Shown here: one piece after another, positions 1-64,000 of the stretch
Layout: each line of letters begins with the position of its first letter
Numbering within the stretch: position 1 is the first letter of the stretch
From: an uncultured Subdoligranulum sp.
GTDB taxonomy: Bacteria; Bacillota; Clostridia; Oscillospirales; Ruminococcaceae
NCBI GenBank assembly: GCA_945830575.1
Contig: CALZZE010000002.1
Location: 62,001-126,000 of the forward strand
Reading direction: 5' to 3'
DNA: 64,000 bases
The notes under the pieces: model-generated
Databases searched by the model: none
Told to the model about the DNA's origin: nothing
What the model saw: only the letters and a program-made list of their open reading frames with translations
Program-made: the position numbers and the translations under genes

Positions 1-819
1 ACCAATACAGTGGCGCTCATCGTGCCAAACACCATCGCGCCCTTTTTTGCGCTGCTCACCCATCATGTCAATCTGGCGCTGGACAAACAGAATTATAAAA
101 TGCTGCTCTGCTTCACGGAATTTGAACACGACCGGGAGCAGGAATACATCCAACTGGTGCGCCAGAACCGGGTGGACGGCATCATCGCGCTGACCTACAG
201 CCCCCAGCTGGACATTCCGGAGGGCCTGCCTTTCGTCACCATCGACCGTTATTTCAGCGCATCGGTGCCCTGTGTGGCCTCCGACAATTTCGGCGGCGGA
301 CGGCTGGCGGCGCAAAAGCTGGCGGAGCTGGGCTGCCGCCATGTGGCCTGCCTGCGGTCCGGTTCCTCACTGGTGAACGAGCCAAGCAAACGCAAGGACG
401 GCTTTGTGAGCGGCTGCCTGGACCTGGGGCTGGAGTTTGAAATGTGCAATCTGTCGGATAACGCCCCGTTGTCGGCGTTTGAGGTTTTTCTGAAACGGAA
501 CCTTCTGGAGACCGACTACCCGCTGGATGGGTTGTTCTGCGGCACCGACCTGATGGCCTATCAGACGGTGAAGATGGTCCGCAGCCTCGGCAAACGTGTG
601 CCGGAGGATGTGCAGATCATCGGCTATGATGGAATGCGGATGTTTGGCGACAAGGACTACATCTGCTCCACCATCGTGCAGCCGGTGGCTGAAATGGCGG
701 AGACCGCCGTAAAAATGGTGCTCTCCCCCGACTATCGCGGCCTGCCCCAGCTCATCTGTCTGCCGGTGCGGTACCAGCCCGGCGGCACCACCCGCGAGCC
801 TGTGGAGGAAACCGTATGA
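1..819 (+). CDS. LacI-family transcriptional regulator, ligand-binding part (5' truncated by window edge)
   Basis: The reading frame is open from base 1. Its first residues (TNTVALIVPN) match the linker after the HTH domain of LacI/GalR repressors, so the DNA-binding domain lies upstream of the window and the GTG at 10 is probably internal. What remains is a periplasmic-binding-protein-like effector domain, with the family's DGIIAL, a first-lobe TIDRYF segment, GLFCGTDLMAYQTVKMVRSLGKRVPEDVQIIGYDG and a C-terminal TTIVQP-like stretch (STIVQPVAEMAE). The stop overlaps the start of the next gene by 4 bases. A fructokinase two genes downstream suggests it controls a sucrose, fructan or fructose-containing sugar operon. 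The actual inducer cannot be read from the sequence. Confidence 0.85.
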   Translation, partial: TNTVALIVPNTIAPFFALLTHHVNLALDKQNYKMLLCFTEFEHDREQEYIQLVRQNRVDGIIALTYSPQLDIPEGLPFVTIDRYFSASVPCVASDNFGGGRLAAQKLAELGCRHVACLRSGSSLVNEPSKRKDGFVSGCLDLGLEFEMCNLSDNAPLSAFEVFLKRNLLETDYPLDGLFCGTDLMAYQTVKMVRSLGKRVPEDVQIIGYDGMRMFGDKDYICSTIVQPVAEMAETAVKMVLSPDYRGLPQLICLPVRYQPGGTTREPVEETV

Positions 820-1604
820 ATCTGTTCCGACCTTATCGCGCCGCCGAGCCGGAGCGGGACGAAACCGGGCGGCTGGTGGGCATCGACCGGTATCAGGAGG
901 TTCTGGGCCTTGGGTGGAAGCGCTTTTTCCTCTCCGGCCTGCTGACCATGGCGGGCTGCCTGCCGCTGACGCTGGGCGTCGGGTACGCGGTGCTGAGCAA
1001 AAGTGCGCTGGTGCTGCTGCCCGCCAGCCTGTTGGGCGGCGCTGCGGCAGGGCCGTTCATCGCCTGCCTGTATGACACCATTCTGCGCGCCCTGCGGGAC
1101 GCGCCCGGCCGCTGGTGGGCTAACTACCAGAAGGCCTTTGCCCAGAACTGGCGGGGCTCGCTGGTTCCGGGGGCGCTGACGGGCCTGTTTCTGGGCTGCG
1201 CGGTCTTTGCCGCCATGCTGCTGTTCGCCTGGGCCACCGCCTTCCCCGGCGCGGGCACCATCGCGGTGTTCCTGTTCAGCTGCCTTCTGTTTCTGATTCT
1301 GACCACCCTGTACTGGCCCCAGCTGGTGCTGTTTGAGCAGAGCGCCGCGCTGCGGCTGCGCAACGCACTGCTGTTCACCGTCAAGTATTTCTGGCGTGTG
1401 CTGGGCGTGGCTGCGCTGCAGCTGGTCTGGTGGCTCTGTTTTGTGTTGTTTGCACCGCTTTCCCTGCTGCTTTTGCCGCTGGCGGGGGTGTGGTTCATCT
1501 TATACGCGACCCTGTTTATCCTGTATGACCCATTGAACAAGGCGCTTGGCATCGAGGAACAGATCGCCCGGCGCTATCCCGACCAGACACCCCGTTATGA
1601 TTGA
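816..1604 (+). CDS. YesL/DUF624-like integral membrane protein
   Basis: 262 residues with four to five hydrophobic segments: around residues 38-60, 65-90, 120-165 and 185-240. The layout of paired helices with a FFLSGLLTMAGCLPLTLGVGY-type first segment resembles YesL (DUF624) proteins, which sit in Firmicutes carbohydrate operons and have no established biochemical role. The start overlaps the LacI stop (ATGA), and the gene runs to within 15 bases of the kinase start, so the three genes look co-transcribed. Family assignment is by general resemblance only; a sugar-operon accessory membrane protein is the safest reading. Confidence 0.6.
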   Translation: MNLFRPYRAAEPERDETGRLVGIDRYQEVLGLGWKRFFLSGLLTMAGCLPLTLGVGYAVLSKSALVLLPASLLGGAAAGPFIACLYDTILRALRDAPGRWWANYQKAFAQNWRGSLVPGALTGLFLGCAVFAAMLLFAWATAFPGAGTIAVFLFSCLLFLILTTLYWPQLVLFEQSAALRLRNALLFTVKYFWRVLGVAALQLVWWLCFVLFAPLSLLLLPLAGVWFILYATLFILYDPLNKALGIEEQIARRYPDQTPRYD

Positions 1605-1618
1605 AGGAGAGATGTACT

Positions 1619-2569
1619 ATGACAGATGTTGTTGCACTGGGCGAACTGCTCATTGACTTTGCCTGCCAGAGCGTGAACGCCGGCGGGTATCCCACCCTGA
1701 TCGCCCAGCCGGGCGGCGCGCCCGGCAACTTTCTGGCGGCGCTGCAGGCCTACGGCTGCTCCACCGCCATGATCGGCAAGGTGGGCAAGGACACCTTCGG
1801 GTATCTGCTGACCAAGACCCTGCGGGAGAAGGGCATCTCCACCTGGGGCATCGTGGAGGACCCCACCGTGTTCACCACGCTGGCCTTTGTGACGCTGGAC
1901 GAGACCGGCAACCGGGAATTCAGCTTTGCCCGCAAGCCCGGCGCGGACACCTGCCTGACGGAGACCGAGGTGGATTATCAGCTCATCGAGGACGCACGGG
2001 TATTCCACTTCGGTTCCCTGAGCCTGACCAACGAGCCTGCCCGCACCGCCACCCAAAAGGCGGTGGCCTTTGCCAAAGAGAAAGGCAAGCTGGTCAGCTT
2101 TGACCCCAACCTGCGCAAGCCGCTGTGGGATAATATGGAGACCGCCAAGGAGCAGATCGAATGGGGTCTGCACCAGTCCGACATTGTGAAGATCAGCGAT
2201 GAGGAGATCGAATTTTTGTGGGGACTGTCCCCTGAAGCCGGCGCGCAAAAGCTGCTGAAGGAGTACGGCGTATCGCTGGTGTATGCTACCCTCGGCCCCA
2301 AAGGCTGCCACTTTGCCAACGCCAACGGCTGCGGCGAGGTGCAAAGCCCCAGCGGCATCCATGTGGTGGATACCACCGGCGCAGGCGATATTTTCGGCGG
2401 CAGCGCCATGAGCCAGTTCCTGCGCACCGGCAAAGCCCCCGCCGAGCTGACGGTGGAGGAAATGCGCGTCATCACCCGCTTTGCCTGCTGTGCCGCCAGC
2501 CTGTCCACCCAGACCCGCGGCGGCATCAACAGCGTGGTGCCGGAGCAAACGGTACGGGAGATTCTGTAA
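1619..2569 (+). CDS. scrK: Fructokinase (PfkB/ribokinase family)
   Basis: Predicted to phosphorylate fructose to fructose 6-phosphate with ATP in the cytoplasm. The 316-residue protein has the PfkB features in order: an N-terminal ALGELLIDF strand, PGGAPGNF and GKVGKDTFG sugar-site loops, a FDPNLRKPLW segment, and the signature DTTGAGDIFGG near residue 255-265 with the catalytic Asp and anion-hole Gly residues. The ATG at 1619 is preferred over an upstream in-frame TTG because AAGGAGAG lies about 8 bases before it. It is the last gene of the LacI-regulated set and is followed by a strong terminator. Substrate is inferred from overall resemblance to bacterial fructokinases; another sugar kinase of the family is possible. 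Confidence 0.85.
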   Translation: MTDVVALGELLIDFACQSVNAGGYPTLIAQPGGAPGNFLAALQAYGCSTAMIGKVGKDTFGYLLTKTLREKGISTWGIVEDPTVFTTLAFVTLDETGNREFSFARKPGADTCLTETEVDYQLIEDARVFHFGSLSLTNEPARTATQKAVAFAKEKGKLVSFDPNLRKPLWDNMETAKEQIEWGLHQSDIVKISDEEIEFLWGLSPEAGAQKLLKEYGVSLVYATLGPKGCHFANANGCGEVQSPSGIHVVDTTGAGDIFGGSAMSQFLRTGKAPAELTVEEMRVITRFACCAASLSTQTRGGINSVVPEQTVREIL

Positions 2570-2610
2570 GTCCACCCGCGCAAAGGGATTCCTTTTGTGC
2601 GGCATCAAGA

Positions 2611-2655
2611 AAGAGAGAGCTGTTTCACTGAGCCAGTGAGACAGCTCTCTTTATA
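2611..2655 (+). terminator. Rho-independent terminator after fructokinase
   Basis: Long hairpin: AGAGAGCTGT (2613-2622) pairs with ACAGCTCTCT (2641-2650), and the inner TCACTG/CAGTGA arms also pair. A short T-rich tail (CTCTTTATA) follows. Confidence 0.8.
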
Positions 2656-2730
2656 CTTTCCACGGGTTGCAGAGAAACTGGAATTTTATCGGCAAGAGCA
2701 TTTTGAGAAGTGGTTCGGAGCAAGCTGGCG

Positions 2731-3513
2731 CTACAGAAGTGCTGCCAGAGAAAGTATCAGCATATGCAACGGGTAAAAGGCGTAAAAAGCGGTTTGGATG
2801 ATTTTGTTATGCGGTCCCTGTTTTCCCTTGTACAGCCAGATGGGGACAAGTGCCAGACATGCCATTGACTGTTGTACAATGAATACTTCGTGTCCCAAAA
2901 TTTGTACCGGAACGGAGAGCCCTCCAATCAGCACTGCGTTGATCCAGTACAATCCCACAAATTGTCCCAGAAGGCACCACCAGCTTCTTCCACGGAACAG
3001 GTAGAAAAGCAGTACCATCCATATTCCATATCCAAAATAATCTGCCATGGCAAGGAAACCCAGTACATAGCCCACGGCTGCTGAAAGCAAAAAGACAATC
3101 ATCGTCAGCAGAGGATTTCCTTTGCGGCGCGCTTTTTCAATGCCGGCCATCAACAAAAGGCCCAGCAGAAAAGTCCACAATACATTTTGGTGGTAGGGAT
3201 AGAGCATGCCTCCCCCGTACATCAGATTGAAAGGAATCTCAGATACAATCGCCCAAAAGAGCAGTCGTCTCAGATACTTTTTCAAATTGCGGGTGTGGAA
3301 ATAGCCCTCCACCAACAAAAAGGCAAAGACGGGATAAGCAAGCCGGCCTGCCCAGGTGAGCCAGGCGTATTGGGAAAGAACAGTCGCCCAAAGATGATCG
3401 CACAGCATAAGAAGCATGGCGATAATATGGATTGTAAAGGAACTGATTCCCTGAAAAGTTTCCTTTTCTTGTTGAGATGATGGGCTTTGGTGAAATATCC
3501 GAATTGACTGCAT
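2731..3513 (-). CDS. TraX-family polytopic membrane protein
   Basis: 260 residues with about eight hydrophobic helices. Motifs fit the TraX family: IHIIAMLLMLCDHLW near the N-terminus, AWLTWAGRLAYPVFAFLLVEGYFHTRNLKKY, and the C-terminal KIIQTAFYAFYPLHMLILSL typical of TraX and acyltransferase-3-like proteins. TraX of F plasmid N-acetylates pilin, but chromosomal Firmicutes homologues are widespread and of unknown substrate. Codon use is more A/T-rich than the flanking genes. It lies between the fructokinase terminator and the mobile-element remnant and has no obvious operon partner. Confidence 0.8.
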   Translation of the reverse strand: MQSIRIFHQSPSSQQEKETFQGISSFTIHIIAMLLMLCDHLWATVLSQYAWLTWAGRLAYPVFAFLLVEGYFHTRNLKKYLRRLLFWAIVSEIPFNLMYGGGMLYPYHQNVLWTFLLGLLLMAGIEKARRKGNPLLTMIVFLLSAAVGYVLGFLAMADYFGYGIWMVLLFYLFRGRSWWCLLGQFVGLYWINAVLIGGLSVPVQILGHEVFIVQQSMACLALVPIWLYKGKQGPHNKIIQTAFYAFYPLHMLILSLAALL

Positions 3514-3573
3514 GACAGAGATTTTCTCCTTGAACTTTTTGTATTCATCCTCTTTCGATGAAAAGTGGTGTTT

Positions 3574-3831
3574 CTAAACCGGAAGTTGTGAATCTGGCAT
3601 TTGCTCATTTATTTCATCCAGTAAGTGAATTGTTTTGTAAGTCTTATTACAATTCTTACACTGCCAATCACAACTATTCTTTTTAGCCTTTTTATGTAGC
3701 AGTTCCAGTTCACTGCCGCATATTGGACATTCCGCCTTTTCCTGTCTCCATAATTTCTTGAGAAATGCCAGAGCCTCATTCCTGCTTCTGAAGTTAAGTT
3801 CTTTTAACTTTGCTCTATCCAAAAAATTCAC
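3574..3831 (-). CDS. Small zinc-ribbon protein resembling the N-terminal domain of IS1595-type transposases
   Basis: 85 residues. A FRSRNEALAFLKKL helix is followed by CPICG (about residue 36) and, after a lysine-rich stretch, CKNC (about residue 58), giving a CXXC-X18-CXXC zinc ribbon. The helix-then-ribbon layout is like the start of IS1595/ISXO2 transposases, but no catalytic domain follows, so this is either a truncated transposase or an independent small zinc protein. It is A/T-rich relative to the chromosome and sits downstream of the truncated RecD2 gene. No function can be assigned. Confidence 0.55.
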   Translation of the reverse strand: MNFLDRAKLKELNFRSRNEALAFLKKLWRQEKAECPICGSELELLHKKAKKNSCDWQCKNCNKTYKTIHLLDEINEQMPDSQLPV

Positions 3832-3895
3832 CTCTACAAATCCCGCGTTATTTTCCTACCATCATACCACAACCGTATTACCGCTTCAACAGGAA

Positions 3896-3938
3896 ACAGC
3901 CCCCGGTCTGTCCGTTATGGGCAGGCCGGGGGCTTGTG
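3896..3938 (-). terminator. Probable terminator overlapping the 3' end of the truncated helicase
   Basis: On the minus strand AGCCCCCGG pairs with CCGGGGGCT around an internal GCCTGCCC/GGACAG region, followed by TGTTTCC. The helicase reading frame stops within or just before this hairpin, consistent with the remnant having been joined to a pre-existing terminator. Confidence 0.55.
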
Positions 3939-5258
3939 GTTCAGACTGTCTGCAAAAGTTCCATCCACCATGCGGGGTGCTTTCCCGGCCTTGCTGATGG
4001 GTTCCTCCCCGGTGCCAAGGCCGAGAGCGCTGTGCAGCGTCCGGGCCTCCTCCACGCCGGTGCTTTCCGCCATGCGGCGGCTGGCGCGGCCTGTGAGAGC
4101 CATGAGAGAGATTTTCCCATTGGGCCAAAGCAACTTGTACACCTCGATGATGGTTTTCAAAACGGTGGTTTTGCCGGTACCGGGCGAGCCCGTTATGATG
4201 GACAGGCCGCTCCGAAACACGGTGCGCACCGCCTCCTCCTGCTTTTCTGACAGGATCATGTGGAATTTCTGTTTTACCCGTTCCAGCGGGCCGGAAATAT
4301 CCACGGCCTCATGAGGCCCGGCCACTCGCTCGGAAATCAGACGCGCCACCGTGTCCTCCTGGTCAAACAGCTTTGGCTGGAAGATGTTCCCGTTCTGGGA
4401 GACCACCTCGCCATGCAGCACCATGTTCTGCAGCTCGGTTTCGGTTTCCTCCCGGTTCAGCCGCAGCTGAGGCACCGGAATGGCCGCATTGAGCAGGCCG
4501 AGCGCTCTGGATACCATGTCCGATTCCGGCAGAAACATATGTCCCTGCCGGTTTCTGGCATCCTCCAGCGCGCAGTTCAGTGCGCCCCGGATGCGCTGTG
4601 GCTCGTGAAGTCGGTTGTCGGTTTTCCGGACAATAGCATCCACACGCTTGAACGCAAAGCCGGGCATCCTGCACAACTCATAGGGGCTTTTCCTGAGAAT
4701 CTCCACGCTGGCCGGGCCGAAATACTCATAGATTTTCATAGCCGTTTTCGGAGTTAGCTGAAAAGGTGCCAGCAGGCTCATCATGTCCCGCAGCGCCCGG
4801 CTTTCCGCATAGGACTTTCTGATGTCCTCCAGACGGGATTCCGTGATGCCTCTGATTTGCAGAAGCTGTTCGGGGTGTTTCTCCAAAACCTCCAGAGCCT
4901 GCAGACCGAAACGGTCCACGATTTCCTGCGCCAGCCGGGGACCAATGCCCTTGATCAGCCCTGACCCCAGATACGCCTGAATGCCCTGTGTGGTCTGCGG
5001 GACGATTTCCGTCCACTGTTCCACCTCAAACTGATAGCCATACTTGCTGTTCTTCCAGTTTCCCTCCAGCCACACCTCCACAGCGCTGGTACGGGGCAGG
5101 TCGTAGCCCACCGCCGTAAAGCGGCGTTTGCGGCAGCCGGAAGGCTTTTGTTCCCCGTCATTGGGAAAGGGCAGGTCTTTGCTGCTCATTTCCATGACGG
5201 TGTATCGGTTGGTGGGGTTGAAAAATACGTTTTTTTCATAGGATGCGGTTCCCTGCAT
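3915..5258 (-). pseudogene. RecD2-like SF1B DNA helicase, truncated at its C-terminus
   Basis: RecD2-type helicases are 5'-3' DNA helicases of about 740 residues; only about 447 remain here. Present are the N-terminal OB-like region, tandem helix-hairpin-helix segments (GSGLIKGIGPRLAQEIVDRFG and LLQIRGITESRLEDI), and the start of the motor with Walker A GSPGTGKTT at about residue 380 and motif Ia (ALTGRASRRMAESTG). The frame ends soon after TLHSALGLG, so Walker B, motif III and the whole second RecA domain are missing and unwinding activity is very unlikely. The ATG at 5258 is chosen because AAAGGAGC lies just upstream; a further in-frame start would run into a repeat. Its divergence from chromosomal RecD2 and its neighbours suggest an integrative conjugative element origin. 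Confidence 0.7.
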
Positions 5259-5309
5259 CGGTTGCTCCTTTCTTGGGAAGCTCTGAACAAATCTGGTGCG
5301 CAGATTTTC

Positions 5310-5400
5310 GAGCGAGGTGTGCCGGCTGCTAAGCAAAAAGCGCAGATAATACTTTGTGTATTATCGAGCATTTTTGCAACGCGGACGGCGCGCCACAGCC
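5310..5400 (+). repeat. Degenerate copy (A) of the 172-bp palindromic element
   Basis: From GAGCGAGGTGTGCC through the central hairpin (GATAATAC/GTATTATC) to GCAACGCGGACGGCGCGCC this stretch matches the core of the three full-length elements at 23950, 37121 and 56066. Both terminal inverted repeats are missing, so the copy is decayed or belongs to a subfamily with other ends. It lies just upstream of the truncated helicase gene. Confidence 0.75.
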
Positions 5401-5484
5401 TTCAATCTGGGGGTTTGCGGTACATTCATTTACGATTCCACCTTTCTGATCTATCCTCAAAGCCATTGCTGGCATTTGGGCAAA

Positions 5485-5556
5485 ATAAAAAAGCGGGAAT
5501 GACTGCAAACAAACGTCTGCCGTTCATGGATCACCATGAACCAAAGTCATTCTCGC
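5485..5556 (-). terminator. Nested palindrome with T-tract (minus strand)
   Basis: GCGAGAATGACT pairs with AGTCATTCCCGC (plus-strand positions 5545-5556 and 5493-5504) and encloses a perfect inner palindrome, GTTCATGG/CCATGAAC (5522-5541). On the minus strand the outer stem is followed by TTTTTTATTTTG. It can act as a terminator or attenuator between the HTH gene or leader and the helicase. Confidence 0.6.
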
Positions 5557-5574
5557 TGTGCGGGGACACGCCCC

Positions 5575-5631
5575 GGAAAAACAAAAAAGCCAGTAATCCC
5601 ACCCGCCGGAAGGCAGAGTGACACTACTGGC
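5575..5631 (-). terminator. Rho-independent terminator (minus strand) in helicase leader
   Basis: GCCAGTA/TACTGGC (5589-5595 with 5625-5631) encloses a GC-rich inner stem and is followed on the minus strand by TTTTTTGTTTTT. It lies about 110 bases downstream of the putative promoter at 5719-5747 and upstream of the nested palindrome, so two terminators stand in tandem ahead of the helicase. Confidence 0.65.
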
Positions 5632-5718
5632 ACAGAATTACAAAGCTGACAACGTGTGCAGGACGGCTTTCGCCGCATTCATCCACAAGGAATATGCACA
5701 AACATCAATTACAGGTAC

Positions 5719-5747
5719 AGAATACCACAATATATTGTATATGTCAA
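5719..5747 (-). promoter_or_regulatory. Strong sigma-70-type promoter reading toward the helicase
   Basis: On the minus strand TTGACA (5742-5747) and TATTCT (5719-5724) are separated by exactly 17 bases. The spacer contains the perfect 12-bp palindrome ACAATATATTGT (5727-5738), a plausible operator. Confidence 0.55.
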
Positions 5748-5848
5748 GTTATTTTATGTTCAACATCTTATATATAAAAAGGTAGGCAGCACCGGTATGT
5801 ACACCGATGCTGCCATTGCGGATGATACAGGACGAATCCCTGTGCCTG

Positions 5849-6073
5849 TCAATCCACAGGCGGCATTTTTAACTGCTCCCGAAGCATCGTAACGTTGACA
5901 TAGAAACGGGTGCCGCTGTAAAAGCCCGGCAGATGTTTCTCTCTCAGCATTCTTCTCAAGGCAGTCTCTGGGATTCCTTCCTGCATCGCGGTCTGATGGA
6001 TGGTCAAAAACTGATATTGAATAGTATCACCCCCTACACAATAAGAAGGGAGCAGGGGCAGCAATTTCTGCAA
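5849..6073 (-). CDS. Small helix-turn-helix (excisionase-like) DNA-binding protein
   Basis: Up to 74 residues. IHQTAMQEGIPETALRRMLREKHLPG followed by FYSGTRFYVNVTMLREQL has the layout of MerR/excisionase-type winged HTH proteins found on Clostridia integrative elements: an HTH, then a turn with a Gly-rich wing, then a final helix. The start is uncertain, because a GGGGGTG ribosome-binding-like run lies inside the frame around residue 13, so the true N-terminus may be nearer the TTG or ATG codons that follow. It accompanies the truncated helicase and tRNA-Val, which fits a remnant of a tRNA-targeting element. No integrase is present. Confidence 0.5.
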   Translation of the reverse strand: MQKLLPLLPSYCVGGDTIQYQFLTIHQTAMQEGIPETALRRMLREKHLPGFYSGTRFYVNVTMLREQLKMPPVD

Positions 6074-6262
6074 GAATTCCCCCGTTTTTTCTGTGTTTTC
6101 GCCTCAGAAAGAGGGCAAAATGGGCGCGATTTTCAGTCAGAAAAAGACGTGCCTTCCGCCTTTTTCCGCCTCTGGGCAGCGCTGTTTGCGAAGCCCAAAA
6201 TTGGTCGAAAAAAATTTGTGTAGAAAATTTGTGTAGAAAATTTTGTCTGGGTGTGGTCAAGC

Positions 6263-6304
6263 AAAAAACAGCGCTGGAATTTTACGTTCCAGCGCTGTTT
6301 TTCT
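6263..6304 (-). terminator. Terminator of tRNA-Val (bidirectional)
   Basis: Perfect stem AACAGCGCTGGAA/TTCCAGCGCTGTT with a 7-base loop and A/T tracts on both sides, directly beyond the CCA end of the tRNA gene on the minus strand. Confidence 0.85.
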
Positions 6305-6380
6305 TGGTGGACGGTACAGGACTCGAACCTGTGACCTCCTGCACGTCAAGCAGATGCTCTACCAGCTGAGCTAACCGTCC
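6305..6380 (-). tRNA. tRNA-Val (anticodon GAC)
   Basis: On the minus strand a 7-bp acceptor stem GGACGGT/ACCGTCC, D-arm TAGCTCAGCTGGTAGAGCA, anticodon loop TTGACGT (anticodon GAC, reading GUC/GUU valine codons), and T-arm with GGTTCGAGTCC. The 3' CCA is encoded. The adjacent remnant (3574-6073) is consistent with tRNA genes being integration sites, although no second att copy is visible. Confidence 0.95.
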
Positions 6381-6499
6381 ATGTCTTGCGACTTCGTTAT
6401 GATATCAAATCCCGGCGGATTTGTCAAGGGGTTTTTGAAAATTTGTGGGCAGAAGAATGAAATTTCCGTAAAATCCGCGGTATTCGGCAAAATGCGCCC

Positions 6500-6528
6500 T
6501 TGCCCGGAAAGCACATTTGTGGTATACT
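6500..6528 (+). promoter_or_regulatory. Promoter of ruvCAB-glmM operon
   Basis: TTGCCC (6500-6505), a 17-base spacer and TATACT (6523-6528), 31 bases before the ruvC ATG. Confidence 0.6.
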
Positions 6529-6558
6529 GAATCGGTTACTATGGGGAGGTGTAGGAAA

Positions 6559-7056
6559 ATGCGGGTGCTTGGCATCGACCCCGGCTACGCCATTGTGGGC
6601 TGGGGTGTGGTGGAGTACGTGGGCAACCGGTTCGCCCCGGTGGGCTTCGGGGCGGTCATCACCGAGAAGGACACCCCCTTTGAGCAGCGTCTTGTGGAGA
6701 TTTACGAGGGCATTCTGGACGTCTGCCGCCGGTATCAGCCGGAGGCCATCTCCATTGAAAAGCTGTATTACCAGCACAACCAGACCACCGTCATCGGCGT
6801 GGCGGAGGCCCGCGGGGTCATCCTGCTGGCGGCGGCCCAGTGCGGCGTGCCCATCTACGAGTACACCCCCATGCAGGTAAAGCAGGCCATCACCGGGTAC
6901 GGCAAGGCGGTGAAAAAGCAGATGCAGGAGATGACCCGCCTCCTGCTGCATCTGGACGCCGTCCCCAAGCCCGATGACACCGCCGACGCGCTGGGCATGG
7001 CCATCGCCCACTGCCACTGCGCCCGCAGCCAGCTGATGGGCACCAAACCGAGGTAA
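6559..7056 (+). CDS. ruvC: Crossover junction endodeoxyribonuclease RuvC
   Basis: RuvC cuts Holliday junctions symmetrically during recombinational repair, working with RuvAB. The 165-residue protein is of normal length and has the four catalytic acidic residues in position: Asp7 (RVLGIDPGY), Glu67 (SIEKLYY), and Asp140 and Asp143 (DDTADALGMA). The basic DNA-binding GYGKAVKKQM helix is intact. The ATG at 6559 is preceded by GGGGAGGTG; an upstream in-frame ATG at 6517 would add residues that are not part of the family. The gene is first in a ruvC-ruvA-ruvB run with 5 and 12 bases between genes. Confidence 0.97.
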   Translation: MRVLGIDPGYAIVGWGVVEYVGNRFAPVGFGAVITEKDTPFEQRLVEIYEGILDVCRRYQPEAISIEKLYYQHNQTTVIGVAEARGVILLAAAQCGVPIYEYTPMQVKQAITGYGKAVKKQMQEMTRLLLHLDAVPKPDDTADALGMAIAHCHCARSQLMGTKPR

Positions 7057-7061
7057 AAACC

Positions 7062-7664
7062 ATGATTTACTGCTTGACTGGCAAAATTCTGAAAAAATCC
7101 ATTGACAGCGTGGTCATCTCCTGCGGCGGGGTGGGATACCTTGCGCAGATTCCCGCCACCACCGGCGAGGCGCTGCCCGCCATAGGGCAGGAGGGCACGC
7201 TGTACACCATTCTGAACGTGACGGAAAACGACGTAGCGCTGTACGGTTTCGCCACCACCGACCAGCGGGACTGCTTCAAGCTGCTCACCGGCGTGTCCGG
7301 CGTCGGCCCCAAGGCGGGGCTGGCCATTCTGTCGGTGATGACGCCGGAAAAAGTGGCGCTGGCCGCCAGCTCCGGCGACCACAAGGCCTTCACCAAGGCC
7401 AGCGGCGTGGGGCCAAAGCTGGCCCAGCGCATCACGCTGGAATTGAAGGACAAGGTGGGCAAGGGCCTTGCGGAGGGCACCGGGTTTGCCTCGGACGCCT
7501 ACGCTGCGCCCGCGCCCTCCAGTGCCCCCGCGCAGGCGGTGGCGGCGCTGGTCAGTCTGGGGTACACCCCCTCCGATGCGGCGGCCGCCGTGGCCCGGGT
7601 GGACGAAACGCTGCCGGTGCAGGATATTATTAAGGTAGCCCTGCGCGGGCTGTCGAGAGTGTAA
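7062..7664 (+). CDS. ruvA: Holliday junction branch migration protein RuvA
   Basis: RuvA tetramers bind four-way junctions and load the RuvB motor. The 200-residue protein has the OB-fold N-terminal domain (MIYCLTGKILKKSIDSVVISCGGVGY), two helix-hairpin-helix motifs (LTGVSGVGPKAGLAILS and ASGVGPKLAQRITLELKDK) in residues 75-130, a flexible Ala/Pro linker and the C-terminal RuvB-contacting domain (VAALVSLGYTPSDAAAAV). Five bases separate it from ruvC, and the ATG is the only sensible start. Confidence 0.97.
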   Translation: MIYCLTGKILKKSIDSVVISCGGVGYLAQIPATTGEALPAIGQEGTLYTILNVTENDVALYGFATTDQRDCFKLLTGVSGVGPKAGLAILSVMTPEKVALAASSGDHKAFTKASGVGPKLAQRITLELKDKVGKGLAEGTGFASDAYAAPAPSSAPAQAVAALVSLGYTPSDAAAAVARVDETLPVQDIIKVALRGLSRV

Positions 7665-7676
7665 GGGGGCGCGACC

Positions 7677-8735
7677 GTGAATCAGGAATATACCGTAGAC
7701 CCCAGCCGTCTGGTCAGCCCGGACATGACCCCCGCCGACGCGGAGGAAGTTTCGCTGCGCCCCAAAACGCTGGATGATTACATCGGACAGGAGAAGGTCA
7801 AGGGCAATCTGCGCATCTATCTGCGGGCGGCCCAGCAGCGGGGCGAGGCCATGGATCACATCCTGCTGTACGGCCCGCCGGGCCTTGGCAAGACCACGCT
7901 GGCGGGCATCGTGGCCGCCGAGATGGGGGTGCAGATCCGCATCACCTCCGGCCCCGCCATCGAGAAGCCCGGCGATCTGGCCGCGCTGCTCACCAACCTG
8001 CAGGAGGGCGACATCCTGTTCATTGACGAGATCCACCGGCTGTCCCGGCAGGTGGAGGAGGTGCTCTACCCGGCGCTGGAGGACTTCGCGCTGGACATCA
8101 TGATCGGCAAAGGCCCGGCGGCGCAGAGCATCCGCATCAACCTGCCCCATTTCACGCTGGTGGGCGCCACCACCCGGGCCGGACAGCTCACCGGCCCGCT
8201 GCGGGACCGGTTCGGCATCATTCTCAAGCTGGAGCCGTACAGCCCCGACGAGCTGGCCAGCATCATTGTGCGCAGCGCGGGCATCCTGAACGTGCCCATC
8301 ACCCGGGAGGGTGCGCTGGAGCTGGCCAAATGTGCCCGGGGCACGCCGCGTATCGCCAACCGGATGCTGAAACGGGTGCGGGATTTCGCCACCGTGCAGG
8401 GGGACGGCACCATTGACAGGGAGGCCGCCGTGACGGCCCGCCGCCAGATGGACATTGACGAGCTGGGTCTTGACGAGATGGACCGCAGCGTGCTGCGCGC
8501 CATCATTGAGCTGTACGGCGGCGGCCCGGTGGGATTGGAAACGCTGGCCGCCAATCTGGGCGAGGAGAGCGTCACGCTGGAGGACGTCTGCGAGCCGTAC
8601 CTGATGCAGCTGGGCTTTCTGACCCGCACGCCCCGGGGCCGCTGTGTGACCCGTCTGGCCTACGAGCACCTGCACATGGCGGTGCCCCGGCGGCTGAACG
8701 GCGACGAGGACGATGGGCAGACCAGCATGTACTGA
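7677..8735 (+). CDS. ruvB: Holliday junction branch migration ATPase RuvB
   Basis: AAA+ motor that drives branch migration with RuvA. The 352 residues include Walker [10 protein letters not shown] (about 65-73), Walker [24 protein letters not shown] (about 115), sensor 1 [18 protein letters not shown], an arginine finger, and the C-terminal winged helix ending in [15 protein letters not shown]. The start is taken as the GTG at 7677, which follows GGGGGCG. The gene completes the ruvCAB operon. Confidence 0.97.
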
Positions 8736-8778
8736 TGATTTTTTCCCTTTTTATTTTATATTGAAAGGATTTGATACT

Positions 8779-10143
8779 ATGGGTAAGCTTTTTGGAACTG
8801 ACGGCGTCCGCGGTGTGGCGGGCAAGGACCTGACCTGCGAACTGGCGCTGCAAATCGGCCGCGGCACCGCCGCCGTGCTGACCCGGCTGGACGGCCACCG
8901 TCCCAAAATCCTCATCGGCAAGGATACCCGTGTTTCCGGCGACATGCTGGAATCCACCCTCGCCGCCGGGTTGTGCAGCGTGGGCGCGGACGTGCAGCTG
9001 CTGGGCGTCATTCCCACCCCCGGCGTGGCCTATCTGGTGCGCAAATACGGCGCGGACGCGGGCATTATGATCTCCGCCTCCCACAACCCCATGGAATTCA
9101 ACGGCATCAAGATTTTCAAGGGCGACGGCTACAAGCTGCCCGACGAGGTGGAAAACCAGATCGAGGAGCACGTGTTCAACAACTGCGCCGACATCAAGCT
9201 GGCGGACGGCGCGGACATTGGCCGCATCACCATGTGCCGCACCGGCGTGGCAGACTACGTGGACTTTTTGCAGGAGCACATCGACGCCGACCTGACCGGC
9301 CTGAAGGTGCTGTTTGACTGTGCCAACGGCGCGTCCGCCCGGGTGGCGCAGGAGCTGTTCCCCCGCCTTGGCTGCGAGTGCGGCTTCATGGGCACCCAGC
9401 AGGACGGCGTGAGCGTCAACGACGGCTGCGGCTCCACCCATCTGGAGGCGCTGGAGGCTGCGGTGAAGGCCGGCGGCTACGACTGCGGCATCGCCTTTGA
9501 CGGTGACGCCGACCGCTGCCTTGCCTGTGACGAGCAGGGCGCCGAAATTGACGGCGACAAGATCATCGCGCTGGTGGGCACCGACATGCGGGAGCGGGGC
9601 CGTCTGGACGGCAACACCGTGGTGGTGACCGTCATGTCCAATCTCGGCTTCATGAAATATATGCAGAAGATGGGCGTGGAAATCGCCCGCACCGCCGTGG
9701 GCGACCGCTACGTGCTGGAGGAAATGCGCGCCAAAGGCTACGCCATCGGCGGCGAGCAGAGCGGCCACGTGATCTTCCTGCACCACTCCACCACCGGCGA
9801 CGGCGAGCTGACCGCCGGCAAGCTGCTGAAGGTGCTGGCCCGCAAAAAGGCCGAGAGCGGCGCGAAGATGAGCGATCTGAACGCCGTGTACACCAAGTTC
9901 CCGCAGGTGCTCATCAACCTGACCGCCAACAAGGAGCAGAAACAGGCCTACAAGGACGATGAATACATTGCCGGCTTCATTGAGAGCCAGCAGCAGAACC
10001 TGATGGGCATGGGCCGCGTGCTGGTGCGCGTGTCCGGCACCGAGCCGAAGATCCGCGTGATGGTGGAGGGCGAGGATATGGACGCCATCACCAACAGCGC
10101 CGAGCGCATTGCCGAGATGATCAAACAGAGGATTTTGAAATAA
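8779..10143 (+). CDS. glmM: Phosphoglucosamine mutase
   Basis: Converts glucosamine-6-phosphate to glucosamine-1-phosphate on the way to UDP-GlcNAc for peptidoglycan. The 454-residue protein starts MGKLFGTDGVRG, has the phosphoserine loop ISASHNP with catalytic Ser near residue 101, the Mg-binding DGDADRC loop near 241-247, the substrate-recognition GGEQSGHVIF loop and the C-terminal phosphate-binding VRVSGTEPKIRVM. The ATG at 8779 follows GAAAGGATTTG; upstream in-frame residues would overlap ruvB. It is set slightly apart from ruvB but in the same direction, so read-through is likely. Confidence 0.97.
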   Translation: MGKLFGTDGVRGVAGKDLTCELALQIGRGTAAVLTRLDGHRPKILIGKDTRVSGDMLESTLAAGLCSVGADVQLLGVIPTPGVAYLVRKYGADAGIMISASHNPMEFNGIKIFKGDGYKLPDEVENQIEEHVFNNCADIKLADGADIGRITMCRTGVADYVDFLQEHIDADLTGLKVLFDCANGASARVAQELFPRLGCECGFMGTQQDGVSVNDGCGSTHLEALEAAVKAGGYDCGIAFDGDADRCLACDEQGAEIDGDKIIALVGTDMRERGRLDGNTVVVTVMSNLGFMKYMQKMGVEIARTAVGDRYVLEEMRAKGYAIGGEQSGHVIFLHHSTTGDGELTAGKLLKVLARKKAESGAKMSDLNAVYTKFPQVLINLTANKEQKQAYKDDEYIAGFIESQQQNLMGMGRVLVRVSGTEPKIRVMVEGEDMDAITNSAERIAEMIKQRILK

Positions 10144-10152
10144 GGAGTTTCT

Positions 10153-11022
10153 ATGCGTCCCGCAGACAGCTGGAAAGACTATGAACTGATCGACGCCACC
10201 AACCACAACCGGTTGGAGCGGTGGGGCAAAACGCTGCTCATCCGCCCCGACCCGCAGATCATCTGGAAAAACGCCGAGGTCAGCCCCCTGTGGGCGAAGG
10301 CGGACGCGGTGTATTACCGCTCCGCCAAGGGCGGCGGCCAGTGGGACTACCACACCAGACTGCCCCAGCGGTGGAACATCCGCTGGCAGGACCTGACCCT
10401 CATCGTCAGCCCCACCGGGTTCAAGCACACCGGCGTATTCCCGGAGCAGGCGGTGAACTGGGCGTGGTATCGTGAAAAAATCAAGGCCGCCGGGCGGCCC
10501 GTCCGGGTGCTGAACCTGTTCGGCTACACCGGCGGCGCCACGCTGGCGTGTCTGGCCGCCGGGGCATCGGTGACCCACGTGGACGCCAGCAAGGGCATGG
10601 TGGCCTGGGCGCGGGAAAACGCCGCCGCCAGCGACCTGGCCGAGCGCCCCTGCCGCTGGATCGTGGACGACTGCGTGAAGTTCGTGCAGCGGGAGATCCG
10701 CCGGGGCAGCCGGTATGACGCGGTCATCATGGACCCGCCCAGCTATGGCCGGGGGCCGGGGGGCGAGGTCTGGAAGCTGGAGGACAACGTCTACGACCTC
10801 ATCACCCTCACTGAGCAGGTTTTGAGCGACAACCCGCTGTTTTTTGCCATCAACTCCTACACCGAGGGTCTCAGCCCGGCGGTGATGGAGTATATTCTGA
10901 AAACCACCCTCTCCCCCGCCGCAGGCGGCACGACCTGGTGCGATGAAATTGGCCTGCCGGTGAGCGCCACCGGCGGCACCGTGCCCTGCGGCGCTACGGC
11001 GATGTGGGAAAGCAACGAATAA
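10153..11022 (+). CDS. Class I SAM-dependent rRNA methyltransferase (RlmI/COG1092-like)
   Basis: 289 residues. The Rossmann SAM-binding motif I is LNLFGYTGGATLACLAAGA (about residue 117), followed by the acidic VDASKGMVAWARENA strand and the catalytic-region motif DAVIMDPPSYGRG around residue 195. This arrangement is that of RlmI-type 23S rRNA cytosine-C5 methyltransferases, although the N-terminal PUA domain is short or absent. RNA target is inferred. The gene begins 9 bases after glmM with AAGGAG in the gap, so it is probably in the same transcript. Confidence 0.8.
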   Translation: MRPADSWKDYELIDATNHNRLERWGKTLLIRPDPQIIWKNAEVSPLWAKADAVYYRSAKGGGQWDYHTRLPQRWNIRWQDLTLIVSPTGFKHTGVFPEQAVNWAWYREKIKAAGRPVRVLNLFGYTGGATLACLAAGASVTHVDASKGMVAWARENAAASDLAERPCRWIVDDCVKFVQREIRRGSRYDAVIMDPPSYGRGPGGEVWKLEDNVYDLITLTEQVLSDNPLFFAINSYTEGLSPAVMEYILKTTLSPAAGGTTWCDEIGLPVSATGGTVPCGATAMWESNE

Positions 11023-11036
11023 AGAGGTAAGGACTT

Positions 11037-11876
11037 TTGAAAGATACCATGATCGATGTGCAGGACGTAAAGTTCCGCTATGACCCGGAGCAGCCCGGCT
11101 ACGCGGTGGACGGGGTGTCCATGCAGGTGCGGCGGGGCGAATTTGTGGCGGTGCTGGGCGCCAACGGCTGCGGCAAATCCACGCTGGCCAAGCACTTCAA
11201 CGCCATCCTGCTGCCCGAAAAAGGCACCGTGTTGGTGGAGGACATGGACACCCGCACCGAGGACCATCTGTACGACATCCGCCAGAAGGTGGGCATGGTG
11301 TTCCAGAACCCGGACAACCAGATCGTCGCCACCATCGTGGAGGAGGACGTTGCCTTTGCACTGGAAAATCTCGGCGTGCCTGCGCCGGAAATCCGCGAGC
11401 GCATCGACGAATCCATGAAGCTGGCCGGCATTTATGAGCAGAAGGACAAAGCCCCCCACAAGCTGTCCGGCGGACAGAAGCAGCGGGTAGCCATTGCGGG
11501 AGTCATCGCCATGCGGCCGGACTGCCTTGTGCTGGACGAGGCCACCGCCATGCTGGACCCCCGGGGCCGCCGTCAGGTGATGAAAACCATCCGCCAGCTG
11601 CGGGAGGCGGGCATCTCCATCGTGGCCATCACCCATTACATGGAGGAGGCCGCCCAGGCCGACCGGGTGCTGGTGATGAGCCGGGGCCGCATCGTGATGG
11701 AGGGCACCCCCGAGCAGGTGTTCAGCCAGACCGAGCGGCTGCACAGCTATCATCTGGATGTGCCCCAGGCCGCCGAGCTGCGGGACGAGCTGGTGAAGGC
11801 GGGCATCCCCATGCCGCAAAACGTCATCACCCCGGAGGCCTGCGCCGAGGCGCTGTACGCCCTGCTGGCACAATAA
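11037..11876 (+). CDS. ecfA1: Energy-coupling factor transporter ATPase EcfA1
   Basis: One of two ATPases powering group II ECF vitamin/micronutrient importers, attached to the inner face of the membrane through EcfT. Motifs in 279 residues: Walker A GANGCGKST (about 41-49), Q-loop FQNPDNQIVATIVEEDVAF, signature LSGGQKQR (about 143), Walker B CLVLDEATAMLD and the H-loop AITHYME. The TTG at 11037 has AGAGGTAAGG about 6 bases upstream; the ATG at 11049 is the alternative. It is followed by ecfA2, ecfT and truA in the classic Firmicutes order. The substrate-binding S component is not in the window. Confidence 0.93.
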   Translation: MKDTMIDVQDVKFRYDPEQPGYAVDGVSMQVRRGEFVAVLGANGCGKSTLAKHFNAILLPEKGTVLVEDMDTRTEDHLYDIRQKVGMVFQNPDNQIVATIVEEDVAFALENLGVPAPEIRERIDESMKLAGIYEQKDKAPHKLSGGQKQRVAIAGVIAMRPDCLVLDEATAMLDPRGRRQVMKTIRQLREAGISIVAITHYMEEAAQADRVLVMSRGRIVMEGTPEQVFSQTERLHSYHLDVPQAAELRDELVKAGIPMPQNVITPEACAEALYALLAQ

Positions 11877-11946
11877 CACTTTTCTCCATCGGTACGGGAA
11901 CGGCACCCGCTTTGTGCGGGGCGGTATCCCGCGGAAAGGAAACACC

Positions 11947-12813
11947 ATGTCGGAAATTATAAAGGTCGAACATCTGAGCTACGTGTACAACCCGGGGATG
12001 CCGGACGCCACCGCCGCTCTTGATGATGTGTCCTTCTCCATCGAGGAGGGGGACTTCGTGGGGGTGATGGGTTCCACGGGCAGCGGAAAATCCACCCTCA
12101 TCAGCCATTTCAACGGGCTGAACAAGCCCACCTCCGGCGCCATCTATGTGGATGGCCGCAATATGTGGGCGCAGGGGGAAAATCTGCGGGACTTCCGCTT
12201 TCTGGTGGGTCTGGTGATGCAGTACCCCGAATACCAGCTGTTTGAGGAGACCTGCGCCCGGGACATCGCCTACGGCCCCAAAAACATGGGGCTGGACGAT
12301 GCGGAGGTGGCCCGCCGCGTCAGGGAGGCCGCGCAGTTCGTGGGGCTGAGCGATGAACTGCTGGAAAAAAGCCCCTTTGAGCTGTCCGGCGGCCAGAAAC
12401 GCCGGGTGGCCATCGCCGGCGTGATGGCGATGCACCCCCGTGTGCTGGTGCTGGACGAACCCGCCGCCGGTCTTGACCCGGAGGGCCGGGACACCATTCT
12501 GAGCCAGATTCAGGAATACCACCGGGTCACCGGCATCACGGTGGTGCTGGTGAGCCATTCCATGGAGGACATCGCCCGCTACGCCAACCGGGTGCTGGTG
12601 CTGAGCAAAGCAAAAATCGCCATGTATGACACGGTGGAACAGGTCTTTGCCCGTGCGCCGGAGCTGCTGGAGTTGGGGCTTTCGGTGCCGCAGGTGACCC
12701 AGATTTTTTTACGGCTGAAGGAGATGGGGCTGGACATCGCCACCGATGTGTACACCATCCCCTACGCGGTGAAAACCATCCGCAAGGCCTTGCAGGGAAA
12801 GGGGGCGGTGTAA
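11947..12813 (+). CDS. ecfA2: Energy-coupling factor transporter ATPase EcfA2
   Basis: Second ATPase of the ECF module. Walker A GSTGSGKST (about residue 42), the Q-loop MQYPEYQLFEETCARDIAYGPKN with the EcfA2-type tyrosine-rich segment, signature LSGGQKRR (about 146), Walker B LVLDEPAAGLDPEG and H-loop VSHSME. The ATG at 11947 has GGAAAGGA directly upstream. The C-terminal extension binding EcfT is present (IPYAVKTIRKAL). A 70-base gap from ecfA1 holds no clear terminator, and the ecfT start follows the stop directly. Confidence 0.93.
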   Translation: MSEIIKVEHLSYVYNPGMPDATAALDDVSFSIEEGDFVGVMGSTGSGKSTLISHFNGLNKPTSGAIYVDGRNMWAQGENLRDFRFLVGLVMQYPEYQLFEETCARDIAYGPKNMGLDDAEVARRVREAAQFVGLSDELLEKSPFELSGGQKRRVAIAGVMAMHPRVLVLDEPAAGLDPEGRDTILSQIQEYHRVTGITVVLVSHSMEDIARYANRVLVLSKAKIAMYDTVEQVFARAPELLELGLSVPQVTQIFLRLKEMGLDIATDVYTIPYAVKTIRKALQGKGAV

Positions 12814-13620
12814 ATGCTGCGTGACATTACCATCGGCCAGCATTTTCCGGGCAACTCCATTCTGCACCGGTGCGACCCCCGGCTCAAGCTGGTGGGCACC
12901 ATCGCCTACATCGTGGTGCTGTTTGTGGCGGCCAATCCGGTGGGCATCGCGCTGTCCATCGCGCTGCTGGCATTGTTGTATTCGGTGGCGAAAATCCCCT
13001 TCAAAATGATTTTGAAGAGTTTAAAACCCATCGTACCGGTGATTATTTTTACCGCCGTGCTCAATCTGTTTTTCCTCACCGGCGAAACGCCGCTGTTCCA
13101 GTGGTGGATCTTCACCATCTACCCGGAGGGCGTGCGGTACGCCATCCTGATGGCGGTGCGGGTGATGGCGCTCATTGCGGGCACCAGCCTGCTGACCTAC
13201 ACCACCAGCCCCATCGTGCTCACCGACGCCATCGAGAACCTGCTGCGCCCGCTGGGCAAGCTGCATTTCCCGGTGCATGAGCTGGCTATGATGATGACCA
13301 TTGCGCTGCGGTTCATCCCCACCCTCATCGATGAGACCGAAAAAATCATGAACGCCCAGAAGGCCCGGGGCGCCATGCTGGACACCGGCAGCTTTGTGCA
13401 GCGGGTCAAGGCGCTGGTGCCCATCCTCATTCCGCTGTTCCTGTCCGCCTTCCGCCGGGCCGACGAGCTGGCCATGGCGATGGAGTGCCGCTGCTACCAC
13501 GGCGGCGAGGGCCGCACCCGGCTGAAAGTGCTGAAATTCGGCAGGGAGGACGTCCTCTGCGCCGCGGCGCTGACCGTTCTTCTGGGAATCATCGTCTGTA
13601 CGAGATTTTTGTTTGCATGA
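12814..13620 (+). CDS. ecfT: Energy-coupling factor transporter transmembrane protein EcfT
   Basis: Membrane scaffold that couples EcfA1/A2 to interchangeable S components. The 268-residue protein has several hydrophobic helices and the two coupling-helix motifs with Ala-Arg-Gly character: NAQKARGAML (about 187) and AMAMECRCYHGGEGRTRL near residue 222-240. The family start GQHFPGNSILHRCDPRLKL is well matched. The stop overlaps the truA ATG (ATGA), indicating translational coupling. Confidence 0.93.
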   Translation: MLRDITIGQHFPGNSILHRCDPRLKLVGTIAYIVVLFVAANPVGIALSIALLALLYSVAKIPFKMILKSLKPIVPVIIFTAVLNLFFLTGETPLFQWWIFTIYPEGVRYAILMAVRVMALIAGTSLLTYTTSPIVLTDAIENLLRPLGKLHFPVHELAMMMTIALRFIPTLIDETEKIMNAQKARGAMLDTGSFVQRVKALVPILIPLFLSAFRRADELAMAMECRCYHGGEGRTRLKVLKFGREDVLCAAALTVLLGIIVCTRFLFA

Positions 13621-14375
13621 ACATTCTGCTTTGGCTTGCCTACAAGGGCACGGACTACGCGGGGTTTCAGGTGCAGCCCAACGGCGTGACGGTGTGCGAA
13701 ACGCTGCAAAACGCCATGGAGGCCGTGCTGGGCTGCCGCCCCGATGTGAAGGGCTGCTCCCGCACCGACGCGGGGGTACACGCCCGGCGCTTTGCGCTGA
13801 ATTTTCATTATGACGGCCGGGTGCCGGCGGAAAAGCTGGTGCCGGCGCTGAACGCCCACCTGCCCCCCGCCATCCGTGTGCTGGAGGCCCGGCCGGCGGC
13901 GGAGGCGTTCCATGCCCGTTACGCCGCCCACGCCAAGACGTACCGTTATTACCTGCTCAACGCCCGGGTGGATGACCCCTTCACCTTTGACACCTGCCAT
14001 CGGGTGGCGGGGCATCTGGACGAGGCCGCCATGCAGGCCGCGGCGGACGCGCTGGTGGGGCGGCATGATTTTCTGGCGCTGTGTGCCTCCGGGTCCAGCG
14101 CCGCTGCCCACGGGGACACCGTGCGCACCATCACCGCCTGCACGGTGCAGCGCCGGGGTGACCGGGTGTGCATCACCGTGACGGCGGACGGATACTTATA
14201 CAACATGGTACGCATTTTGGCGGGTACGCTGGTGCAGGTGGGGCTGGGCAAGCTGTCCGCCGGGGACATTCCCGGCATCCTTGCCAGCCGGGACCGCCGC
14301 CGCGCAGGCCCCACCCTGCCCGCCAAAGGTCTGGTGCTGGAAAACGTCCTCTATGAGGAAGAAACAAATTCCTAA
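13617..14375 (+). CDS. truA: tRNA pseudouridine(38-40) synthase TruA
   Basis: Makes pseudouridine at positions 38-40 of the tRNA anticodon stem-loop. The 252-residue protein begins MNILLWLAYKGTDYAGFQVQPN and has the catalytic motif GCSRTDAGVHA with Asp51, then the KTYRYYL and YLYNMVRILAGTLVQVGLGKL segments of the active-site cleft. The ATG at 13617 overlaps the ecfT stop. Its position after ecfT is conserved in many Firmicutes. The 41 bases before the next gene contain three ATTCCTA-type repeats with no clear function. Confidence 0.96.
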   Translation: MNILLWLAYKGTDYAGFQVQPNGVTVCETLQNAMEAVLGCRPDVKGCSRTDAGVHARRFALNFHYDGRVPAEKLVPALNAHLPPAIRVLEARPAAEAFHARYAAHAKTYRYYLLNARVDDPFTFDTCHRVAGHLDEAAMQAAADALVGRHDFLALCASGSSAAAHGDTVRTITACTVQRRGDRVCITVTADGYLYNMVRILAGTLVQVGLGKLSAGDIPGILASRDRRRAGPTLPAKGLVLENVLYEEETNS

Positions 14376-14416
14376 TTCCTAATTTCTCATTCCTAATTTC
14401 CACGAAGGGGGTTCCC

Positions 14417-15733
14417 ATGAATCGCAGCGACAAGGAGCGTCTTGCCCGGCGGCAGCGGATGCTGGCGCGGGAGCGGGGCGAAGAGCCGGGCGCGGTGTCC
14501 GGCACCAGCGGCGACGTGGGACTGCGCACCCCCAGGCATCTGCGGCGGGACGCTCCCCAGCCGCCCCCCGAGCCGGACGGTGCCCGGGTGCAGGCCATCG
14601 ACCCCCGCGCCCATCTGAAAAAAGACCAGCGCCGCCGCCACGCGTTCTGGGGCGTGCTGCTGCTGGCAGCCGCTGCGGCGGTGTGGGTGCTCACCGGCGC
14701 CTTTGCGGATTCGCTGGTGCTGCTGGGCGACGTGACGGATACCCTGACCATCTACCTGAACCACAACGGCTCCTGGCCCGCCAACACCGGCATCACCACG
14801 CCGCTGCAAATCGAGGCGCTGGGCGGCGGCTTTGTGGAGCTGGACAACCGGGATGTGGTGGTGTTCTCCCCCACCGGCGGCAAGATCCGGGCCTTCCAGC
14901 CCGGCTACGCCCGGCCCACGCTTGCGGCGGGGCGCAGCCATTTTGTGGTGTACAACCGGGCCGGCACCGAGCTGCGGGTGGAAAGCCGCACCCGCACGCT
15001 GTACACCCGCACCACCGAGGACCCGCTGCTGCTGTGCGCCATGTCCGCCAACGGCACGCTGGCGGTGGTGACGGAATCCAGCCGCTACGCCGCCGAGCTG
15101 ACGGTCTACGACCCGGCGTTCCGGGAGCTGCTCTGCTGGCAGATGACCGGCAGCGAGGGCACCCCCATCGCGGTGCGGTTTACCAGCGACAACCGGCGGT
15201 TTGCCGTGGGCACGCTGGCGGCGCGGGACGGGCAGCTGTCCAGCCGCATCTACCTGATGGACCTGCGCGGCGACGACCAGCCGGTGTACAACGCCACCAC
15301 CGGCAGCCTGCTGCTGCGGCTGCAATGGCTGACCGCTGACCGGCTGCTGGCTATTTTTGACAACTATCTGACGGTGCTCAACGCCGCCGACATGACCGAG
15401 CTGGTGCGCTACGACATCACCGGCGGCACGCTGCAAAGCGCCGCCGTACAGGGCCGCCATATTGCGCTGCTGGTGCAGCTGCGGGGCGGCTGCACGCTGA
15501 TGACCATGGACGAAACGCTGACCCCGCTGGCGGAGATTCCCGCCGGGCAGGCCACCGGCCTCACCGCCGGAGCCTCCGGGGTGTATCTGCTCAGCGCCGA
15601 CCGGGTGCAGTTCTTCGGGTATGACGGCGTGCAGAAGTGGGAACAGCAATACGATACCAGCCCGCTGGCGGTGCTGGAAACCGACAAGACGCTGGTGTTC
15701 GCCGGCGCAAAAGCGGAGGTTTTGGAACAGTAA
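14417..15733 (+). CDS. Membrane-anchored beta-propeller-like protein (DUF5711-like)
   Basis: 438 residues. A charged cytoplasmic N-terminus of about 75 residues (many Arg, including KERLARRQRMLARERGEE) precedes one transmembrane segment (AFWGVLLLAAAAAVWVLTGAFA). The long extracytoplasmic part is rich in short beta strands with repeating patterns (VVVFSPTGGKIRAF, LAVVTESSRYAAELTVYD, LLAIFDNYLTVLNA), suggesting a WD/PQQ-like propeller. This resembles the DUF5711 proteins of Clostridia, of unknown function. The stop overlaps the cvpA start by one base, so the two are probably translated together, perhaps in cell-surface or septum biology. Confidence 0.6.
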   Translation: MNRSDKERLARRQRMLARERGEEPGAVSGTSGDVGLRTPRHLRRDAPQPPPEPDGARVQAIDPRAHLKKDQRRRHAFWGVLLLAAAAAVWVLTGAFADSLVLLGDVTDTLTIYLNHNGSWPANTGITTPLQIEALGGGFVELDNRDVVVFSPTGGKIRAFQPGYARPTLAAGRSHFVVYNRAGTELRVESRTRTLYTRTTEDPLLLCAMSANGTLAVVTESSRYAAELTVYDPAFRELLCWQMTGSEGTPIAVRFTSDNRRFAVGTLAARDGQLSSRIYLMDLRGDDQPVYNATTGSLLLRLQWLTADRLLAIFDNYLTVLNAADMTELVRYDITGGTLQSAAVQGRHIALLVQLRGGCTLMTMDETLTPLAEIPAGQATGLTAGASGVYLLSADRVQFFGYDGVQKWEQQYDTSPLAVLETDKTLVFAGAKAEVLEQ

Positions 15734-16407
15734 TGAACAACATCCCCTATGGTTTGGTTTATGATTTGCTTTTTCTGGCGGTGCTGGTCTGGGCCGCCGT
15801 GCAGGGCCACCGCCGTGGCTTTGTGGCGGGCGTGTTCGGGCTGGCGGGCACCGCTGTGGGCATTGTGGGCGCGGTGTACGCCACCCGGGAATGGGCCGGC
15901 CGCCTGTATGCCGAGTATGTGGGCAGTGCGGTGGCCGACACCGTTGCCAAAGCGCTGGCCGAGGCGGGGGGCGATCTGAATGCCGCTCTGCAAAAGCTGG
16001 ACTTCCTGCCCGAATCCGTCCGCGAGACGGTCAGCGGGCTTTTGTACACCTCCACCGACGCGGTGCCCGCGCAGGTGGTCAACGCGCTGGAACCGCTGAT
16101 GATGCCGCTCATTCAGGTCATCGTGTTCATGGTGGTGTGCGCCCTCATCCGGCTGGTGTTCCGGCTGCTGATGGGGCTGCTCAAGGGGGTCAACCGCATC
16201 CCCCTGCTGGGCGGCATGAACCAGATTTTAGGCGTTGCCTTCGGGTTTGTCACCGGGGTGCTCAACTGCTGGCTGCTCAGTCTGGGACTGTGGATGGCGG
16301 CGATGCTCACCCAGGGCAAGCTGGAATTTCTGACGCTGGGCCTGTTGCGCCAGAGCAACGTCTACGATTTTTTCCAGACGTTCAACCCGTTTTTAACCTA
16401 TTATTAA
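15733..16407 (+). CDS. cvpA: CvpA-family membrane protein
   Basis: 224 residues with four hydrophobic helices at about 7-25, 27-48, 117-145 and 160-190. The N-terminal DLLFLAVLVWAAVQGHRRGFVAGVFGLAG matches CvpA, a protein required for colicin V production in E. coli and linked to envelope stress in other bacteria. The ATG shares its first base with the preceding TAA stop. The Gly-rich NRIPLLGGMNQILGVAFGFVTGV segment is typical of the family's second half. The role here is unknown. Confidence 0.8.
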   Translation: MNNIPYGLVYDLLFLAVLVWAAVQGHRRGFVAGVFGLAGTAVGIVGAVYATREWAGRLYAEYVGSAVADTVAKALAEAGGDLNAALQKLDFLPESVRETVSGLLYTSTDAVPAQVVNALEPLMMPLIQVIVFMVVCALIRLVFRLLMGLLKGVNRIPLLGGMNQILGVAFGFVTGVLNCWLLSLGLWMAAMLTQGKLEFLTLGLLRQSNVYDFFQTFNPFLTYY

Positions 16408-16435
16408 ACAATCTCTGAATAATCTTTGCCTGATA

Positions 16436-16464
16436 TTGAAAACCCGGCGAAAAAAGCGGATAAT
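16436..16464 (+). promoter_or_regulatory. Promoter upstream of clpE
   Basis: TTGAAA (16436-16441), a 17-base spacer and GATAAT (16459-16464), 26 bases before the clpE ATG. I see no clear CtsR heptad repeat around it. Confidence 0.5.
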
Positions 16465-16489
16465 AGACCGTATAGAGAGGTGATATCCC

Positions 16490-18778
16490 ATGTATTGTGT
16501 TCGCTGCAAAAAGCGTGCCGCCGTTGTGTTTGTGCAGCGGCTGGAAAACGGCAAGCCCATTCAGGAGGGCTACTGCCTGACCTGTGCCAGAGAAATGCAC
16601 ATCAAACCGGTGGACGATTTGATGAAGCAGTTCGGCATGAGCGATCAAGATTTGGAGACCATGGAAGAGCGGATGAGCAGCTTTTTACAGGAGGCCTCGG
16701 ATTCCGCCGCCATGACTCTTTCCGATAACGGGGAATCCCCCGAGCAGGAGGATTTCGTGCCCGGCGGCAGCCCCACCTTCCCCTTCAATTTTCTGATGAA
16801 CCGCGCCCAGCCCGAGGGCGAGAGCGCCGAAAAGTCCGACCAGAAATCCAAAAAGGAAAAGCGGAAAAAGTACAAATTTCTGGATACCTACTGCGAGAAT
16901 CTGACCCAGCGCGCCCGGGAGGGCAAGACCGACCACATCATCGGCCGGGATCGGGAGATTTACCGCACCATCCAGATTCTGTGCCGCCGCCAGAAAAACA
17001 ACCCCTGCCTCATCGGTGAGGCGGGCGTGGGCAAGACCGCCATCGCGGAGGGCATTGCCCAGCGCATCGCCGAGGGCAAGGTGCCCGCCCGGCTGCAGGA
17101 CAAGGAAATCTACCTGCTGGACCTGACCGCCCTTGTGGCCGGCACCCAGTTCCGGGGCCAGTTCGAGCAGCGGGTCAAGGGCCTGCTGGCCGAGGTGCGC
17201 AGCGCCGGCAACGTGATTCTGTTCATTGACGAAATCCACAACATTGTGGGCGCGGGGGATTCCGACGGCGCCATGAACGCCGCCAACATCATGAAGCCCG
17301 CGCTGTCCCGGGGACAGATGCAGGTCATCGGCGCCACCACCTTTACGGAATACCGCAAGTATATCGAAAAGGATTCCGCGCTGGAACGCCGTTTCCAGCC
17401 CGTCAAGGTGGAGGAACCGTCCCTCAACGACACCATCGAGGTGCTGAAGGGCGTCAAAATCTACTACGAAAAGCACCACTGCGTCCGCGTGCCGGACGCG
17501 CTGGTGGCCACCGTGGTGCAGCTGTCCGAGCGGTATATCACCGACCGGTTCCTGCCCGACAAGGCCATCGACCTGCTGGACGAATCCTGCGCCTGCTGCA
17601 ACCTTCGCCACCCCGAAATTACCGAGTATCTGGCGCTGCAAAAGACCGTGGCCGAGCTGGAGGAAAAGGAACAGGCGCTGGAGAACCCCGAGGACGGCAC
17701 CATCGACTACGAGGAGCTGGCCTCCACCAAGACCGAGCTGGCCCGCCAGCGGGAGCGTCTGCCCCAGCTGGAACTGCAGGTGGCGGACATCGAGCTGACG
17801 CTGGAGGACGTGGCGCAGGTGGTGGAGCTGTGGACCGGCATCCCCGCCGTCAAAATCAAGGAAACCGAATACGGCCGCCTGCTGGGGCTGGAAGACGCCC
17901 TCAAGGCGCACATCATCGGGCAGGACGAGGCGGTGCGCAGCGTGGCGCAGGCCATCAAGCGCGCCCGGGCCGATTTGTCCGGCCGTCACCGCCCCGCCAG
18001 CTTCATTTTTGTCGGCCCCACCGGCGTGGGCAAGACCGAGCTGGTCAAGCAGCTGGCCGCCCAGCTGTTCGACAGCGTGGACCCGCTCATCTCCATCGAC
18101 ATGAGCGAGTATATGGAAAAGTACGCTGTATCGCGGTTGATTGGTTCCCCTCCGGGCTATGTGGGCTACGATGAGGCGGGCCAGCTCACCGAGAAGGTGC
18201 GTCGCCATCCCTACAGCGTGGTGCTGTTTGACGAGATCGAGAAGGCTCACCCGGATGTGATGAACATTCTTCTGCAAATTCTCGATGAGGGCAAAATCAA
18301 CGACGCGCAGGGCCGTGTGGTGGATTTCTCCAACACCGTCATCTGCATGACCTCCAACGCCGGTTCCTCCGACCGCACCAACCTGACCGGCTTCGGCAAA
18401 ACCGCCCAGCAGGCCACCAAGGACAAATGCATGAAGGCGCTGCAGGAGTTCCTGCGCCCGGAATTTCTGGGCCGTGTGGACGAGGTCATTGTGTTCCGCC
18501 CGCTGGAGCAGGCCGATTTGGAGCGCATCGCCGCGCTGATGCTGGACGAATACAAGCCCGGCATGGCCGCCCGCGGCCTGACGCTGGACTACACCCCCGA
18601 GGCGCTCACCGCGCTGGTAAACGTGACCTCCACCCAGCTGGGTGCGCGGGAGCTGCGCAAGACCATCCGCAAAACCGTGGAGGATCCGGTGGCCGAGGCC
18701 ATCGTGGAGGGCCGCCTTACCGATGGCATGACCGTCACGCTCACCGCAAAGGACGGTCAGCCGGAGCTTTCGCTGTGA
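16490..18778 (+). CDS. clpE: ClpE-type ATP-dependent Clp protease ATPase with N-terminal zinc finger
   Basis: Hsp100 unfoldase expected to feed stress-damaged proteins to ClpP. Residues 3-32 form a CXXC-X22-CXXC zinc finger (Cys3, Cys6, Cys29, Cys32), which is the ClpE hallmark, in place of the ClpC N-domain. Two AAA modules follow: D1 Walker [10 protein letters not shown] (about 175) with Walker [13 protein letters not shown] (about 242), a shortened coiled-coil middle region (about 380-440), and D2 Walker [10 protein letters not shown] (about 507) with Walker [15 protein letters not shown]. The ATG at 16490 follows GAGAGGTGAT. At 762 residues it is close to the family size. The next gene starts inside its stop codon. 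Confidence 0.92.
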
Positions 18779-19719
18779 GGCCCCGCTGCGCCGCGGCGCT
18801 GGCCGCGCTGCTGCTCACCGGCTGCGCCGCCCGCACGGTGGTGTATCAGAACGAACTGCCTGACGCCGCCACCGCCCCGCGTTCCGCGCCCGCCGCGCCC
18901 TTTTACGAGGAGCAGCTGGCATGGTACGGCAGCGTGGGTCTGATGGACGGCCCCACCCTGCTGTACTGCGTCTATCTGAACGAGCCGGGCGGCAATTTCT
19001 GGGATGACGCGGCGGTGGCGCAGACCCGCCAGAGCCTGACGGTGGCCGCCGGCTGGCTGGAGGCGCAGGCCGCCGACTGGGGCGCGGAGGACTTTTCACT
19101 GATATACGGCGAGGAGCTGTCCGCCACCGTGACGGTGAACCACCGTTTCAACGGCGAGGACGGGGACGAGGACTTTCTCACCCAGCTGGATACGCTGTGC
19201 GCCCGGCTGAACACCGAAACCCTGCGCAACACCTACGGCGCCGACAGCATCGGCTTTCTGTTTTTCCTGCCGGCGGCGGGCGCGTCCTGCACCTACCCCC
19301 ACTATGCCGAGGACGGCATGTGGTACACCAACGAGTACAGCCTGCTGTACGCCGAGGATTTGTATTCCGACCCGGGTACGCCGGAATCCCCCGCCGTGTA
19401 CGCCCATGAGATTCTGCATCTGTTCGGCGCGCCGGACCTGTATGAGGGTTCCGCGGATTATTTTGTGACAAACGAGCTGGCCGACTACGTGAGCACCCAA
19501 TGGCCGGACGCCATCATGGCGGACACCTACAACGAGGCCGGCGGCATTGACTATGACCGCATCGACAAGAGCATCTGTCCGCTGACCGCCTTCCGGCTGG
19601 GCCTGTGCGACAGCTTTGAAGGGCTGGCGCGGTTCCCCGCCGCGGCACAGCTGCCCGCCGGGGTGTTTGCCGACAGTGCCGATGCCATCGTCGGTCTGCC
19701 CGTCACCGAGGCGGTGTGA
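18775..19719 (+). CDS. Secreted lipoprotein with HEXXH metalloprotease motif
   Basis: 314 residues from a GTG that overlaps the clpE stop (GTGA), which makes translational coupling likely. The N-terminus [19 protein letters not shown] is a lipoprotein signal peptide with lipobox LTGC, so the mature protein should be anchored outside the membrane. Around residue 210 the sequence VYAHEILHLFGAPDLYEG contains HEILH, a zinc-metalloprotease HEXXH motif, followed by acidic residues and NELADYV that could supply the third ligand. I do not recognise the wider family. The link to a cytoplasmic unfoldase is unusual and may reflect a shared stress response. Confidence 0.6.
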   Translation: MRPRCAAALAALLLTGCAARTVVYQNELPDAATAPRSAPAAPFYEEQLAWYGSVGLMDGPTLLYCVYLNEPGGNFWDDAAVAQTRQSLTVAAGWLEAQAADWGAEDFSLIYGEELSATVTVNHRFNGEDGDEDFLTQLDTLCARLNTETLRNTYGADSIGFLFFLPAAGASCTYPHYAEDGMWYTNEYSLLYAEDLYSDPGTPESPAVYAHEILHLFGAPDLYEGSADYFVTNELADYVSTQWPDAIMADTYNEAGGIDYDRIDKSICPLTAFRLGLCDSFEGLARFPAAAQLPAGVFADSADAIVGLPVTEAV

Positions 19720-19720
19720 T

Positions 19721-20578
19721 ATGAGTGAAGCATTTCCCCTGCGGGTGGAGGAGCTGGTGCGGGGCTCCTTTGCGGAGTGGCGCACCAGCGACACGCTGCC
19801 CGAGACCGAGTGCGAGGACTGGCAGCTGGTCTACGTGAAGGACGGCGTCATTGAGGAGCGCTGTGACGAGCGCCGCGTGGTGCTGCGGCAGGGCGGGGTG
19901 CTTTTGCACCAGCCCGCCGAGACCGCCGCCATGCGGGTGCTGGGCGAGCTGCCCCCCGAGGTGCTGCGGCTGGATTTCCGCTGCGGCGGCGCGGCCATGG
20001 ATCGGTTCCGGGACCGGGTGTTCCACGCCGACCCCACCGAGCAGGTGGCGCTGCGGATGCTCTGCCATGCGGTGGAGCTGACCTTTCAGGACGGCCTGCC
20101 CCGGCAGGACGCGCCCTTTGGGGCGTTGCAGGAGACGGTGGTGTATCTGGAGGCAGCGCTTTTGCTGCTGGGCCGCCGTGCAGGCCGCGCCCGCAAGCCC
20201 AGCGCCCGCGCCCTGCGGGAGCGCCGCCACACCGCGCTGGTGGGGCAGGCGCGGCTGTACTTTGCCCAGAACTTAGAGCGGGAGGTGGCTCTGCAGGAGG
20301 TGTGCGATGCCTGCGGCTGCACCCGGCAGCAGCTGCAGCAGGCGTTCCGCGCCCGCACCCGCCACGGCCCCATGGAGGACTTTGCCCGCATGCGGCTGGA
20401 CTACGCCGCGCAGCTGCTGGGGCGGGGGGCGACCCCCGGCGAGGTGGCAAAGCAGCTGGGGTACTGCTCCGGCGCGTATTTTTCCCAGCGGTTCAAGGAG
20501 GCCACCGGCTCCACCCCCAGCGAATACCGCCGCACCCAGATGGGGCTGCCCGCCCGGCGCGGCAACAAAAACACATAG
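19721..20578 (+). CDS. AraC-family transcriptional regulator
   Basis: 285 residues. The N-terminal half resembles a cupin sensing domain (LVYVKDGVIEERCDERRVVLRQGGVLLHQP). The C-terminal 100 residues carry two HTH motifs of the AraC/XylS type: VALQEVCDACGCTRQQLQQAFRART and TPGEVAKQLGYCSGAYFSQRFKEATGSTPSEYRRT, the last being a strong family signature. The ATG lies one base after the preceding stop. It could regulate galE, which follows after about 110 bases, but that is only suggested by proximity. Confidence 0.88.
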   Translation: MSEAFPLRVEELVRGSFAEWRTSDTLPETECEDWQLVYVKDGVIEERCDERRVVLRQGGVLLHQPAETAAMRVLGELPPEVLRLDFRCGGAAMDRFRDRVFHADPTEQVALRMLCHAVELTFQDGLPRQDAPFGALQETVVYLEAALLLLGRRAGRARKPSARALRERRHTALVGQARLYFAQNLEREVALQEVCDACGCTRQQLQQAFRARTRHGPMEDFARMRLDYAAQLLGRGATPGEVAKQLGYCSGAYFSQRFKEATGSTPSEYRRTQMGLPARRGNKNT

Positions 20579-20687
20579 GTTCCGGCAAAACGTCTATTCC
20601 TATTTTCCCGTAAACTCAGTACAATGAAAGCAGAAACGGCAAACGATGCCGCAACAATACCACAAACTGAAAAGGAGTCTGATCGTT

Positions 20688-21707
20688 ATGGCAATTCTGG
20701 TAAGCGGTGGCGCCGGGTACATCGGCAGCCACACCTGTGTGGAGCTGTTGGCCGCCGGGTACGACATCGTGGTGGCGGACAACTACTACAACTCCTGCCC
20801 CGAGGCGCTGGCGCGGGTGCGCAAAATCAGCGGCAAGGATTTCCGGTTCGTGGAGGCGGACATGACCGACCACGCCGCCGTGGAGAGCATCTTTGCCGCC
20901 AACCCGGACATTGACTGCGTCATCCAGTTCGCCGCCTACAAGGCGGTGGGCGAGAGCGTGTCCAAGCCCATCGAGTATTACCAGAACAACCTGGGCTGCA
21001 CGCTGACCATTCTGGACGTGATGCGCCGCCATGGCTGCCACAACTTCATCTTCTCCTCCTCCGCCACTGTCTACGGCGACCCCGCCAGCGTGCCTATCCG
21101 GGAGGACTTCCCCGTGGGCGGCACCACCAACCCCTACGGCACCACCAAGGCCTTCACCGAGCGGATCCTGGAGGACTGCTGCAAGGCCGACCCGGAGCTG
21201 AATGTGGCGCTGCTGCGTTACTTCAACCCCATCGGCGCGCATCCCTCCGGCCTGATCGGCGAGGACCCCAACGGCATCCCCAACAATCTGGTGCCCTACA
21301 TTGCCAAGGTGGCGGTGGGCAAGCTGGAAAAGGTTCACGTGTTCGGCAACGACTACCCCACCCCCGACGGCACCGGCGTGCGGGATTACATCCATGTGGT
21401 GGATCTGGCCCGCGGCCACGTGGCGGCCATCAAAAAGCTGGACACCAAGCCCGGCCTGTTCGTCTGCAATCTGGGCACCGGCCACGGCTACAGCGTGCTG
21501 GACGTCATCACCGCGTTCAGCAAGGCCTGCGGCAAGGAGCTGCCCTACGTCATCGACCCGCGCCGCCCCGGCGACATTGCCGAGTGCTGGTGCGACCCCA
21601 GCAAGGCCAAAAACGAGCTGGGCTGGCAGGCGGAGTACGGCATTGACGACATGTGCCGCGACAGCTGGAACTGGCAGAGCCACAACCCGGACGGCTACAA
21701 AGCATAA
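20688..21707 (+). CDS. galE: UDP-glucose 4-epimerase
   Basis: Interconverts UDP-glucose and UDP-galactose with tightly bound NAD. In 339 residues: Rossmann motif VSGGAGYIGSHTCVELL at the N-terminus, catalytic Ser with the SYK-type triad in SSSATVYGDP and NPYGTTKAFTE (Tyr-X3-Lys), and RYFNPIGAHPSGLIGEDP typical of GalE. The ATG at 20688 has AAAAGGAG upstream; an upstream in-frame ATG would add 14 non-homologous residues. A weak promoter (TTCCTA-17-TACAAT) lies near 20600-20630. A strong terminator follows, marking the end of the plus-strand block. Confidence 0.95.
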   Translation: MAILVSGGAGYIGSHTCVELLAAGYDIVVADNYYNSCPEALARVRKISGKDFRFVEADMTDHAAVESIFAANPDIDCVIQFAAYKAVGESVSKPIEYYQNNLGCTLTILDVMRRHGCHNFIFSSSATVYGDPASVPIREDFPVGGTTNPYGTTKAFTERILEDCCKADPELNVALLRYFNPIGAHPSGLIGEDPNGIPNNLVPYIAKVAVGKLEKVHVFGNDYPTPDGTGVRDYIHVVDLARGHVAAIKKLDTKPGLFVCNLGTGHGYSVLDVITAFSKACGKELPYVIDPRRPGDIAECWCDPSKAKNELGWQAEYGIDDMCRDSWNWQSHNPDGYKA

Positions 21708-21716
21708 GCACACACC

Positions 21717-21758
21717 AAAAGAGGGCGCGCCCAGACGGACGCGCCCTCTCTGTTTGTT
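21717..21758 (+). terminator. Terminator of galE
   Basis: AGAGGGCGCG pairs with CGCGCCCTCT around a short loop; TGTTTGTT follows. Confidence 0.75.
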
Positions 21759-21799
21759 GAAGAGCCCTTTTCGGGTTGCAATCAAATGTGAAATAGGAT

Positions 21800-21897
21800 T
21801 GTAGGGCGGAGTCTTGACTCCGCCGCAGGCACATTGCCACACAATCAACATCGTTGCAACGCGAACAGCCCCGGTGGGGTCAAGACCCCACCCTACA
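21800..21897. repeat. 98-bp paired palindrome (TGTAGGG...CCCTACA)
   Basis: Two hairpins, GGCGGAGTC-TT-GACTCCGCC (21805-21824) and GGTGGGGTC-AA-GACCCCACC (21873-21892), face each other in inverted orientation inside outer arms TGTAGGG (21800-21806) and CCCTACA (21891-21897). It resembles paired REP elements and sits between convergent galE and the last tail gene. Confidence 0.7.
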
Positions 21898-21932
21898 GGT
21901 TGCTTTTATCACCGCAGCATTGATGAACCTTT

Positions 21933-22280
21933 TTAATACTCCACCAGATTCATGGTGATTTCCCACACGGCCTGCCCTTCCCGGGCGGCGCGCAGGGCGG
22001 CGGTGCGGTCGCCGGCGTACATGGTGGCGGTGCGGGGCGACCCGAAGAAATACTCCACCGAAAAGCTGTCCGGCGCGGTGGCGTTGAGGATGGCGGCGCA
22101 CTCCCCGGTGGAGAGCGCGTACCAGTGCACTGCGATTTTCGCCACGCCGCCGCGCACCCGCTCCCGCACCAGCACGCCGTCCTCGGTGCGGCCGGTGCCC
22201 TCGCTGTCCAGATCCGACAGCGTCACCTGATACTCATGGGGCGTGGGCAGCGCTGTGCCGTCAATTTTCAGAATATCCAT
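21933..22280 (-). CDS. Phage distal tail/baseplate-like protein
   Basis: 115 residues, last gene of the phage-derived cluster. It begins MDILKIDGTALPTPHEYQVTLSDLDSEGTGRTEDG and is predicted mostly beta. Its place right after the tape measure is where a distal tail or tail-completion protein is expected in siphophage maps. The ATG at 22280 follows GGGAGGTGAGC, 3 bases after the tape-measure stop. Family recognition is by position and resemblance to small tail proteins of Clostridia prophages. Confidence 0.55.
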   Translation of the reverse strand: MDILKIDGTALPTPHEYQVTLSDLDSEGTGRTEDGVLVRERVRGGVAKIAVHWYALSTGECAAILNATAPDSFSVEYFFGSPRTATMYAGDRTAALRAAREGQAVWEITMNLVEY

Positions 22281-22282
22281 GC

Positions 22283-23908
22283 TCACCTCCCGCCGCTGCG
22301 CAGTATCCGGCGGCTCTGGCTGTTGGCCACCACGCTGTCCAGCAGCTCTTCCCCGATGTAGATGTTGATGGGCTGGCCGTCCCCGCCGCCCAGCGCGGCG
22401 AGAGTCTCGGCAAAGGCCTGTTTGATGGTGTCCAGCGGGGCCTCGATGTTGGTGCCGCTGCGCTGGTCGCCCAGCAGGGCGAGGAATTCCCGGTTAGGGG
22501 GAATGACCGCGCCGGAGGCCAGCGCCGGGACCTGAAACCGCACCCGGCTGCTGGTGAGCGCCGCTGCCGCGTTGCCCGCGGCGGCGGACAGGCCGTTGAA
22601 AACGCCCCGGCCCAGTGCCGCAAGGCTGCTGAACGCCGAGGAGATGGCCTGCACCATGCTGCGCACCACGCCCACCACGGCGTTGACCGCGTTCTGCACG
22701 GTGGCAACAATGTTCTGCCACACGGCTCCCACCGTCTGGGCCATGGCCTGCCACGCGGCGTTCCACTGCCCCTGCAGGGTGAGCGTGAGGAAATCCGCCA
22801 GCCCGCCCAGCAGGAGCAGCGCCGCGTTGACGCAGTCCGCCACGACGCCCACCGCCGCGGCCACGGCCTGTCCCACCGCGCCAAACACCTGCGCCACGCC
22901 GGGGCCGAGGGTGGCCGCCAGCCAGTTGAGCAGCGGCATGAGGGCGGTGTTCCACACCGTCAGCACCAGCTGCAATACCGAGCCGAGGGCCAGCACCAGA
23001 TTGTCCCACAGGGGCTTGAGATGCTCCGCCCACAGCTGGTCTGCCAGCGCGATAAACTGCGCCAACACCGGCTGCACCACGGTGGCCCAGAGGGTGCCCA
23101 GCAGCGTGCAGAGGTTCTGCACCCCCAGCGCGAGGCCGTCCAGAATGGGCTGGCCGTACGCTGCCCAGGCGGCGGTGATGCCGGTCATCATGTCCTGCCA
23201 GACGGTGAGCAACAGCCCCAGCCCGGGCAGCAGCACCGTGTTGAGCAGCCCGTCCACCACGCCGCACAGCCAGACGAACACCCCGCCCAGCGCGGTGAGG
23301 GCGGTGGACACCACCCCGCCCACGATGGGCGCGAAGGCCTGCGAAAAGCTGTTGACCACCCCGGGCAGAAACACGGTGGCAAGGTACTCCCCCAAGGGGG
23401 CCAGCGTGCCCTGCCACAGCGACACGGCGGCGGCGCGCACAGGCTCCCAGATGCTCAATGCCGCGGTTTTGATCTGCTCCCATGCCGCCCGCCACGCGGC
23501 GATGGCGGGGGCGTAGTACCGCTGCAAATACTCCCAGAAGGAGGCCCATGCGCCGCGCAGCGCGTCCAGCGTCTGCTGCCAGACGGTGGGGGCCTCCTCC
23601 TTTTTTGTTTTGCTGCCGGATGTTTTGCCGCTGGACCGTGCAGAGCTGGTCTTGCTGGTCTCGGCGGTGGTTTTGGGAGCGGTGAGACGGTTGATCTCGT
23701 CAAATTTTGCCAGTGAGCGCACCGTTTTGCCGGTGACGGCGGCGGTGGCGCGCAGACCGCTTTGCAGCTGCTGCAAAACCTCCTGCGCGCCCTCCCCGGC
23801 GCTGCCCACAGTGGAGAGACTGGCCGCCAGCTTGTCCAGCGCGGTGCGCAGTGCCGTGCTGCTCTGCACACCAGCGGCCAGCTCGTCAAAGGTAATGGTT
23901 TGCGCCAA
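22283..23908 (-). CDS. Phage tail tape measure protein
   Basis: 541 residues. Features of a short tape measure: a helical N-terminus (DKLAASLSTVGSAGEGAQEVLQQLQSGL), a lysine/serine-rich hinge (about 78-105), a long hydrophobic helical centre with repeated Trp-containing segments (TVWQDMMTGITAAW, LWATVVQPVLAQF, VWQNIVATVQNAVNAVVG), and a beta-rich C-terminus with PALASGAVIPPNREFLALLGDQ common to Firmicutes siphophage tape measures. By the usual length rule this predicts a short siphovirus-type tail of the order of 80 nm. It is separated from the tail chaperones by a palindromic element. Confidence 0.85.
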   Translation of the reverse strand: MAQTITFDELAAGVQSSTALRTALDKLAASLSTVGSAGEGAQEVLQQLQSGLRATAAVTGKTVRSLAKFDEINRLTAPKTTAETSKTSSARSSGKTSGSKTKKEEAPTVWQQTLDALRGAWASFWEYLQRYYAPAIAAWRAAWEQIKTAALSIWEPVRAAAVSLWQGTLAPLGEYLATVFLPGVVNSFSQAFAPIVGGVVSTALTALGGVFVWLCGVVDGLLNTVLLPGLGLLLTVWQDMMTGITAAWAAYGQPILDGLALGVQNLCTLLGTLWATVVQPVLAQFIALADQLWAEHLKPLWDNLVLALGSVLQLVLTVWNTALMPLLNWLAATLGPGVAQVFGAVGQAVAAAVGVVADCVNAALLLLGGLADFLTLTLQGQWNAAWQAMAQTVGAVWQNIVATVQNAVNAVVGVVRSMVQAISSAFSSLAALGRGVFNGLSAAAGNAAAALTSSRVRFQVPALASGAVIPPNREFLALLGDQRSGTNIEAPLDTIKQAFAETLAALGGGDGQPINIYIGEELLDSVVANSQSRRILRSGGR

Positions 23909-23949
23909 TGTGTCCCTCCTTTTCTGGAATCACGAATCGGGCTTTTTAG

Positions 23950-24121
23950 GGCAATACCGCATAATTCTACGTGCCGATATGGCGAGCGAGGTGTGCCAGC
24001 TGCTAAGCAAAAAGCGCAGATAATACTTTGTGTATTATCGAGCATTTTTGCGACGCAGATGGTGCGCATCGCTCGTCAGAGCGGTGCGTAAGGCGTCAGC
24101 CGTGAATTGTGCGGTGTTGCC
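23950..24121 (+). repeat. 172-bp palindromic element, copy B, with TTAG target duplication
   Basis: Starts GGCAATACCGCATAATTC and ends GAATTGTGCGGTGTTGCC, imperfect terminal inverted repeats. It is flanked on both sides by TTAG (23946-23949 and 24122-24125). A central hairpin, GATAATAC (24019-24026) with GTATTATC (24032-24039), is extended by GCAAAAA/TTTTTGC. It encodes no protein and lies in the gap between the Gp15-like chaperone and the tape measure. Confidence 0.9.
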
Positions 24122-24122
24122 T

Positions 24123-24150
24123 TAGGGGGCGGCGTCCCCGACGCCCCGCG
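24123..24150. repeat. Short GC palindrome (TAGGGGGCGGCGTC...GACGCCCCGC)
   Basis: GGCGTC-CCC-GACGCC core with TAGGGGGC on one side. The same unit occurs at 25258-25285 (inverted) and 47920-47948. The palindromic element copy B duplicated TTAG exactly at the edge of this repeat. Confidence 0.65.
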
Positions 24151-24153
24151 CTT

Positions 24154-24732
24154 TCACGCCAGCAGCTTTTGCAGCTCGGCGCGGGCGGCGGCCTCCTCGG
24201 GGGTCAGGCGGGGGCGCAGATCCACCTCGGTGCGGTGGGTGCGGTAAAATTCCAGCTCCCACCCCTCCAGCTTTTTGCCCCGGCGCAGCTTGTCCCGGAT
24301 GCCCACCACGGTGGACAGCGTGCCTTCCCCGATGGCCTCAAAATAGCTGAGAAAGGTCCACCAATGCAGATACCGCATGGCGCGGATCTCCCGCCCGGCC
24401 GCCTTGTTCACCCCCGCCGCAATCAGCGGCGCGTCCTGCCGCCAGTCCAGCAGCCGGGGGCCGGGGGCGGCGCGGTCGGGCCGACCGCCGGACAAAAACA
24501 CCGACAGAAACTCCGCCGCCTCCTGCCAGTCCTGCCGGGGGATGGCTCCGAAGTCCCGGTAAAACAGCCGCAGCGCCACATAGCAGCGCTCCTCCTGAGA
24601 CAGCTCGCCCCCTTCGTCGCCGTTCAGCCAGGCCAGTATCTCCAAAATATCACGATAATCCGTGTTGATTGGATACTGCCTGCCGTTCAGCACCGCGACG
24701 GTGGGCAGCGCCCAGGCTGTGGGGGCGCTCAT
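24154..24732 (-). CDS. Phage tail assembly chaperone, Gp15 family
   Basis: 192 residues. LPTVAVLNGRQYPINTDYRDILEILAWLN at the start, followed by LFYRDFGAIPRQDWQEAAEFLSVFLSGG, matches the bacteriophage Gp15 family found just upstream of tape measures in Firmicutes phages, where these proteins are thought to act as the longer tail chaperone. The conserved aromatic MRYLHWWTFLSYFEAIGEGTLSTVVGIRDKLRRGKKL motif is present. Its start overlaps the preceding stop (ATGA), an arrangement that replaces the programmed frameshift used by many phages. Confidence 0.8.
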   Translation of the reverse strand: MSAPTAWALPTVAVLNGRQYPINTDYRDILEILAWLNGDEGGELSQEERCYVALRLFYRDFGAIPRQDWQEAAEFLSVFLSGGRPDRAAPGPRLLDWRQDAPLIAAGVNKAAGREIRAMRYLHWWTFLSYFEAIGEGTLSTVVGIRDKLRRGKKLEGWELEFYRTHRTEVDLRPRLTPEEAAARAELQKLLA

Positions 24733-25199
24733 GCGGGCAGGGCCTGCCGGGCGGCGCGGCCGGCCTCGGCAGCCGCCACGGCGGCGTTCGCTTTGCCGGT
24801 GACGGTGCGCTGTGCGCCGTCCGCCAGCACGGGGGCCAGCGCCTCCAGCAGGTTCTGCACCACCCGCTGGCCGTTGGCGCCCACGCCCGCCAGATTGACC
24901 CCCTCCAGAATTACGTCAAAGTTGTTGGCTTCGCCAAAAATATCGGTGAGCAGCGCCTTGACGCGGCGGTCATAGTCCGCCATCAGCGCCAGCACCCGGA
25001 CGGCCCGTTCCTCCTCGGAGAGGGATTCCCCCTCCATAGCCCGCAGCGCGGCGGTCAGCTCCTCGTCCAGCTGAGCCAGCGGCTCTTTGGCGGCGAAAAA
25101 CCGGTGGTACACGTTGGGGTCACCGGGGTTGAACCGCAGCACGCCCCGCCCGTTGACGGAAAACTCCTGTACGCCGGTATCAATGGTCAGATTTTGCAT
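24729..25199 (-). CDS. Phage tail assembly chaperone (small component)
   Basis: 156 residues, starting MQNLTIDTGVQEFSVNGRGVLRFNPGDPNVYHRFF. An acidic helical middle (LDEELTAALRAMEGESLSEEERAVRVLALMADYDRRVKALL) is followed by a conserved FGEANNFDVILEGVNL segment and an Ala-rich tail. Location between the tail tube and the Gp15 protein marks it as the first tail chaperone. The ATG at 25199 follows AAAGGAGCCACC; a longer frame would run through the palindromic repeat at 25258. Confidence 0.7.
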   Translation of the reverse strand: MQNLTIDTGVQEFSVNGRGVLRFNPGDPNVYHRFFAAKEPLAQLDEELTAALRAMEGESLSEEERAVRVLALMADYDRRVKALLTDIFGEANNFDVILEGVNLAGVGANGQRVVQNLLEALAPVLADGAQRTVTGKANAAVAAAEAGRAARQALPA

Positions 25200-25257
25200 G
25201 GTGGCTCCTTTCTCAAAAACCAGAACGACAGCTTGCAGGAGGCGGTGTTCCCTGCCG

Positions 25258-25285
25258 CAGGGCGTCGGGGACGCCGCCCCCTGCA
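25258..25285. repeat. Short GC palindrome, inverted copy
   Basis: Reverse orientation of the unit at 24123 (GGGCGTCGGGGACGCCGCCCCCTGC on the plus strand gives the same core). It sits between the tail-tube stop and the chaperone start. Confidence 0.6.
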
Positions 25286-25289
25286 TTTG

Positions 25290-25763
25290 TTACGCTGCGG
25301 TGAAGGTCTTGGTCTGCACGTTGAAGGTGCCCTTGGTCTTGACGCCGGTGTAGTGCACGTTGAAGGGAATCTGGTAGCCGGTGGTGTCGCCGCCGTAGCT
25401 GACCACCTCCAGATACACCTCCTCCTTGACGGCGGGGTAGCTGCCCTCGCTGTCGGCGTCCCACAGCTTGACCTCCACCATATCGGTTTTCAGGTCATCC
25501 AGCACCAGATCGCCGTCCACAATGGCCTGCAGGCGCTCAAACAGCGCGTCGCCCTTGCTGGCGTAGTAGGGCGTGACCTCGCCCTGCTTCTGGTAGCTGT
25601 CGATGACCACCGAGGTCTGGCCCAGAATGTTGGACTTTTTCTCCACGTTGGCGGACAGCTCGGGGGAATATTCCTCCAGATCGCCGCCCAGCCGCACATA
25701 GCTGGCGGCGCCGTCGGTGGATGCGTTCAGGTAATGGGCCATGTACTTGCGTTCAATTTTCAT
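25290..25763 (-). CDS. Phage major tail tube protein
   Basis: 157 residues: MKIERKYMAHYLNASTDGAASYVRLGGDLEEYSPELSANVEKKSNILGQTSV, then a beta-rich body (VYLEVVSYGGDTTGYQIPFNVHYTG) ending GTFNVQTKTFTAA. The combination is typical of siphophage tube subunits in Clostridia. The ATG at 25763 follows AAGGAGGAATCTG, overlapping the stop of the upstream gene by 11 bases. Confidence 0.75.
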   Translation of the reverse strand: MKIERKYMAHYLNASTDGAASYVRLGGDLEEYSPELSANVEKKSNILGQTSVVIDSYQKQGEVTPYYASKGDALFERLQAIVDGDLVLDDLKTDMVEVKLWDADSEGSYPAVKEEVYLEVVSYGGDTTGYQIPFNVHYTGVKTKGTFNVQTKTFTAA

Positions 25764-26184
25764 CAGATTCCTCCTTGTCGGTAAATTCCGCCGTCAGGCG
25801 GACAATGTAATGGTCGGTGCCCTCGGCCCCGGCCTGTTCCAGACGGCCCTCCCCGGCGGTGAGGGTCTCCCGGTGCTGCTCGGCATTGCCCAGCCGGGGA
25901 TGGTCCCGGCGGCTGTTCACCCAGCTCTGCACCGCCAGCAGACGGTCGGCGTTGTCCGCCGCGGCGGCGCTGGGCAGCACCAGCCGCACAAGAAACACCG
26001 CTTTGCACCGCAGCGTCACGCCGCCGCACAGGTTTTCGGTGCGTTTGAGCACCTCCACGCCCTGGGGGTAGACCCCGCCCCCGCCGGGGGCAGGGCCGAG
26101 GGCGTCGGTGGTAAAGGCGATGTCCGCCAGCGGCGATGCGGCGGACAGCCATTCGGTCAGGTCATGGATGGCGGTTTGTGTCAT
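25753..26184 (-). CDS. Phage tail terminator-like protein
   Basis: 143 residues. It begins MTQTAIHDLTEWLSAASPLADIAFTTDALGPAPGGGGVYPQG, with a beta sandwich pattern after it and NADRLLAVQSWVNSRRDHPRLG in the middle, like the tail terminators encoded just before tail tubes. Position in the head-to-tail gene order supports the call; the sequence itself is not diagnostic. Confidence 0.6.
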   Translation of the reverse strand: MTQTAIHDLTEWLSAASPLADIAFTTDALGPAPGGGGVYPQGVEVLKRTENLCGGVTLRCKAVFLVRLVLPSAAAADNADRLLAVQSWVNSRRDHPRLGNAEQHRETLTAGEGRLEQAGAEGTDHYIVRLTAEFTDKEESDEN

Positions 26185-26188
26185 GGCG

Positions 26189-26587
26189 TCACCTCGTCAG
26201 TCCCTTTGCGCCGCTGCCGGAGGTATTCCACCACGCGCCGGCCTCCACGTGATGCACCCGGCCGCCCAGCGTGAAGGGGGTCACGTACTCCACCACCGCC
26301 ACGCGGCGGTCGGCGGCGGGCACAAAGCCCGGCCAGTCGGAAACCGTGAGGATGGGGCCTTCCCCATCACACACCCGGTCGCCGGGGTCCAGCAGGTAAT
26401 CCTGCCCGTACTCCCCCGCCGCGGCGGGGATGACCAGCAGCATCATGGCGCCGGTGCAGGTGCCGGAGGTTTCCGGCAGGGCGCGGCGGCCCCGCTGCCA
26501 GTGCACGCCCCGCAGCACGGTGCGGCGCACGGTGTCCTCCTCCAGACGGTACAGCGTCACCGTCTGAGCGTACAGGTCACATCGCAT
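26189..26587 (-). CDS. Phage head-closure-like protein
   Basis: 132 residues, MRCDLYAQTVTLYRLEEDTVRRTVLRGVHWQ. It is mostly beta, with a DYLLDPGDRVCDGEGPILTVSDW segment characteristic of small head-completion or minor capsid proteins. The ATG at 26587 lies inside the end of the connector gene (11-base overlap). The role is inferred from the slot between connector and tail terminator. Confidence 0.55.
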   Translation of the reverse strand: MRCDLYAQTVTLYRLEEDTVRRTVLRGVHWQRGRRALPETSGTCTGAMMLLVIPAAAGEYGQDYLLDPGDRVCDGEGPILTVSDWPGFVPAADRRVAVVEYVTPFTLGGRVHHVEAGAWWNTSGSGAKGLTR

Positions 26588-26948
26588 CGGCCCACCGCCC
26601 AAATGTCAGATAGTACCCGGCCTCCCGGCGGAAGTGGGCCTCCCGCAGGCTCAGCGTGGTGGCGCACAGCGCCGCGGGGGCCACGTAGGTCTCGCTGACG
26701 GAACCCACGCTCACCCTGGCAAGGCCGCGGCCCTCGTCCTCCTGCTCGAACTCGTACATAGCCTCCGCCACGGCGCAGAGGGCGCAGGCCTCGGCGTCCT
26801 CGATGCCGGGGCGGGGGCGGATGTCGAACAGGCCCTTCCAGCGGGCCAGCTGGTCGGCGGCGCGCTTCATCAGGCGGGGAAACGCCGTCTCCGGGATGTC
26901 CTCACCGAGATAATTTTCGCGGTAAAACGTATAGTCCGGCAATGGCAT
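26577..26948 (-). CDS. Phage head-tail connector (HK97 gp6-like)
   Basis: 123 residues, mainly helical: MPLPDYTFYRENYLGEDIPETAFPRLMKRAADQLARW, then EDAEACALCAVAEAMYEFEQ. Helical adaptor proteins of this size follow the capsid gene and join the portal in siphophages. It starts 8 bases after the capsid gene stop with GGAGGC upstream. Confidence 0.65.
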   Translation of the reverse strand: MPLPDYTFYRENYLGEDIPETAFPRLMKRAADQLARWKGLFDIRPRPGIEDAEACALCAVAEAMYEFEQEDEGRGLARVSVGSVSETYVAPAALCATTLSLREAHFRREAGYYLTFGRWADAM

Positions 26949-26956
26949 AGCCTCCT

Positions 26957-27925
26957 TTACGCTTTGAACTTCGCCAGCACCACCTTGGCCTCGTTGGACA
27001 GCACCGCCACGTAGAACTCGTCGGCGGTGATTTCGGTGGTGCGGGTCTTGGGCTTGCGCTCGGTCTCGATGTTGACCTCCCGCTTGCGGTAGATGGTGAG
27101 AGCGGGAATTTCATCCTCGGTCTCGGGGTCGGCCTCCAGCTTGACGATGGGGCAGGCGTAGACGGGGGTGGTGCTCTTGGTCACCTTGTCACCCTCCCTG
27201 GCGGCGGGCAGGGTCTTCTGCACCTCGGCCAGATTCTCCCCGGTGACCTGCTCGCCGGAGGCGTCGAACTTGTACCACTCGTTCAGCACCGGCACCTTTT
27301 TGCTGGGCACGATGCGGCAGCCCGCGATCATGCCCACCTCGCCGGTGAGGGTGACGCCGGGCTGGTACTTGTCGGCGGAGAGGAAGTCGGCGTTTTTGCG
27401 CAGCTGGGTGACCTGCTTGGGATGGATGAACAGCACCTTGTCGGAGCTGCCCATCTCCTCCTCGAACAGGTCCACCGCGTCCACGATGCCGTTGTAGGTG
27501 ATGGCGGTGGCGGATCCGTCAAACAGCAGGGTGGCGGTCTGGAGGGCGTCCATGCAGTCGTTGTCGATTTTGGCGGCGATGGACATGGCCAGCTGGGTGT
27601 TGGCCTCGCCCACCGGGTTGCCGTAGCCGGACAGCACCGCCTCATCAGTGAGACCGATGCCCTTCATGGCCTTCTTGATGGTGGCCTTGCGGGTGGAGGT
27701 GGTCATTTTCTCGATGGCCACCTCGCCGCCCTCGGCCACATCGGCGGCGTCACCGATGTAGGTGTAGGCGGGCACCGTGATGGTGTCGCCGGGCACGCCG
27801 GCCAGCGTGTCGTCGATTTTGGCGAAGGGGGCCACCCGCAGCTTTTTGGGGATGCGGGCGGAGACCATGTCCGCCATGACTTCCGGGTCAATGAGGTCGT
27901 TCAGCTTGGTGATGAAATCAGCCAT
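26957..27925 (-). CDS. Phage major capsid protein (N4-gp56/HK97-like fold)
   Basis: 322 residues, starting MADFITKLNDLIDPEVMADMVSARIPKKLRVAPFAKIDDTLAGVPGDTITVPAY, the pattern of the N4-gp56 family of capsid proteins. Next come GDAADVAEGGEVAIEKMTTSTRKATIKKAMKGIGLTDEAVLSG and the central FIHPKQVTQLRKNADFL motif. The C-terminal region includes the mainly beta P-domain (ALTIYRKREVNIETERKPKTRTTEITADEFYVAVLSNEAKVVL). No separate maturation protease gene is present nearby. Confidence 0.85.
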   Translation of the reverse strand: MADFITKLNDLIDPEVMADMVSARIPKKLRVAPFAKIDDTLAGVPGDTITVPAYTYIGDAADVAEGGEVAIEKMTTSTRKATIKKAMKGIGLTDEAVLSGYGNPVGEANTQLAMSIAAKIDNDCMDALQTATLLFDGSATAITYNGIVDAVDLFEEEMGSSDKVLFIHPKQVTQLRKNADFLSADKYQPGVTLTGEVGMIAGCRIVPSKKVPVLNEWYKFDASGEQVTGENLAEVQKTLPAAREGDKVTKSTTPVYACPIVKLEADPETEDEIPALTIYRKREVNIETERKPKTRTTEITADEFYVAVLSNEAKVVLAKFKA

Positions 27926-28023
27926 AGTTTGTTACTCCTTTTCTGTTTGTGTTTGTAAAGACTTGGGGCGGGGCCGCGCCGCCGTGGGGGCGCGTGAAAA
28001 CGTGTGCGGCTCCGCCCGGCGGC

Positions 28024-28194
28024 TCAGCCCCGCAGGGCGCGGTAGGTTTCGGGGTCGTCCCGTTTCAGGGCCAGCCGTTCCCGGTAGCCCATGCGGTCAA
28101 AGGCCGCCCGGTCGGTGCCCACCGGCGCGGTGCCGGTGCCCGCCGCGTAGGGCGCGGGGGTCTGGGGCGCGGTGCTGGCGTTGGTTTCCTCCAT
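28024..28194 (-). CDS. 56-residue protein between portal and capsid genes, possible mini-scaffold
   Basis: Residues 1-30 are Ala/Pro/Thr-rich and probably disordered; residues 33-56 (FDRMGYRERLALKRDDPETYRALRG) form an amphipathic charged helix like the C-terminal capsid-binding tip of phage scaffolding proteins. Full scaffolds in related phages are about 200 residues, so this would be a strongly reduced one. The ATG at 28194 follows AAAGGAGGTGACA. Confidence 0.5.
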   Translation of the reverse strand: MEETNASTAPQTPAPYAAGTGTAPVGTDRAAFDRMGYRERLALKRDDPETYRALRG

Positions 28195-28218
28195 AATTGT
28201 CACCTCCTTTCGCATTTA

Positions 28219-29523
28219 TTACGGCATATATTTCTGGCGGATGGCCGCCAGCGCGTCCTCGCCGTCATGGGGCAGCGAGAAATACCACGCCAGTGCCAGC
28301 TCGGGGCGCAAAAGGCCGTCCGCCACCATCTGGCGCTGCTCCTCCCACAGGCGGGCGCGGTCGTACAGCACGCCGTTCCCCCAGTCGATGGTCAGCGCCC
28401 GGGGGTCGAAGGTGCCGCCGTACTGGCCGTACAGCCTGCCCAGCGCGGCGCACAGCGCCATGGCCTGCCGGGCGGCGGCCTCCCAGGTGCGCTGCAATTC
28501 CCGGATGGTCAGGTCATAGTCCGCGCCGGTGGCGGCGATCTCGGCGGCGGTGCGCTCGGTGTCGGCAGCCTCGCTGAGCAGGCCCCGTTTCAGCCCCAGC
28601 AGATTCTCGATGCTGCGCAGAATATCCTGCTTGCGGTTCAGATAGCTCTGCTCCCGCAGCGCCGGGCTGTACACCGTGACCCCCACGTTGGCGGGGTCGT
28701 CGGGCAGACCCACGAACAAATCATCCCGCAGGCCGCGCCGCCCGGAGGCGTCGGTGCGCAGCAGGTCCTCCGAGGCAAACACCCGGGAGGCACCGTTGCG
28801 GAACTCCGCCTCCAGCTGGGCATCGCACCGGGCCAGCGCCCGGATCAGCCCCACCGCCGGGGCGTACAGCGACACCGCCTCGCCGCTGCCGTCCACGCAG
28901 TTCACCAGCGGCATGCGCAGCGCCGCCAGCCCCACGCCGGGCACACCGGGCAGCACCAGCTCCGGCACAAGGCCCTCGCAGGCGGGCAGCGTGTTCAGCG
29001 GCACGCTGCGGCCAAGGGTCTGGCCGTTCACCTCAAACAGCCGCGTCTCGATGGTCAGCCCCTCCGCCCCGGCGCAGCGCCGCTCCAGCAGCGCGTAGCG
29101 GCGGCCGTTTCCGGTGAGCAGCTCCATGCTGCCCACCGCCTGCAGGGCGCCGGCGCTGTCCCGGGCCAGCGGCACGTAGCAGTCCCGCCGCAGCGGCACA
29201 AAGGCCGGGCCACCGGGCTTCAGCACCGGCTTCAGCAGGCACTCGCCGCCCGCCATGGCGTACTGCATGGCGGTGCCGCGCACGCTGTCCAGCGCCGCCA
29301 GCGCCCCCTGCATCCAGGGGTCCGGGTCGTCCAGACTGCTCTCATACTCCGCAAACACGGTGCGGCTCAGCTTTCCCACCAGCACCACCGGCAGGCGGGC
29401 GGCGGGGTCTTCTCCGGGGCGGGCCGCGCCGTAGTACAGCTCCAGCCATTCCCGCTGGGCGGCACGCATTTTCGGCGTTGTCACATCGCTTTTTCCAAAC
29501 GCCTGTTCCAGAAAGCTCTGCAC
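28219..29523 (-). CDS. Phage portal protein (A118/SPP1-like)
   Basis: 434 residues; portals form the dodecameric DNA channel of the capsid vertex. Characteristic segments include MRAAQREWLELYYG near the N-terminus, LVGKLSRTVFAEYES, the GLRDDLFVGLPDD clip region and RSIENLLGLKRGLLSEAADTERTAAEIAATGADYDLTIRELQR around residues 300-350. The C-terminus is slightly shorter than in SPP1-like portals (about 500 residues). It is placed after the holin rather than after terL, which is unusual. Confidence 0.8.
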   Translation of the reverse strand: MQSFLEQAFGKSDVTTPKMRAAQREWLELYYGAARPGEDPAARLPVVLVGKLSRTVFAEYESSLDDPDPWMQGALAALDSVRGTAMQYAMAGGECLLKPVLKPGGPAFVPLRRDCYVPLARDSAGALQAVGSMELLTGNGRRYALLERRCAGAEGLTIETRLFEVNGQTLGRSVPLNTLPACEGLVPELVLPGVPGVGLAALRMPLVNCVDGSGEAVSLYAPAVGLIRALARCDAQLEAEFRNGASRVFASEDLLRTDASGRRGLRDDLFVGLPDDPANVGVTVYSPALREQSYLNRKQDILRSIENLLGLKRGLLSEAADTERTAAEIAATGADYDLTIRELQRTWEAAARQAMALCAALGRLYGQYGGTFDPRALTIDWGNGVLYDRARLWEEQRQMVADGLLRPELALAWYFSLPHDGEDALAAIRQKYMP

Positions 29524-29527
29524 TTCC

Positions 29528-29791
29528 TCACTCCTTTCCGCCTGGGCAGGTGTAGTTCATCGCCCGGTCGCTGTCCTGAAAGCCCTGTGTGGTGGGGTCG
29601 GTCACCACGCCCAGCACCGCCAGCAGCGCAAACACCGCGTCCAGCAGCGCCAGCAGGACGTCGTTCAGGGCGGCGGGCTGCCAGTCGATGCCCAGCAGCC
29701 CCAGCACGGCCTGCACCACCAGCAGCAGCGCCGGGATGGCCGCCACCCAGAACGCCTTGTTTTGCAGACGGATCTTCCAGTTGATTCTCAC
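29528..29791 (-). CDS. Phage holin, phi LC3 type
   Basis: 87 residues from a GTG. The sequence VRINWKIRLQNKAFWVAAIPALLLVVQAVLGLLGI, then VLLALLDAVFALLAVLGVVTDPTTQGFQDSDRAMNY, matches the phi LC3 holin family (two transmembrane helices, charged C-terminus). The start follows AAGGAGG at 9 bases and lies just after the preceding stop. No endolysin gene is recognisable next to it or elsewhere in the cluster. Confidence 0.85.
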   Translation of the reverse strand: MRINWKIRLQNKAFWVAAIPALLLVVQAVLGLLGIDWQPAALNDVLLALLDAVFALLAVLGVVTDPTTQGFQDSDRAMNYTCPGGKE

Positions 29792-29795
29792 TCGT

Positions 29796-30026
29796 TCATT
29801 CCTCCTTCTCCAGCCTGTGCAGCCGGTCATCGTGCTGGTCCAGCCGCTGCCACAGCCGGGTGTGGGTCTGCCGGTTGTCGGATTCCAGCCGGTCCAGCCG
29901 CTGGGCCATGTTTTCCAGCATGGTGGTCAGCCGGGTAATGCTCCGGTTCAGCTCCACCACCGGGCGGCCCACCGTCACAAACAGTCCCACCAGCGCCACC
30001 AGCACCGTGACCACAGTCCATTCCAT
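29796..30026 (-). CDS. Small membrane-anchored coiled-coil protein (XhlA-like)
   Basis: 76 residues: one N-terminal membrane segment (TVVTVLVALVGLFVTVGRPVV) and then a continuous heptad-rich coiled coil (LNRSITRLTTMLENMAQRLDRLESDNRQTHTRLWQRLDQHDDRLHRLEKEE). Such proteins accompany holins in Firmicutes prophages and are compared with XhlA (hemolysin-like membrane proteins). Confidence 0.65.
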   Translation of the reverse strand: MEWTVVTVLVALVGLFVTVGRPVVELNRSITRLTTMLENMAQRLDRLESDNRQTHTRLWQRLDQHDDRLHRLEKEE

Positions 30027-30037
30027 GTATATTCACC

Positions 30038-31438
30038 TCAGCTTTCCCGAATCGTATAGGTGACCTTCATGGTCTGGCTGGCGGTTTTGGTGACGGGGCT
30101 GTCCAGATTGTTGATGGACCCCAGATACGGTTCCCGCACGCAGGGGTAGCACATGTTCAGGTTGTCGCCGCTGTAGGGGGACCTGACGCGCAGCGTCACC
30201 GGCCCGCCGCCGGTCAGGGGCACCGTATCGTAGCAGTGGTAGGCGCCCATCTCGGTGCAGAACACCGCATTTTTGAGGGTATCCAGCACCCGCACCGTGT
30301 TCCCGTAGGAGGAATAAATGCGGCCATGGTGGGCGTCAAACAGCGTAGAGAGCTCCAGCCCGTTGCGGTTGATGGGGGTCACATCGGTGGGGTCCTCCAG
30401 CGGGACGCTGTACAGGTTTCCGGCGGTGGTGCGGAAATACAGGCGGCCATTGTACACCTTCCCGTGGATGCACGGGGGACTGGCCTCGCTGTACAGCGTG
30501 GTGTCCAGCGTTTCCGACAGGGTGTTGGTGAAGGTGTAGACGGTCTGGCTCCAGTCCGCCATGTTGATCTCCAGAACCTTCATGGTCGTCGAGCCGCTTG
30601 TGCCCCCCGCCACCACATAGAGCCGCCCGCGTTCCTCGTCATAGTCCACCCGGACGGTGTTGGTGTAGGTGCTCTGCACGATGTCGGACAGGTCGATCTC
30701 TTTGGACAGCGTGTAGCCCATCGACCGGTTTGCGCCGGCGTCCTGCAGCAGGCTGATGCTGCGCAGCTGCGCCCCCGCCTTGTAGAGCCGCAGCGCCTTG
30801 GTGCCGGTGGAAAGCACCAGCCGTGCGCACCAGACGGTGTCGGTGTCCAGGTCCACCAGCACGGGCGAGCCGTAGTTTTCGTAAAATTTCCGGGCCTTGG
30901 TGCCGGGGAACAGGTTGATCTGTTCGCCCCACAGGAAATCCATCTCGCCGGGGACGACGGTGGTCAGCGCGGCGCAGGACTGGGGCATTTCCCCCAGCAT
31001 GGCGGCGTTGCGGGAGGTCAGGCAGGCGGCGGCGATGGTGCCGTTGGCCTGACTGGTGGTGAAGTCATAGACCAGACGCAGTTCCTTGTCCTCATAGTTG
31101 AGGGCGCTTTCGGTGGCGTTGTAGGAGCCGCGTCTGGTGTTGAGTCCGGCGTTGACCGCGTTGTACCGGGCGGTGCCGGTGATGTCCACCCCGGCGGGGG
31201 CGTACAGGGTATCCGCATCCCCGGTGATGGCGGTGTCCAGCAGCAAAAGGCCGCCGTAGAACCGGCTCCAGAGGCTGCCGGAGCCGTCGTAGAGCTTGTC
31301 TCTGCCGTTCATCAGTTCGGGAAAGGCGGCAAAGATACGGCTCACCGCATTGGTAATCAGGTTGTCATGTTCCACCGTTTGGACCTCGCCGGTGTGTACA
31401 TCGGTCAGTTCCAGACGGGTATGCCCGTGCAGGGCCAT
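30038..31438 (-). CDS. Phage tail fibre-like structural protein
   Basis: 466 residues, starting MALHGHTRLELTDVHTGEVQTVEHDNLITNAVSRI, an N-terminal domain common in Clostridia prophage tail fibres. The second half has repeated strand patterns (VRVDYDEERGRLYVVAGGT, GKVYNGRLYFRTTAGNLYSVPLED, FDAHHGRIYSSYGNTVRVLDTL) like a beta-propeller, which may bind a cell-surface receptor. It follows the other fibre-like gene. Confidence 0.6.
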   Translation of the reverse strand: MALHGHTRLELTDVHTGEVQTVEHDNLITNAVSRIFAAFPELMNGRDKLYDGSGSLWSRFYGGLLLLDTAITGDADTLYAPAGVDITGTARYNAVNAGLNTRRGSYNATESALNYEDKELRLVYDFTTSQANGTIAAACLTSRNAAMLGEMPQSCAALTTVVPGEMDFLWGEQINLFPGTKARKFYENYGSPVLVDLDTDTVWCARLVLSTGTKALRLYKAGAQLRSISLLQDAGANRSMGYTLSKEIDLSDIVQSTYTNTVRVDYDEERGRLYVVAGGTSGSTTMKVLEINMADWSQTVYTFTNTLSETLDTTLYSEASPPCIHGKVYNGRLYFRTTAGNLYSVPLEDPTDVTPINRNGLELSTLFDAHHGRIYSSYGNTVRVLDTLKNAVFCTEMGAYHCYDTVPLTGGGPVTLRVRSPYSGDNLNMCYPCVREPYLGSINNLDSPVTKTASQTMKVTYTIRES

Positions 31439-31451
31439 GGTCGATCCCTCC

Positions 31452-32567
31452 TTAATTCACAAAATTCATTTGCAGGCTTGTCAGCGTTTCGCTGTCGTGC
31501 AGCGTCAGCCGCAGCAGCAGGCGGCGGTTTTCCGGCAGGGCGTCCCACAGCGCCGCCGGGTCGGCGGCGAGGAATTCGGTGAGGGTCTGTTCCCGGCCGT
31601 AGGTCACGCCGCCGTCCATGGACAGGCTGACGCCGATGGTTCCGCTGGCCGCGGCGGCCAGCGACGCGATGCCAAGGATGCTCTCGTGGCTCATGTCGCA
31701 CACAGCCACAACAGGCTGGTCGGGCGGCGTGGCGATGACGGAGCCGGTCAGTTCCTCCAGTTCCCCGCCGCTGGTCCAGCGGTAGACGGCGGGGCAGGTC
31801 AGACCGGAGAGCAGCGCCGCGCCGGGCAGTTCCTCGCAGCCGTACTCCGTAAAGACGGCGGCGCTGACAGCGCTCACCGCCTCCAGCGGCACAAGCGCGC
31901 CGTCCTCCACGGTGTAAAACACCCCCTGAGACTCCACCAGATGCCGTACCTCCTCGCCCAGCAGCTGGATGCACTCGCACACGACGGGGGACTGGCTTTC
32001 CTGAGAGAAGGTGCGGTTCCCCGGCTCGCCCCAGTCCAGCAGATTGGCCTGCCGGGGCTGGGTGGAGGCCTGGTCCAGCGAGATCATTCCCTCGCTGCTG
32101 CCGTTGCAGGCCCATGTCCCGTAGGGCGCGGTGGTTTTCCACACGATGGCGCTCAGGCACCACAGAAAGACTTCTCCCTCCGGGCGCTGTACGGTAAAGC
32201 TGGCAACCGTCGCAGAGGAAAGGTACTCCGCCCCGGCACACCAGCGCAGTGTCGTCACGCCGGAGAAGGCCAGCAGGTTGAGATAGATGCGGGAGCTGCT
32301 GCTCTGTTTCATGGCAAAGCTGACGGTTTCATCCTGGGTGACGCGGCGGTACAGCACCGCCATACGCTGCTTTGTGCCGGAGGAGGCGGTCACATCGCTG
32401 CTTTCCGCCAGCAGGGTCCAGCCGGCGGGATAGGTGGGGGTGCTGCGCACCGACACCGTTGCCACCACCATCTGCCCCGCCGCGGCCTCCAGCGTGCCGG
32501 TGAGGGCGGTGCTGCCGTTGACCTCAAAGCAGGCGCTGTTTTCCAGTGCAATGGAAGATGCTGCCAT
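31452..32567 (-). CDS. Phage tail/appendage protein, beta-sandwich type
   Basis: 371 residues, almost entirely beta. The N-terminal 190 residues have the pattern of phage carbohydrate-binding or jelly-roll domains (ALTGTLEAAAGQMVVATVSVRSTPTYPAGWTLLAES, VLYRRVTQDETVSFAMKQSSSSRIYLNLLAFSGV). The C-terminal part ends with an SLSMDGGVTYGREQTLTEF segment similar to fibre-associated modules. It starts directly after the hub gene stop (no gap). A host-recognition role is inferred. Confidence 0.5.
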   Translation of the reverse strand: MAASSIALENSACFEVNGSTALTGTLEAAAGQMVVATVSVRSTPTYPAGWTLLAESSDVTASSGTKQRMAVLYRRVTQDETVSFAMKQSSSSRIYLNLLAFSGVTTLRWCAGAEYLSSATVASFTVQRPEGEVFLWCLSAIVWKTTAPYGTWACNGSSEGMISLDQASTQPRQANLLDWGEPGNRTFSQESQSPVVCECIQLLGEEVRHLVESQGVFYTVEDGALVPLEAVSAVSAAVFTEYGCEELPGAALLSGLTCPAVYRWTSGGELEELTGSVIATPPDQPVVAVCDMSHESILGIASLAAAASGTIGVSLSMDGGVTYGREQTLTEFLAADPAALWDALPENRRLLLRLTLHDSETLTSLQMNFVN

Positions 32568-34463
32568 TCAATTCACCTCGATTCGTTCCACAGATTTGTA
32601 CCGTTCGGTGTCCACCCGCACCACGCAGCACAGGCCCGCGTCCACCGGCACCAGCTCGGCGGGGACGGTGAACTGCCGGCGCAGCGCAAAGCAGCCGTTT
32701 TCGGTGGTGACCCAGTCCTCCGCAAAGGTGACGGGGGTGGCGGTGGTGAGCAGCCAGTCCCGGACGATGAAGCCCGGCGGCGTCAGCTCGCCGACCGTTG
32801 TGCGCAGAACAAGGCCCCGGCTGCCCAGCGGCATGACGGGGAGCGTCAGCGCGATGCCCGCCGTCTGCGGCGTCTGGCAGGCCAGCTGCCAGCTGTCCTC
32901 CAGCGGGCAGGCGGTCAGCGCGGCGCAGCCCAGCGCCGCGGCCGCGAAGGTCTCCTCCAGCTCCAGCATGCCGTCCCACTGGGCCTTGCCCGCCAGATTC
33001 TGCCCGGTGATGACCGCCTGCAGGTCCTCTTTTTCCACGCAGGCGGTGCAGCCATCGGTGAGCAGCCGCACCGTCCAGTTGTACAGCGTGCCGCCCTCCA
33101 GCGCAGAAACGGGGTACATCAGCGCCAGCAGCCACGGCCCCGCGCCGACGGTCTGCACGGGGGCGTAGTCCAGCGTGGTGCCGTTGAGGGCGTAGCGCAC
33201 CGTCACGGTGGGCGGGGTTTCGGCGTCCTCCTCCGGGGTGACGGTGAGCTTGAGCTGGGCCAGAAACAGCACGGTGGTCTCATCGGTGGGGGCAAAGACC
33301 ACGCTGGCCAGCGTGGTGTCCACGCCGGGCAGCGCGGTGACGGGCCTGCCGTTGGCGAACCGGTAGTAGATGGTCTTTTGCCGCTGGGCCTGCGTTTGCA
33401 GCTGGTGCAGCGTGCGCTGCTCCTGGCTGGTGCCGCCGGAAAGGTGGGGGTTCTTGCCTACCCCCTTGAGGGTGGAGCCGCCCCGGAACTTCCACACCAG
33501 ATGGGTCACCAGCGTTTCGGTGTGCTTGTCCGGCAGGGCCAGCCGGTCGCCGGGGTCCAGCGTGGGGTCGCCGGGGGCGCTCAGGCTGGCGGGGGTGTAG
33601 TCGGCGGCGGCCAGACCGGGCAGCAGCGCCTCCAGCAGCGCCTGCCGCCGTTCCTCCAGTCCCTTTTCCAGCAGCGGGGCGTTTTCCACCGCCAGCACCA
33701 GACCGCCGTCCTGTTCCGCATACGCGCCCAGTCCTCCGGCGGTGACGCCGCAGTAATGGCACTGAAAATCCGACAGGGTCAGTCCGCTGCGCCCCGAGGC
33801 GTCCAGCGCCGCGGCGGCGCTCTGCCCGAACCGGCGCAGCACCAGCGCCCCGGCCCGGTCCACCGTGCCGAAGCCGCCCACCGCCTGCGCCAGCGCGGCA
33901 AAGCAGTCCCGCCAGGTCTGGCAGCCGTCGGTGGCGTCCAGCTGGAACAGTTCGTTTCCGTTGGGAAAGTCCGCCAGCTCCGCCTCGGTGCAGCCCACCG
34001 CCAGACCGCAGCCTTCTGCAATCTGGCACAGCATTTCATAGGGGGTGCCCTGCAAAATGGTGCCCGGGTAGGTGCCGCACAGCGCCAGCATATTGTCGTA
34101 GGCCTTGACGCGCACCGACACGCTGCCCCGCTCCGCCTCGGCCACGGTGTACACCCCCAGCGGGATGGAATACCACCGGCCCTCCACAAGGATGCCGTAG
34201 GTGAGCGTCACCTTTGCGCCGTACAGCGCGTAGCGGCTCAGGGCGGTGCGCAGCTGGAAGGCCGCCTGTCCCAGATACACGCAGCCGTATTCCAGCTCCT
34301 GCCCGTTGACGCACTGGTTGTCGATGGTCACCGAGCCGCTCATCAGGTCGGCGGCGCCGAAGTTCAGCACGGTGCCGTCGGTGAGGGTCAGCGTGCCGGT
34401 GAGCCGGTCGGTGCGGGTGCGGGCCTGCAGCGCGGCGCGGCAGGCCTCCGATACTGTGTACAT
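32568..34463 (-). CDS. Phage tail hub/baseplate protein
   Basis: 631 residues. The first 350 contain features of the gp27/gpD-type hub domains: RLTGTLTLTDGTVLNFGAADLMSGSVTIDNQCVNG, YGAKVTLTYGILVEGRWYSIPLGVYTVAEAERG, LCQIAEGCGLAV, and DPTLDPGDRLALPD, as in prophage hub proteins that follow the distal tail protein. The rest is a series of beta domains (DLQAVITGQNLAGKAQWDGM and others). The ATG at 34463 overlaps the terL stop by one base, so this baseplate gene is directly coupled to terminase, which is not the usual order. Confidence 0.65.
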   Translation of the reverse strand: MYTVSEACRAALQARTRTDRLTGTLTLTDGTVLNFGAADLMSGSVTIDNQCVNGQELEYGCVYLGQAAFQLRTALSRYALYGAKVTLTYGILVEGRWYSIPLGVYTVAEAERGSVSVRVKAYDNMLALCGTYPGTILQGTPYEMLCQIAEGCGLAVGCTEAELADFPNGNELFQLDATDGCQTWRDCFAALAQAVGGFGTVDRAGALVLRRFGQSAAAALDASGRSGLTLSDFQCHYCGVTAGGLGAYAEQDGGLVLAVENAPLLEKGLEERRQALLEALLPGLAAADYTPASLSAPGDPTLDPGDRLALPDKHTETLVTHLVWKFRGGSTLKGVGKNPHLSGGTSQEQRTLHQLQTQAQRQKTIYYRFANGRPVTALPGVDTTLASVVFAPTDETTVLFLAQLKLTVTPEEDAETPPTVTVRYALNGTTLDYAPVQTVGAGPWLLALMYPVSALEGGTLYNWTVRLLTDGCTACVEKEDLQAVITGQNLAGKAQWDGMLELEETFAAAALGCAALTACPLEDSWQLACQTPQTAGIALTLPVMPLGSRGLVLRTTVGELTPPGFIVRDWLLTTATPVTFAEDWVTTENGCFALRRQFTVPAELVPVDAGLCCVVRVDTERYKSVERIEVN

Positions 34464-35704
34464 TAGTTTCCTCTCCTTTTCCAAATGGTCTCCACCGCAT
34501 AGCGCACCGCGTCAATGTGGTGGTTGTTCACGTCGGGATAGCCGGGCAGCACCTCGCCGGTGCGGGGGTCCCGCTGGTACTCATACTCGCTGAATTCCGC
34601 CGCGGTGTCGGGGCAGCGGCCCGGGTCAATGACGATGGCGCAAAGCCCCTGCAGCCACTTCATGCTTTCCCGCACGCTGCCGGGGCCTTTCTGGGCGGCG
34701 CGGCAGGGCAGCCCGGCGGCCCGGTAGTCGGCGCAGGATTTCGGCTCCGCCGCGTCGGCGGTGAGAAAGCCGCCGTCCTCCCCCACGCCCCGCTCCCGCA
34801 GCAGGGCGGCGGTGTCCCGGTTGGGGGTGCGGGTGCGGGTCAGTTCGTCAAAGATGTACAGGGTGCGGCGGGCCGCGTCGTAGCTGACGGCGTTGTAGGC
34901 CCAGGGGTCGGGGTACCAGCCCCAGTCCACGCCGTGGTACAGCCGGTCAAAGGCGGCGATGGTCTCCCCGTCCAGCGGCTCCAGACGCAGGTTGGCAAAC
35001 ACCGCCGCGCCGCTGCCCACCACCTCGCCCAGATACTCGTGGCGGTAGGCCTCCGGGTTGGTTTCTTTGAGATGCGCCGCGTCCGCCAGAAACTTCGGTC
35101 CCAGCCAGTCCGGCGGCAGGTCCAGACAGGTGGAATGATGCACCAGCCGCCCGGGGCGGGTCTGCAAAACGTAGCGGTTCACCCAGCTGCGGGCCATGGC
35201 GGGCGGGTTGAAGCTTTTCAGCGTCAGGGCGTAGTCGCCGCCCCGGAAGACGCTCTGCTCCACGCTGCGGATCTCCTCGGGGCCGTCAAACTGGTCCAGT
35301 TCCTCGAACCATGCGATGCCCACCGCCCCGAAGGGCACCTTGAGGGATTTCAGCTTGCCCGCGTCGTCCAGCCCGAAGAACAGGATTTTCTGCCCGGTGG
35401 GCAGGTAGGTACATTCCATGGGGCTGACGGTGCATTTGAACCGCCCGGCCAGCCCCAGCGCGCCGATGGCCCAGGTGATCTGGGCGTAGACGCTGGCCCG
35501 CATGGTGCCCGCCACCTTGCGCAGCACCACGGCGTGGCAGTCCGGGTGGCGGAGCAGCTGCAGAACCAGCTCCAGCGAAAGGTAGCTGCTTTTGCCGGAG
35601 CCGCGCCCGCCCTTGGCCACCACCTCCTGCACCCGGCCGCTCTGCACGGCCCGGTGCACCGGCCAGAACACCGGGGCGATCACCTCCTTCAAGCGTATTT
35701 TCAT
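34463..35704 (-). CDS. terL: Phage terminase large subunit
   Basis: 413 residues; PBSX/SPP1-like motor and nuclease that packages DNA into the prohead. ATPase: Walker A GGRGSGKSS (residues 32-40), Walker B VGIAWFEELDQF (about 130). Nuclease: first metal Asp in HGVDWGWYPDPWAYN, DAAEPKS, and last Asp in NNHHIDAVRYAVE near the C-terminus. All key acidic residues seem intact, so packaging activity is plausible. The start overlaps the small-subunit stop by 4 bases (ATGA). Confidence 0.92.
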   Translation of the reverse strand: MKIRLKEVIAPVFWPVHRAVQSGRVQEVVAKGGRGSGKSSYLSLELVLQLLRHPDCHAVVLRKVAGTMRASVYAQITWAIGALGLAGRFKCTVSPMECTYLPTGQKILFFGLDDAGKLKSLKVPFGAVGIAWFEELDQFDGPEEIRSVEQSVFRGGDYALTLKSFNPPAMARSWVNRYVLQTRPGRLVHHSTCLDLPPDWLGPKFLADAAHLKETNPEAYRHEYLGEVVGSGAAVFANLRLEPLDGETIAAFDRLYHGVDWGWYPDPWAYNAVSYDAARRTLYIFDELTRTRTPNRDTAALLRERGVGEDGGFLTADAAEPKSCADYRAAGLPCRAAQKGPGSVRESMKWLQGLCAIVIDPGRCPDTAAEFSEYEYQRDPRTGEVLPGYPDVNNHHIDAVRYAVETIWKRRGN

Positions 35705-35910
35705 GGTTCCTCCTTTCCCACATCGTCCACAATGACCACGCCTTCCTCACCGCCGCCGTCGCCCAGACCCAGATGCTTGTACAGCAGCTCCAGCGCCCGC
35801 AGCTTGTCCGCGATTTTCAACGGCAGAGCCTCCGGGTCACGGGGGTCCGCGAAGGCGATGCAGGCCAGCTCGTCCAGCACTTGTTCCGGCGTGATGGGCT
35901 GCAAGGGCAT
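35701..35910 (-). CDS. terS: Probable terminase small subunit (short)
   Basis: 69 residues, MPLQPITPEQVLDELACIAFADPRDPEALPLKIADKLRALELLYKHLGLG. The last helix (KIADKLRALELLYKHLGLGD) is the signature C-terminal part of small terminase proteins. The usual N-terminal HTH is missing or much reduced (terS proteins are commonly 120-200 residues), so DNA recognition may be altered, which is compatible with non-specific packaging. GGGAGGTG precedes the ATG. Confidence 0.6.
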   Translation of the reverse strand: MPLQPITPEQVLDELACIAFADPRDPEALPLKIADKLRALELLYKHLGLGDGGGEEGVVIVDDVGKEEP

Positions 35911-35923
35911 CACCTCCCTTCCG

Positions 35924-35936
35924 TGTTGTCCCAACA
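35924..35936 (-). repeat. Palindrome TGTTG-TCC-CAACA ahead of terS
   Basis: Perfect 5-base arms separated by 3 bases just beyond the terminator. It has GTTG/CAAC arms as in the two operator-like palindromes but with opposite polarity. Confidence 0.35.
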
Positions 35937-35937
35937 A

Positions 35938-35976
35938 AAAAGGTGCCCACCCCTTAAACGGGGCAGCACCTTTCGT
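35938..35976 (-). terminator. Terminator or attenuator upstream of terS
   Basis: On the minus strand AGGTGCTGCCCC pairs with GGGGTGGGCACCT across a GTTTAA loop, followed by TTTTTT. It lies 15-20 bases after the putative start of the 35998-36026 promoter and before terS, so it must be read through or antiterminated for the structural operon to be expressed from that promoter. Confidence 0.75.
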
Positions 35977-35997
35977 GTGTCAATTTTCGATGGTACC

Positions 35998-36026
35998 ATT
36001 ATACAACCTTACGTTGTGAAATACAA
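35998..36026 (-). promoter_or_regulatory. Promoter P2 of the phage-derived structural operon, with ACAAC-N5-GTTGT operator
   Basis: TTGTAT (36021-36026), 17-base spacer, TATAAT (35998-36003), minus strand. The palindrome ACAAC-CTTAC-GTTGT (36003-36017, plus-strand reading) fills the spacer. The same arms and spacing occur at P1 (36500-36514). Confidence 0.6.
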
Positions 36027-36066
36027 TGAATTTTTTTGAAATATTTTGAAATCTTTTTCCCCTTTC

Positions 36067-36477
36067 TCAAAGCCTCATGCTGTCCACGCCGGCCCGGTGC
36101 AGCTGGTAGGCCCGGCGGGCCACAAGGCCCATCTGCCCGCCGATTTCCTCAAAGCTCTGGCCCAGAATGTAGCGGCGGCGCAGCACCTCCCGCTGCTGCT
36201 CCACCGGCACGGTGCTGATGGCCTGCGCCACCTGTCCGCGGGCGGAAAAACAGCCTGCCAGCTGGGTTTCCAGCCGGTTCTGTGCCTCCACGATGCGCTC
36301 CACCGCCCGGGGGATGCGGTCCTGTGCGCCGCCCTTTGCCCCCGGCATGCCGGACAGCACCGCCGTCATGCGGGTAGCCTCGCTGCGCAGCTGTTCGATC
36401 TCCTCCTCCAGCATCCGCTGGCGGCTGAGGTTGCTCTGGTACTGTTCCAGAAAACGGACTTTTTCCTTGTAGGTCAT
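36067..36477 (-). CDS. ArpU/sigma-region-4-like phage regulator
   Basis: 136 residues. The N-terminal half is a coiled coil (KEKVRFLEQYQSNLSRQRMLEEEIEQLRSEATRM). The C-terminal half is PVEQQREVLRRRYILGQSFEEIGGQMGLVARRAYQLHRAG, an HTH like region 4 of sigma-70 factors (YILGQSFEEIGGQMGL). This layout is that of ArpU/RinA-like late transcription regulators of Gram-positive phages. The ATG at 36477 follows GGGAGGGAATTTTC. It is transcribed from P1, whose start point lies in an operator-like palindrome, and could autoregulate and control P2. Confidence 0.7.
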   Translation of the reverse strand: MTYKEKVRFLEQYQSNLSRQRMLEEEIEQLRSEATRMTAVLSGMPGAKGGAQDRIPRAVERIVEAQNRLETQLAGCFSARGQVAQAISTVPVEQQREVLRRRYILGQSFEEIGGQMGLVARRAYQLHRAGVDSMRL

Positions 36478-36499
36478 GAAAATTCCCTCCCTGCGTTTA

Positions 36500-36548
36500 A
36501 CAACCATTGGTTGTACTCTATGCTACACCTGTTACGCAGGATTGTCAA
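36500..36548 (-). promoter_or_regulatory. Promoter P1 of the regulator gene, with ACAAC-N5-GTTGT operator
   Basis: Minus strand: TTGACA (36543-36548), 17-base spacer, TAGCAT (36520-36525). The palindrome ACAAC-CATTG-GTTGT (36500-36514, plus-strand reading) covers the expected transcription start. Promoter spacing and the operator position are both canonical for a repressible promoter. Confidence 0.65.
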
Positions 36549-36567
36549 TCCTATAATAGGGACTCTC

Positions 36568-36606
36568 AAAAAAATCGCCGTTCCCCGGCGGCAGGGGAAC
36601 GGCGGC
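36568..36606 (-). terminator. Terminator of the repeat-protein gene
   Basis: CGCCGTTCCCC pairs with GGGGAACGGCG, followed on the minus strand by ATTTTTTTG. It separates the gene at 36615 from promoter P1, so that gene is its own transcription unit. Confidence 0.75.
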
Positions 36607-36614
36607 GGCGTGCA

Positions 36615-36908
36615 TCACGGGCAGTTGTACAGCGAGTCCAGATACGCCTGCTCCCGCTGAGCCACCGCCTTCTGGTAGGCCTTCACGGAATCCAGATACG
36701 CCTGCTCTCTGGCGGCGATGGCCTTCTGGTAGGCCCTCACCGAGGCAAGGTAGGTGGCCTCCCGGCGGTCGGCCTCCTTCTGGGCGCAGGTGACGCGGGG
36801 CTTCGGGGTCGCGGTGCAGCGTTTGGGGCACTCGGCCAGCGCGGGGCAGGCGGCCGCCGTGACCACCGCCGTCAGCACCGCAGCGGCGGCCAGTCGTTTC
36901 AGTTTCAT
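36615..36908 (-). CDS. Small exported protein with tandem 18-residue repeats
   Basis: 97 residues from the ATG at 36908 (GAGGGATGAGC upstream at good spacing). It has an N-terminal signal peptide (LKRLAAAAVLTAVVTAAACPALAE) with an AXA cleavage site. The mature part starts with Cys residues (ECPKRC, TCAQKEAD) and then repeats an 18-residue unit: YLASVRAYQKAIAAREQA and YLDSVKAYQKAVAQREQA, followed by a partial third, YLDSLYNCP. This would make a short exported helical rod tied by cysteines. I do not recognise a family. Its link to the phage cluster is only by position. Confidence 0.55.
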   Translation of the reverse strand: MKLKRLAAAAVLTAVVTAAACPALAECPKRCTATPKPRVTCAQKEADRREATYLASVRAYQKAIAAREQAYLDSVKAYQKAVAQREQAYLDSLYNCP

Positions 36909-36949
36909 GCTCATCCCTCCTCGCCCCATGCTATGCCGCCGGGGCAAAA

Positions 36950-36988
36950 AGCGTGCCCCCTCCGGTTTGCGGCGACCGGAGGGGGCGT
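36950..36988 (-). terminator. GC-rich hairpin with T-tract between rsmI and the repeat-protein gene
   Basis: GCCCCCTCCGGT pairs with ACCGGAGGGGGC; on the minus strand ACGCTTTTTG follows. It is the probable original terminator of the rsmI transcript. Confidence 0.65.
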
Positions 36989-36989
36989 T

Positions 36990-37120
36990 TGGGGTATCGT
37001 TTTGGTGTGAGGAGGAATCATGTTACAGGAGACGGTTGCGGCTCCGTTCCTGTGATAATAGAATACCCAACAGATGCGAAAAAACTATGGTTTCCATATG
37101 AACATTTTGTAAAAAGTTTA
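36990..37120. other. Intergenic, no gene seen
   Basis: About 130 bases of moderately A/T-rich sequence between the terminator and palindromic element C. No convincing coding or RNA gene is visible. Confidence 0.5.
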
Positions 37121-37292
37121 GGCAACACCGCATAATTCTACGTGCCGATACAGCGGGCGAGGTGTGCCAGCTGCTAAGCAAAAAGCGCAGAGAATACTTT
37201 GTGTATTCTCGAGCATTTTTGCAACGCAGATGGTGCGCATCGCTCGTTGCAGCGGTGCGTAAGGCATCAGCCGTGAATTATGCGGTGTTGCC
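37121..37292 (+). repeat. 172-bp palindromic element, copy C, with TTTA target duplication
   Basis: Ends are perfect inverted repeats: GGCAACACCGCATAATTC and GAATTATGCGGTGTTGCC. TTTA flanks both ends (37117-37120, 37293-37296). The central stem reads GAGAATAC (37190-37197)/GTATTCTC (37203-37210), a compensated change relative to the other copies. The right duplication overlaps the rsmI TAA stop codon. Confidence 0.92.
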
Positions 37293-37293
37293 T

Positions 37294-38127
37294 TTATCTT
37301 GCCACCAGCGCCCTGTAAATCTCCCCCTTGCTGAAGGGGGTTCCGGCGGCGGCCTGCTTCGCGGCGGCGGAGGGCGCCATGCCGTCCGCCATCAGCCGCT
37401 CGGCGGCGGCCACCGCCTCGGCCAGCGTGGGGACGTCCTGCGCCGTGTCGGCCGGGTCGGCCCCCGCCAGCACCAGCACAAACTCGCCCCGCGGCTCGTT
37501 GTCCCGGTAAAATTCCGCCGCCTGCCCCAGCGTGGTCTTTCGTATCTCCTCGTGCAGCTTGGTCAGCTCCCGGCACAGGCTCACCGACCGCTCCGGCCCG
37601 AAGGCGGTGCACAGATCGTCCAGCGTGGCGCGCAGCTTGTGGGGCGCCTCATAGAAAATCATGGTGCGGGTCTCCCCCTGCAGAGCCTCCAGCCGGGCGC
37701 GGCGCTCCTTTTTGGGCACCGGCAGGAACCCTTCAAAGACGAACCGGGCGGTACTTTGCCCCGACACCGCCAGCGCCGTGACGCAGGCGGACGCCCCCGG
37801 CACCGGCACCACCCGGATGCCCCGCTCGTGGGCGGCCTTCACCAACTGCTCGCCGGGGTCGCTGATGCAGGGCATCCCGGCGTCGCTGCACAGGGCGCAG
37901 TCCTCCCCCGCCTCGATGCGCTGTAAGATGGCCTCCCCGTGGAACAGCGCGTGCTCATAGTAGCTGACCATGGGCTTTTTCAGCCCCAGATGGTTGAGCA
38001 GCCGCAGCGTGACGCGGGTATCCTCCGCCGCCACGAAATCCGCCGCGCCGAAGGTGGCCGCCACCCGGGGCGGCATGTCCTCCAGATTGCCGATGGGCGT
38101 GGCGACAATATACAATGTACCGGGCAT
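37294..38127 (-). CDS. rsmI: 16S rRNA (cytidine-1402-2'-O)-methyltransferase RsmI
   Basis: Methylates the 2'-O of C1402 in 16S rRNA at the decoding centre. The 277 residues have the family's LYIVATPIGNLEDMPPR start, ADFVAAEDTR, CALCSDAGMPCISDPGE (SAM-pocket loop), VVPVPGASACVTALAVSG, and FYEAPHKLRATLDDL. The C-terminal FSKGEIYRALVAR is intact although the stop codon is shared with the target duplication of element C. It lies next to the acylphosphatase in the same direction. Confidence 0.95.
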   Translation of the reverse strand: MPGTLYIVATPIGNLEDMPPRVAATFGAADFVAAEDTRVTLRLLNHLGLKKPMVSYYEHALFHGEAILQRIEAGEDCALCSDAGMPCISDPGEQLVKAAHERGIRVVPVPGASACVTALAVSGQSTARFVFEGFLPVPKKERRARLEALQGETRTMIFYEAPHKLRATLDDLCTAFGPERSVSLCRELTKLHEEIRKTTLGQAAEFYRDNEPRGEFVLVLAGADPADTAQDVPTLAEAVAAAERLMADGMAPSAAAKQAAAGTPFSKGEIYRALVAR

Positions 38128-38137
38128 AGCTCCTCCT

Positions 38138-38419
38138 TTATCCCGTGACCCGGAAACTCCGCTCGTTTTCCACCACGGGCAGTTCGGTCACCGTCATATC
38201 CTCGATCATGATCCACCGGCTGGTGGCGGTGAGGGTGGGCACCAGACGGTTCACCGCCTCCCGGGGGCCCTGGGCCTCCAGCTCCACGCTGTCGTCAAAA
38301 TTGTTGCGCACCCAGCCGGTCAGGCCAAGGTGCTGGGCGGTGTACTGGGCGCGATAGCGGAACCCCACGCCCTGCACCCGCCCGGTAAAGCGGTAATGCC
38401 GCCGAATCACATCTTTCAT
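38138..38419 (-). CDS. acyP: Acylphosphatase
   Basis: Hydrolyses acyl phosphates. 93 residues; the catalytic GRVQGVGFRYRAQ with the conserved Arg near residue 22, and GWVRNNFDDSVELEAQG with catalytic Asn near residue 40, are both present. Ends 10 bases before rsmI. It starts 2 bases after the copA stop on the same strand, so copA, acyP and rsmI may share a transcript. Confidence 0.9.
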   Translation of the reverse strand: MKDVIRRHYRFTGRVQGVGFRYRAQYTAQHLGLTGWVRNNFDDSVELEAQGPREAVNRLVPTLTATSRWIMIEDMTVTELPVVENERSFRVTG

Positions 38420-38420
38420 A

Positions 38421-40940
38421 TCAGTCGATTCCCGTCACGGTGTAATCCTTGGCCTCCACGGCGTTTTTCAGCACCTCGTCCGCCACGGGGGCGCTCAGCG
38501 TCACCACGGCGGTGCCCGCTTCGTGGCTCACGGCGGCGGCGGAAACGCCGTCCAGCGCCTCCAGCGCCTTTTTGACGGTGGCCTCGCAGTGGGGGCACAT
38601 CATGCCTTCAATATGGACAGTCCTTTTCATGTGGGGTTCCTCCCTTTGTACAAATTCCGGTTTGCGTTTCAGCGGTGCGTCACGGTCGGCGGCGCGGGGG
38701 TCAAAGCGGTTGATCCGCAGGGCGTTTGTCACCACGCAGACGCTGGACAGGCTCATGGCTGCGGCGGCGATCATGGGATTGAGCAGCACGCCCAGCGGGT
38801 AGAGCACGCCTGCCGCCACCGGGATGCACACAGCGTTGTAGAAAAACGCCCAGAACAGATTCTGGCGGATGTTGCGCACCACCGCACGGGACAGCCGCAC
38901 CGCGGCGGGCACGTCTGCCAGATCACTGCGCACCAGCACCACATCGGCGGCGTCCAGCGCCACATCCGCGCCCGCGCCGATGGCAATGCCGGTGTCGGCT
39001 CTTGTCAGGGCGGGAGCGTCGTTGATGCCGTCCCCCACCATGGCCACCCGGCCCTGCGCCTGCCAGCGGCGGACTTCCGCCTCTTTTCCGGCGGGCAGCA
39101 CCCCGGCGATGACCTGTTCCGGGGCAAGCCCCACCTGAGAGGCGATGTGGTCGGCGGTGGCCCGGTTGTCCCCGGTGAGCAGCACCACCTCCATGCCCAG
39201 CGCCTGCATCTGCTCGATGGCGGGGCGGCTGGAGGTCTTGACCACATCCGACACGCCGATGACGCCCGCCGCGTGGCCCGCCAGCCCGAAGAACAGCGGC
39301 GTGACGCCGTCAGCCTCCATGCGGTCGGCGGCCAGCGCCAGATCGTCGGGGATGTCGCAGCTTTCCTCCACGAAGGCCCGGTTGCCGCCCCGCAGCTCCT
39401 TGCCGGCCAGTTTTCCCCGCAGGCCCTTGCCGGGCACCGCCTCAAAGTTCGTCAGATTGGAATAGGTAATTTTTTCTTCCTCGGCCTTTTTCAGGATGGC
39501 CCGCGCCAGCGGATGCTCGCTGCGCAGCTCCAGCCCGGCAGCCATGCCCAGCAGGAATTTGGCCGGCACCTTGCGGGTGCCCACCACCTCCACCACGGTG
39601 GGTTCGCCGGTGGTGATGGTGCCGGTCTTGTCCAGCAGGAGGGTGTCGGTGTAGCCGGTGGTCTCCAGACTGGCGGCGGTCTTAAACAGGATGCCGTTTT
39701 TGGCGCCCACGCCGCTGCCCACCATGATGGCTACCGGGGTGGCAAGCCCCAGCGCGCAGGGGCAGCTGATGACCAGCACCGAGATGCCCCGGGCCACCGC
39801 GAAGGCCAGCCCCATGCCCAGCGCCAGCCACACCACAAAGGTGACGGCGGCAATGCCCATGACGGCGGGCACGAAGACGGCGGCCACCCTGTCGGCGGTT
39901 TTTGCCAGCGGGGCCTTGGTGGCGGCGGCGTCCCGCACCAGCCGGATGACCTGGGAGAGGGTGGTATCCTGCCCCACGCGGGTGGCGCGGCAGGTGAGCG
40001 CGCCGTTCTGGTTGATGGTGGCGGCGCTGACGGTGGAGCCGGGGAACTTGTCCACCGGCATGCTCTCGCCGGTGAGGGCGGCCTCATTCACCGAGGACAC
40101 GCCCTCCGCCACGGTGCCGTCCACCGGGATGCTCTCGCCGGGGCGCACCAGAAACAGGTCGTCCACCTTCACCTCGGCCACCGGCACCTGCACCTGTCTG
40201 CCCTCCCGCAGCAGGCAGGCGGTCTGGGGAGCCAGTTTCATCAGGCTTTTCAGCGCGTCGGTGGTGCGCCCCTTGGAGCGTGCCTCCAGCAGCTTGCCCA
40301 CCGTGATGAGGGTCAAAATCATGGCGGCGGATTCAAAATACAAGTCGTGGCGGTACTGCATCACCAGCGCCTCGTCGCCGGCGGACAGCCCCACAGAAAT
40401 CATGGCGATGGCGAACAGCCCGTACACCAGCGCCGCGCCCGCGCCCAGCGCCACCAGCGTGTCCATGCCGGGGGCGCGGGTGCGCAGGCCCTTCCAGCCG
40501 GAGAGGAAAAAGTCCCGGTTGATGACGCACACCGGCAGGGTCAGTGCCAGCTGGGCCAGCCCGTACCACAGCGCGCCCGCGCCGTGGCCCTCCAGAAAGG
40601 TGGGCAGCGGCAGACCCGCCATGTGGCCCATCGTCAAGTACATCAGCGGCACCAGAAAGCACAGGCTGGAGAGCAGGCGTTTTTTCAGGCGGGGGGTCTC
40701 GGTGTCGGCCAGTTCGGCCTGCAAACCGGCGCCGGGGTCGGCCCGGTAGCCCGCAGCCTGCACGGCGGCGCAGACGGCGGCCTGCATGTCGACGCCCGCG
40801 TCGGGGGCGTAGTCCACCTCCATGGAATTGGTGAGCAGGCTCACCGTGACCTGCGTCACGCCGGGCACGGCGGCCACCGCCTTCTCCACGTGTCCGGCGC
40901 AGGCCGCGCAGGTCATCCCGGAGACAGAGTAATGTTGCAT
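38421..40940 (-). CDS. copA: Copper-translocating P1B-type ATPase with N- and C-terminal HMA domains
   Basis: Exports Cu(I) across the membrane. 839 residues. N-terminal heavy-metal-binding domain with GMTCAACAGH (Cys11, Cys14), then transmembrane helices, the actuator loop, the ion-site CPC motif (SCPCALG, about residue 391), phosphorylation site DKTGT (about 434), HPLA in the nucleotide domain and GDGINDAP (about 633). Unusually, a second HMA domain with MMCPHCEAT lies at the very C-terminus (about 770-839). The ATG at 40940 follows CAAGGAGGTTGCC. No CopY/CsoR regulator or copper chaperone gene is in the window, and the C-terminal domain may serve the chaperone role. Confidence 0.93.
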   Translation of the reverse strand: MQHYSVSGMTCAACAGHVEKAVAAVPGVTQVTVSLLTNSMEVDYAPDAGVDMQAAVCAAVQAAGYRADPGAGLQAELADTETPRLKKRLLSSLCFLVPLMYLTMGHMAGLPLPTFLEGHGAGALWYGLAQLALTLPVCVINRDFFLSGWKGLRTRAPGMDTLVALGAGAALVYGLFAIAMISVGLSAGDEALVMQYRHDLYFESAAMILTLITVGKLLEARSKGRTTDALKSLMKLAPQTACLLREGRQVQVPVAEVKVDDLFLVRPGESIPVDGTVAEGVSSVNEAALTGESMPVDKFPGSTVSAATINQNGALTCRATRVGQDTTLSQVIRLVRDAAATKAPLAKTADRVAAVFVPAVMGIAAVTFVVWLALGMGLAFAVARGISVLVISCPCALGLATPVAIMVGSGVGAKNGILFKTAASLETTGYTDTLLLDKTGTITTGEPTVVEVVGTRKVPAKFLLGMAAGLELRSEHPLARAILKKAEEEKITYSNLTNFEAVPGKGLRGKLAGKELRGGNRAFVEESCDIPDDLALAADRMEADGVTPLFFGLAGHAAGVIGVSDVVKTSSRPAIEQMQALGMEVVLLTGDNRATADHIASQVGLAPEQVIAGVLPAGKEAEVRRWQAQGRVAMVGDGINDAPALTRADTGIAIGAGADVALDAADVVLVRSDLADVPAAVRLSRAVVRNIRQNLFWAFFYNAVCIPVAAGVLYPLGVLLNPMIAAAAMSLSSVCVVTNALRINRFDPRAADRDAPLKRKPEFVQREEPHMKRTVHIEGMMCPHCEATVKKALEALDGVSAAAVSHEAGTAVVTLSAPVADEVLKNAVEAKDYTVTGID

Positions 40941-40981
40941 GGCAACCTCCTTGTTGCAAATGGGTATGTACGTCCCTACCA

Positions 40982-41899
40982 TTAAAACAGGTTTTCCGGC
41001 AGAAGAATGTCATGTTTTGGGATTCGCGCCCATGAAAAGTCAGAAACAAGGCTCTGGGGGGTGCGGGGGCGGGGCGCATCCTGCAAACCCACCGCAAAGG
41101 CCAGACGGCCCACCACCTCCTCGGGGGAAAAGCGGGCGCGGAGGTTTTCCAGGCTCTGGTCGCCGTCCCGCTTGGACAGGCGGCGGCCGTCGGGGGCCAG
41201 CAGCAGCGGCAGATGATAGAACTGCGGCGCGGGCAGACCCAGCTCCCGGTAGAGCCACAGCTGCCGGGGCGTGCTGGAGAGCAGGTCGGCCCCCCGCACC
41301 ACCTCGGTGACGCCCATCAGCGCGTCATCCACCACCACGGCCAGCTGGTAGGCAAACACGCCGTCCCCCCGGCGCAGGTAGAAGTCCCCGCAGTCCCGTG
41401 CCAGATTTTCCTCGTAATATCCCATGTGGCCGTCGGTGAACCCGATGACTTCATCGGGCACCTGCACCCGCCACGCGGGGGCCTTGGTTTTGCTCTGGGC
41501 GGCAATTTCCGCCGGGGTCAGCCCCCGGCAGGTGCCCGGATACACCACCTGCCCGTCGCTGCGGTGGGGCGCGGAAGCGGCATGCAGCTGGCTGCGGCTG
41601 CAAAAGCAGGGGTACACCAGCCCTCTGTCCGCCAAGCTATCGTAGTAATGCTGATAAATTTCACTGCGCTCGCTCTGGTAGGGCGTCGGGTCGGGGCCGT
41701 CGGCGGAAAGTCCCAGCCACGCCAGATCGTCCACGATGGCGTCGGCAAACACCCGGGGGCAGCGCAGCGTGTCCAGGTCCTCGATGCGCAAAAGCACCTG
41801 CCCGCCCTTGCTTTTGGTGGACAGCCACGCCAGCAGACAGCAGCACAGGTTGCCCAGATGCATCCGCCCGCTGGGGCTGGGGGCGTAGCGGCCGGTCAC
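40982..41899 (-). CDS. gluQ: Glutamyl-Q tRNA(Asp) synthetase
   Basis: Attaches glutamate to queuosine at the wobble position of tRNA-Asp, a paralogue of the glutamyl-tRNA synthetase catalytic core lacking an anticodon domain. 305 residues: HIGH-like motif in GRYAPSPSGRMHLGNL, the zinc-site cysteines (PCFCSRSQL and YPGTCRG), the GVTEVVRGADLLSSTPRQ loop and a KMSKS variant RRLSKRDGD. The start overlaps the M18 peptidase stop by 4 bases, an ATGA coupling. Confidence 0.93.
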   Translation of the reverse strand: MTGRYAPSPSGRMHLGNLCCCLLAWLSTKSKGGQVLLRIEDLDTLRCPRVFADAIVDDLAWLGLSADGPDPTPYQSERSEIYQHYYDSLADRGLVYPCFCSRSQLHAASAPHRSDGQVVYPGTCRGLTPAEIAAQSKTKAPAWRVQVPDEVIGFTDGHMGYYEENLARDCGDFYLRRGDGVFAYQLAVVVDDALMGVTEVVRGADLLSSTPRQLWLYRELGLPAPQFYHLPLLLAPDGRRLSKRDGDQSLENLRARFSPEEVVGRLAFAVGLQDAPRPRTPQSLVSDFSWARIPKHDILLPENLF

Positions 41900-43188
41900 A
41901 GCAGGTACTCCCCGTCGCCGAGGCAGCGCAGATGCACCCGGTAAAAGGCCGTCACCGCGTCGGTCATGGCCTGCAAATCTGCCACGGCGGCGGTCTCCAC
42001 CGCCGCGTGCATGGCAAGCTGGGGCAGGCCGATGTCCGCCATGGGGATGGGCAGCGTCAGGCTTTGCAGGTTGCCCAGCGTGGAGCCGCCGGGCATGTCC
42101 GCCCGGTTGGCAAACACCTGCACCGGCACCCCGGCGCGGCGGCAGATTTCCCGGAACACCCCGCCGGTGAGGCCGGTGGTGGTGTATTTCTGGCTGGCGT
42201 TGTATTTCAGCACCACGCCGCCGCCCAGCCGCACCGGGTTGGCGGCGTCCGCCTTGCCGGGGAAGGCCGGGTGCGCCGCGTGGGCGTTGTCGGCGCTGAG
42301 CAGAAAGCTGTTGGCAAAGGCCCGCTGCTGGCCCTGTGCGCTGTGGGGGATGGCGTCATAAATGCGGTCCAGCGTGTCCCGCAAAAAGCTGGACGCCGCC
42401 CCCTGCCGGGTGCCGCTGCCCACCTCCTCGTTGTCCAGCATGGCCCACACGGGGGCGCAGGCGTCGTCGGTATCCGGCGCGGCGTCCAGAAACGCCTTGA
42501 GGGTCACCGCCGCGCTGGCAAGGTCGTCGATGCGGGGGCTGACGAACAGCTCCCCGTCGGGGCCAAGGCGGCTGGCCTGCTGGCGGGGCACCAGCACCAG
42601 ATCCCGGTCCAGAATATCCTGCTCCGCCGCGCCCAGCTCCTCCGCCAGAAGGGCGGTCAGGCTGCGGCAGCCCGCAGGCCCCCACAGCGGCTGCAAATCC
42701 ACCTGCGGGTTGTAATTATGGCCCTTGTTCACCTCCCGGTCCATGTGGATGGCCAGCGAGGGGATGACCAGCAAATCCCGGTCAAGGTACACATTGCGGC
42801 TCACCACGCCGTCCCCGGTGCGCAGCAGCACCCGGCCGGCCACCGTCAGCGGACGATCCAGCCAGCTTGCCATATTCATGCCGCCGTAGCCCTCCACGTT
42901 GAGGCGGCAGCAGCCGTCATTTTCCACCCGGTCGTTTTTCACCCGCCATGTGGGGGAGTCCGAGTGGCTGGCCGTCAGCCGCCAGCCGCCGATGCCATGC
43001 AGCGGCATCCGCCACGCCACCACCGAGGCTCCGGCCCGGGTCAGGTAGTAGCCCCTGCCCGGCTCCAGATTCCAGTAGGCGGCCTCCTGCAAACGGGTAT
43101 AGCCCGCCGCGTCCAGCCGGGCGCAGGCCGCCGCGGCGGCGTGATAGGGGCTGACGCCCTCATTAAGAAATGAAAATACAAATTCCAT
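41896..43188 (-). CDS. M18 family aspartyl-type aminopeptidase
   Basis: 430 residues. Zinc-binding residues of the M18 family are visible: His in LTASHSDSPTWRV, the central DNEEVGSGTRQGAASSFL with catalytic Glu pair, and DNAHAAHPAF near residue 300. The C-terminal segment with MPGGSTLGN closes the active site. These enzymes remove N-terminal acidic or neutral residues from peptides in the cytoplasm. The start at 43188 has GAGGGAAAAAAC upstream, and a promoter is visible at 43219-43247. Confidence 0.93.
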   Translation of the reverse strand: MEFVFSFLNEGVSPYHAAAAACARLDAAGYTRLQEAAYWNLEPGRGYYLTRAGASVVAWRMPLHGIGGWRLTASHSDSPTWRVKNDRVENDGCCRLNVEGYGGMNMASWLDRPLTVAGRVLLRTGDGVVSRNVYLDRDLLVIPSLAIHMDREVNKGHNYNPQVDLQPLWGPAGCRSLTALLAEELGAAEQDILDRDLVLVPRQQASRLGPDGELFVSPRIDDLASAAVTLKAFLDAAPDTDDACAPVWAMLDNEEVGSGTRQGAASSFLRDTLDRIYDAIPHSAQGQQRAFANSFLLSADNAHAAHPAFPGKADAANPVRLGGGVVLKYNASQKYTTTGLTGGVFREICRRAGVPVQVFANRADMPGGSTLGNLQSLTLPIPMADIGLPQLAMHAAVETAAVADLQAMTDAVTAFYRVHLRCLGDGEYLL

Positions 43189-43218
43189 GTTTTTTCCCTC
43201 ATCTGTTTATCTTCTTTC

Positions 43219-43247
43219 ATTGTACTCCAAACTGAACAAAGGAGCAA
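43219..43247 (-). promoter_or_regulatory. Promoter of the M18 peptidase gene
   Basis: Minus strand TTGCTC (43242-43247), 17-base spacer, TACAAT (43219-43224). It overlaps the divergent promoter of the lipoprotein gene. Confidence 0.5.
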
Positions 43248-43248
43248 G

Positions 43249-43277
43249 TTGCAATTTTGCCCATAAAAGAGTATACT
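43249..43277 (+). promoter_or_regulatory. Promoter of the small lipoprotein gene
   Basis: TTGCAA (43249-43254), 17-base spacer, TATACT (43272-43277), immediately before AAAAGGAG and the ATG at 43299. Confidence 0.6.
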
Positions 43278-43298
43278 GAACAAAAGGAGAGATTTACT

Positions 43299-43838
43299 AT
43301 GAAAACTTTTTTTGCCTGTTTGACCGCCGCCGCGCTGTGTCTGTCGCTGTGCGCCTGCATGGCGTCCGGCGCCTCCAGCGTGCCCGCCTCCAGCAGTGAG
43401 GTGGTGGAATCCACCGCCGCGCCCACCGCGGCTCCCACGGAGAATCCGTCGGCCAGTGCCGCGCCGGACACCGCGCTGTCCGTTTCGCTGACCGAGGCGC
43501 TGAACGGCACGGTGGCCTTTGCCGCCGACACCGCCGGCGGCAGCCTGAAGACCGCGCAGGCCAGCGCCGCGCTGGTGCAGGTGCTGGCGGCGGAGGGCGC
43601 GCCCGCCGGGCTGACGGAGGGCGCCGCCGACTGGAAGGCCACCCTGACCGCCGAGCAGCTGACGCTGCTGTCGCTGAACTGGCAGGGCGTGAGCCAGCTG
43701 AGCCGGGACATTGCCGCCGACCCCGCCTCCCAGAAGGACTATCTGGAATCCGCCGGGGTGGAAACTGACTTCACCGCCATGGATTTATCCGGCATTTCCG
43801 CCGCCATGGACAGTCTGGACGCCGCGCTGCTGGACTGA
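43299..43838 (+). CDS. Predicted lipoprotein of unknown function
   Basis: 179 residues from the ATG at 43299 (AAAAGGAGAGATTTACT upstream). The signal peptide KTFFACLTAAALCLSLCACMASG ends in a lipobox-like cysteine; a Ser/Ala/Pro/Thr-rich linker of about 35 residues (ASSSEVVESTAAPTAAPTENPS) is followed by a mainly helical folded domain (LTEALNGTVAFAADTAGGSLKTAQASAALVQVL). I do not recognise the domain. It is isolated between divergent and convergent neighbours. Confidence 0.65.
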   Translation: MKTFFACLTAAALCLSLCACMASGASSVPASSSEVVESTAAPTAAPTENPSASAAPDTALSVSLTEALNGTVAFAADTAGGSLKTAQASAALVQVLAAEGAPAGLTEGAADWKATLTAEQLTLLSLNWQGVSQLSRDIAADPASQKDYLESAGVETDFTAMDLSGISAAMDSLDAALLD

Positions 43839-43859
43839 CCCCGGCCACCCAAAAAACGA

Positions 43860-43900
43860 CCCCCGGTCCTCCCTTTCATACAAAGAGGGCCGGGGGCCGC
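43860..43900. terminator. Bidirectional terminator between convergent genes
   Basis: CCCCCGGTCCTCCCTTT pairs with AAAGAGGGCCGGGGG around a CATAC loop. It serves the lipoprotein on the plus strand and transketolase on the minus strand. Confidence 0.75.
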
Positions 43901-43913
43901 GCTGTATTTCAAC

Positions 43914-44879
43914 TCATTCCTCGTTGGGCTTGGGGGTGCGCACGATCTCCATGATCTTGGCGGTGATGCTCTCGGCGGTCAGGCCGTACTCCCGCAGCAC
44001 ATCCCACGCGGGGCCGGAGGTGCCGAACCGATCCTGCACGCCCATGCGCCAGATGGGGGTGGGCATCTTTTCGCCCAGCAGGCTGGCGACCGCGTCGCCC
44101 AGACCGCCGATGACGGAATGTTCCTCCACGGTGAGCACCCGCAGGCACTCGCGGGCGGCGTGAAGCACCGCCTCCTCGTCCAGCGGCTTGATGGTGGGCA
44201 CGTTGATGACCCGCACGTTGATGCCCTGCTTTTTGCAGGCCACGGCGGCGCGCAGCGCCTCGCTGGTCATCAGGCCGGTGGAGAACACGGCGATGTCAAA
44301 GCCCTCGGTGAGCTTTTCCGCCTTGCCGATTTCAAAGGTATAAGCGCTGGGGTCATGGAACACCGGGGTGGCCAGACGGCTGACCCGGATGTAGACGGGG
44401 CCGTTGTGGGCGTAGGCGGCGCGCACGGCGGCGCAGGCCTCCACGTCGTCGGAGGGGTTGATGACCACCATGTTGGGGATGGCGCGCATCAGGGCGATGT
44501 CCTCGCACATCTGATGGGAGGCGCCGTCCTCCCCCACCGACAGGCCCGCGTGGCTGGCAACGATCTTGACGTTGAGCTGGGGGTAGGCGATGGAGTTGCG
44601 GATCTGGTCGTAGGCGCGGCCGGTGGCGAACATGGCAAAGCTGGAGGCGAAGGGGGTGTAGCCCATGCTGGCCAGACCCGCAGCCACGCCCATCATGTTC
44701 TGCTCGGCAATGCCGCAGTTGAAGAACCGGTCGGGGTACTCCTCCCGGAACAGGGCGGTCTTGGTGGAGGCGGACAGGTCCGCGTCCAGCACCACAATGT
44801 CGTCATGGCCTTCCTTGGCCAGCTTCACCAGCGTGCGGCCGTAGCTGTCACGGGTGGCGACTTTTTTCATCTCAGCCAT
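43914..44879 (-). CDS. Transketolase, C-terminal subunit
   Basis: 321 residues comprising the pyrimidine-binding and C-terminal domains of transketolase, which shuttles two-carbon units in the pentose phosphate pathway. Features: VATRDSYGRTLVKLA start, DADLSASTKTALFREEYPDRFFNCGIAEQNMMGVAAGLASMGYTPFASSFAMFATGRAYDQIRN with catalytic Glu (IAEQNM), and DGASHQMCEDIALMRAIPN. The subunit is encoded separately from the TPP-binding half, the usual split form in many Clostridia, and its start overlaps the upstream stop by 8 bases. Confidence 0.93.
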   Translation of the reverse strand: MAEMKKVATRDSYGRTLVKLAKEGHDDIVVLDADLSASTKTALFREEYPDRFFNCGIAEQNMMGVAAGLASMGYTPFASSFAMFATGRAYDQIRNSIAYPQLNVKIVASHAGLSVGEDGASHQMCEDIALMRAIPNMVVINPSDDVEACAAVRAAYAHNGPVYIRVSRLATPVFHDPSAYTFEIGKAEKLTEGFDIAVFSTGLMTSEALRAAVACKKQGINVRVINVPTIKPLDEEAVLHAARECLRVLTVEEHSVIGGLGDAVASLLGEKMPTPIWRMGVQDRFGTSGPAWDVLREYGLTAESITAKIMEIVRTPKPNEE

Positions 44880-45741
44880 TGCTGCGCTCGACCTCCTTCT
44901 CTAACTGCTCGTAGGCGGTGCGCAGTTCGGCCATCGCCTTTTCATACTCGGCGTCATTGGGGCCTTTGCCGTGCCAGTCCACCGCGTTCTCCATGTAGCT
45001 GACGCCAAGGCCCTTGGTGGTGCGCATCAGCAGGCAGGTGGGCTTGCCGCTGCCGTGGGCGCGGTCCAGCAGGATGAAGGCCTGCTCCAGATCGGCAAAG
45101 GAGTTGCCGTTGCACACGATGGTGTTGAAGCCGAAGGCGTCCATCTTGTCGTCCAGCGGCTGGGTGTTCATCACCTGGCTGGTGGGGCCGTCGATCTGCA
45201 GGCCGTTCACATCCACCATGATGCACAGGTTGTCCAGCTTGTAGTGGCTGGCGAACATGAATGCCTCCCAGCACTCGCCTTCCTCCAGCTCGCCGTCGCC
45301 CAGCAGGGTGTAGACGTTGATATCCTGCCCGCGCATCTTGGCGGCCAGCGCCATGCCGCAGGCGGTGGACACGCCCTGACCCAGAGAGCCGGTGCTCATG
45401 TCCACGCCGGGGACGGTGTTCATGTTGGGGTGGCCCTGTAAGTAGCTGCCCAGATGGCGCAGCGTCGGCAGGTCCTGCACCGGGAAGTAGCCCCGCTCCG
45501 CCAGCGTGGCATACAGGGCGGGGGCGGCGTGGCCCTTGCTCAGCACGAACCGGTCCCGCTCGGGGTCGCCGGGGTTCTGGGGGTCAATGTTCATCTCACG
45601 GAAATACAAATAGGTCAGCACATCCGCGGCAGAGAGACTGCCGCCGGGGTGACCGCTGCGCGCACCGTGTGTCGCTTCGATAATGCCCATGCGCACACGG
45701 GTGGCAGTCATTTTCAACTGCAACACTTCTTGCTTCGTCAT
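44872..45741 (-). CDS. Transketolase, N-terminal subunit
   Basis: 289 residues. TPP-binding features: THGARSGHPGGSLSAADVL at the N-terminus, KGHAAPALYATLAERG, GSLGQGVSTACGMALAAK and GDGELEEGECWEAFMFASHYKLDNLCIMVDVNGLQIDG (the GDG-X-N TPP/Mg motif). The ATG at 45741 follows TTGGAGGAACCAGT; a longer frame back to 45804 has no ribosome-binding site. A TATAAT promoter lies 70 bases upstream. Confidence 0.93.
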   Translation of the reverse strand: MTKQEVLQLKMTATRVRMGIIEATHGARSGHPGGSLSAADVLTYLYFREMNIDPQNPGDPERDRFVLSKGHAAPALYATLAERGYFPVQDLPTLRHLGSYLQGHPNMNTVPGVDMSTGSLGQGVSTACGMALAAKMRGQDINVYTLLGDGELEEGECWEAFMFASHYKLDNLCIMVDVNGLQIDGPTSQVMNTQPLDDKMDAFGFNTIVCNGNSFADLEQAFILLDRAHGSGKPTCLLMRTTKGLGVSYMENAVDWHGKGPNDAEYEKAMAELRTAYEQLEKEVERSNG

Positions 45742-45812
45742 ACTGGTTCCTCCAACCTTATTGGCTGCCATGAGGCCGCCTGTCGGTACTGCTGCACAAT
45801 ACACTACCTTAT

Positions 45813-45840
45813 ATTATACACAAAACAAGCCGTCCCGCAA
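45813..45840 (-). promoter_or_regulatory. Promoter of split transketolase operon
   Basis: Minus strand TTGCGG (45835-45840), 16-base spacer, perfect TATAAT (45813-45818). Confidence 0.55.
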
Positions 45841-46114
45841 GATTTTTTTACAAAATATTGTGGAAAAACTTTCATTCTTGGCAGGTTCGTACAAATTTTA
45901 CCAGATTTTGGGGGAAGGAATCTGCGAAACGTCGGAAAAAGTCGGAAGGTTTGTGTGAAATCACAAAACCGCCAAAGATTCGGCGGCAAAAGATGGCAAA
46001 ATACCACTTGCAACTTTTGCCGTTTTGTGGCAAAATAGAGTGCGGAGCGGGACGCTGCCCAAGATTTGGTGGAGCGTCCCGTAAAATACGACCAGATTTA
46101 GGGAGTGTGCCATC
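45841..46114. other. Intergenic region with several hairpins
   Basis: Four inverted repeats follow each other: GGTTTGTG/CACAAAACC (45949-45971), CCGCC/GGCGG (45970-45987), TTTTGCC/GGCAAAA (46015-46035) and CGGGACGCT/AGCGTCCCG (46049-46081). A possible promoter, TTGCAA (46008-46013)-17-CAAAAT (46031-46036), points to the small ORF at 46115. It is A/T-richer than the surroundings. No larger gene is seen. Confidence 0.45.
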
Positions 46115-46270
46115 ATGCCCAACGGAATTTACATCCAGACCGAGTACCGCGGAAAGCTCATCCGCAAGATCGTCTGCAACGGGGAGGAGCGCTGGTTCAT
46201 CGGTTCGGACTGCGCCGTCACCTTCATGACGATGGACGAGTGCATGCATGCCATCGACCAGCTGGTCTGA
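46115..46270 (+). CDS. Small hypothetical protein, 51 residues
   Basis: MPNGIYIQTEYRGKLIRKIVCNGEERWFIGSDCAVTFMTMDECMHAIDQLV: a compact alpha/beta-like sequence with a final helix. It has its own possible promoter, a GGGAGTGTG Shine-Dalgarno-like stretch before the ATG and a strong terminator after the stop. I do not recognise a family; it is too ordered in composition to dismiss. Confidence 0.5.
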   Translation: MPNGIYIQTEYRGKLIRKIVCNGEERWFIGSDCAVTFMTMDECMHAIDQLV

Positions 46271-46287
46271 ATTTCCAAACAGCCTTT

Positions 46288-46318
46288 CCCGCCGCCCGGC
46301 TCCGGGCGGCGGTTTTGT
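46288..46318 (+). terminator. Terminator of the 51-residue ORF
   Basis: CCGCCGCCCGG pairs with CCGGGCGGCGG with a very short loop, followed by TTTTGTG. Confidence 0.85.
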
Positions 46319-46326
46319 GTTGGTGG

Positions 46327-46355
46327 TTGAAATAGGGCAAAAAATGGTATATACT
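46327..46355 (+). promoter_or_regulatory. Promoter of fdtA-fdtB-like pair
   Basis: TTGAAA (46327-46332), 17-base spacer, TATACT (46350-46355), followed by GGGAGG before the ATG at 46385. Confidence 0.6.
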
Positions 46356-46384
46356 AAAAAGATAAATGACCGGGAGGTTCCGCC

Positions 46385-46804
46385 ATGCAGATCCAGACCA
46401 TTGAGATGCAGACCAACGAGCGCCCCTTGGAGGGCAAGCTGTCGGTGTTTGAGGGCAGCGGCCACGACCTGCCCTTTGAGATCAAGCGCATCTATTACAT
46501 TTATGAAGTGCCCCGCGGCGTGATGCGGGGCGGCCACGCCCACAAAAAGCTGCGTCAGCTGCTGTGGTGTCCCTACGGGCGCATCCGCATCCGGCTGGAT
46601 GACGGCCATGAAAAGGCCGAGGTGCTGCTGGACGCGCCGAACAAGGGCGTTGTGGTGGAGCATACGATGTGGCGGGAGATGCTGTGGGAGAAGGAGAACT
46701 CCGTTTTGTGCGTGGCCGCCAGCGAATTTTACGAGGAAAGTGATTACATCCGGGACTACCGCCAGTTTTTGCGGTTTGTACGGGAACAGGAGGAACAGGC
46801 ATGA
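46385..46804 (+). CDS. fdtA: dTDP-4-oxo-6-deoxyhexose 3,4-ketoisomerase-like cupin (FdtA/WxcM family)
   Basis: 139-residue cupin of the family that moves the keto group of dTDP-4-keto-6-deoxyglucose from C4 to C3. The signature [36 protein letters not shown] includes the His residues (GGHAHKKL) of the active site and the conserved QLLW. The C-terminus [16 protein letters not shown] is standard. It overlaps the aminotransferase gene by 4 bases, matching the order of fdtA-fdtB in 3-acetamido-sugar biosynthesis. Confidence 0.85.
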
Positions 46805-47898
46805 CGGTACCTTTCGTATCCTTCCGGCCGCTGGAGGCCGAGCTGAACGCCCCGCTGCGCGCCGCCTTTGACCGGGTGCTGCAAAACAGCTGGTATATCG
46901 AGGGGCAGGAGGACGCGGCCTTTGAGCGCGCCTTTGCGGACTACTGCGGCACGGATTTCTGCATCGGCTGCGGCAACGGGCTGGACGCGCTGGTGCTGAT
47001 TCTGAAAGCCTACGGCATCGGTCCGGGGGACGAGGTCATCGTGCCCTCCAACACCTTCATCGCCACCGTGCTGGCGGTGAGCTACTGCGGCGCGTCCCCG
47101 GTGCTGGTGGAGCCGGACATCGCCACCTACAACATCGACCCCACCCTTGTGGAGGCCGCCGTCACCCCCCGCACCAAGGCCATCATGGCGGTGCATCTCT
47201 ACGGCCAGCCCGCCGACATGGACGCGCTGCGCACCATCGCGGACGCCCACGGCCTCAGGCTCATCGAGGACGCGGCGCAGGCCCATGGGGCCACGTATCA
47301 CGGCAAACGCACGGGCGGCCTTGGCGACGCCGCCGGGTTCAGCTTTTACCCCGGCAAAAATCTGGGCGCGCTGGGGGACGCGGGGGCTGTCACCACCAAC
47401 GACGGCGATCTGGCCGCCCGCATCCGGGCGCTGGGCAACTATGGCAGCGACCGGAAATACCACCACATTTACAAGGGCCAGAACACCCGTCTGGACGAAC
47501 TGCAGGCGGCGTTTCTGGCCGCCAAGCTGCCGGAGCTGGACCGCATGAACGAATTCCGCCGCGAAGTGGCCGCCCGGTATCGTTCGGAAATTCATCATCC
47601 CGGCGTGATTTTGCCCACAGTCGCCCCCGGCTGCACCCACGTGTGGCATATCTTCCCGGTGCGCTGCCGGCAGCGGGACGCGCTGGAACGGCACCTCACC
47701 GCAGCGGGCATCGGGGTCAACAAGCACTACCCCACCCCCATCCACAAGCAGGGGGCGTACCCGGAGCTGGCGGGGCTGTCGCTGCCGCTGGCGGAGGAGA
47801 TTTCCGCCACCGAGCTGAGCCTGCCCATGTACTACGGCATGACGCCGGAGCAGGTGAGCGCCGTCATCGAGGCGGTCAACCGATTCACCGGGGCGTAA
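46801..47898 (+). CDS. fdtB: DegT/DnrJ/EryC1 family sugar aminotransferase (FdtB-like)
   Basis: 365-residue PLP enzyme predicted to aminate a 3-keto-6-deoxy sugar nucleotide. Features: [51 protein letters not shown], and the PLP lysine in [22 protein letters not shown]. The adjacent FdtA-like isomerase indicates a 3-amino-3,6-dideoxyhexose product. No dTDP-glucose synthase, dehydratase or acyltransferase is nearby, so the substrate must come from another locus. Confidence 0.87.
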
Positions 47899-47919
47899 CG
47901 CCCCGCAGCATTTCCACTT

Positions 47920-47948
47920 GTAGGGGGCGGCGTCCTCGACGCCCCGCA
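47920..47948. repeat. Short GC palindrome (TAGGGGGCGGCGTCCTCGACGCCCCGC)
   Basis: Third copy of the unit at 24123 and 25258, with GGCGTC/GACGCC arms, immediately upstream of the cardiolipin synthase start. Confidence 0.65.
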
Positions 47949-47958
47949 CCGAGGTTTC

Positions 47959-49506
47959 ATGGGAAAAACGCATCGCAAAATCAAAGAGCTGTTCGGCCTG
48001 CTGTTCAGCCGTCTGGTGCTGACAGTGGCGCTGCTGCTGGCGCAGGTGGTGTGGCTGTTTCTGCTCATCTCCCGCCTGTCGGACTACCGGGGCATCTTCG
48101 GCGCGGGGGGCGTTGCCCTCAGCGTGCTGATGTGCATTGCCCTCATCCGCAAGGACACCACCGCCCCCGAATTCAAAATCAGCTGGGTGCTGGTGTTCAT
48201 GGTGATGCCCCTTCAGGGCGGGCTGTTGTACCTGATGTGGGGCGACAAGCGCCCCGCCATCCCGCTGCGCCGCCGTCTGGAACGGGCGCAGGCAGTGCTG
48301 GCCCCGCTGCGCCGGGGCGACCCTGCCGCGCAGGCTGCGCTGGAGGCCGCCAACCCCCGCGCCGCCCAGACCGCCCGTTATTTGCAGAAGTATGGCCCCT
48401 GCCCGGTCTACGGCGGCACCCGCGCCACCTACTATCCCAGCGGGGAGGACGCCTTCCCCGATATGCTGGCGGCGCTGGAAAGCGCCCAGCGGTATATCTT
48501 TATTGAGACCTTCATTCTGGGGCAGGGCAGCATGTGGGAGGACATCCACGAAATCCTGCGCCGCAAGGCCGCCTCGGGTTTGGAGGTGCGCGTCATTTAC
48601 GATGACGCCGGCAGCCTGACGGTGCTGCCCGGCCGGTACTGGAAGCAGCTGGAGGCGGAGGGCATCCACGCCTTTGCCTTCAATCCCTTTGTGCCGTGGC
48701 TGAATCTGGTGATGAACAACCGGGATCACCGCAAGATCATGGTGGTGGACGGCGCCATCGCCTTCACCGGCGGGGTGAATCTGGCGGACGAGTACATCAA
48801 CCGCCGCCAGCGGTTCGGCTACTGGAAGGACAGCGCAGTGCGGCTGGAGGGGGACGCGGCGTGGAGCTTCGCCACCATGTTTCTGGAATTCTGGGAGGCC
48901 AACCGTCCTGCACCGCTGCCCGCCGAGCGGTTCCGCCCGGCGCCGCTGCATCTTGCGGGGGACGGCATGGTGCAGCCCTACTGCGACAGCCCGGTGGACC
49001 GGGAATGTGTGGCCAAAAACACCTATCTGGATCTCATCGCGCAGGCGCAGCGCAGTCTGTTCATCGCCACGCCCTACCTGATTCTGGACAACGACACCCT
49101 CACGGCGCTGGAGCTGGCCGCCAAGCGGGGCGTGGAGGTGCGCATCTTCACCCCCGGCATCCCCGACAAAAAGCTGATCTACCAGCTGACCCGCAGCTAT
49201 TTTCCGCCGCTGCTCAAGGCGGGGGTGAAGATTTACAGCTACACTCCCGGCTTCCTCCACGCCAAGACCTGGCTGGTGGATGACGGGGTGGGGGTGGTCG
49301 GCTCGGTGAATCTGGACTACCGCAGCCTGTACCTGCATTTTGAGTGCGGCGCGGTGCTGTACGGCTGTGCGGCGCTGGCCGACATCCGCCGGGATTTTGA
49401 GGAGATTCTGCGGGACAGCGCCCCCGTGCAGCTGACGGACTGCCGCACCGGCTTTGTGGGCGGCATGGTGTCGGCGCTGCTGCGGGTGCTGGCCCCGCTG
49501 TGCTGA
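47959..49506 (+). CDS. cls: Cardiolipin synthase
   Basis: 515 residues; makes cardiolipin from two phosphatidylglycerols at the membrane. Two N-terminal transmembrane helices (about residues 13-32 and 40-60) and two phospholipase-D HKD motifs: NRDHRKIMVVDGAIAFTGG (about 250-270) and FLHAKTWLVDDGVGVVGSVNLD (about 430-450). A middle GVNLADEYINR and the GIPDKKLIYQLTRSYFPPLL stretch are typical. It is separated from the kdpD-like gene by 9 bases and may be co-transcribed. Confidence 0.93.
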   Translation: MGKTHRKIKELFGLLFSRLVLTVALLLAQVVWLFLLISRLSDYRGIFGAGGVALSVLMCIALIRKDTTAPEFKISWVLVFMVMPLQGGLLYLMWGDKRPAIPLRRRLERAQAVLAPLRRGDPAAQAALEAANPRAAQTARYLQKYGPCPVYGGTRATYYPSGEDAFPDMLAALESAQRYIFIETFILGQGSMWEDIHEILRRKAASGLEVRVIYDDAGSLTVLPGRYWKQLEAEGIHAFAFNPFVPWLNLVMNNRDHRKIMVVDGAIAFTGGVNLADEYINRRQRFGYWKDSAVRLEGDAAWSFATMFLEFWEANRPAPLPAERFRPAPLHLAGDGMVQPYCDSPVDRECVAKNTYLDLIAQAQRSLFIATPYLILDNDTLTALELAAKRGVEVRIFTPGIPDKKLIYQLTRSYFPPLLKAGVKIYSYTPGFLHAKTWLVDDGVGVVGSVNLDYRSLYLHFECGAVLYGCAALADIRRDFEEILRDSAPVQLTDCRTGFVGGMVSALLRVLAPLC

Positions 49507-49515
49507 GGAAGGGTC

Positions 49516-51441
49516 ATGCAAACCAACGAGAACATCTTGTGCTGTCTGTCCGGCGCGCCCTCCAACGGGCGGGTCATCCGGGCGGCGGCCCGCATGGGGC
49601 AGGCGTTCGGCAGCGGGTTCACCGCGCTGTACGTGGAAAGCCCCGGCGCGCCCGCCGCCAGCAGCCTGCGGGAAAATCTGCGTCTGGCCGAGGAACTGGG
49701 CGGGCGCATCATCACGGTGTACGGGGACGATCCGGCGGTGCAGATCGCGGAATACGCCCGCATCAGCGGTGCGACCAAGATCGTGCTGGGTCTCAGCCCC
49801 CGGGAAAACCGCTGGCGGGGCGGGCGCAGCCTCATTGACCGGCTGGGGGTGCAGGCCCCCGAGCTGGATTTGTACGTCATCCCCGACGCCGCCGCCGACA
49901 CCTGGTACCGCCGCGCCCCCGCCGTGGTGCGGGAGCGGTTCACGTGGCCGGATTTTCTGCGCACCGTCGGCATTTTGGCGCTGTGCACGCTGGTGGGGCG
50001 GCTGTTCGTGGCCTGCGGCATCTCGGCGGCCAACGCGGTCATGGTGTACATTCTGGGCGTGCTGGCCATCTCGATGGTCACCACCGGGCGCAGTTACAGC
50101 CTGCTGGCCACCGCCGTGTCGGTGCTCATCTACAACTACTTTTTCACCGCGCCTTACTATTCGCTGCGCTCCGACCCGGACTCGGTGGCCACCTTCGCGG
50201 TGATGTTCATTGTGGCGCTGCTTGGCTCCACCAGCACGGCGCGCATCAAGCAGCAGGCGGAGCAGAGCGCCCGCAAGGCCTACCGCACCGAGATTCTCCT
50301 GCAGACCAGCCAGAAGCTCCAGAAGGCGGAGGACACCGGCCATATTCTGGACGCCGCCGCCGACCAGCTGCGCCAGCTTTTGGAATGTGACATGGTGTTT
50401 TATCTGGCGGACGGCACGCCCCGGCCCTATCCGGTGCAGCCCGGGGCCGACCTGTCCGCCCTCACCACCGAGAGCGAGCAGGCGCTGGCCCGCTGGGTGC
50501 TGGCCCACAACCACCACGCGGGGCGCTCCACCGCCCACCAGCCACAGGCCCGGTGCCTGTATCTGGCGGTGCGCGGCTCCCGCGGGGCGCTGGCCGCCGT
50601 GGGCCTTGCGGTGGACGAGCATCGCCCGCCGGACAGCTTTGAAAAATCCCTCATGTTCGCCATTCTGGACGAGTGCGGTCTTGCCTTGGAAAAAGACACG
50701 ATGGTGCGCGAAAAGCAACAGGTGGAGCAGACCGCCCGGCAGGAGGCGCTGCGGGCGGACCTGCTGCGCAGCATCTCCCACGACCTGCGCACGCCGCTCA
50801 CCAGCATTTCCGGCAACGCGGCCATCCTGATGGAGCGGGGCGAGGCCCTCACCGCCGACAAGCGGCGCAGTCTGGCGGGGGCGGTGTACGATGACGCCCA
50901 GTGGCTCATCAATCTGGTGGAGAATCTGCTGTCCATCACCCGAATCGAGAACGGCACCATCCGGCTGAACCGCCAGCCAGAGCTGCTGGACGATATTTTT
51001 CAGGAGGCGCTGGCCCATCTGGACCGGGCGGCGGAGCGGCACCACATCGCGGTGGAGCTGCCGGACGACCTGCTCATGGCGGAGATGGACGCGCGGCTCA
51101 TCGTGCAGGTGCTCATCAACCTGCTGAACAACGCCATCAAGTACACGCCGGAAGGCTCCCGCATCACGCTGTCCGCCAGAGCGGAGGGCGGCATGGTGCG
51201 GGTGTCGGTGGCGGATGACGGCCCCGGCATCCGGGAGGACGCCAAGCCCAAGCTGTTTCAGATGTTTTACACCGAGGGCAAGGCGGGCGGCGACAGCCGC
51301 CGGGGGCTGGGTCTCGGCCTGGCCCTGTGCCGCAGCATCGTCAACGCCCACGGCGGCGCCATCGGGGTGGCGGACAACCCGCCCCACGGTTCCTGTTTTA
51401 CTTTCACCCTGCCTGTCTCGGAGGTAATTCCCCATGAATAA
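49516..51441 (+). CDS. KdpD-like sensor histidine kinase lacking the N-terminal KdpD domain
   Basis: 641 residues. Residues 1-125 are a UspA-like domain (NILCCLSGAPSNGRVIRAAARMG), followed by four transmembrane helices of the KdpD type (about 150-250, including VMVYILGVLAISMVTTGRSYSLLATAVSVLIYNYFF), a GAF-like domain, HisKA with H422 in SISHDLRTPLTS and an HATPase with NLLNNAIKY and DDGPGIRED. Classical KdpD (about 900 residues) begins with a Walker-containing osmosensory domain, which is missing. KdpE follows with an 8-base overlap. No kdpFABC K+ pump is in the window, so the target may not be potassium transport. Confidence 0.88.
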   Translation: MQTNENILCCLSGAPSNGRVIRAAARMGQAFGSGFTALYVESPGAPAASSLRENLRLAEELGGRIITVYGDDPAVQIAEYARISGATKIVLGLSPRENRWRGGRSLIDRLGVQAPELDLYVIPDAAADTWYRRAPAVVRERFTWPDFLRTVGILALCTLVGRLFVACGISAANAVMVYILGVLAISMVTTGRSYSLLATAVSVLIYNYFFTAPYYSLRSDPDSVATFAVMFIVALLGSTSTARIKQQAEQSARKAYRTEILLQTSQKLQKAEDTGHILDAAADQLRQLLECDMVFYLADGTPRPYPVQPGADLSALTTESEQALARWVLAHNHHAGRSTAHQPQARCLYLAVRGSRGALAAVGLAVDEHRPPDSFEKSLMFAILDECGLALEKDTMVREKQQVEQTARQEALRADLLRSISHDLRTPLTSISGNAAILMERGEALTADKRRSLAGAVYDDAQWLINLVENLLSITRIENGTIRLNRQPELLDDIFQEALAHLDRAAERHHIAVELPDDLLMAEMDARLIVQVLINLLNNAIKYTPEGSRITLSARAEGGMVRVSVADDGPGIREDAKPKLFQMFYTEGKAGGDSRRGLGLGLALCRSIVNAHGGAIGVADNPPHGSCFTFTLPVSEVIPHE

Positions 51442-52135
51442 GCCGTTGATTCTGGTGGTGGAGGACGACACCGCCGTTGCCAACCTCATCGCCACCACGC
51501 TGGAAACGCAGGACTATCACTATCACCGGGCCACCACCGGCGCGGGGGCGCTGCTGGACGCGGCCAGCTGCCGTCCCGATGTGATGCTGCTGGACTTGGG
51601 TCTGCCGGACATGGACGGCGTGGACATCATCCGCAAGCTGCGGGGCTGGACGGGGATGCCCATCATCGTGGTATCCGCCCGCAGTGAGGACGCGGACAAG
51701 GTGGCGGCGCTGGACGCCGGCGCGGACGATTACCTGACCAAGCCCTTCTCGGTGGACGAGCTGCTGGCCCGGCTGCGGGTGGCGCTGCGCCGGGTGCGGT
51801 ACGACGCCGCCCGCAGCAGCGAGGAGGCCCGCGTGTACGAGAACGGGGCCATCCGCATCGACTATGAGGCGGGCTGCGTCTGGCGGAACGGCGAGGAAAT
51901 CCACCTCACCCCCATCGAGTACAGGCTGCTCTGCCTGCTGGCGAAAAACACCGGCAAGGTGCTGACGCACCATTATATGGTGGAGCAGGTGTGGGGCGCG
52001 GGCGGCGCGGACACCCCGGCGCTGCGGGTGTTCATGGCGACGCTGCGCCGCAAGCTGGAACCGGACCCCGCCCACCCCCAGTACCTCCAGACCCACGTGG
52101 GCATCGGCTACCGGATGCTCCGCCAAAGCTCCTGA
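51434..52135 (+). CDS. kdpE: Response regulator, KdpE/OmpR type
   Basis: 233 residues. Receiver domain with acidic pocket (VVEDD), phospho-acceptor Asp near residue 53 (DVMLLDLGLPDMDG) and Lys near 103 (DYLTKPFS). C-terminal winged helix with GCVWRNGEEIHLTPIEYRLLCLLAKNTGKVLTHHYMVEQVWG and FMATLRRKLEPDPAHPQYLQTHVGIGYRM, closely KdpE-like. Followed by a strong terminator. Confidence 0.92.
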   Translation: MNKPLILVVEDDTAVANLIATTLETQDYHYHRATTGAGALLDAASCRPDVMLLDLGLPDMDGVDIIRKLRGWTGMPIIVVSARSEDADKVAALDAGADDYLTKPFSVDELLARLRVALRRVRYDAARSSEEARVYENGAIRIDYEAGCVWRNGEEIHLTPIEYRLLCLLAKNTGKVLTHHYMVEQVWGAGGADTPALRVFMATLRRKLEPDPAHPQYLQTHVGIGYRMLRQSS

Positions 52136-52141
52136 ACGCAA

Positions 52142-52172
52142 AACCGCCCCGGTTTTCCCCGGGGCGGCCACT
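52142..52172. terminator. Bidirectional terminator between kdpE and PAP2 genes
   Basis: CCGCCCCGG (52144-52152) pairs with CCGGGGCGG (52159-52167), with T-rich tails on both strands. Confidence 0.75.
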
Positions 52173-52173
52173 T

Positions 52174-53118
52174 TTACGCCTTAACCTTCGTTTCCACCGC
52201 GTTAAAAATCAGCGGATACAGGAACAGGATGTAGAAAAATATCAGAAAATTCCAGACCAGCGGCCCGGCCAGCGCGCCCACCAAGGCATTCAGCGGATGC
52301 TTGACAAGGTTGATGACCAGCAGACCCGCCACGCCCGCAACGGCGCGCACCACCCGCACCGGCAGGCCGCCTCCGACTTCCTCCGGCAGGAAATGACGGT
52401 GCAGCGCAAATCCCAACCAGAATCCCCACATGCGGCCCACACCGGCAAAGGCGTCGGGCTGCATTCTCACAGGGTCCACCAGCAGGGTGCCCGCTTCGGT
52501 GTAATCCAGCGGGTAGGGTTTCAGCACAATGTACACCATGGCCAGCACCCCGGCGCCCAGCGCCACGCCCACCGCGATCCAGTCCCGGTTGGCGCCGCCC
52601 TCCAGCCAGCGCCAGACGCGGCTGTTGCAGAAAATGACCACGGAGCACAGCCCGCAGCCCACCACCACATCCTGCGGCGTGTGCACGCCCAGATAGTTGC
52701 GGGAGAACAGCACCAGCGCCACCGCGATGCAGCACAGTACCACTGCCCACTTGCGGCGGCGCTGCCACACCGCCAGACTGCCGAATTCAGCAGTGGCCAG
52801 CGTACTGTGGCCGCTGGGGAAGGAATACCCGGTGGCGGTGGTGATGGCGTCCCCGGCGGGGACGATGCGGGGGTCCCGCACCCACGGGCGGTAGATGCAG
52901 GCGGTGAGCTTGACCACATTGTTCACAAAATCCGCCACCGACACGTTCATGAACATCCACGCGCCGCCTTTGGCGGAAACGCACCAGCACACCACGCCCA
53001 GCAGGGCGAACATGTAAGGGCTGATGACAAAGTAGGAAATCTGCTCAAACAGGCCGTCCAGAGCGCCGCCCATCCCGGTGCGCAGCTCCTGAAGCCATAA
53101 CAAATACGAAAGATCCAT
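52174..53118 (-). CDS. PAP2-family membrane phosphatase
   Basis: 314 residues with six hydrophobic helices. The three PAP2 motifs are present: KLTACIYRPW (motif 1, Lys-X6-Arg-Pro), YSFPSGHSTLA (motif 2, catalytic His) and SRNYLGVHTPQDVV (motif 3). Likely dephosphorylates a lipid phosphate such as undecaprenyl pyrophosphate or phosphatidate at the outer membrane leaflet. The ATG at 53118 follows AAGAAAGGAGTGTTTTG. Confidence 0.88.
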   Translation of the reverse strand: MDLSYLLWLQELRTGMGGALDGLFEQISYFVISPYMFALLGVVCWCVSAKGGAWMFMNVSVADFVNNVVKLTACIYRPWVRDPRIVPAGDAITTATGYSFPSGHSTLATAEFGSLAVWQRRRKWAVVLCCIAVALVLFSRNYLGVHTPQDVVVGCGLCSVVIFCNSRVWRWLEGGANRDWIAVGVALGAGVLAMVYIVLKPYPLDYTEAGTLLVDPVRMQPDAFAGVGRMWGFWLGFALHRHFLPEEVGGGLPVRVVRAVAGVAGLLVINLVKHPLNALVGALAGPLVWNFLIFFYILFLYPLIFNAVETKVKA

Positions 53119-53214
53119 CAAAACACTCCTTTCTTCTCTATCATAGCACAGCAAATAGGACAACTTTGATACAAAAAGCGCATCCCCCATTTGCAAGGAG
53201 ATGCGCCGCATATA

Positions 53215-54156
53215 TCACAGCAATTTTGCCGACAGCGCGTGGCTGACCCTTTCCCGGGAGAGGGAGGTCAGCTCCTGGTTGTCCAGCGAGAACCGCAGCA
53301 CCAGCACCTCCGCCACGTAGAGCACCGAGGCTTTCACCGGGATGCTGCCCGCGTCCAGCGGGCTTTCCCGCGCACCGCACAGCAGCACCACATCGGCCAG
53401 CGAGGTGCCGGGGGCATCGTCAAAGTGGGTGATGAGGATGATCTTGACGCCGTTGGCGCGGGCGGTTTTCAGGGTATCCATCATGTCCCGGGTGGCGCCG
53501 GAGTAGGACACGAACAAAATCACATCCTCCGGCCCCAGCAGGCTGGCGGTGGTCAGCTCCATGTGACTGTCGCCGGCGGTGCGGAACTTGGTGCTGATGG
53601 TGGCGAACCGCGCCCAGATCTCATCCGCCAGCCTGCCGCTGCCGCCCTGCCCGAAGCAGAACACCTGCCGCGCCCGCTGCAGCAGGGTGGCGGCGGTGTC
53701 CACAGCGGCGGTGTCCAGCACCGAGCGGGTGCCGTTCACGGCGGCGGCGAAGGCGGCGGCGGCGTGCTCAAACAGCGTTTCGGTGCTGGTGCCCGGCTCC
53801 AGCGTCTGGGCAGTGAAATATCCCGGCACGGCGTTGGCCTGCGCCAGCGAAATTTTCATTTCATTATACCCCTCAAACCCGAGGGCGCGGCAAAAGCGGA
53901 AGATGGTGGCCTCCGCCACGTTGCAGGCGCGGGCCAGCGAGGAGATGGACAGGTACTGGGCGTCCTCGGCGTGCTGGGTGAGGTAATCCGCCACGATGCG
54001 CCCCGATTTTGTCAGGCCCGACCGTTTCTGCTGCAGGATCTCCCAAAAATTCTGGTTGGCCACAAAGACCGCCTCGTTTCCGTTCAAAATGAAAAAACTT
54101 TCCTGTATTAAGTATAAATGAAACGCCGCACCTTGGCAAGAGGGCGGTTTGCCCAT
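53215..54156 (-). CDS. RpiR/MurR-family transcriptional regulator of sialic acid genes
   Basis: 313 residues. N-terminal HTH_6 domain (LTKSGRIVADYLTQHAEDAQYLSISSLARACNVAEATIFRFCRALGFEGYNEMK) and a C-terminal SIS sugar-phosphate-binding domain (VFCFGQGGSGRLADEIWARF, VILFVSYSGATRDMMDTLKTARANGVKIILITH). It is divergent from the nan operon, with about 450 bases between, so a regulator responsive to ManNAc-6-P or GlcNAc-6-P is likely. The start at 54156 follows AGAGGGGGAAACT; a longer frame exists but has no good ribosome-binding site. Confidence 0.88.
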   Translation of the reverse strand: MGKPPSCQGAAFHLYLIQESFFILNGNEAVFVANQNFWEILQQKRSGLTKSGRIVADYLTQHAEDAQYLSISSLARACNVAEATIFRFCRALGFEGYNEMKISLAQANAVPGYFTAQTLEPGTSTETLFEHAAAAFAAAVNGTRSVLDTAAVDTAATLLQRARQVFCFGQGGSGRLADEIWARFATISTKFRTAGDSHMELTTASLLGPEDVILFVSYSGATRDMMDTLKTARANGVKIILITHFDDAPGTSLADVVLLCGARESPLDAGSIPVKASVLYVAEVLVLRFSLDNQELTSLSRERVSHALSAKLL

Positions 54157-54232
54157 AGTTTCCCCCTCTTTTTTGTGGCATTTGCCGAAGAAAAGCCGGT
54201 TTTTCGTGAAAAGGATTGTCAATTTTATCCTC

Positions 54233-54320
54233 TTGTCATCAAATCGTAATGGGTGTATCCTTTCTCCAAACAGCAAAGGCGCTTTGCAGGATTTGACCCT
54301 GCAAGGCGCTTTTCTGTTTT
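54233..54320 (+). ncRNA. Possible short RNA or attenuator (promoter followed by terminator)
   Basis: TTGTCA (54233-54238), 17-base spacer, TATCCT (54256-54261), then GCGCTTTGCAGG/CCTGCAAGGCGC hairpin (54279-54309) and TTTTCTGTTTT. If real, the RNA would be about 50 nt. Alternatively the hairpin is only an insulating terminator. Confidence 0.35.
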
Positions 54321-54514
54321 CCGGCCGGCCTCCCCTTCCCCGCAGACGCATCCCGAAAATTTACCGTAAAATAAAAATCATTTTCTCTTTTTCGTCAAGG
54401 TTTCCCCCGGCGTTTTTGCACATCTTCCACAAAAGTTTTGAAACCATTCTGTAATATTTAGCTTTCTTATGCATAACGCCAAAAAAATGCCCAAATTATT
54501 GGTGAAAATACATC

Positions 54515-54543
54515 TTTACAAAATGGAAAAAATTTTCTAAAAT
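54515..54543 (+). promoter_or_regulatory. Promoter of the sialic acid operon
   Basis: TTTACA (54515-54520), 17-base spacer, TAAAAT (54538-54543). The spacer carries a GAAAA-AA-TTTTC partial palindrome that could bind the RpiR regulator. Confidence 0.5.
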
Positions 54544-54604
54544 GAAAGCAACGGGAGAAATGCAGGACGGCGTTTCTCAAACATTTGAACAAAGGAGAAC
54601 CACT

Positions 54605-55978
54605 ATGAAAAAGCAAGTATCTCTGGCGCTGGCTGCCGTCATGGCCGCCGGAATGCTGACCGCCTGCGGCGGCGGCGCTGCCTCCAGCGCGCCCGCCTCC
54701 AGCGCGCCCGCCTCCAGCACTGCGGAGTCCACGGCCGCCTCCACTGAGGCCGCTGCCGGTGACGCTCTCAGCGCCGACATCACCCTGTGGACCTACCCCG
54801 TCGGCAACTTCAAGGACGAGACTGCCGTGGGCGAGGTCATCGCCAACTTCAACGCCAAGTATCCCGGCATCAACGTCAAGGTGGAGTATCTGGACTACGC
54901 CAACGGTGACGACCAGGTGACCGCCGCCATCGAGGCCGGCACCACCCCCGACATCATTCTGGAAGGTCCCGAGCGTCTTGTCGCCAACTGGGGCGCCAAG
55001 GGCAAGATGCTGGACATCAGCGACCTGTGGACCGACGAGCAGACCAAGGACATCGCTGCCGTGAGCGAGAGCGTTGTAGCGGCCTGCAAGAACGCCGACG
55101 GCGTGTACTATGAGTTCCCCCTGTGCATGACCACCCACACCATGGCCATCAACAAGGAGATGTTTGAGGCTGCGGACGCCCTGCAGTACATCAACGAGGA
55201 CGGCACCTGGACCACCGAGAACTTCGAGAAGGCCCTGCAGGCCCTGAAGGATTCCGGCGTGGACACCACCTGCATCGTCTACTGCGGCGCGCAGGGCGGC
55301 GACCAGGGCACCCGTGCTCTCGTCAACAACCTGTACAGCGGCAAGTTCACCAGCGCCGACCACCAGACCTACACCGCCGACAGCGCCGAGAACAAGAAGG
55401 CCCTGCAGCAGCTGGTTGACTGGTCCAACGCCGGCCTCATCAGCTACGACGCTTCCTTTGCCGCCGCCGACGAGCTGCAGCTGTTCGCCAACGGCACCAT
55501 CGCCATGAGCTTCTGCTGGAACGCCTCCAACCAGAACCAGTACGCCTCCTCCGTCACCTTCACCCCGATGCCGGTGGCCTTCCCCTCCGATGATGGCGTG
55601 CCCGAGCTGTGCGGCGGTATCTGGGGCTTCGGCATCTTCGACAACGGCGACGCCACCCGCGCTGCTGCTGCCAAGGAGTTCGTCAAGTTCGTCTGCGAGG
55701 ATCCCGACCAGGCCGTCGAGAGCGTCCGCATGACCGGCTTCTTCCCCGTCCGCGCCTCTCTGGGCGATGTGTACGCCGGCACCGCTGATGCCGACCGTAT
55801 GGCGCAGTTCTCCGGCTTCATGCCGTATCTGGGCGACTACTACAACGTGGCTCCCGCCTGGGCCGAGCAGCGCACCGAGTGGTGGAACATGCTGCAGCGC
55901 TGCTTCATGGGCACCGCCGTGGATGAGTCCGTCCAGACCTACATCGACAACTGCAACGCTGCCATCGCCGCCGCGTAA
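54605..55978 (+). CDS. ABC transporter solute-binding lipoprotein (probable sialic acid)
   Basis: 457 residues. Lipoprotein signal peptide KKQVSLALAAVMAAGMLTACGGG (lipobox LTAC), an Ala/Ser/Pro linker from tandem codon repeats, and a family 1 extracellular binding protein fold (ITLWTYPVGNFKDETAVGEVIANFNAKYPGINVKVEYLDYANGDDQVTAAIEAGTTPDIILEG). Association with two permeases and nanA/E/K indicates uptake of N-acetylneuraminate. The ATG at 54605 follows AAAGGAGAACCACT. No ATPase gene is present; a shared MsmX-like ATPase encoded elsewhere would be needed. Confidence 0.88.
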   Translation: MKKQVSLALAAVMAAGMLTACGGGAASSAPASSAPASSTAESTAASTEAAAGDALSADITLWTYPVGNFKDETAVGEVIANFNAKYPGINVKVEYLDYANGDDQVTAAIEAGTTPDIILEGPERLVANWGAKGKMLDISDLWTDEQTKDIAAVSESVVAACKNADGVYYEFPLCMTTHTMAINKEMFEAADALQYINEDGTWTTENFEKALQALKDSGVDTTCIVYCGAQGGDQGTRALVNNLYSGKFTSADHQTYTADSAENKKALQQLVDWSNAGLISYDASFAAADELQLFANGTIAMSFCWNASNQNQYASSVTFTPMPVAFPSDDGVPELCGGIWGFGIFDNGDATRAAAAKEFVKFVCEDPDQAVESVRMTGFFPVRASLGDVYAGTADADRMAQFSGFMPYLGDYYNVAPAWAEQRTEWWNMLQRCFMGTAVDESVQTYIDNCNAAIAAA

Positions 55979-56015
55979 GCGCAGGTCCACTCTGTAAACT
56001 ACCGTTCCCTGTATC

Positions 56016-56064
56016 TGCCCCCGTTCCATCCGAATACAATCTGGTGGGGCGGGGGCATTTCTTT
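56016..56064 (+). terminator. Intra-operon terminator or attenuator after the binding-protein gene
   Basis: TGCCCCC (56016-56022) pairs with GGGGGCA (56051-56057), with a partly paired loop and TTTCTTT tail. A hairpin here would lower permease expression relative to the abundant binding protein. Element D is inserted at its tail. Confidence 0.6.
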
Positions 56065-56065
56065 A

Positions 56066-56237
56066 AGCAATACCGCACAATTCACGGCTAACGCCTTACG
56101 CACCGCTCCGGCGGCTGCGGCGCACCATCTGCGTTGCAAAAATGCTCGATAATACACAAAGTATTATCTGCGCTTTTTGCTTAGCAGCTGGCGCACCTCG
56201 CTCGCCGTATCGGCACGTAGAATTATGCGGTGTTGCC
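56066..56237 (-). repeat. 172-bp palindromic element, copy D (opposite orientation), with TTTA target duplication
   Basis: Left end (A)GCAATACCGCACAATTC, right end GAATTATGCGGTGTTGCC, flanked by TTTA at 56062-56065 and 56238-56241. The core hairpin GATAATAC/GTATTATC matches copy B. It lies between the binding-protein and permease genes of the sialic acid operon, 25 bases before the permease ATG. Confidence 0.9.
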
Positions 56238-56262
56238 TTTACCCGAAAGGAGGAATCGCTCC

Positions 56263-57210
56263 ATGCCTTCCAAAACCAAAACCCCGAAGGACACGGCGCT
56301 GGTGTACAATCAGGGCACCTTCCGCAACTCGGCGCTGGTGCGCCAGCAGACGGTGGCCGCCTATCTGTTCCTGCTGCCCGCGCTGGTGTTCTTCTGCCTG
56401 TTCGTGGTGGTGCCCATGGTGATGTGCCTCGTCACCAGCTTCTTTGACTACCGCATGGGCAAGCCGCTCACCTTTGTGGGGTTTGCGCAGTACATCAAGA
56501 TGTTCAAGGACCCCATCTTCCTCAAGGCGCTGAAAAACACCTTCATTCTGGTCATCGTGGCGGTGCCCGCGGTGGCGATCTTCTCGCTGTGGGTCAGCTC
56601 CACCATCTACAAGATGCACGCCTTCACCCGCAGCTTTTACCGCTGCGTGTTCTACCTGCCGGTCGTCACCGGCACCGTGGCGGTGGCCGTGGTGTGGAAG
56701 TGGATGTTCAACAAATACACCGGCATCCTCAACTACATCCTGTCCTCGCTGGGCCTCATCGAGCAGAACATCAGCTGGCTGGGCGATGAGCGTACCGCGC
56801 TGGCCTGCATCATTCTGATTCTGTTCACCACCTCCATCGGCCAGCCCATCGTGTTGTACATCGCGGCGTTGGGCAACGTGGACCCGTCGCTCATCGATGC
56901 GGCGCAGGTGGACGGCGCCAACAACTTCCAGGTGTTCTGGCACATCAAGTGGCCGCAGATCATGCCCACCACGCTGTACATTCTGGTCATCACCACCATC
57001 AACACCTTCCAGTGCTACGCGCTCATCCAGCTGCTCACCTCCGGCGGCCCCAACCACGCCACCGACACCATCATGTATTACATCTACTACCAGGCCTTCA
57101 AACTGAACGATTACGGCTACGGCGACGCCATGGGCGTGGTGCTTGCCATCATCATTGCGGTGCTGTCCGCCGTGCAGTTCAAGGTGACGGGCTCCGGCTC
57201 CACAGACTAA
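56263..57210 (+). CDS. Sugar ABC transporter permease 1 (MalF-like)
   Basis: 315 residues with six transmembrane helices: the first at about 30-55 (YLFLLPALVFFCLFVVVPMVM), the last near 285-310. The permease signature EAA loop is present as DAAQVDGANNFQVFWHIKWPQIMPT. The ATG at 56263 follows GAAAGGAGGAATCGCTCC, just outside element D. It pairs with the next gene and with the binding protein upstream. Confidence 0.9.
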   Translation: MPSKTKTPKDTALVYNQGTFRNSALVRQQTVAAYLFLLPALVFFCLFVVVPMVMCLVTSFFDYRMGKPLTFVGFAQYIKMFKDPIFLKALKNTFILVIVAVPAVAIFSLWVSSTIYKMHAFTRSFYRCVFYLPVVTGTVAVAVVWKWMFNKYTGILNYILSSLGLIEQNISWLGDERTALACIILILFTTSIGQPIVLYIAALGNVDPSLIDAAQVDGANNFQVFWHIKWPQIMPTTLYILVITTINTFQCYALIQLLTSGGPNHATDTIMYYIYYQAFKLNDYGYGDAMGVVLAIIIAVLSAVQFKVTGSGSTD

Positions 57211-57223
57211 GGAGGGTGCTTGT

Positions 57224-58063
57224 ATGGAATCTTCGGTTCAGAGCAAAAAGCTCACCCCCGGCAAGGTCATTACCAACGTGGTGCTGGTTTTGCTGGCCAT
57301 CTTCTTCATTTTCCCGCTGTACTGGATCATCACCGGCTCCTTCAAGGATCCTGTGGCGGTGAACGCCAACCCGCCGGTGTGGTTCCCCACCAATCCCACG
57401 CTGTACAACTATGAGCGTCTGTTCCAGAACCCGGCGCTGCGCTGGCTGGGCAACACGGTGTTCATGGCGGTCATGGCGATGCTGCTCACCTGCATCACCG
57501 CGTCCATGGCGGGCTACGCGCTGGCGAAAAAGCGGTTCCCCGGCCGTGCGCTGGTGTTCTCCATCATGATCTGCGCCATGGCGCTGCCCAAGCAGGTCAT
57601 TCTGATCCCCCTGCTCAAGGAAATGAGCTTTTTCAACCTGCACGACAACATCTGGTCGGTGATTCTGCCCACCGTGGGCTGGCCCTTCGGTGTGTTTCTG
57701 ATGAAGCAGTTCAGCGAGACCATCCCCGGTGAAATGCTGGAGGCCGCCCGCATTGACGGCGCCGGCGAGGCGCTGACCTTTGTCAAGATCGTGCTTCCCA
57801 TGGTGACGCCGGGCATCGGCGCGCTGGCCATCTTCACCTTCATCAATTCCTGGAACGACTACTTCCTCCAGCTCATCATGCTCAGCTCCCGCAACAACCT
57901 GACCATCTCGCTGGGCATTGCCAAGCTGCAGGCGGAAATGTCCAACGACTTCGGCCTCATCATGGCGGGCGCGGCGCTGGCGGCCATTCCCATCATCGCC
58001 GTGTTCCTGGCGTTCCAGAAATACTTCACCCAAGGCATCGCCATGGGCGCGGTCAAGGGGTAA
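57224..58063 (+). CDS. Sugar ABC transporter permease 2 (MalG-like)
   Basis: 279 residues with six transmembrane helices. N-terminal KVITNVVLVLLAIFFIFPLYWIITGSFKDP is the MalG-type entry; the EAA coupling loop is EAARIDGAGEALTFVKIVLPMVTPG (about residue 170-195). Thirteen bases separate it from permease 1, with AAGGAGGGTGC upstream of the start. It forms the heterodimeric channel of the sialic acid importer. Confidence 0.9.
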   Translation: MESSVQSKKLTPGKVITNVVLVLLAIFFIFPLYWIITGSFKDPVAVNANPPVWFPTNPTLYNYERLFQNPALRWLGNTVFMAVMAMLLTCITASMAGYALAKKRFPGRALVFSIMICAMALPKQVILIPLLKEMSFFNLHDNIWSVILPTVGWPFGVFLMKQFSETIPGEMLEAARIDGAGEALTFVKIVLPMVTPGIGALAIFTFINSWNDYFLQLIMLSSRNNLTISLGIAKLQAEMSNDFGLIMAGAALAAIPIIAVFLAFQKYFTQGIAMGAVKG

Positions 58064-58077
58064 AAAGGAGCAGTTTT

Positions 58078-59016
58078 ATGAAAGACAGTAACAAATACCG
58101 GGGCGTCATCCCGGCCTTCTATGCCTGCTATGACAAGGACGGCGGCATCTCGGTGGAGGGCGTCAAGGCGCTGACCCGCCATCTCATCGCCAAGGGCGTC
58201 AAGGGCGTGTACGTGGGCGGTTCCTCCGGCGAGTGCATCTACCAGCACCCCGACGAGCGCAAGGCCGTTCTGGAGGCCGTCATGAGCGAGGCGAAGGGCA
58301 AGCTAACCGTCATCGCCCATGTGGCCTGCAACAACACCGCTGACAGCGTGGAGCTTGCCGCCCACGCTGAGCGCTGCGGTGTGGACGCCATCGCGGCCAT
58401 CCCGCCCATCTACTTCCATCTGCCGCCCTACGCCATCGCGGAATACTGGAACGCCATGAGCGCGGCGGCCCCCAACACCGAGTTTGTCATTTACAACATC
58501 CCCCAGCTGGCGGGCACGGCGCTGACCATGCCGCTGCTGGACGAGATGCTGAAAAATCCCAACGTCATCGCGGTGAAAAATTCCTCCATGCCCACGCAGG
58601 ACATCCAGATGTTCAAGGACGAGGGCGTCAAGGCCCGGGGCGAGGACGGCTTCGTGGTGTTCAACGGCCCCGACGAGCAGTTTGTCTGCGGTCTGGCCAT
58701 GGGCGCGGACGGCGGCATCGGCGGCACCTACGCGGTGATGCCGGAGCTGTACATCAAAATGTTTGAGCTGATGCAGAAAGGCGAGGTCGCCAAGGCCCGG
58801 GAGCTGCAATATGACGCAGACCGCATCATCTACAAGATGTGCGAGGCCCACGGCAACCTGTACGCGGTGCAGAAGGAGCTTCTGAAACGGATGTACGGTC
58901 TGGACCTTGGCGGCGTGCGTGCGCCCATGCCCAACCTCATCCCCGCCGACGAGCCGGTGGTGGCCGCGGCGCAGGCGATGATCGAGGCGGCGGTGCAGAA
59001 GGCCGCCGCGCTGTGA
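58078..59016 (+). CDS. nanA: N-acetylneuraminate lyase
   Basis: Cleaves N-acetylneuraminate to N-acetylmannosamine and pyruvate. 312 residues of the DapA/NanA TIM-barrel family: GVIPAFYACYDKDGGISVEGVKAL, VGGSSGECIYQHPDERKAVLEAV (substrate loop), Tyr139 in VIYNIPQLAG and Schiff-base Lys167 in VIAVKNSS. Neighbouring nanE and nanK genes support the lyase over dihydrodipicolinate synthase. Fourteen bases after permease 2 with AAAAGGAG upstream. Confidence 0.92.
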   Translation: MKDSNKYRGVIPAFYACYDKDGGISVEGVKALTRHLIAKGVKGVYVGGSSGECIYQHPDERKAVLEAVMSEAKGKLTVIAHVACNNTADSVELAAHAERCGVDAIAAIPPIYFHLPPYAIAEYWNAMSAAAPNTEFVIYNIPQLAGTALTMPLLDEMLKNPNVIAVKNSSMPTQDIQMFKDEGVKARGEDGFVVFNGPDEQFVCGLAMGADGGIGGTYAVMPELYIKMFELMQKGEVAKARELQYDADRIIYKMCEAHGNLYAVQKELLKRMYGLDLGGVRAPMPNLIPADEPVVAAAQAMIEAAVQKAAAL

Positions 59017-59028
59017 CGGAGGTGCGTC

Positions 59029-59730
59029 ATGACCCATCAGGAAATCTTCGACAAAATCAAGGGCGGGCTGATTGTCTCCTGCCAGGCGCTGGAGCATGAG
59101 CCGCTATACACCAAGGAAGGCGGCGTGATGCCGCTGATGGCGAAGGCCGCCGCCCAGAGCGGCGCAGTGGGCATCCGGGCCAACACGGTGCGGGACATCA
59201 CCCAGATCAAAGCGGTGGTAGACCTGCCGGTCATCGGCATTATCAAAAAGGAATATCCCCCTTGCCCCATGCACATCACCGTGACCATGAAGGAGGTGGA
59301 CGAGCTGGTGGCCTGCGGCGTGGACATTCTGGCGTTGCAGGGCACGGCGGCGCTGCGGCCGGACGGCTCCACCAGCGCCGACTTCATCCGCGCCGTAAAA
59401 GCCAAGTACCCCGGCCAGCTGCTCATGGCGGACTGCGACAACATCGAGAACGCCATGCTGTGCGCCGAGGCGGGCGCGGACTTTGTGGGCACCACCATGC
59501 GGGGCTACACCCCCGAGACCAAGGGCATTGACGATGTGGATTTCGGGTTCATTGCCCAGCTGGCGCGGGAGTGCCCGGCCAAGGTCATTGCCGAGGGCCA
59601 CATCCACACCCCGGAGCAGGCGGTGCAGGCGCTGTACGCCGGCGCGTTTGCGCTGGTGGTGGGCGGGGCCATCACCCGCCCGGCGGAGATCACCGCCCGG
59701 TACACGGCGGCCATCAACAACCACAAATAA
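59029..59730 (+). CDS. nanE: N-acetylmannosamine-6-phosphate 2-epimerase
   Basis: Converts ManNAc-6-P to GlcNAc-6-P. 233 residues of the NanE TIM-barrel: LIVSCQALEHEPLY start, VGIRANTVRDITQIK, PVIGIIKKEYP, TVTMKEVDELVACGVDILALQGTAALRPDG, LLMADCDNIENAMLCAEAGADFVGTTMRGYT and IAEGHIHTPEQAVQAL with GGAITRP. The start is 12 bases after nanA (GGAGGTGCGTC). Confidence 0.95.
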   Translation: MTHQEIFDKIKGGLIVSCQALEHEPLYTKEGGVMPLMAKAAAQSGAVGIRANTVRDITQIKAVVDLPVIGIIKKEYPPCPMHITVTMKEVDELVACGVDILALQGTAALRPDGSTSADFIRAVKAKYPGQLLMADCDNIENAMLCAEAGADFVGTTMRGYTPETKGIDDVDFGFIAQLARECPAKVIAEGHIHTPEQAVQALYAGAFALVVGGAITRPAEITARYTAAINNHK

Positions 59731-59742
59731 GCGGGGACGGCC

Positions 59743-60660
59743 ATGGACAAGTGTTATCTTGGCATTGACATCGGCGGCACGGCGGTCAAGCTGGGTCTGG
59801 TGGACGAGCGCGGCCATGTGCTGGCCCGGGACGAGCAGAGCGTCAGCTTTGACAATTACCAAACGCCCATCCTCACCACGGTGGAGCGGGCGGCGGCGGA
59901 GTTTCTCGCCGCGCAGCGCGTCAGCCCTGCGGGCATCGGCGTGTCCGCCACCGGGCAGATCGACAGCAACCGGGGCATTGTGGCCGGCACCGGCGGCAAC
60001 CTGCCGGGCTGGGACGGTGCGCCCATCAAAGAAACGCTGGAACGAGCCTTTTCCCTGCCCGTAACGGTGGCCAACGACGCCAACTGCATGTGTCTGGGCG
60101 AGGCGTGGGCCGGTGCGGCGAAGGGATACACCGACGTCATCGGCATCACCATCGGCACCGGGCTGGGCGGCGGCATCCTCACCGGCGGACGGCTGCTGGA
60201 GGGCGCCCGCGGCCTTGGCGGCGAGCTGGGACATTTCCGGCTGCACGCGCTGGACGGCGAGCCCTGCGGCTGCGGTTCCCGGGGCTGCTGGGAGCGCTGC
60301 GCCGCCACCACGGCGCTGGTGCGCCGGGCCAAAGCGCTGGACCCGGCGCTGGACAGCGGCCGCGCCATCTTCGCGGCGGCCGAATCCGGCGACGCGGCGG
60401 TACTGGCCCTGCTGGACGCCTGGGAGGAGGAAATCGCCCAGGGCCTTGCGGGGCTGGTGCACATCTTCAACCCGCAGCTGATTCTGATTGGCGGCGGCGT
60501 GTCCGCCCAGCAGAAGCTTCTCATCGAACCGGTGGCCGCCAAGGTGCGTGCCTCGGTGATGCCCGCCTTCCGGGTGGGGCTGGAGATCCGCGCCGCAGCG
60601 CTGCAAAACGACGCCGGCCTTGTGGGCGCGGTGCAATACTTCCGCACCCACGCGGAATAA
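59743..60660 (+). CDS. nanK: N-acetylmannosamine kinase (ROK family)
   Basis: Phosphorylates ManNAc before NanE acts. 305 residues: phosphate loop GIDIGGTAVKLGLVD, VANDANCMCLGEAWAGAAKGYTDVIGITIGTGLGGGILTGG, and the ROK zinc motif GELGHFRLHALDGEPCGCGSRGCWER with CGCGSRGC. Family-wide, glucokinase-like members share these motifs, but operon position fixes the role. Thirteen bases follow nanE. Confidence 0.9.
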   Translation: MDKCYLGIDIGGTAVKLGLVDERGHVLARDEQSVSFDNYQTPILTTVERAAAEFLAAQRVSPAGIGVSATGQIDSNRGIVAGTGGNLPGWDGAPIKETLERAFSLPVTVANDANCMCLGEAWAGAAKGYTDVIGITIGTGLGGGILTGGRLLEGARGLGGELGHFRLHALDGEPCGCGSRGCWERCAATTALVRRAKALDPALDSGRAIFAAAESGDAAVLALLDAWEEEIAQGLAGLVHIFNPQLILIGGGVSAQQKLLIEPVAAKVRASVMPAFRVGLEIRAAALQNDAGLVGAVQYFRTHAE

Positions 60661-60663
60661 TTC

Positions 60664-60704
60664 AAAACGACCCGTCCGCAGCAAGCCGGACGGGCCGTTT
60701 TTTG
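60664..60704. terminator. Terminator at the end of the sialic acid operon
   Basis: CCCGTCCG (60671-60678) pairs with CGGACGGG (60687-60694), flanked by AAAACG and CCGTTTTTT. It works in both directions between convergent genes. Confidence 0.8.
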
Positions 60705-60708
60705 CGCC

Positions 60709-62040
60709 CTAAAACACCACCATACACCCCTGCGCGTCCTGTTCTCCTGTGGTCAGGCGCACGGCGGGCTGGCCGGTCATGGGGTCCAGAATCCCCACCG
60801 TCACGGTGCAGCCGCCATGGTCCCGCCGGGCAAGGCCGGGGGTGGTGAGCCGCACCGAGGTCTCCATGGTGTCCCCGGGGCCGAGGGCGGACAGCGCCAT
60901 GTTCATCCGGGCGCACTCCACCAGCGTTCCCGCCGGGTCATAGACATACACCATCACCGGCCAGTCCCAGTACAGCGGAGCCGCCCCGGCGTTGTGCCAC
61001 CGCAGCGTCAGCCGGGCGCCGCCCCACGCTGCCGACAGCGCCGCCCGGCGCACTCCCAGCCGGTAGCCCAGCGCCGACAGCACCGCCTCCCGGCCGGTCA
61101 CCCCCTCCTTGGGCACCTTCGGCCCCAAAAAGGTGGCGTGGCTCATGCTCAGCAGCGTCAGCGTGCGGGAAAGCTGTTCCCCCAGCATTTCCTCCATGGG
61201 CAGCGAGCTGGTGAACTCCCCGCCCACCGGCGCGGTGCGCCACACCTCCGGCAGGGGCACAAGGGCGTTCGGTTCGCCGGTCTGGTCGTAGCCGCCGCCC
61301 ATCGCCAGCCAGTCCAGCCATTCGGCGGTGTCCGCCGGGTGGCCGGTCATGTCGTTGTACACCCCCAGCCCTTTTTCGGCGGCGATGGCAAAGGGCCGCC
61401 GCATCAGCAGCTTTGCATAGGGGAACGCCGCCAGCCACGGCAGCACGTACCGTTCCCGCACCGCCGCGCCGGGCAGTGGGGCCACACCCTCGTCGGTGTT
61501 CACGTGCCATTCGCCCCAGTGGCCCAGACTGCCCAGCTCTATGTACGCCACAAACCCGTCGCCGCCCAGCCAGTCTCCCAGCGCCTGCACCGCCCGGGCG
61601 TGCCAGCGGATCATCCGTTCATCCTCATAACAGGGCGAGCATCCTTTGCCGTATTCCGTGTCGTAGTCCTGCCCGCCGCACTGTTCATACAGCCAGTCGG
61701 GGATATCCCGGTGCGGCTCCTCCCCCGGCACATCGCAGACAAAGCGCAGCACCACATGCTTTCCCTCTGCCCGCCAGCGATCCAGCTGGTTTTCCGCCGC
61801 CACGGTTTCCCGGTCAAACACGCCGGGCTGCGGCTCCCACTCCCGCCAGGTGATGTCCAGATACACCAGCGTCACATCATCGGGCAGCTGTTCGCTGTCC
61901 GCGTCGGGGGCAAAGCCCATCAGCGGATTGCCGAACACCTGTTCTGTCTCGGCAAACACGGCGCGGCTGCCGCCCCAAAAATTCCACAACAGCCCCAACA
62001 CCTCCAGTGCCAGCAGCGCGGCCAGCAGCCGTTTAGCCAT
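60709..62040 (-). CDS. DUF4832-domain exported protein, glycosidase-like
   Basis: 443 residues. A hydrophobic N-terminal segment (KRLLAALLALEVLGLLWNFWGG) anchors or exports it. The body is TIM-barrel-like, as in DUF4874/DUF4832 proteins: NPLMGFAPDADSEQLPDDVTLVYLDITWREWEPQPGVFD, FVAYIELGSLGHWGEWHV and AVLSALGYRLGVRRAALSAAWGGARLTLRWHNAGAAPLYWDWPV toward the C-terminus. The ELGSLGHWGEW segment holds plausible catalytic acids, but no activity is established. The ATG at 62040 overlaps the DUF4956 stop by 8 bases. Confidence 0.75.
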   Translation of the reverse strand: MAKRLLAALLALEVLGLLWNFWGGSRAVFAETEQVFGNPLMGFAPDADSEQLPDDVTLVYLDITWREWEPQPGVFDRETVAAENQLDRWRAEGKHVVLRFVCDVPGEEPHRDIPDWLYEQCGGQDYDTEYGKGCSPCYEDERMIRWHARAVQALGDWLGGDGFVAYIELGSLGHWGEWHVNTDEGVAPLPGAAVRERYVLPWLAAFPYAKLLMRRPFAIAAEKGLGVYNDMTGHPADTAEWLDWLAMGGGYDQTGEPNALVPLPEVWRTAPVGGEFTSSLPMEEMLGEQLSRTLTLLSMSHATFLGPKVPKEGVTGREAVLSALGYRLGVRRAALSAAWGGARLTLRWHNAGAAPLYWDWPVMVYVYDPAGTLVECARMNMALSALGPGDTMETSVRLTTPGLARRDHGGCTVTVGILDPMTGQPAVRLTTGEQDAQGCMVVF

Positions 62041-62713
62041 GGTACTCCCCGTTGTACTGCACCAGTGTGGCGTCCTGCACGCCGTCCACCGCCCGCAGCT
62101 TTTCCATAAAATCCGTGTCATCGGGGCGGCAGAACACCTCCACCGCCAGCTCGGCGCAGTCCGCCCGCAGCGTGCGGGATTTGATGGAATATTTCATCCG
62201 CCCGAAGGCCCGCAGCACCTCGTCCCCGGCCAGATCGCCCTGACAGTGCACCACCACAATGAACACCTGCTTGCCGGGGGCGGCGCGGCTGAAGGCCAGC
62301 AGCAGGAGCACCATGACCCCTGCCGCCGCCAGCGACAGCAGATACAGCCCCGCGCCCACCGTGATGCCGGTGGTGATGGCCCAGAACAGGTACAAAAGGT
62401 CCATCGGGTCCTTGATGGCGGTGCGGAACCGCACGATGGACAATGCGCCCACCATGCCCAGCGAAATGACGATGTTGGTGCTGATGGCAAGCGTCACCAT
62501 GCAGGTGAGCACCGTCATGCCCACCAGCGTGAGGGCAAACCCGCGGCTGAACACCACGCCCTGATAAAACCGGCGGTACACCGCAAAAATCAGGCAGCCC
62601 ATCAGCAGGGCAGCGGCCAGCGCTCCCAGCAGGCGGGGCAGGTCAGTCTGGCTCAGCGCCCCGGTGGTGAAGGTGCCCAGCACCGATTTTTTGATAACGT
62701 CCCTTGTACTCAT
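62033..62713 (-). CDS. DUF4956-family membrane protein
   Basis: 226 residues. Starts MSTRDVIKKSVLGTF, four transmembrane helices (about 25-45, 55-80, 85-105, 120-140), then a soluble domain. The family signature GMVGALSIVRFRTAIKDPMDLLYLFWAITTGITVGAG is intact. DUF4956 proteins sit beside VTC and CotH genes in many Gram-positives; function unknown. Its start lies inside the VTC gene (71-base overlap). Confidence 0.88.
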   Translation of the reverse strand: MSTRDVIKKSVLGTFTTGALSQTDLPRLLGALAAALLMGCLIFAVYRRFYQGVVFSRGFALTLVGMTVLTCMVTLAISTNIVISLGMVGALSIVRFRTAIKDPMDLLYLFWAITTGITVGAGLYLLSLAAAGVMVLLLLAFSRAAPGKQVFIVVVHCQGDLAGDEVLRAFGRMKYSIKSRTLRADCAELAVEVFCRPDDTDFMEKLRAVDGVQDATLVQYNGEYHG

Positions 62714-63443
62714 AATAGCCTCCTTGCAGGTCGGTCCAGCCCCCGGGGGCGGACCGGTATTCGGTTTTTTCCCGGCATAAAAGATATTTGGACAAAGCCG
62801 TGAACTCCGCGGCTTTGGGCGGCAGCAGCTGGCGCACCAGTCCCGGCAGCAGCTCGGTGAACTTGACCTCCAGCACCAGCGTGCCTGGATCCAGCACGTT
62901 CAGGGCGGGCAGGCCGGGGTCGAACAGGTCCCATCCGCCCACGGCGGCACGGACGCTGCTGTCAAAGGTCAGCCGGACATGCCCCGGCTCATAGACCCAC
63001 GGTTCCCGCTCGTAGTCCACGGTGGTGCGCGGGCGCATGCCGTGGCAGACGCACTCGATGTAAAATTCCCGGCACAGGCTGTGGGGGCTTTGCAAAAGAA
63101 AGCCGTACCGCCCGGCGAGGATGTCCTCCGCCTGCGCCCGGGTGAGGGGGGCATCCTCCTTGCAGATGTAGCTGCCCACCTTTTTCTTGCGTTCCAGCCG
63201 GATGGTCTGGTCGCTGAAATTGTACACCCGGATGCGGTATTTTTTGCGGCAGCAGATGCCGTCCTCCTTTTCCCGGTACGCGGAATCCCAGAAATCGTCA
63301 AAATACAGGCTGCGGATGGTGTACACGCCGTTTTTGGCGTGGGGGTCGGGGGTCAGCAGGGGTTTCAGGCGGCAGCGCAGCAGCGCCTGCTCGCCGGGGG
63401 TGATGCGGTATTTCCATTCATTGCGGTAGCGCTCATTCTTCAA
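62643..63443 (-). CDS. VTC-domain polyphosphate polymerase-like protein
   Basis: 266 residues. VTC domain as in the yeast vacuolar polyphosphate polymerase Vtc4: YRNEWKYRITPGEQALLRCRLKPLL start, YTIRSLYFDDFWDSAYREKEDG, KYRIRVYNFSDQTIRLERKKKVG, TTVDYEREPWVYEP and LVLEVKFTELLPGLVRQLLP. The basic triad (K and R in beta strands) and the last glutamate (EVKF) are present, suggesting that it binds triphosphate and could make polyphosphate. TTG at 63443 is the best start (GGAGGTGCAGCAGG upstream). The C-terminus extends beyond the domain into the DUF4956 gene. Confidence 0.85.
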   Translation of the reverse strand: MKNERYRNEWKYRITPGEQALLRCRLKPLLTPDPHAKNGVYTIRSLYFDDFWDSAYREKEDGICCRKKYRIRVYNFSDQTIRLERKKKVGSYICKEDAPLTRAQAEDILAGRYGFLLQSPHSLCREFYIECVCHGMRPRTTVDYEREPWVYEPGHVRLTFDSSVRAAVGGWDLFDPGLPALNVLDPGTLVLEVKFTELLPGLVRQLLPPKAAEFTALSKYLLCREKTEYRSAPGGWTDLQGGYYEYKGRYQKIGAGHLHHRGAEPD

Positions 63444-64000
63444 CCTGCTGCACCTCCACATCGCCGGCCCCGTCCAGATAGAAGCAGTAGGTGTCGTAGA
63501 CCTTGCCCCTGTCGGTGACGTAATAGTCAAAGCAGTCCTGCGTGAAGCCGGAGGCGTTGGTGGCGGTGACCCTGAGGAAATACTGTCCCCGCCCCGGGTC
63601 GGGCAGGCTGGCGGCGGGCATGGCGGTGACGGTGTCCAGCAGCACATCCCGGTAGAGGGAATCCCTCGCCAGCGTCACATGGTAGGTGATGTCCTCGGCG
63701 TCAAAGTCGTAGGAGGGCTGCCAGCTCAGGCTGAGCGTGCCGTCCCCCACGGCGGGTGCGTCCACATAGAAGGGCATGGGGTAGTCCAGCGACGCCTTGT
63801 AGCTCTGGTAATAGCTTTCTATCAAGTCCGGCAGTCCGGCGGCGATGGCGTCGTACTGCCGGGAGGTCACGCCGATGTGCCCCACATCCGGCATGGAGAA
63901 GGCGTAGGGCTTCACCACCGGCAGATAGGTTTCCACCATAGCGGCCAGCTTTTCCCGCGTGAACCGGCTGTGCAGGTCTTCCACCGCCGCGTCCAGCTCG
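63433..64000 (-). CDS. CotH-like protein, C-terminal part (5' end outside window)
   Basis: The frame is open to the window edge; only about 188 C-terminal residues are visible. DLHSRFTREKLAAMVETYLPVVKPYA is the end of the CotH kinase-like domain, followed by a fibronectin-like beta module (DGTLSLSWQPSYDFDAEDITYHVTLARDS). In the same direction as VTC and overlapping it by 11 bases. CotH is a protein kinase of the Bacillus spore coat, but non-spore homologues are common next to VTC genes. The catalytic part is not in the window. Confidence 0.7.
   Translation of the reverse strand, partial: ELDAAVEDLHSRFTREKLAAMVETYLPVVKPYAFSMPDVGHIGVTSRQYDAIAAGLPDLIESYYQSYKASLDYPMPFYVDAPAVGDGTLSLSWQPSYDFDAEDITYHVTLARDSLYRDVLLDTVTAMPAASLPDPGRGQYFLRVTATNASGFTQDCFDYYVTDRGKVYDTYCFYLDGAGDVEVQQVEE

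What the first reader, a model, noticed from the sequence alone, without database searches (positions are those of the whole stretch)
21933..36477. Domesticated-phage or GTA-like particle locus
All genes needed to build and fill a small siphovirus-like particle are here on one strand in about 14.5 kb: small and large terminase, portal, capsid, connector, head closure, tail terminator, tube, two chaperones, tape measure, distal tail, hub, two fibres and holin, plus a sigma-like regulator. There is no integrase, excisionase, repressor, replication gene, anti-repressor or recognisable endolysin, and the host genes on both sides are intact. TerS is shortened to about 69 residues, with no clear HTH. 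Base composition looks like the chromosome. This set matches what is known of gene transfer agents (RcGTA is of similar size) more than a normal prophage. That the cluster makes particles is inference.
Basis: partly seen in the sequence, partly recalled or inferred. Interest (0 to 1): 0.8.

Follow-up and report, generated by a model that had tools for sequence, protein, structure and literature searches.

The report
Domesticated phage-particle locus of Gemmiger
A gut bacterium and most of its sister species have inherited, along with their own genes, a captured set of virus genes that looks built to pack pieces of the bacterium's DNA into virus-like particles, which could explain DNA-carrying particles of this genus already seen in human faeces.

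Summary
In detail: window 21933-36507 (minus strand) carries an intact ~14.5-kb siphovirus-type particle cluster without integrase, repressor or replication genes, between host genes galE and rsmI, in a draft Gemmiger (Ruminococcaceae) genome.

The GTA reading is well supported. The capsid gene occurs in 25 of 35 genus genomes (one per species) and lies within 6 kb of cardiolipin synthase (cls) in 20 of these 25. The cluster tree shares 18 of 22 splits with the host tree (random maximum 2); other, prophage-type terminases track the host far less. TerL, portal and capsid are under purifying selection. TerS has lost its N-terminal DNA-binding half, as reported for RcGTA and FpGTA. In one clade TerS-TerL sits at a second conserved site. 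The window copy is odd: ~20 kb from cls, a swapped gene block, a MITE-like insert, no endolysin.

Borodovich et al. 2026 saw 8.4-8.9-kb Gemmiger DNA in faecal particles but found no FpGTA operon in Gemmiger. This locus is the best candidate source; in G. formicilis ATCC 27749 it holds the only TerL found with three Pfam families. Particle production and gene transfer remain untested.

The parts
36067..36507 (-). sigma-like / late transcription regulator (sig), first gene of the cluster
   Evidence: phrog_36 5e-18, Sigma70_r4 2.6e-5; upstream of TerS or portal in the relatives
35701..35907 (-). TerS, 68 aa, N-terminal DNA-binding half missing
   Evidence: Terminase_2 positions 111-130/141 only; alignment with full-length phage-type TerS; predicted as two helices
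34463..35704 (-). TerL large terminase
   Evidence: Terminase_3, phrog_3717; nuclease half matches PDB 2wbn TERMINASE LARGE SUBUNIT
32568..34484 (-). tail protein / hub-like, 638 aa (start codon uncertain, overlaps TerL)
   Evidence: phrog_23052 1e-86, phrog_6616 tail protein; lies downstream of DUF6711 in relatives
31452..32567 (-). unknown 371 aa, possible tail/fibre protein
   Evidence: no convincing family match, no match in the 40 fetched loci
30038..31438 (-). unknown 466 aa, possible tail/fibre protein
   Evidence: phrog_19291 8e-41, unknown function; homologue after hub638 in 6 loci
29796..30026 (-). small protein, 76 aa, next to holin
   Evidence: phrog_1009; homologues in L079, L094 and in the own C21 prophage L073
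29528..29830 (-). holin
   Evidence: Phage_holin_1 4e-28, phrog_297; no match in the 40 fetched loci, where other holins occur
28219..29523 (-). portal
   Evidence: phrog_533 1.2e-51
28024..28215 (-). conserved small protein (63 aa) between portal and capsid
   Evidence: matches at the same place in relatives
26957..27925 (-). major capsid protein, HK97 fold
   Evidence: Phage_capsid_4, phrog_544; 25 of 35 genomes; PDB 9m66 phage NF5 capsid by sequence E 2.5e-73 and by fold
26577..26948 (-). head-tail adaptor
   Evidence: phrog_541 3e-11
26189..26602 (-). head-closure-like (by order)
   Evidence: phrog_3366 0.0035 only; conserved in relatives
25753..26184 (-). tail-terminator-like (by order)
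   Evidence: no family; conserved in relatives
25290..25763 (-). tail-tube-like protein (by order)
   Evidence: phrog_3099 2e-48, unknown function; 77-84% identical in the Gemmiger clusters
24729..25199 (-). tail assembly chaperone-like 1 (by order)
   Evidence: phrog_11299
24154..24732 (-). tail assembly chaperone-like 2 (by order)
   Evidence: phrog_706
23912..24152 (-). MITE-like repeat inserted between chaperone 2 and tape measure
   Evidence: 52 matches in the own genome, itself included
22283..23908 (-). tape measure protein (541 aa)
   Evidence: phrog_1535 4e-32, phrog_58 3e-19
21933..22286 (-). DUF6711 tail protein, distal-tail-like by order
   Evidence: PF20458 3.6e-8, phrog_1194
47959..49506 (+). 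host cardiolipin synthase (cls): neighbour of the cluster in most sister species
   Evidence: PLDc_2; 2.3-5.7 kb from the capsid gene in 20 of 25 genomes

Best explanation
The locus is a gene transfer agent-type element of the genus Gemmiger: a siphovirus particle cluster domesticated at or near the root of the genus and inherited vertically since. A sigma-like regulator at its head probably switches on the late genes. TerS, stripped of its DNA-binding domain, can no longer recognise a pac site but still couples to TerL, so the terminase loads the capsid with arbitrary pieces of the chromosome. A siphovirus-like particle forms and is released by holin plus an endolysin (encoded in or beside the cluster in some sister species, missing from the window's own cluster). 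Shown: gene content, conserved position, vertical descent, purifying selection on packaging genes, TerS truncation, second terminase site. Inferred: expression, particle formation, random packaging, gene delivery, and the link to the published 8.4-8.9-kb Gemmiger DNA in faecal particles.
For: Capsid in 25 of 35 genus genomes, 16 of 19 good ones. Capsid gene 2.3-5.7 kb from cls in 20 of 25, 19-20 kb in 2, other contig in 3. Host (Clp ATPase + rsmI) versus cluster distances: portal r 0.94 (n=18), TerL 0.92 (n=19), six-gene head/tail set 0.937 (n=17), 0 of 2000 permutations as high. With a three-gene host set over all 25 genomes TerL gives 0.77, 0 of 5000. Control: 11 other, prophage-type TerL copies give r 0.22 (436 of 5000 permutations as high); in the 9 genomes with both, cluster TerL 0.85 versus prophage-type TerL 0.29. 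18 of 22 splits shared, maximum 2 in 500 random relabellings; the window's terminal branch in the cluster tree is 0.95 times its host branch. dN/dS: TerL 0.02-0.20 (12 of 12 pairs), portal 0.11-0.21 (11 of 12), capsid 0.045-0.154 (12 of 12); host rsmI 0.03-0.21 (10 of 12). TerS: 15 of 15 called cluster ORFs lack the N-terminal domain and share an internal ~31-residue deletion relative to 3 full-length TerS; 18 cluster frames match the full-length profile only from position 115 on. TerS-TerL found at a second conserved site in 9 of a clade of 10 species. Two related prophages of the genus carry primase or helicase genes near the same late genes (L073, L072). ATCC 27749: only the cluster's TerL found with 3 TerL families. 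PMC12946183 section 9 reports seemingly random 8.4-8.9-kb packaging in Gemmiger; the cluster (~14.5 kb) is longer than one such fragment.
Against: No particle, expression or transfer data exist for this locus. One clade of 8 species plus G030 lack it. The window's copy is displaced from cls, has a swapped block and a MITE-like insert before the tape measure, and carries no endolysin. Capsid looks frameshifted in G011; G013's fetched cluster lacks tac1/tac2/TMP and G033's lacks portal. Some genes are less constrained: TMP dN/dS up to 0.61 (8 of 12 pairs), TerS up to 0.62 (9 of 12). Tail-tip genes vary between species. The siphovirus-type tail differs from the podovirus-like FpGTA, although both genera package the same size. 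Prophage-type TerLs are not wholly free of host signal.
Confidence: 0.75

Rival explanations
1. A PBSX-like killer particle: host-maintained, packages host DNA, but works as a bacteriocin against kin and does not deliver genes.
For: Particle genes plus holin, vertical descent and purifying selection fit this as well. Tail-tip genes are variable: dit6711, hub638 and fibB were recovered at half coverage or more in 8, 8 and 7 genomes against 25 for the capsid, partly because fetched stretches end early. PMC12946183 raises the same alternative for FpGTA.
Against: TerL, portal and capsid are among the best conserved parts, and TerS-TerL is kept even when moved elsewhere. A pure killer would not obviously need a maintained, pac-less terminase.
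Confidence: 0.15
2. A defective prophage in slow decay that happens to sit at a popular site.
For: No integrase, replication or repressor genes; some members have lost or broken genes (G013, G033, G011); the window copy has a MITE-like insert.
Against: dN/dS of packaging genes resembles that of host genes; the cluster tree mirrors the host tree; the window's cluster evolves no faster than its host genes.
Confidence: 0.06
3. An active temperate phage that re-integrates beside cls and co-diverges with its hosts.
For: Other TerL copies 63-80% identical occur in some of the same genomes.
Against: No integrase, replication or lysogeny gene in the window's cluster or among the flank proteins scanned. 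TerS lacks its usual DNA-binding domain. Prophage-type TerLs track the host poorly. The terminase is unlinked in a whole clade.
Confidence: 0.04

Closest known systems
FpGTA of Faecalibacterium (PMC12946183)
   Same: Same family Ruminococcaceae; present in all 12 Faecalibacterium genomes its authors examined; TerS without obvious DNA-binding domain; two separate loci; the genus packages 8.4-8.9 kb, as Gemmiger does.
   Different: Reported as podovirus-like, 10.5 + 5.5 kb, and not found in Gemmiger or Subdoligranulum by its authors. This cluster has a tape measure and siphovirus-type tail genes. I had no FpGTA sequence for a direct comparison.
RcGTA (Rhodobacter capsulatus)
   Same: HK97-fold capsid and siphovirus-type cluster of similar size (size recalled); TerS appears to lack the HTH domain (PMC6854486 passages); vertical descent and genes at several loci (PMC9662315 passages).
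   Different: The capsid profile search of PDB sequences did not list an RcGTA chain. By fold the GTA capsid 6tb9 ranks 39th at 14% identity, far below phage NF5. TerL matches PDB 2wbn (SPP1, name recalled).
Related phage-type clusters of Ruminococcaceae (L073 in the same genome, L072 in G008; L101, L102, L104 in other genera)
   Same: TerL 66-80%, tube 60-83% where matched, a regulator in most.
   Different: L101, L102 and L104 have full-length TerS of 162-164 aa. L073 and L072 have primase or helicase genes near the late genes; L073 has a minor capsid gene and no match to this capsid.
PBSX of Bacillus subtilis
   Same: Phage-derived particle of a Gram-positive host, called GTA-like in PMC12946183.
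   Different: No sequence comparison was made here; it acts as a tailocin-like killer according to that paper.

Membership tests
Gene transfer agent (general) | Caudoviricete-derived structural and packaging genes | tested here: met
   Pfam/PHROGs; HK97-fold capsid
Gene transfer agent (general) | Vertical inheritance with the host | tested here: met
   prophage-type control
Gene transfer agent (general) | No genes for autonomous replication or integration; genes may be dispersed | tested here: met
   all 19 cluster ORFs scanned; unlinked TerS-TerL. Flanks of relatives not scanned whole
Gene transfer agent (general) | Purifying selection on the particle genes | tested here: met
   TMP and TerS less constrained (up to 0.61 and 0.62)
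Gene transfer agent (general) | Small terminase lacking the N-terminal HTH DNA-binding domain (seen in RcGTA and FpGTA) | tested here: met
Gene transfer agent (general) | Capsid holds at best part of the element's own gene set | tested here: inconclusive
   cluster ~14.5 kb versus 8.4-8.9 kb reported for Gemmiger (PMC12946183), but the particle-locus link is not shown
Gene transfer agent (general) | Particles package random host DNA and deliver it | not testable with these tools
   needs culture
FpGTA | Homologous FpGTA I/II operons | not tested
   no FpGTA sequence at hand; the paper reports none in Gemmiger (section 9)
RcGTA-like (Rhodogtaviriformidae) | Recognisable sequence homology of the capsid to RcGTA | tested here: not met
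   capsid profile search lists no RcGTA chain at E <= 0.01 although 6tb9 is in the PDB; fold rank 39, 14% identity. Other genes not compared with RcGTA directly
Active prophage | Integrase, repressor and replication genes | tested here: not met

The most novel reading that the evidence does not exclude
A new, independently domesticated siphovirus-type GTA lineage, about as old as the genus Gemmiger, is the unidentified source of the 8.4-8.9-kb chromosomal DNA found in Gemmiger particles in human faeces. It became non-specific by deleting the DNA-binding half of TerS, and one clade exiled its terminase to a second chromosomal site. With FpGTA in Faecalibacterium, related genera would have domesticated two different phages into particles of the same capacity.
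Probability: 0.6. Interest if true: 0.87.

Novelty: new variant of a known kind. Interest (0 to 1): 0.78.

Why it matters
GTAs outside Alphaproteobacteria are few; the 2026 gut study calls FpGTA the second known GTA-like system of Gram-positive bacteria after PBSX. It saw GTA-like packaging in Gemmiger without naming the genes. This locus supplies candidate genes in cultured strains, including G. formicilis ATCC 27749, where it holds the only TerL detected with three Pfam families. That makes particle-borne gene transfer in a human gut genus directly testable. It also gives a clear before-and-after picture of how a phage terminase can lose specificity.

Tried and rejected
Looked for the window's flanks (galE, rsmI) beside the cluster in relatives: no match in the 40 loci L065-L104. 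The usual neighbour is cls. Around rsmI in 8 sister species (L309-L316; 6 carriers, 2 non-carriers) no cluster gene was found, apart from a weak tape-measure-like match (26% identity) in L316. Looked for host genes shared on the far side of the cluster between carriers and non-carriers to define a clean empty site: only the upstream side matched (cls in 9 of 9 non-carrier loci; degT-fdtA in 3), so gain versus loss in the 8-species clade stays open. Tested whether other Ruminococcaceae genera with TerL hits carry the same element: of 20 loci, 9 have a portal match (23-40% identity), 4 a capsid match (33-39%) and none cls, so mostly different phages. Foldseek with the TerS model gave no match at E <= 0.001. 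Portal by single sequence gave no meaningful PDB match. Considered and rejected: tailocin (head, portal and terminase present and constrained); chance assembly of phage genes (order and co-evolution).

What was left out of counts: 5 tblastn-derived ORFs were skipped because the aligned stretch ran past a stop (4 TerS, 1 tac1). dN/dS covers 12 chosen close pairs that share genomes, so they are not independent; pairs missing a gene are blank. The tests against Clp ATPase + rsmI use only the 15-19 genomes with both markers and the gene. G018, G022 and G028 miss cluster genes because their contigs end. G001 (83% complete) is counted in the unlinked clade though no TerL was found; G003 is counted there by its TerS-TerL alone. 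In one search, 18 cluster TerS frames passed E 0.001; TerS of seven other cluster loci did not reach that threshold. Trees are quick ones with SH-aLRT support.

Paper searches. Only PMC12946183 came up for 'gene transfer agent' with 'Gemmiger'. Of PMC12946183 I saw abstract, outline, section 9 whole and passages; of PMC6854486 abstract, outline and passages; of PMC9662315 the listing and passages; of others the listings only.
Full report
WHAT IS THERE. The window is bases 62001-126000 of contig C2 of a 2.88-Mb draft genome in 69 contigs. The cluster runs on the minus strand from 36507 to 21933 with intact ORFs. Searches support regulator, TerS remnant, TerL, tail/hub protein, holin, portal, capsid, adaptor, tape measure and DUF6711; the other tail labels rest on order. 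The capsid model (mean pLDDT 74.8) matches HK97-fold capsids, best that of phage NF5. None of the 19 cluster ORFs matched an integrase, repressor or replication family. The flanks are galE on the left and rsmI, acylphosphatase, a copper-type ATPase and a Glu/Gln tRNA-synthetase-like gene on the right.

DISTRIBUTION AND POSITION. The capsid gene is found in 25 of 35 genus genomes, 16 of the 19 that are at least 90% complete and at most 5% contaminated. In 20 of these 25 it lies 2.3-5.7 kb from the cardiolipin synthase gene cls on the same contig, with cls in the opposite orientation in two (G028, G029). In 2 (the window's genome and G025) it is 19-20 kb away, and in 3 the two genes are on different contigs. 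The common order in relatives is regulator-TerS-TerL-portal-small protein-capsid-adaptor-...-tape measure-DUF6711-hub. Further downstream some relatives carry a GH25 lysozyme with another holin, or an M23 peptidase.

VERTICAL DESCENT. Distances among cluster proteins follow host distances (Clp ATPase + rsmI): portal r 0.94, TerL 0.92, tac2 0.93, capsid 0.82, tube-like 0.70, TMP 0.76, six-gene set 0.937 (16-19 genomes; 0 of 2000 permutations as high in each). The two host markers correlate with each other at 0.71. The capsid changes more slowly (mean 0.16) than the host pair (0.19). With a three-gene host set over all 25 genomes TerL gives 0.77. As control, 11 other, prophage-type TerL copies of the genus give r 0.22 (436 of 5000 permutations as high). 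In the 9 genomes with both, cluster TerL gives 0.85 and prophage-type TerL 0.29 (246 of 5000). The host tree places the cluster-negative genomes in one clade of 8 plus G030. The cluster tree shares 18 of 22 splits with the host tree; 500 random relabellings share at most 2.

SELECTION. In 12 close pairs dN/dS is 0.02-0.20 for TerL (12 measured), 0.11-0.21 for portal (11), 0.045-0.154 for capsid (12) and at most 0.23 for the tube-like gene (9), against 0.03-0.21 for rsmI (10). TMP (8) ranges 0.14-0.61 and TerS (9) reaches 0.62. The window's own cluster branch is 0.95 times its host branch, so there is no sign of relaxed selection there.

THE TERMINASE. Full-length TerS of three related phage-type clusters in other genera (162-164 aa) match Terminase_2 from position 3-6 to 134-138. 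The window's TerS matches only positions 111-130. In an alignment of 15 cluster TerS with these 3, all 15 lack the N-terminal ~66 residues, where the helix-turn-helix domain would lie, and all share a second, internal ~31-residue deletion. Several called ORFs begin further upstream (longest L076 and L082), perhaps a wrong start. Searching stop-to-stop frames with the full-length TerS profile, 18 cluster TerS frames (75-124 codons), L076 among them, match only from position 115 on. AlphaFold predicts two helices (mean pLDDT 78.5). RcGTA gp1 likewise appears to lack the N-terminal DNA-binding domain (PMC6854486 passages), as does FpGTA TerS (PMC12946183 section 9). In one clade of 10 species TerS-TerL is not beside the cluster (SH-aLRT 94). 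In 9 of them it was found elsewhere: 8 share one flank, and the ninth, G004, whose contig ends, shares the other flank with G025, G002 and G022. In the tenth, G001 (83% complete), no TerL was found.

THE WINDOW'S OWN COPY. It is displaced from cls and carries the hub-fibre-holin block between TerL and portal instead of at the end. It contains a MITE-like repeat at 23912-24152; the query gave 52 matches in the genome including itself, one of them at 37117-37294 between the cluster and rsmI. It has no endolysin; an M23 peptidase gene exists in the C21 prophage of the same genome. The assembly is a draft, so the order needs long-read confirmation. This copy may depend on other genes for lysis.

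LINK TO PUBLISHED DATA. PMC12946183 reports, from long-read sequencing of faecal virus-like particles, seemingly random chromosomal fragments of 8.4-8.9 kb in Faecalibacterium and Gemmiger (its figure legend calls G. formicilis a 'possible GTA'). [quoted passage not shown] formicilis ATCC 27749 among the genomes searched. With three TerL families searched in 8 genus genomes, ATCC 27749 showed one TerL only, that of this cluster; other terminase families were not searched. I infer that the cluster is the likely source of the Gemmiger particles. The MAG itself was not examined.

VERDICT. This is a GTA-type element by five tested features. Packaging and gene transfer are untested. Its capsid is not recognisably RcGTA-like by sequence; its relation to FpGTA was not tested directly. 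I rate it a new variant of a known kind.

Noticed in passing
window 23912-24152; also 37117-37294 and 56067-56237: A ~180-bp MITE-like repeat family, 52 matches in the genome, with one copy inside the cluster and one near its right border; may have mediated the rearrangement.
   Followed up: partly
window 21780-21930: Palindromic repeat ('...ggggtcttgacccc...') between the cluster's end and galE.
   Followed up: no
L073 (G000:C21:1-20000): A prophage in the same genome shares TerL 80%, tube-like 83%, DUF6711 84% with the cluster but portal only 45%; suggests gene exchange between prophage and cluster.
   Followed up: partly
L373:9649-10029 and L374:10066-10422 (genus code g12): TerS frames of 119-127 codons that match full-length phage TerS only from position 69-72 on: possibly another HTH-less, GTA-like terminase in a different Ruminococcaceae genus.
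   Followed up: no
L101 (G054:C1:3060001-3080000): A related cluster in another genus with capsid 61% and full-length TerS, but glycosyltransferase and ATP-grasp genes upstream among the proteins scanned: perhaps an intermediate or decayed prophage.
   Followed up: partly
L066:4901-6118 and homologues in L069, L091: A BTAD/SARP-type regulator gene directly after the lysis genes in three species of the unlinked clade: candidate regulator of the particle.
   Followed up: no
window 36615-36947: ORF of 110 aa between the regulator and rsmI with no family match and no match in the 40 fetched loci; may not be a gene.
   Followed up: partly
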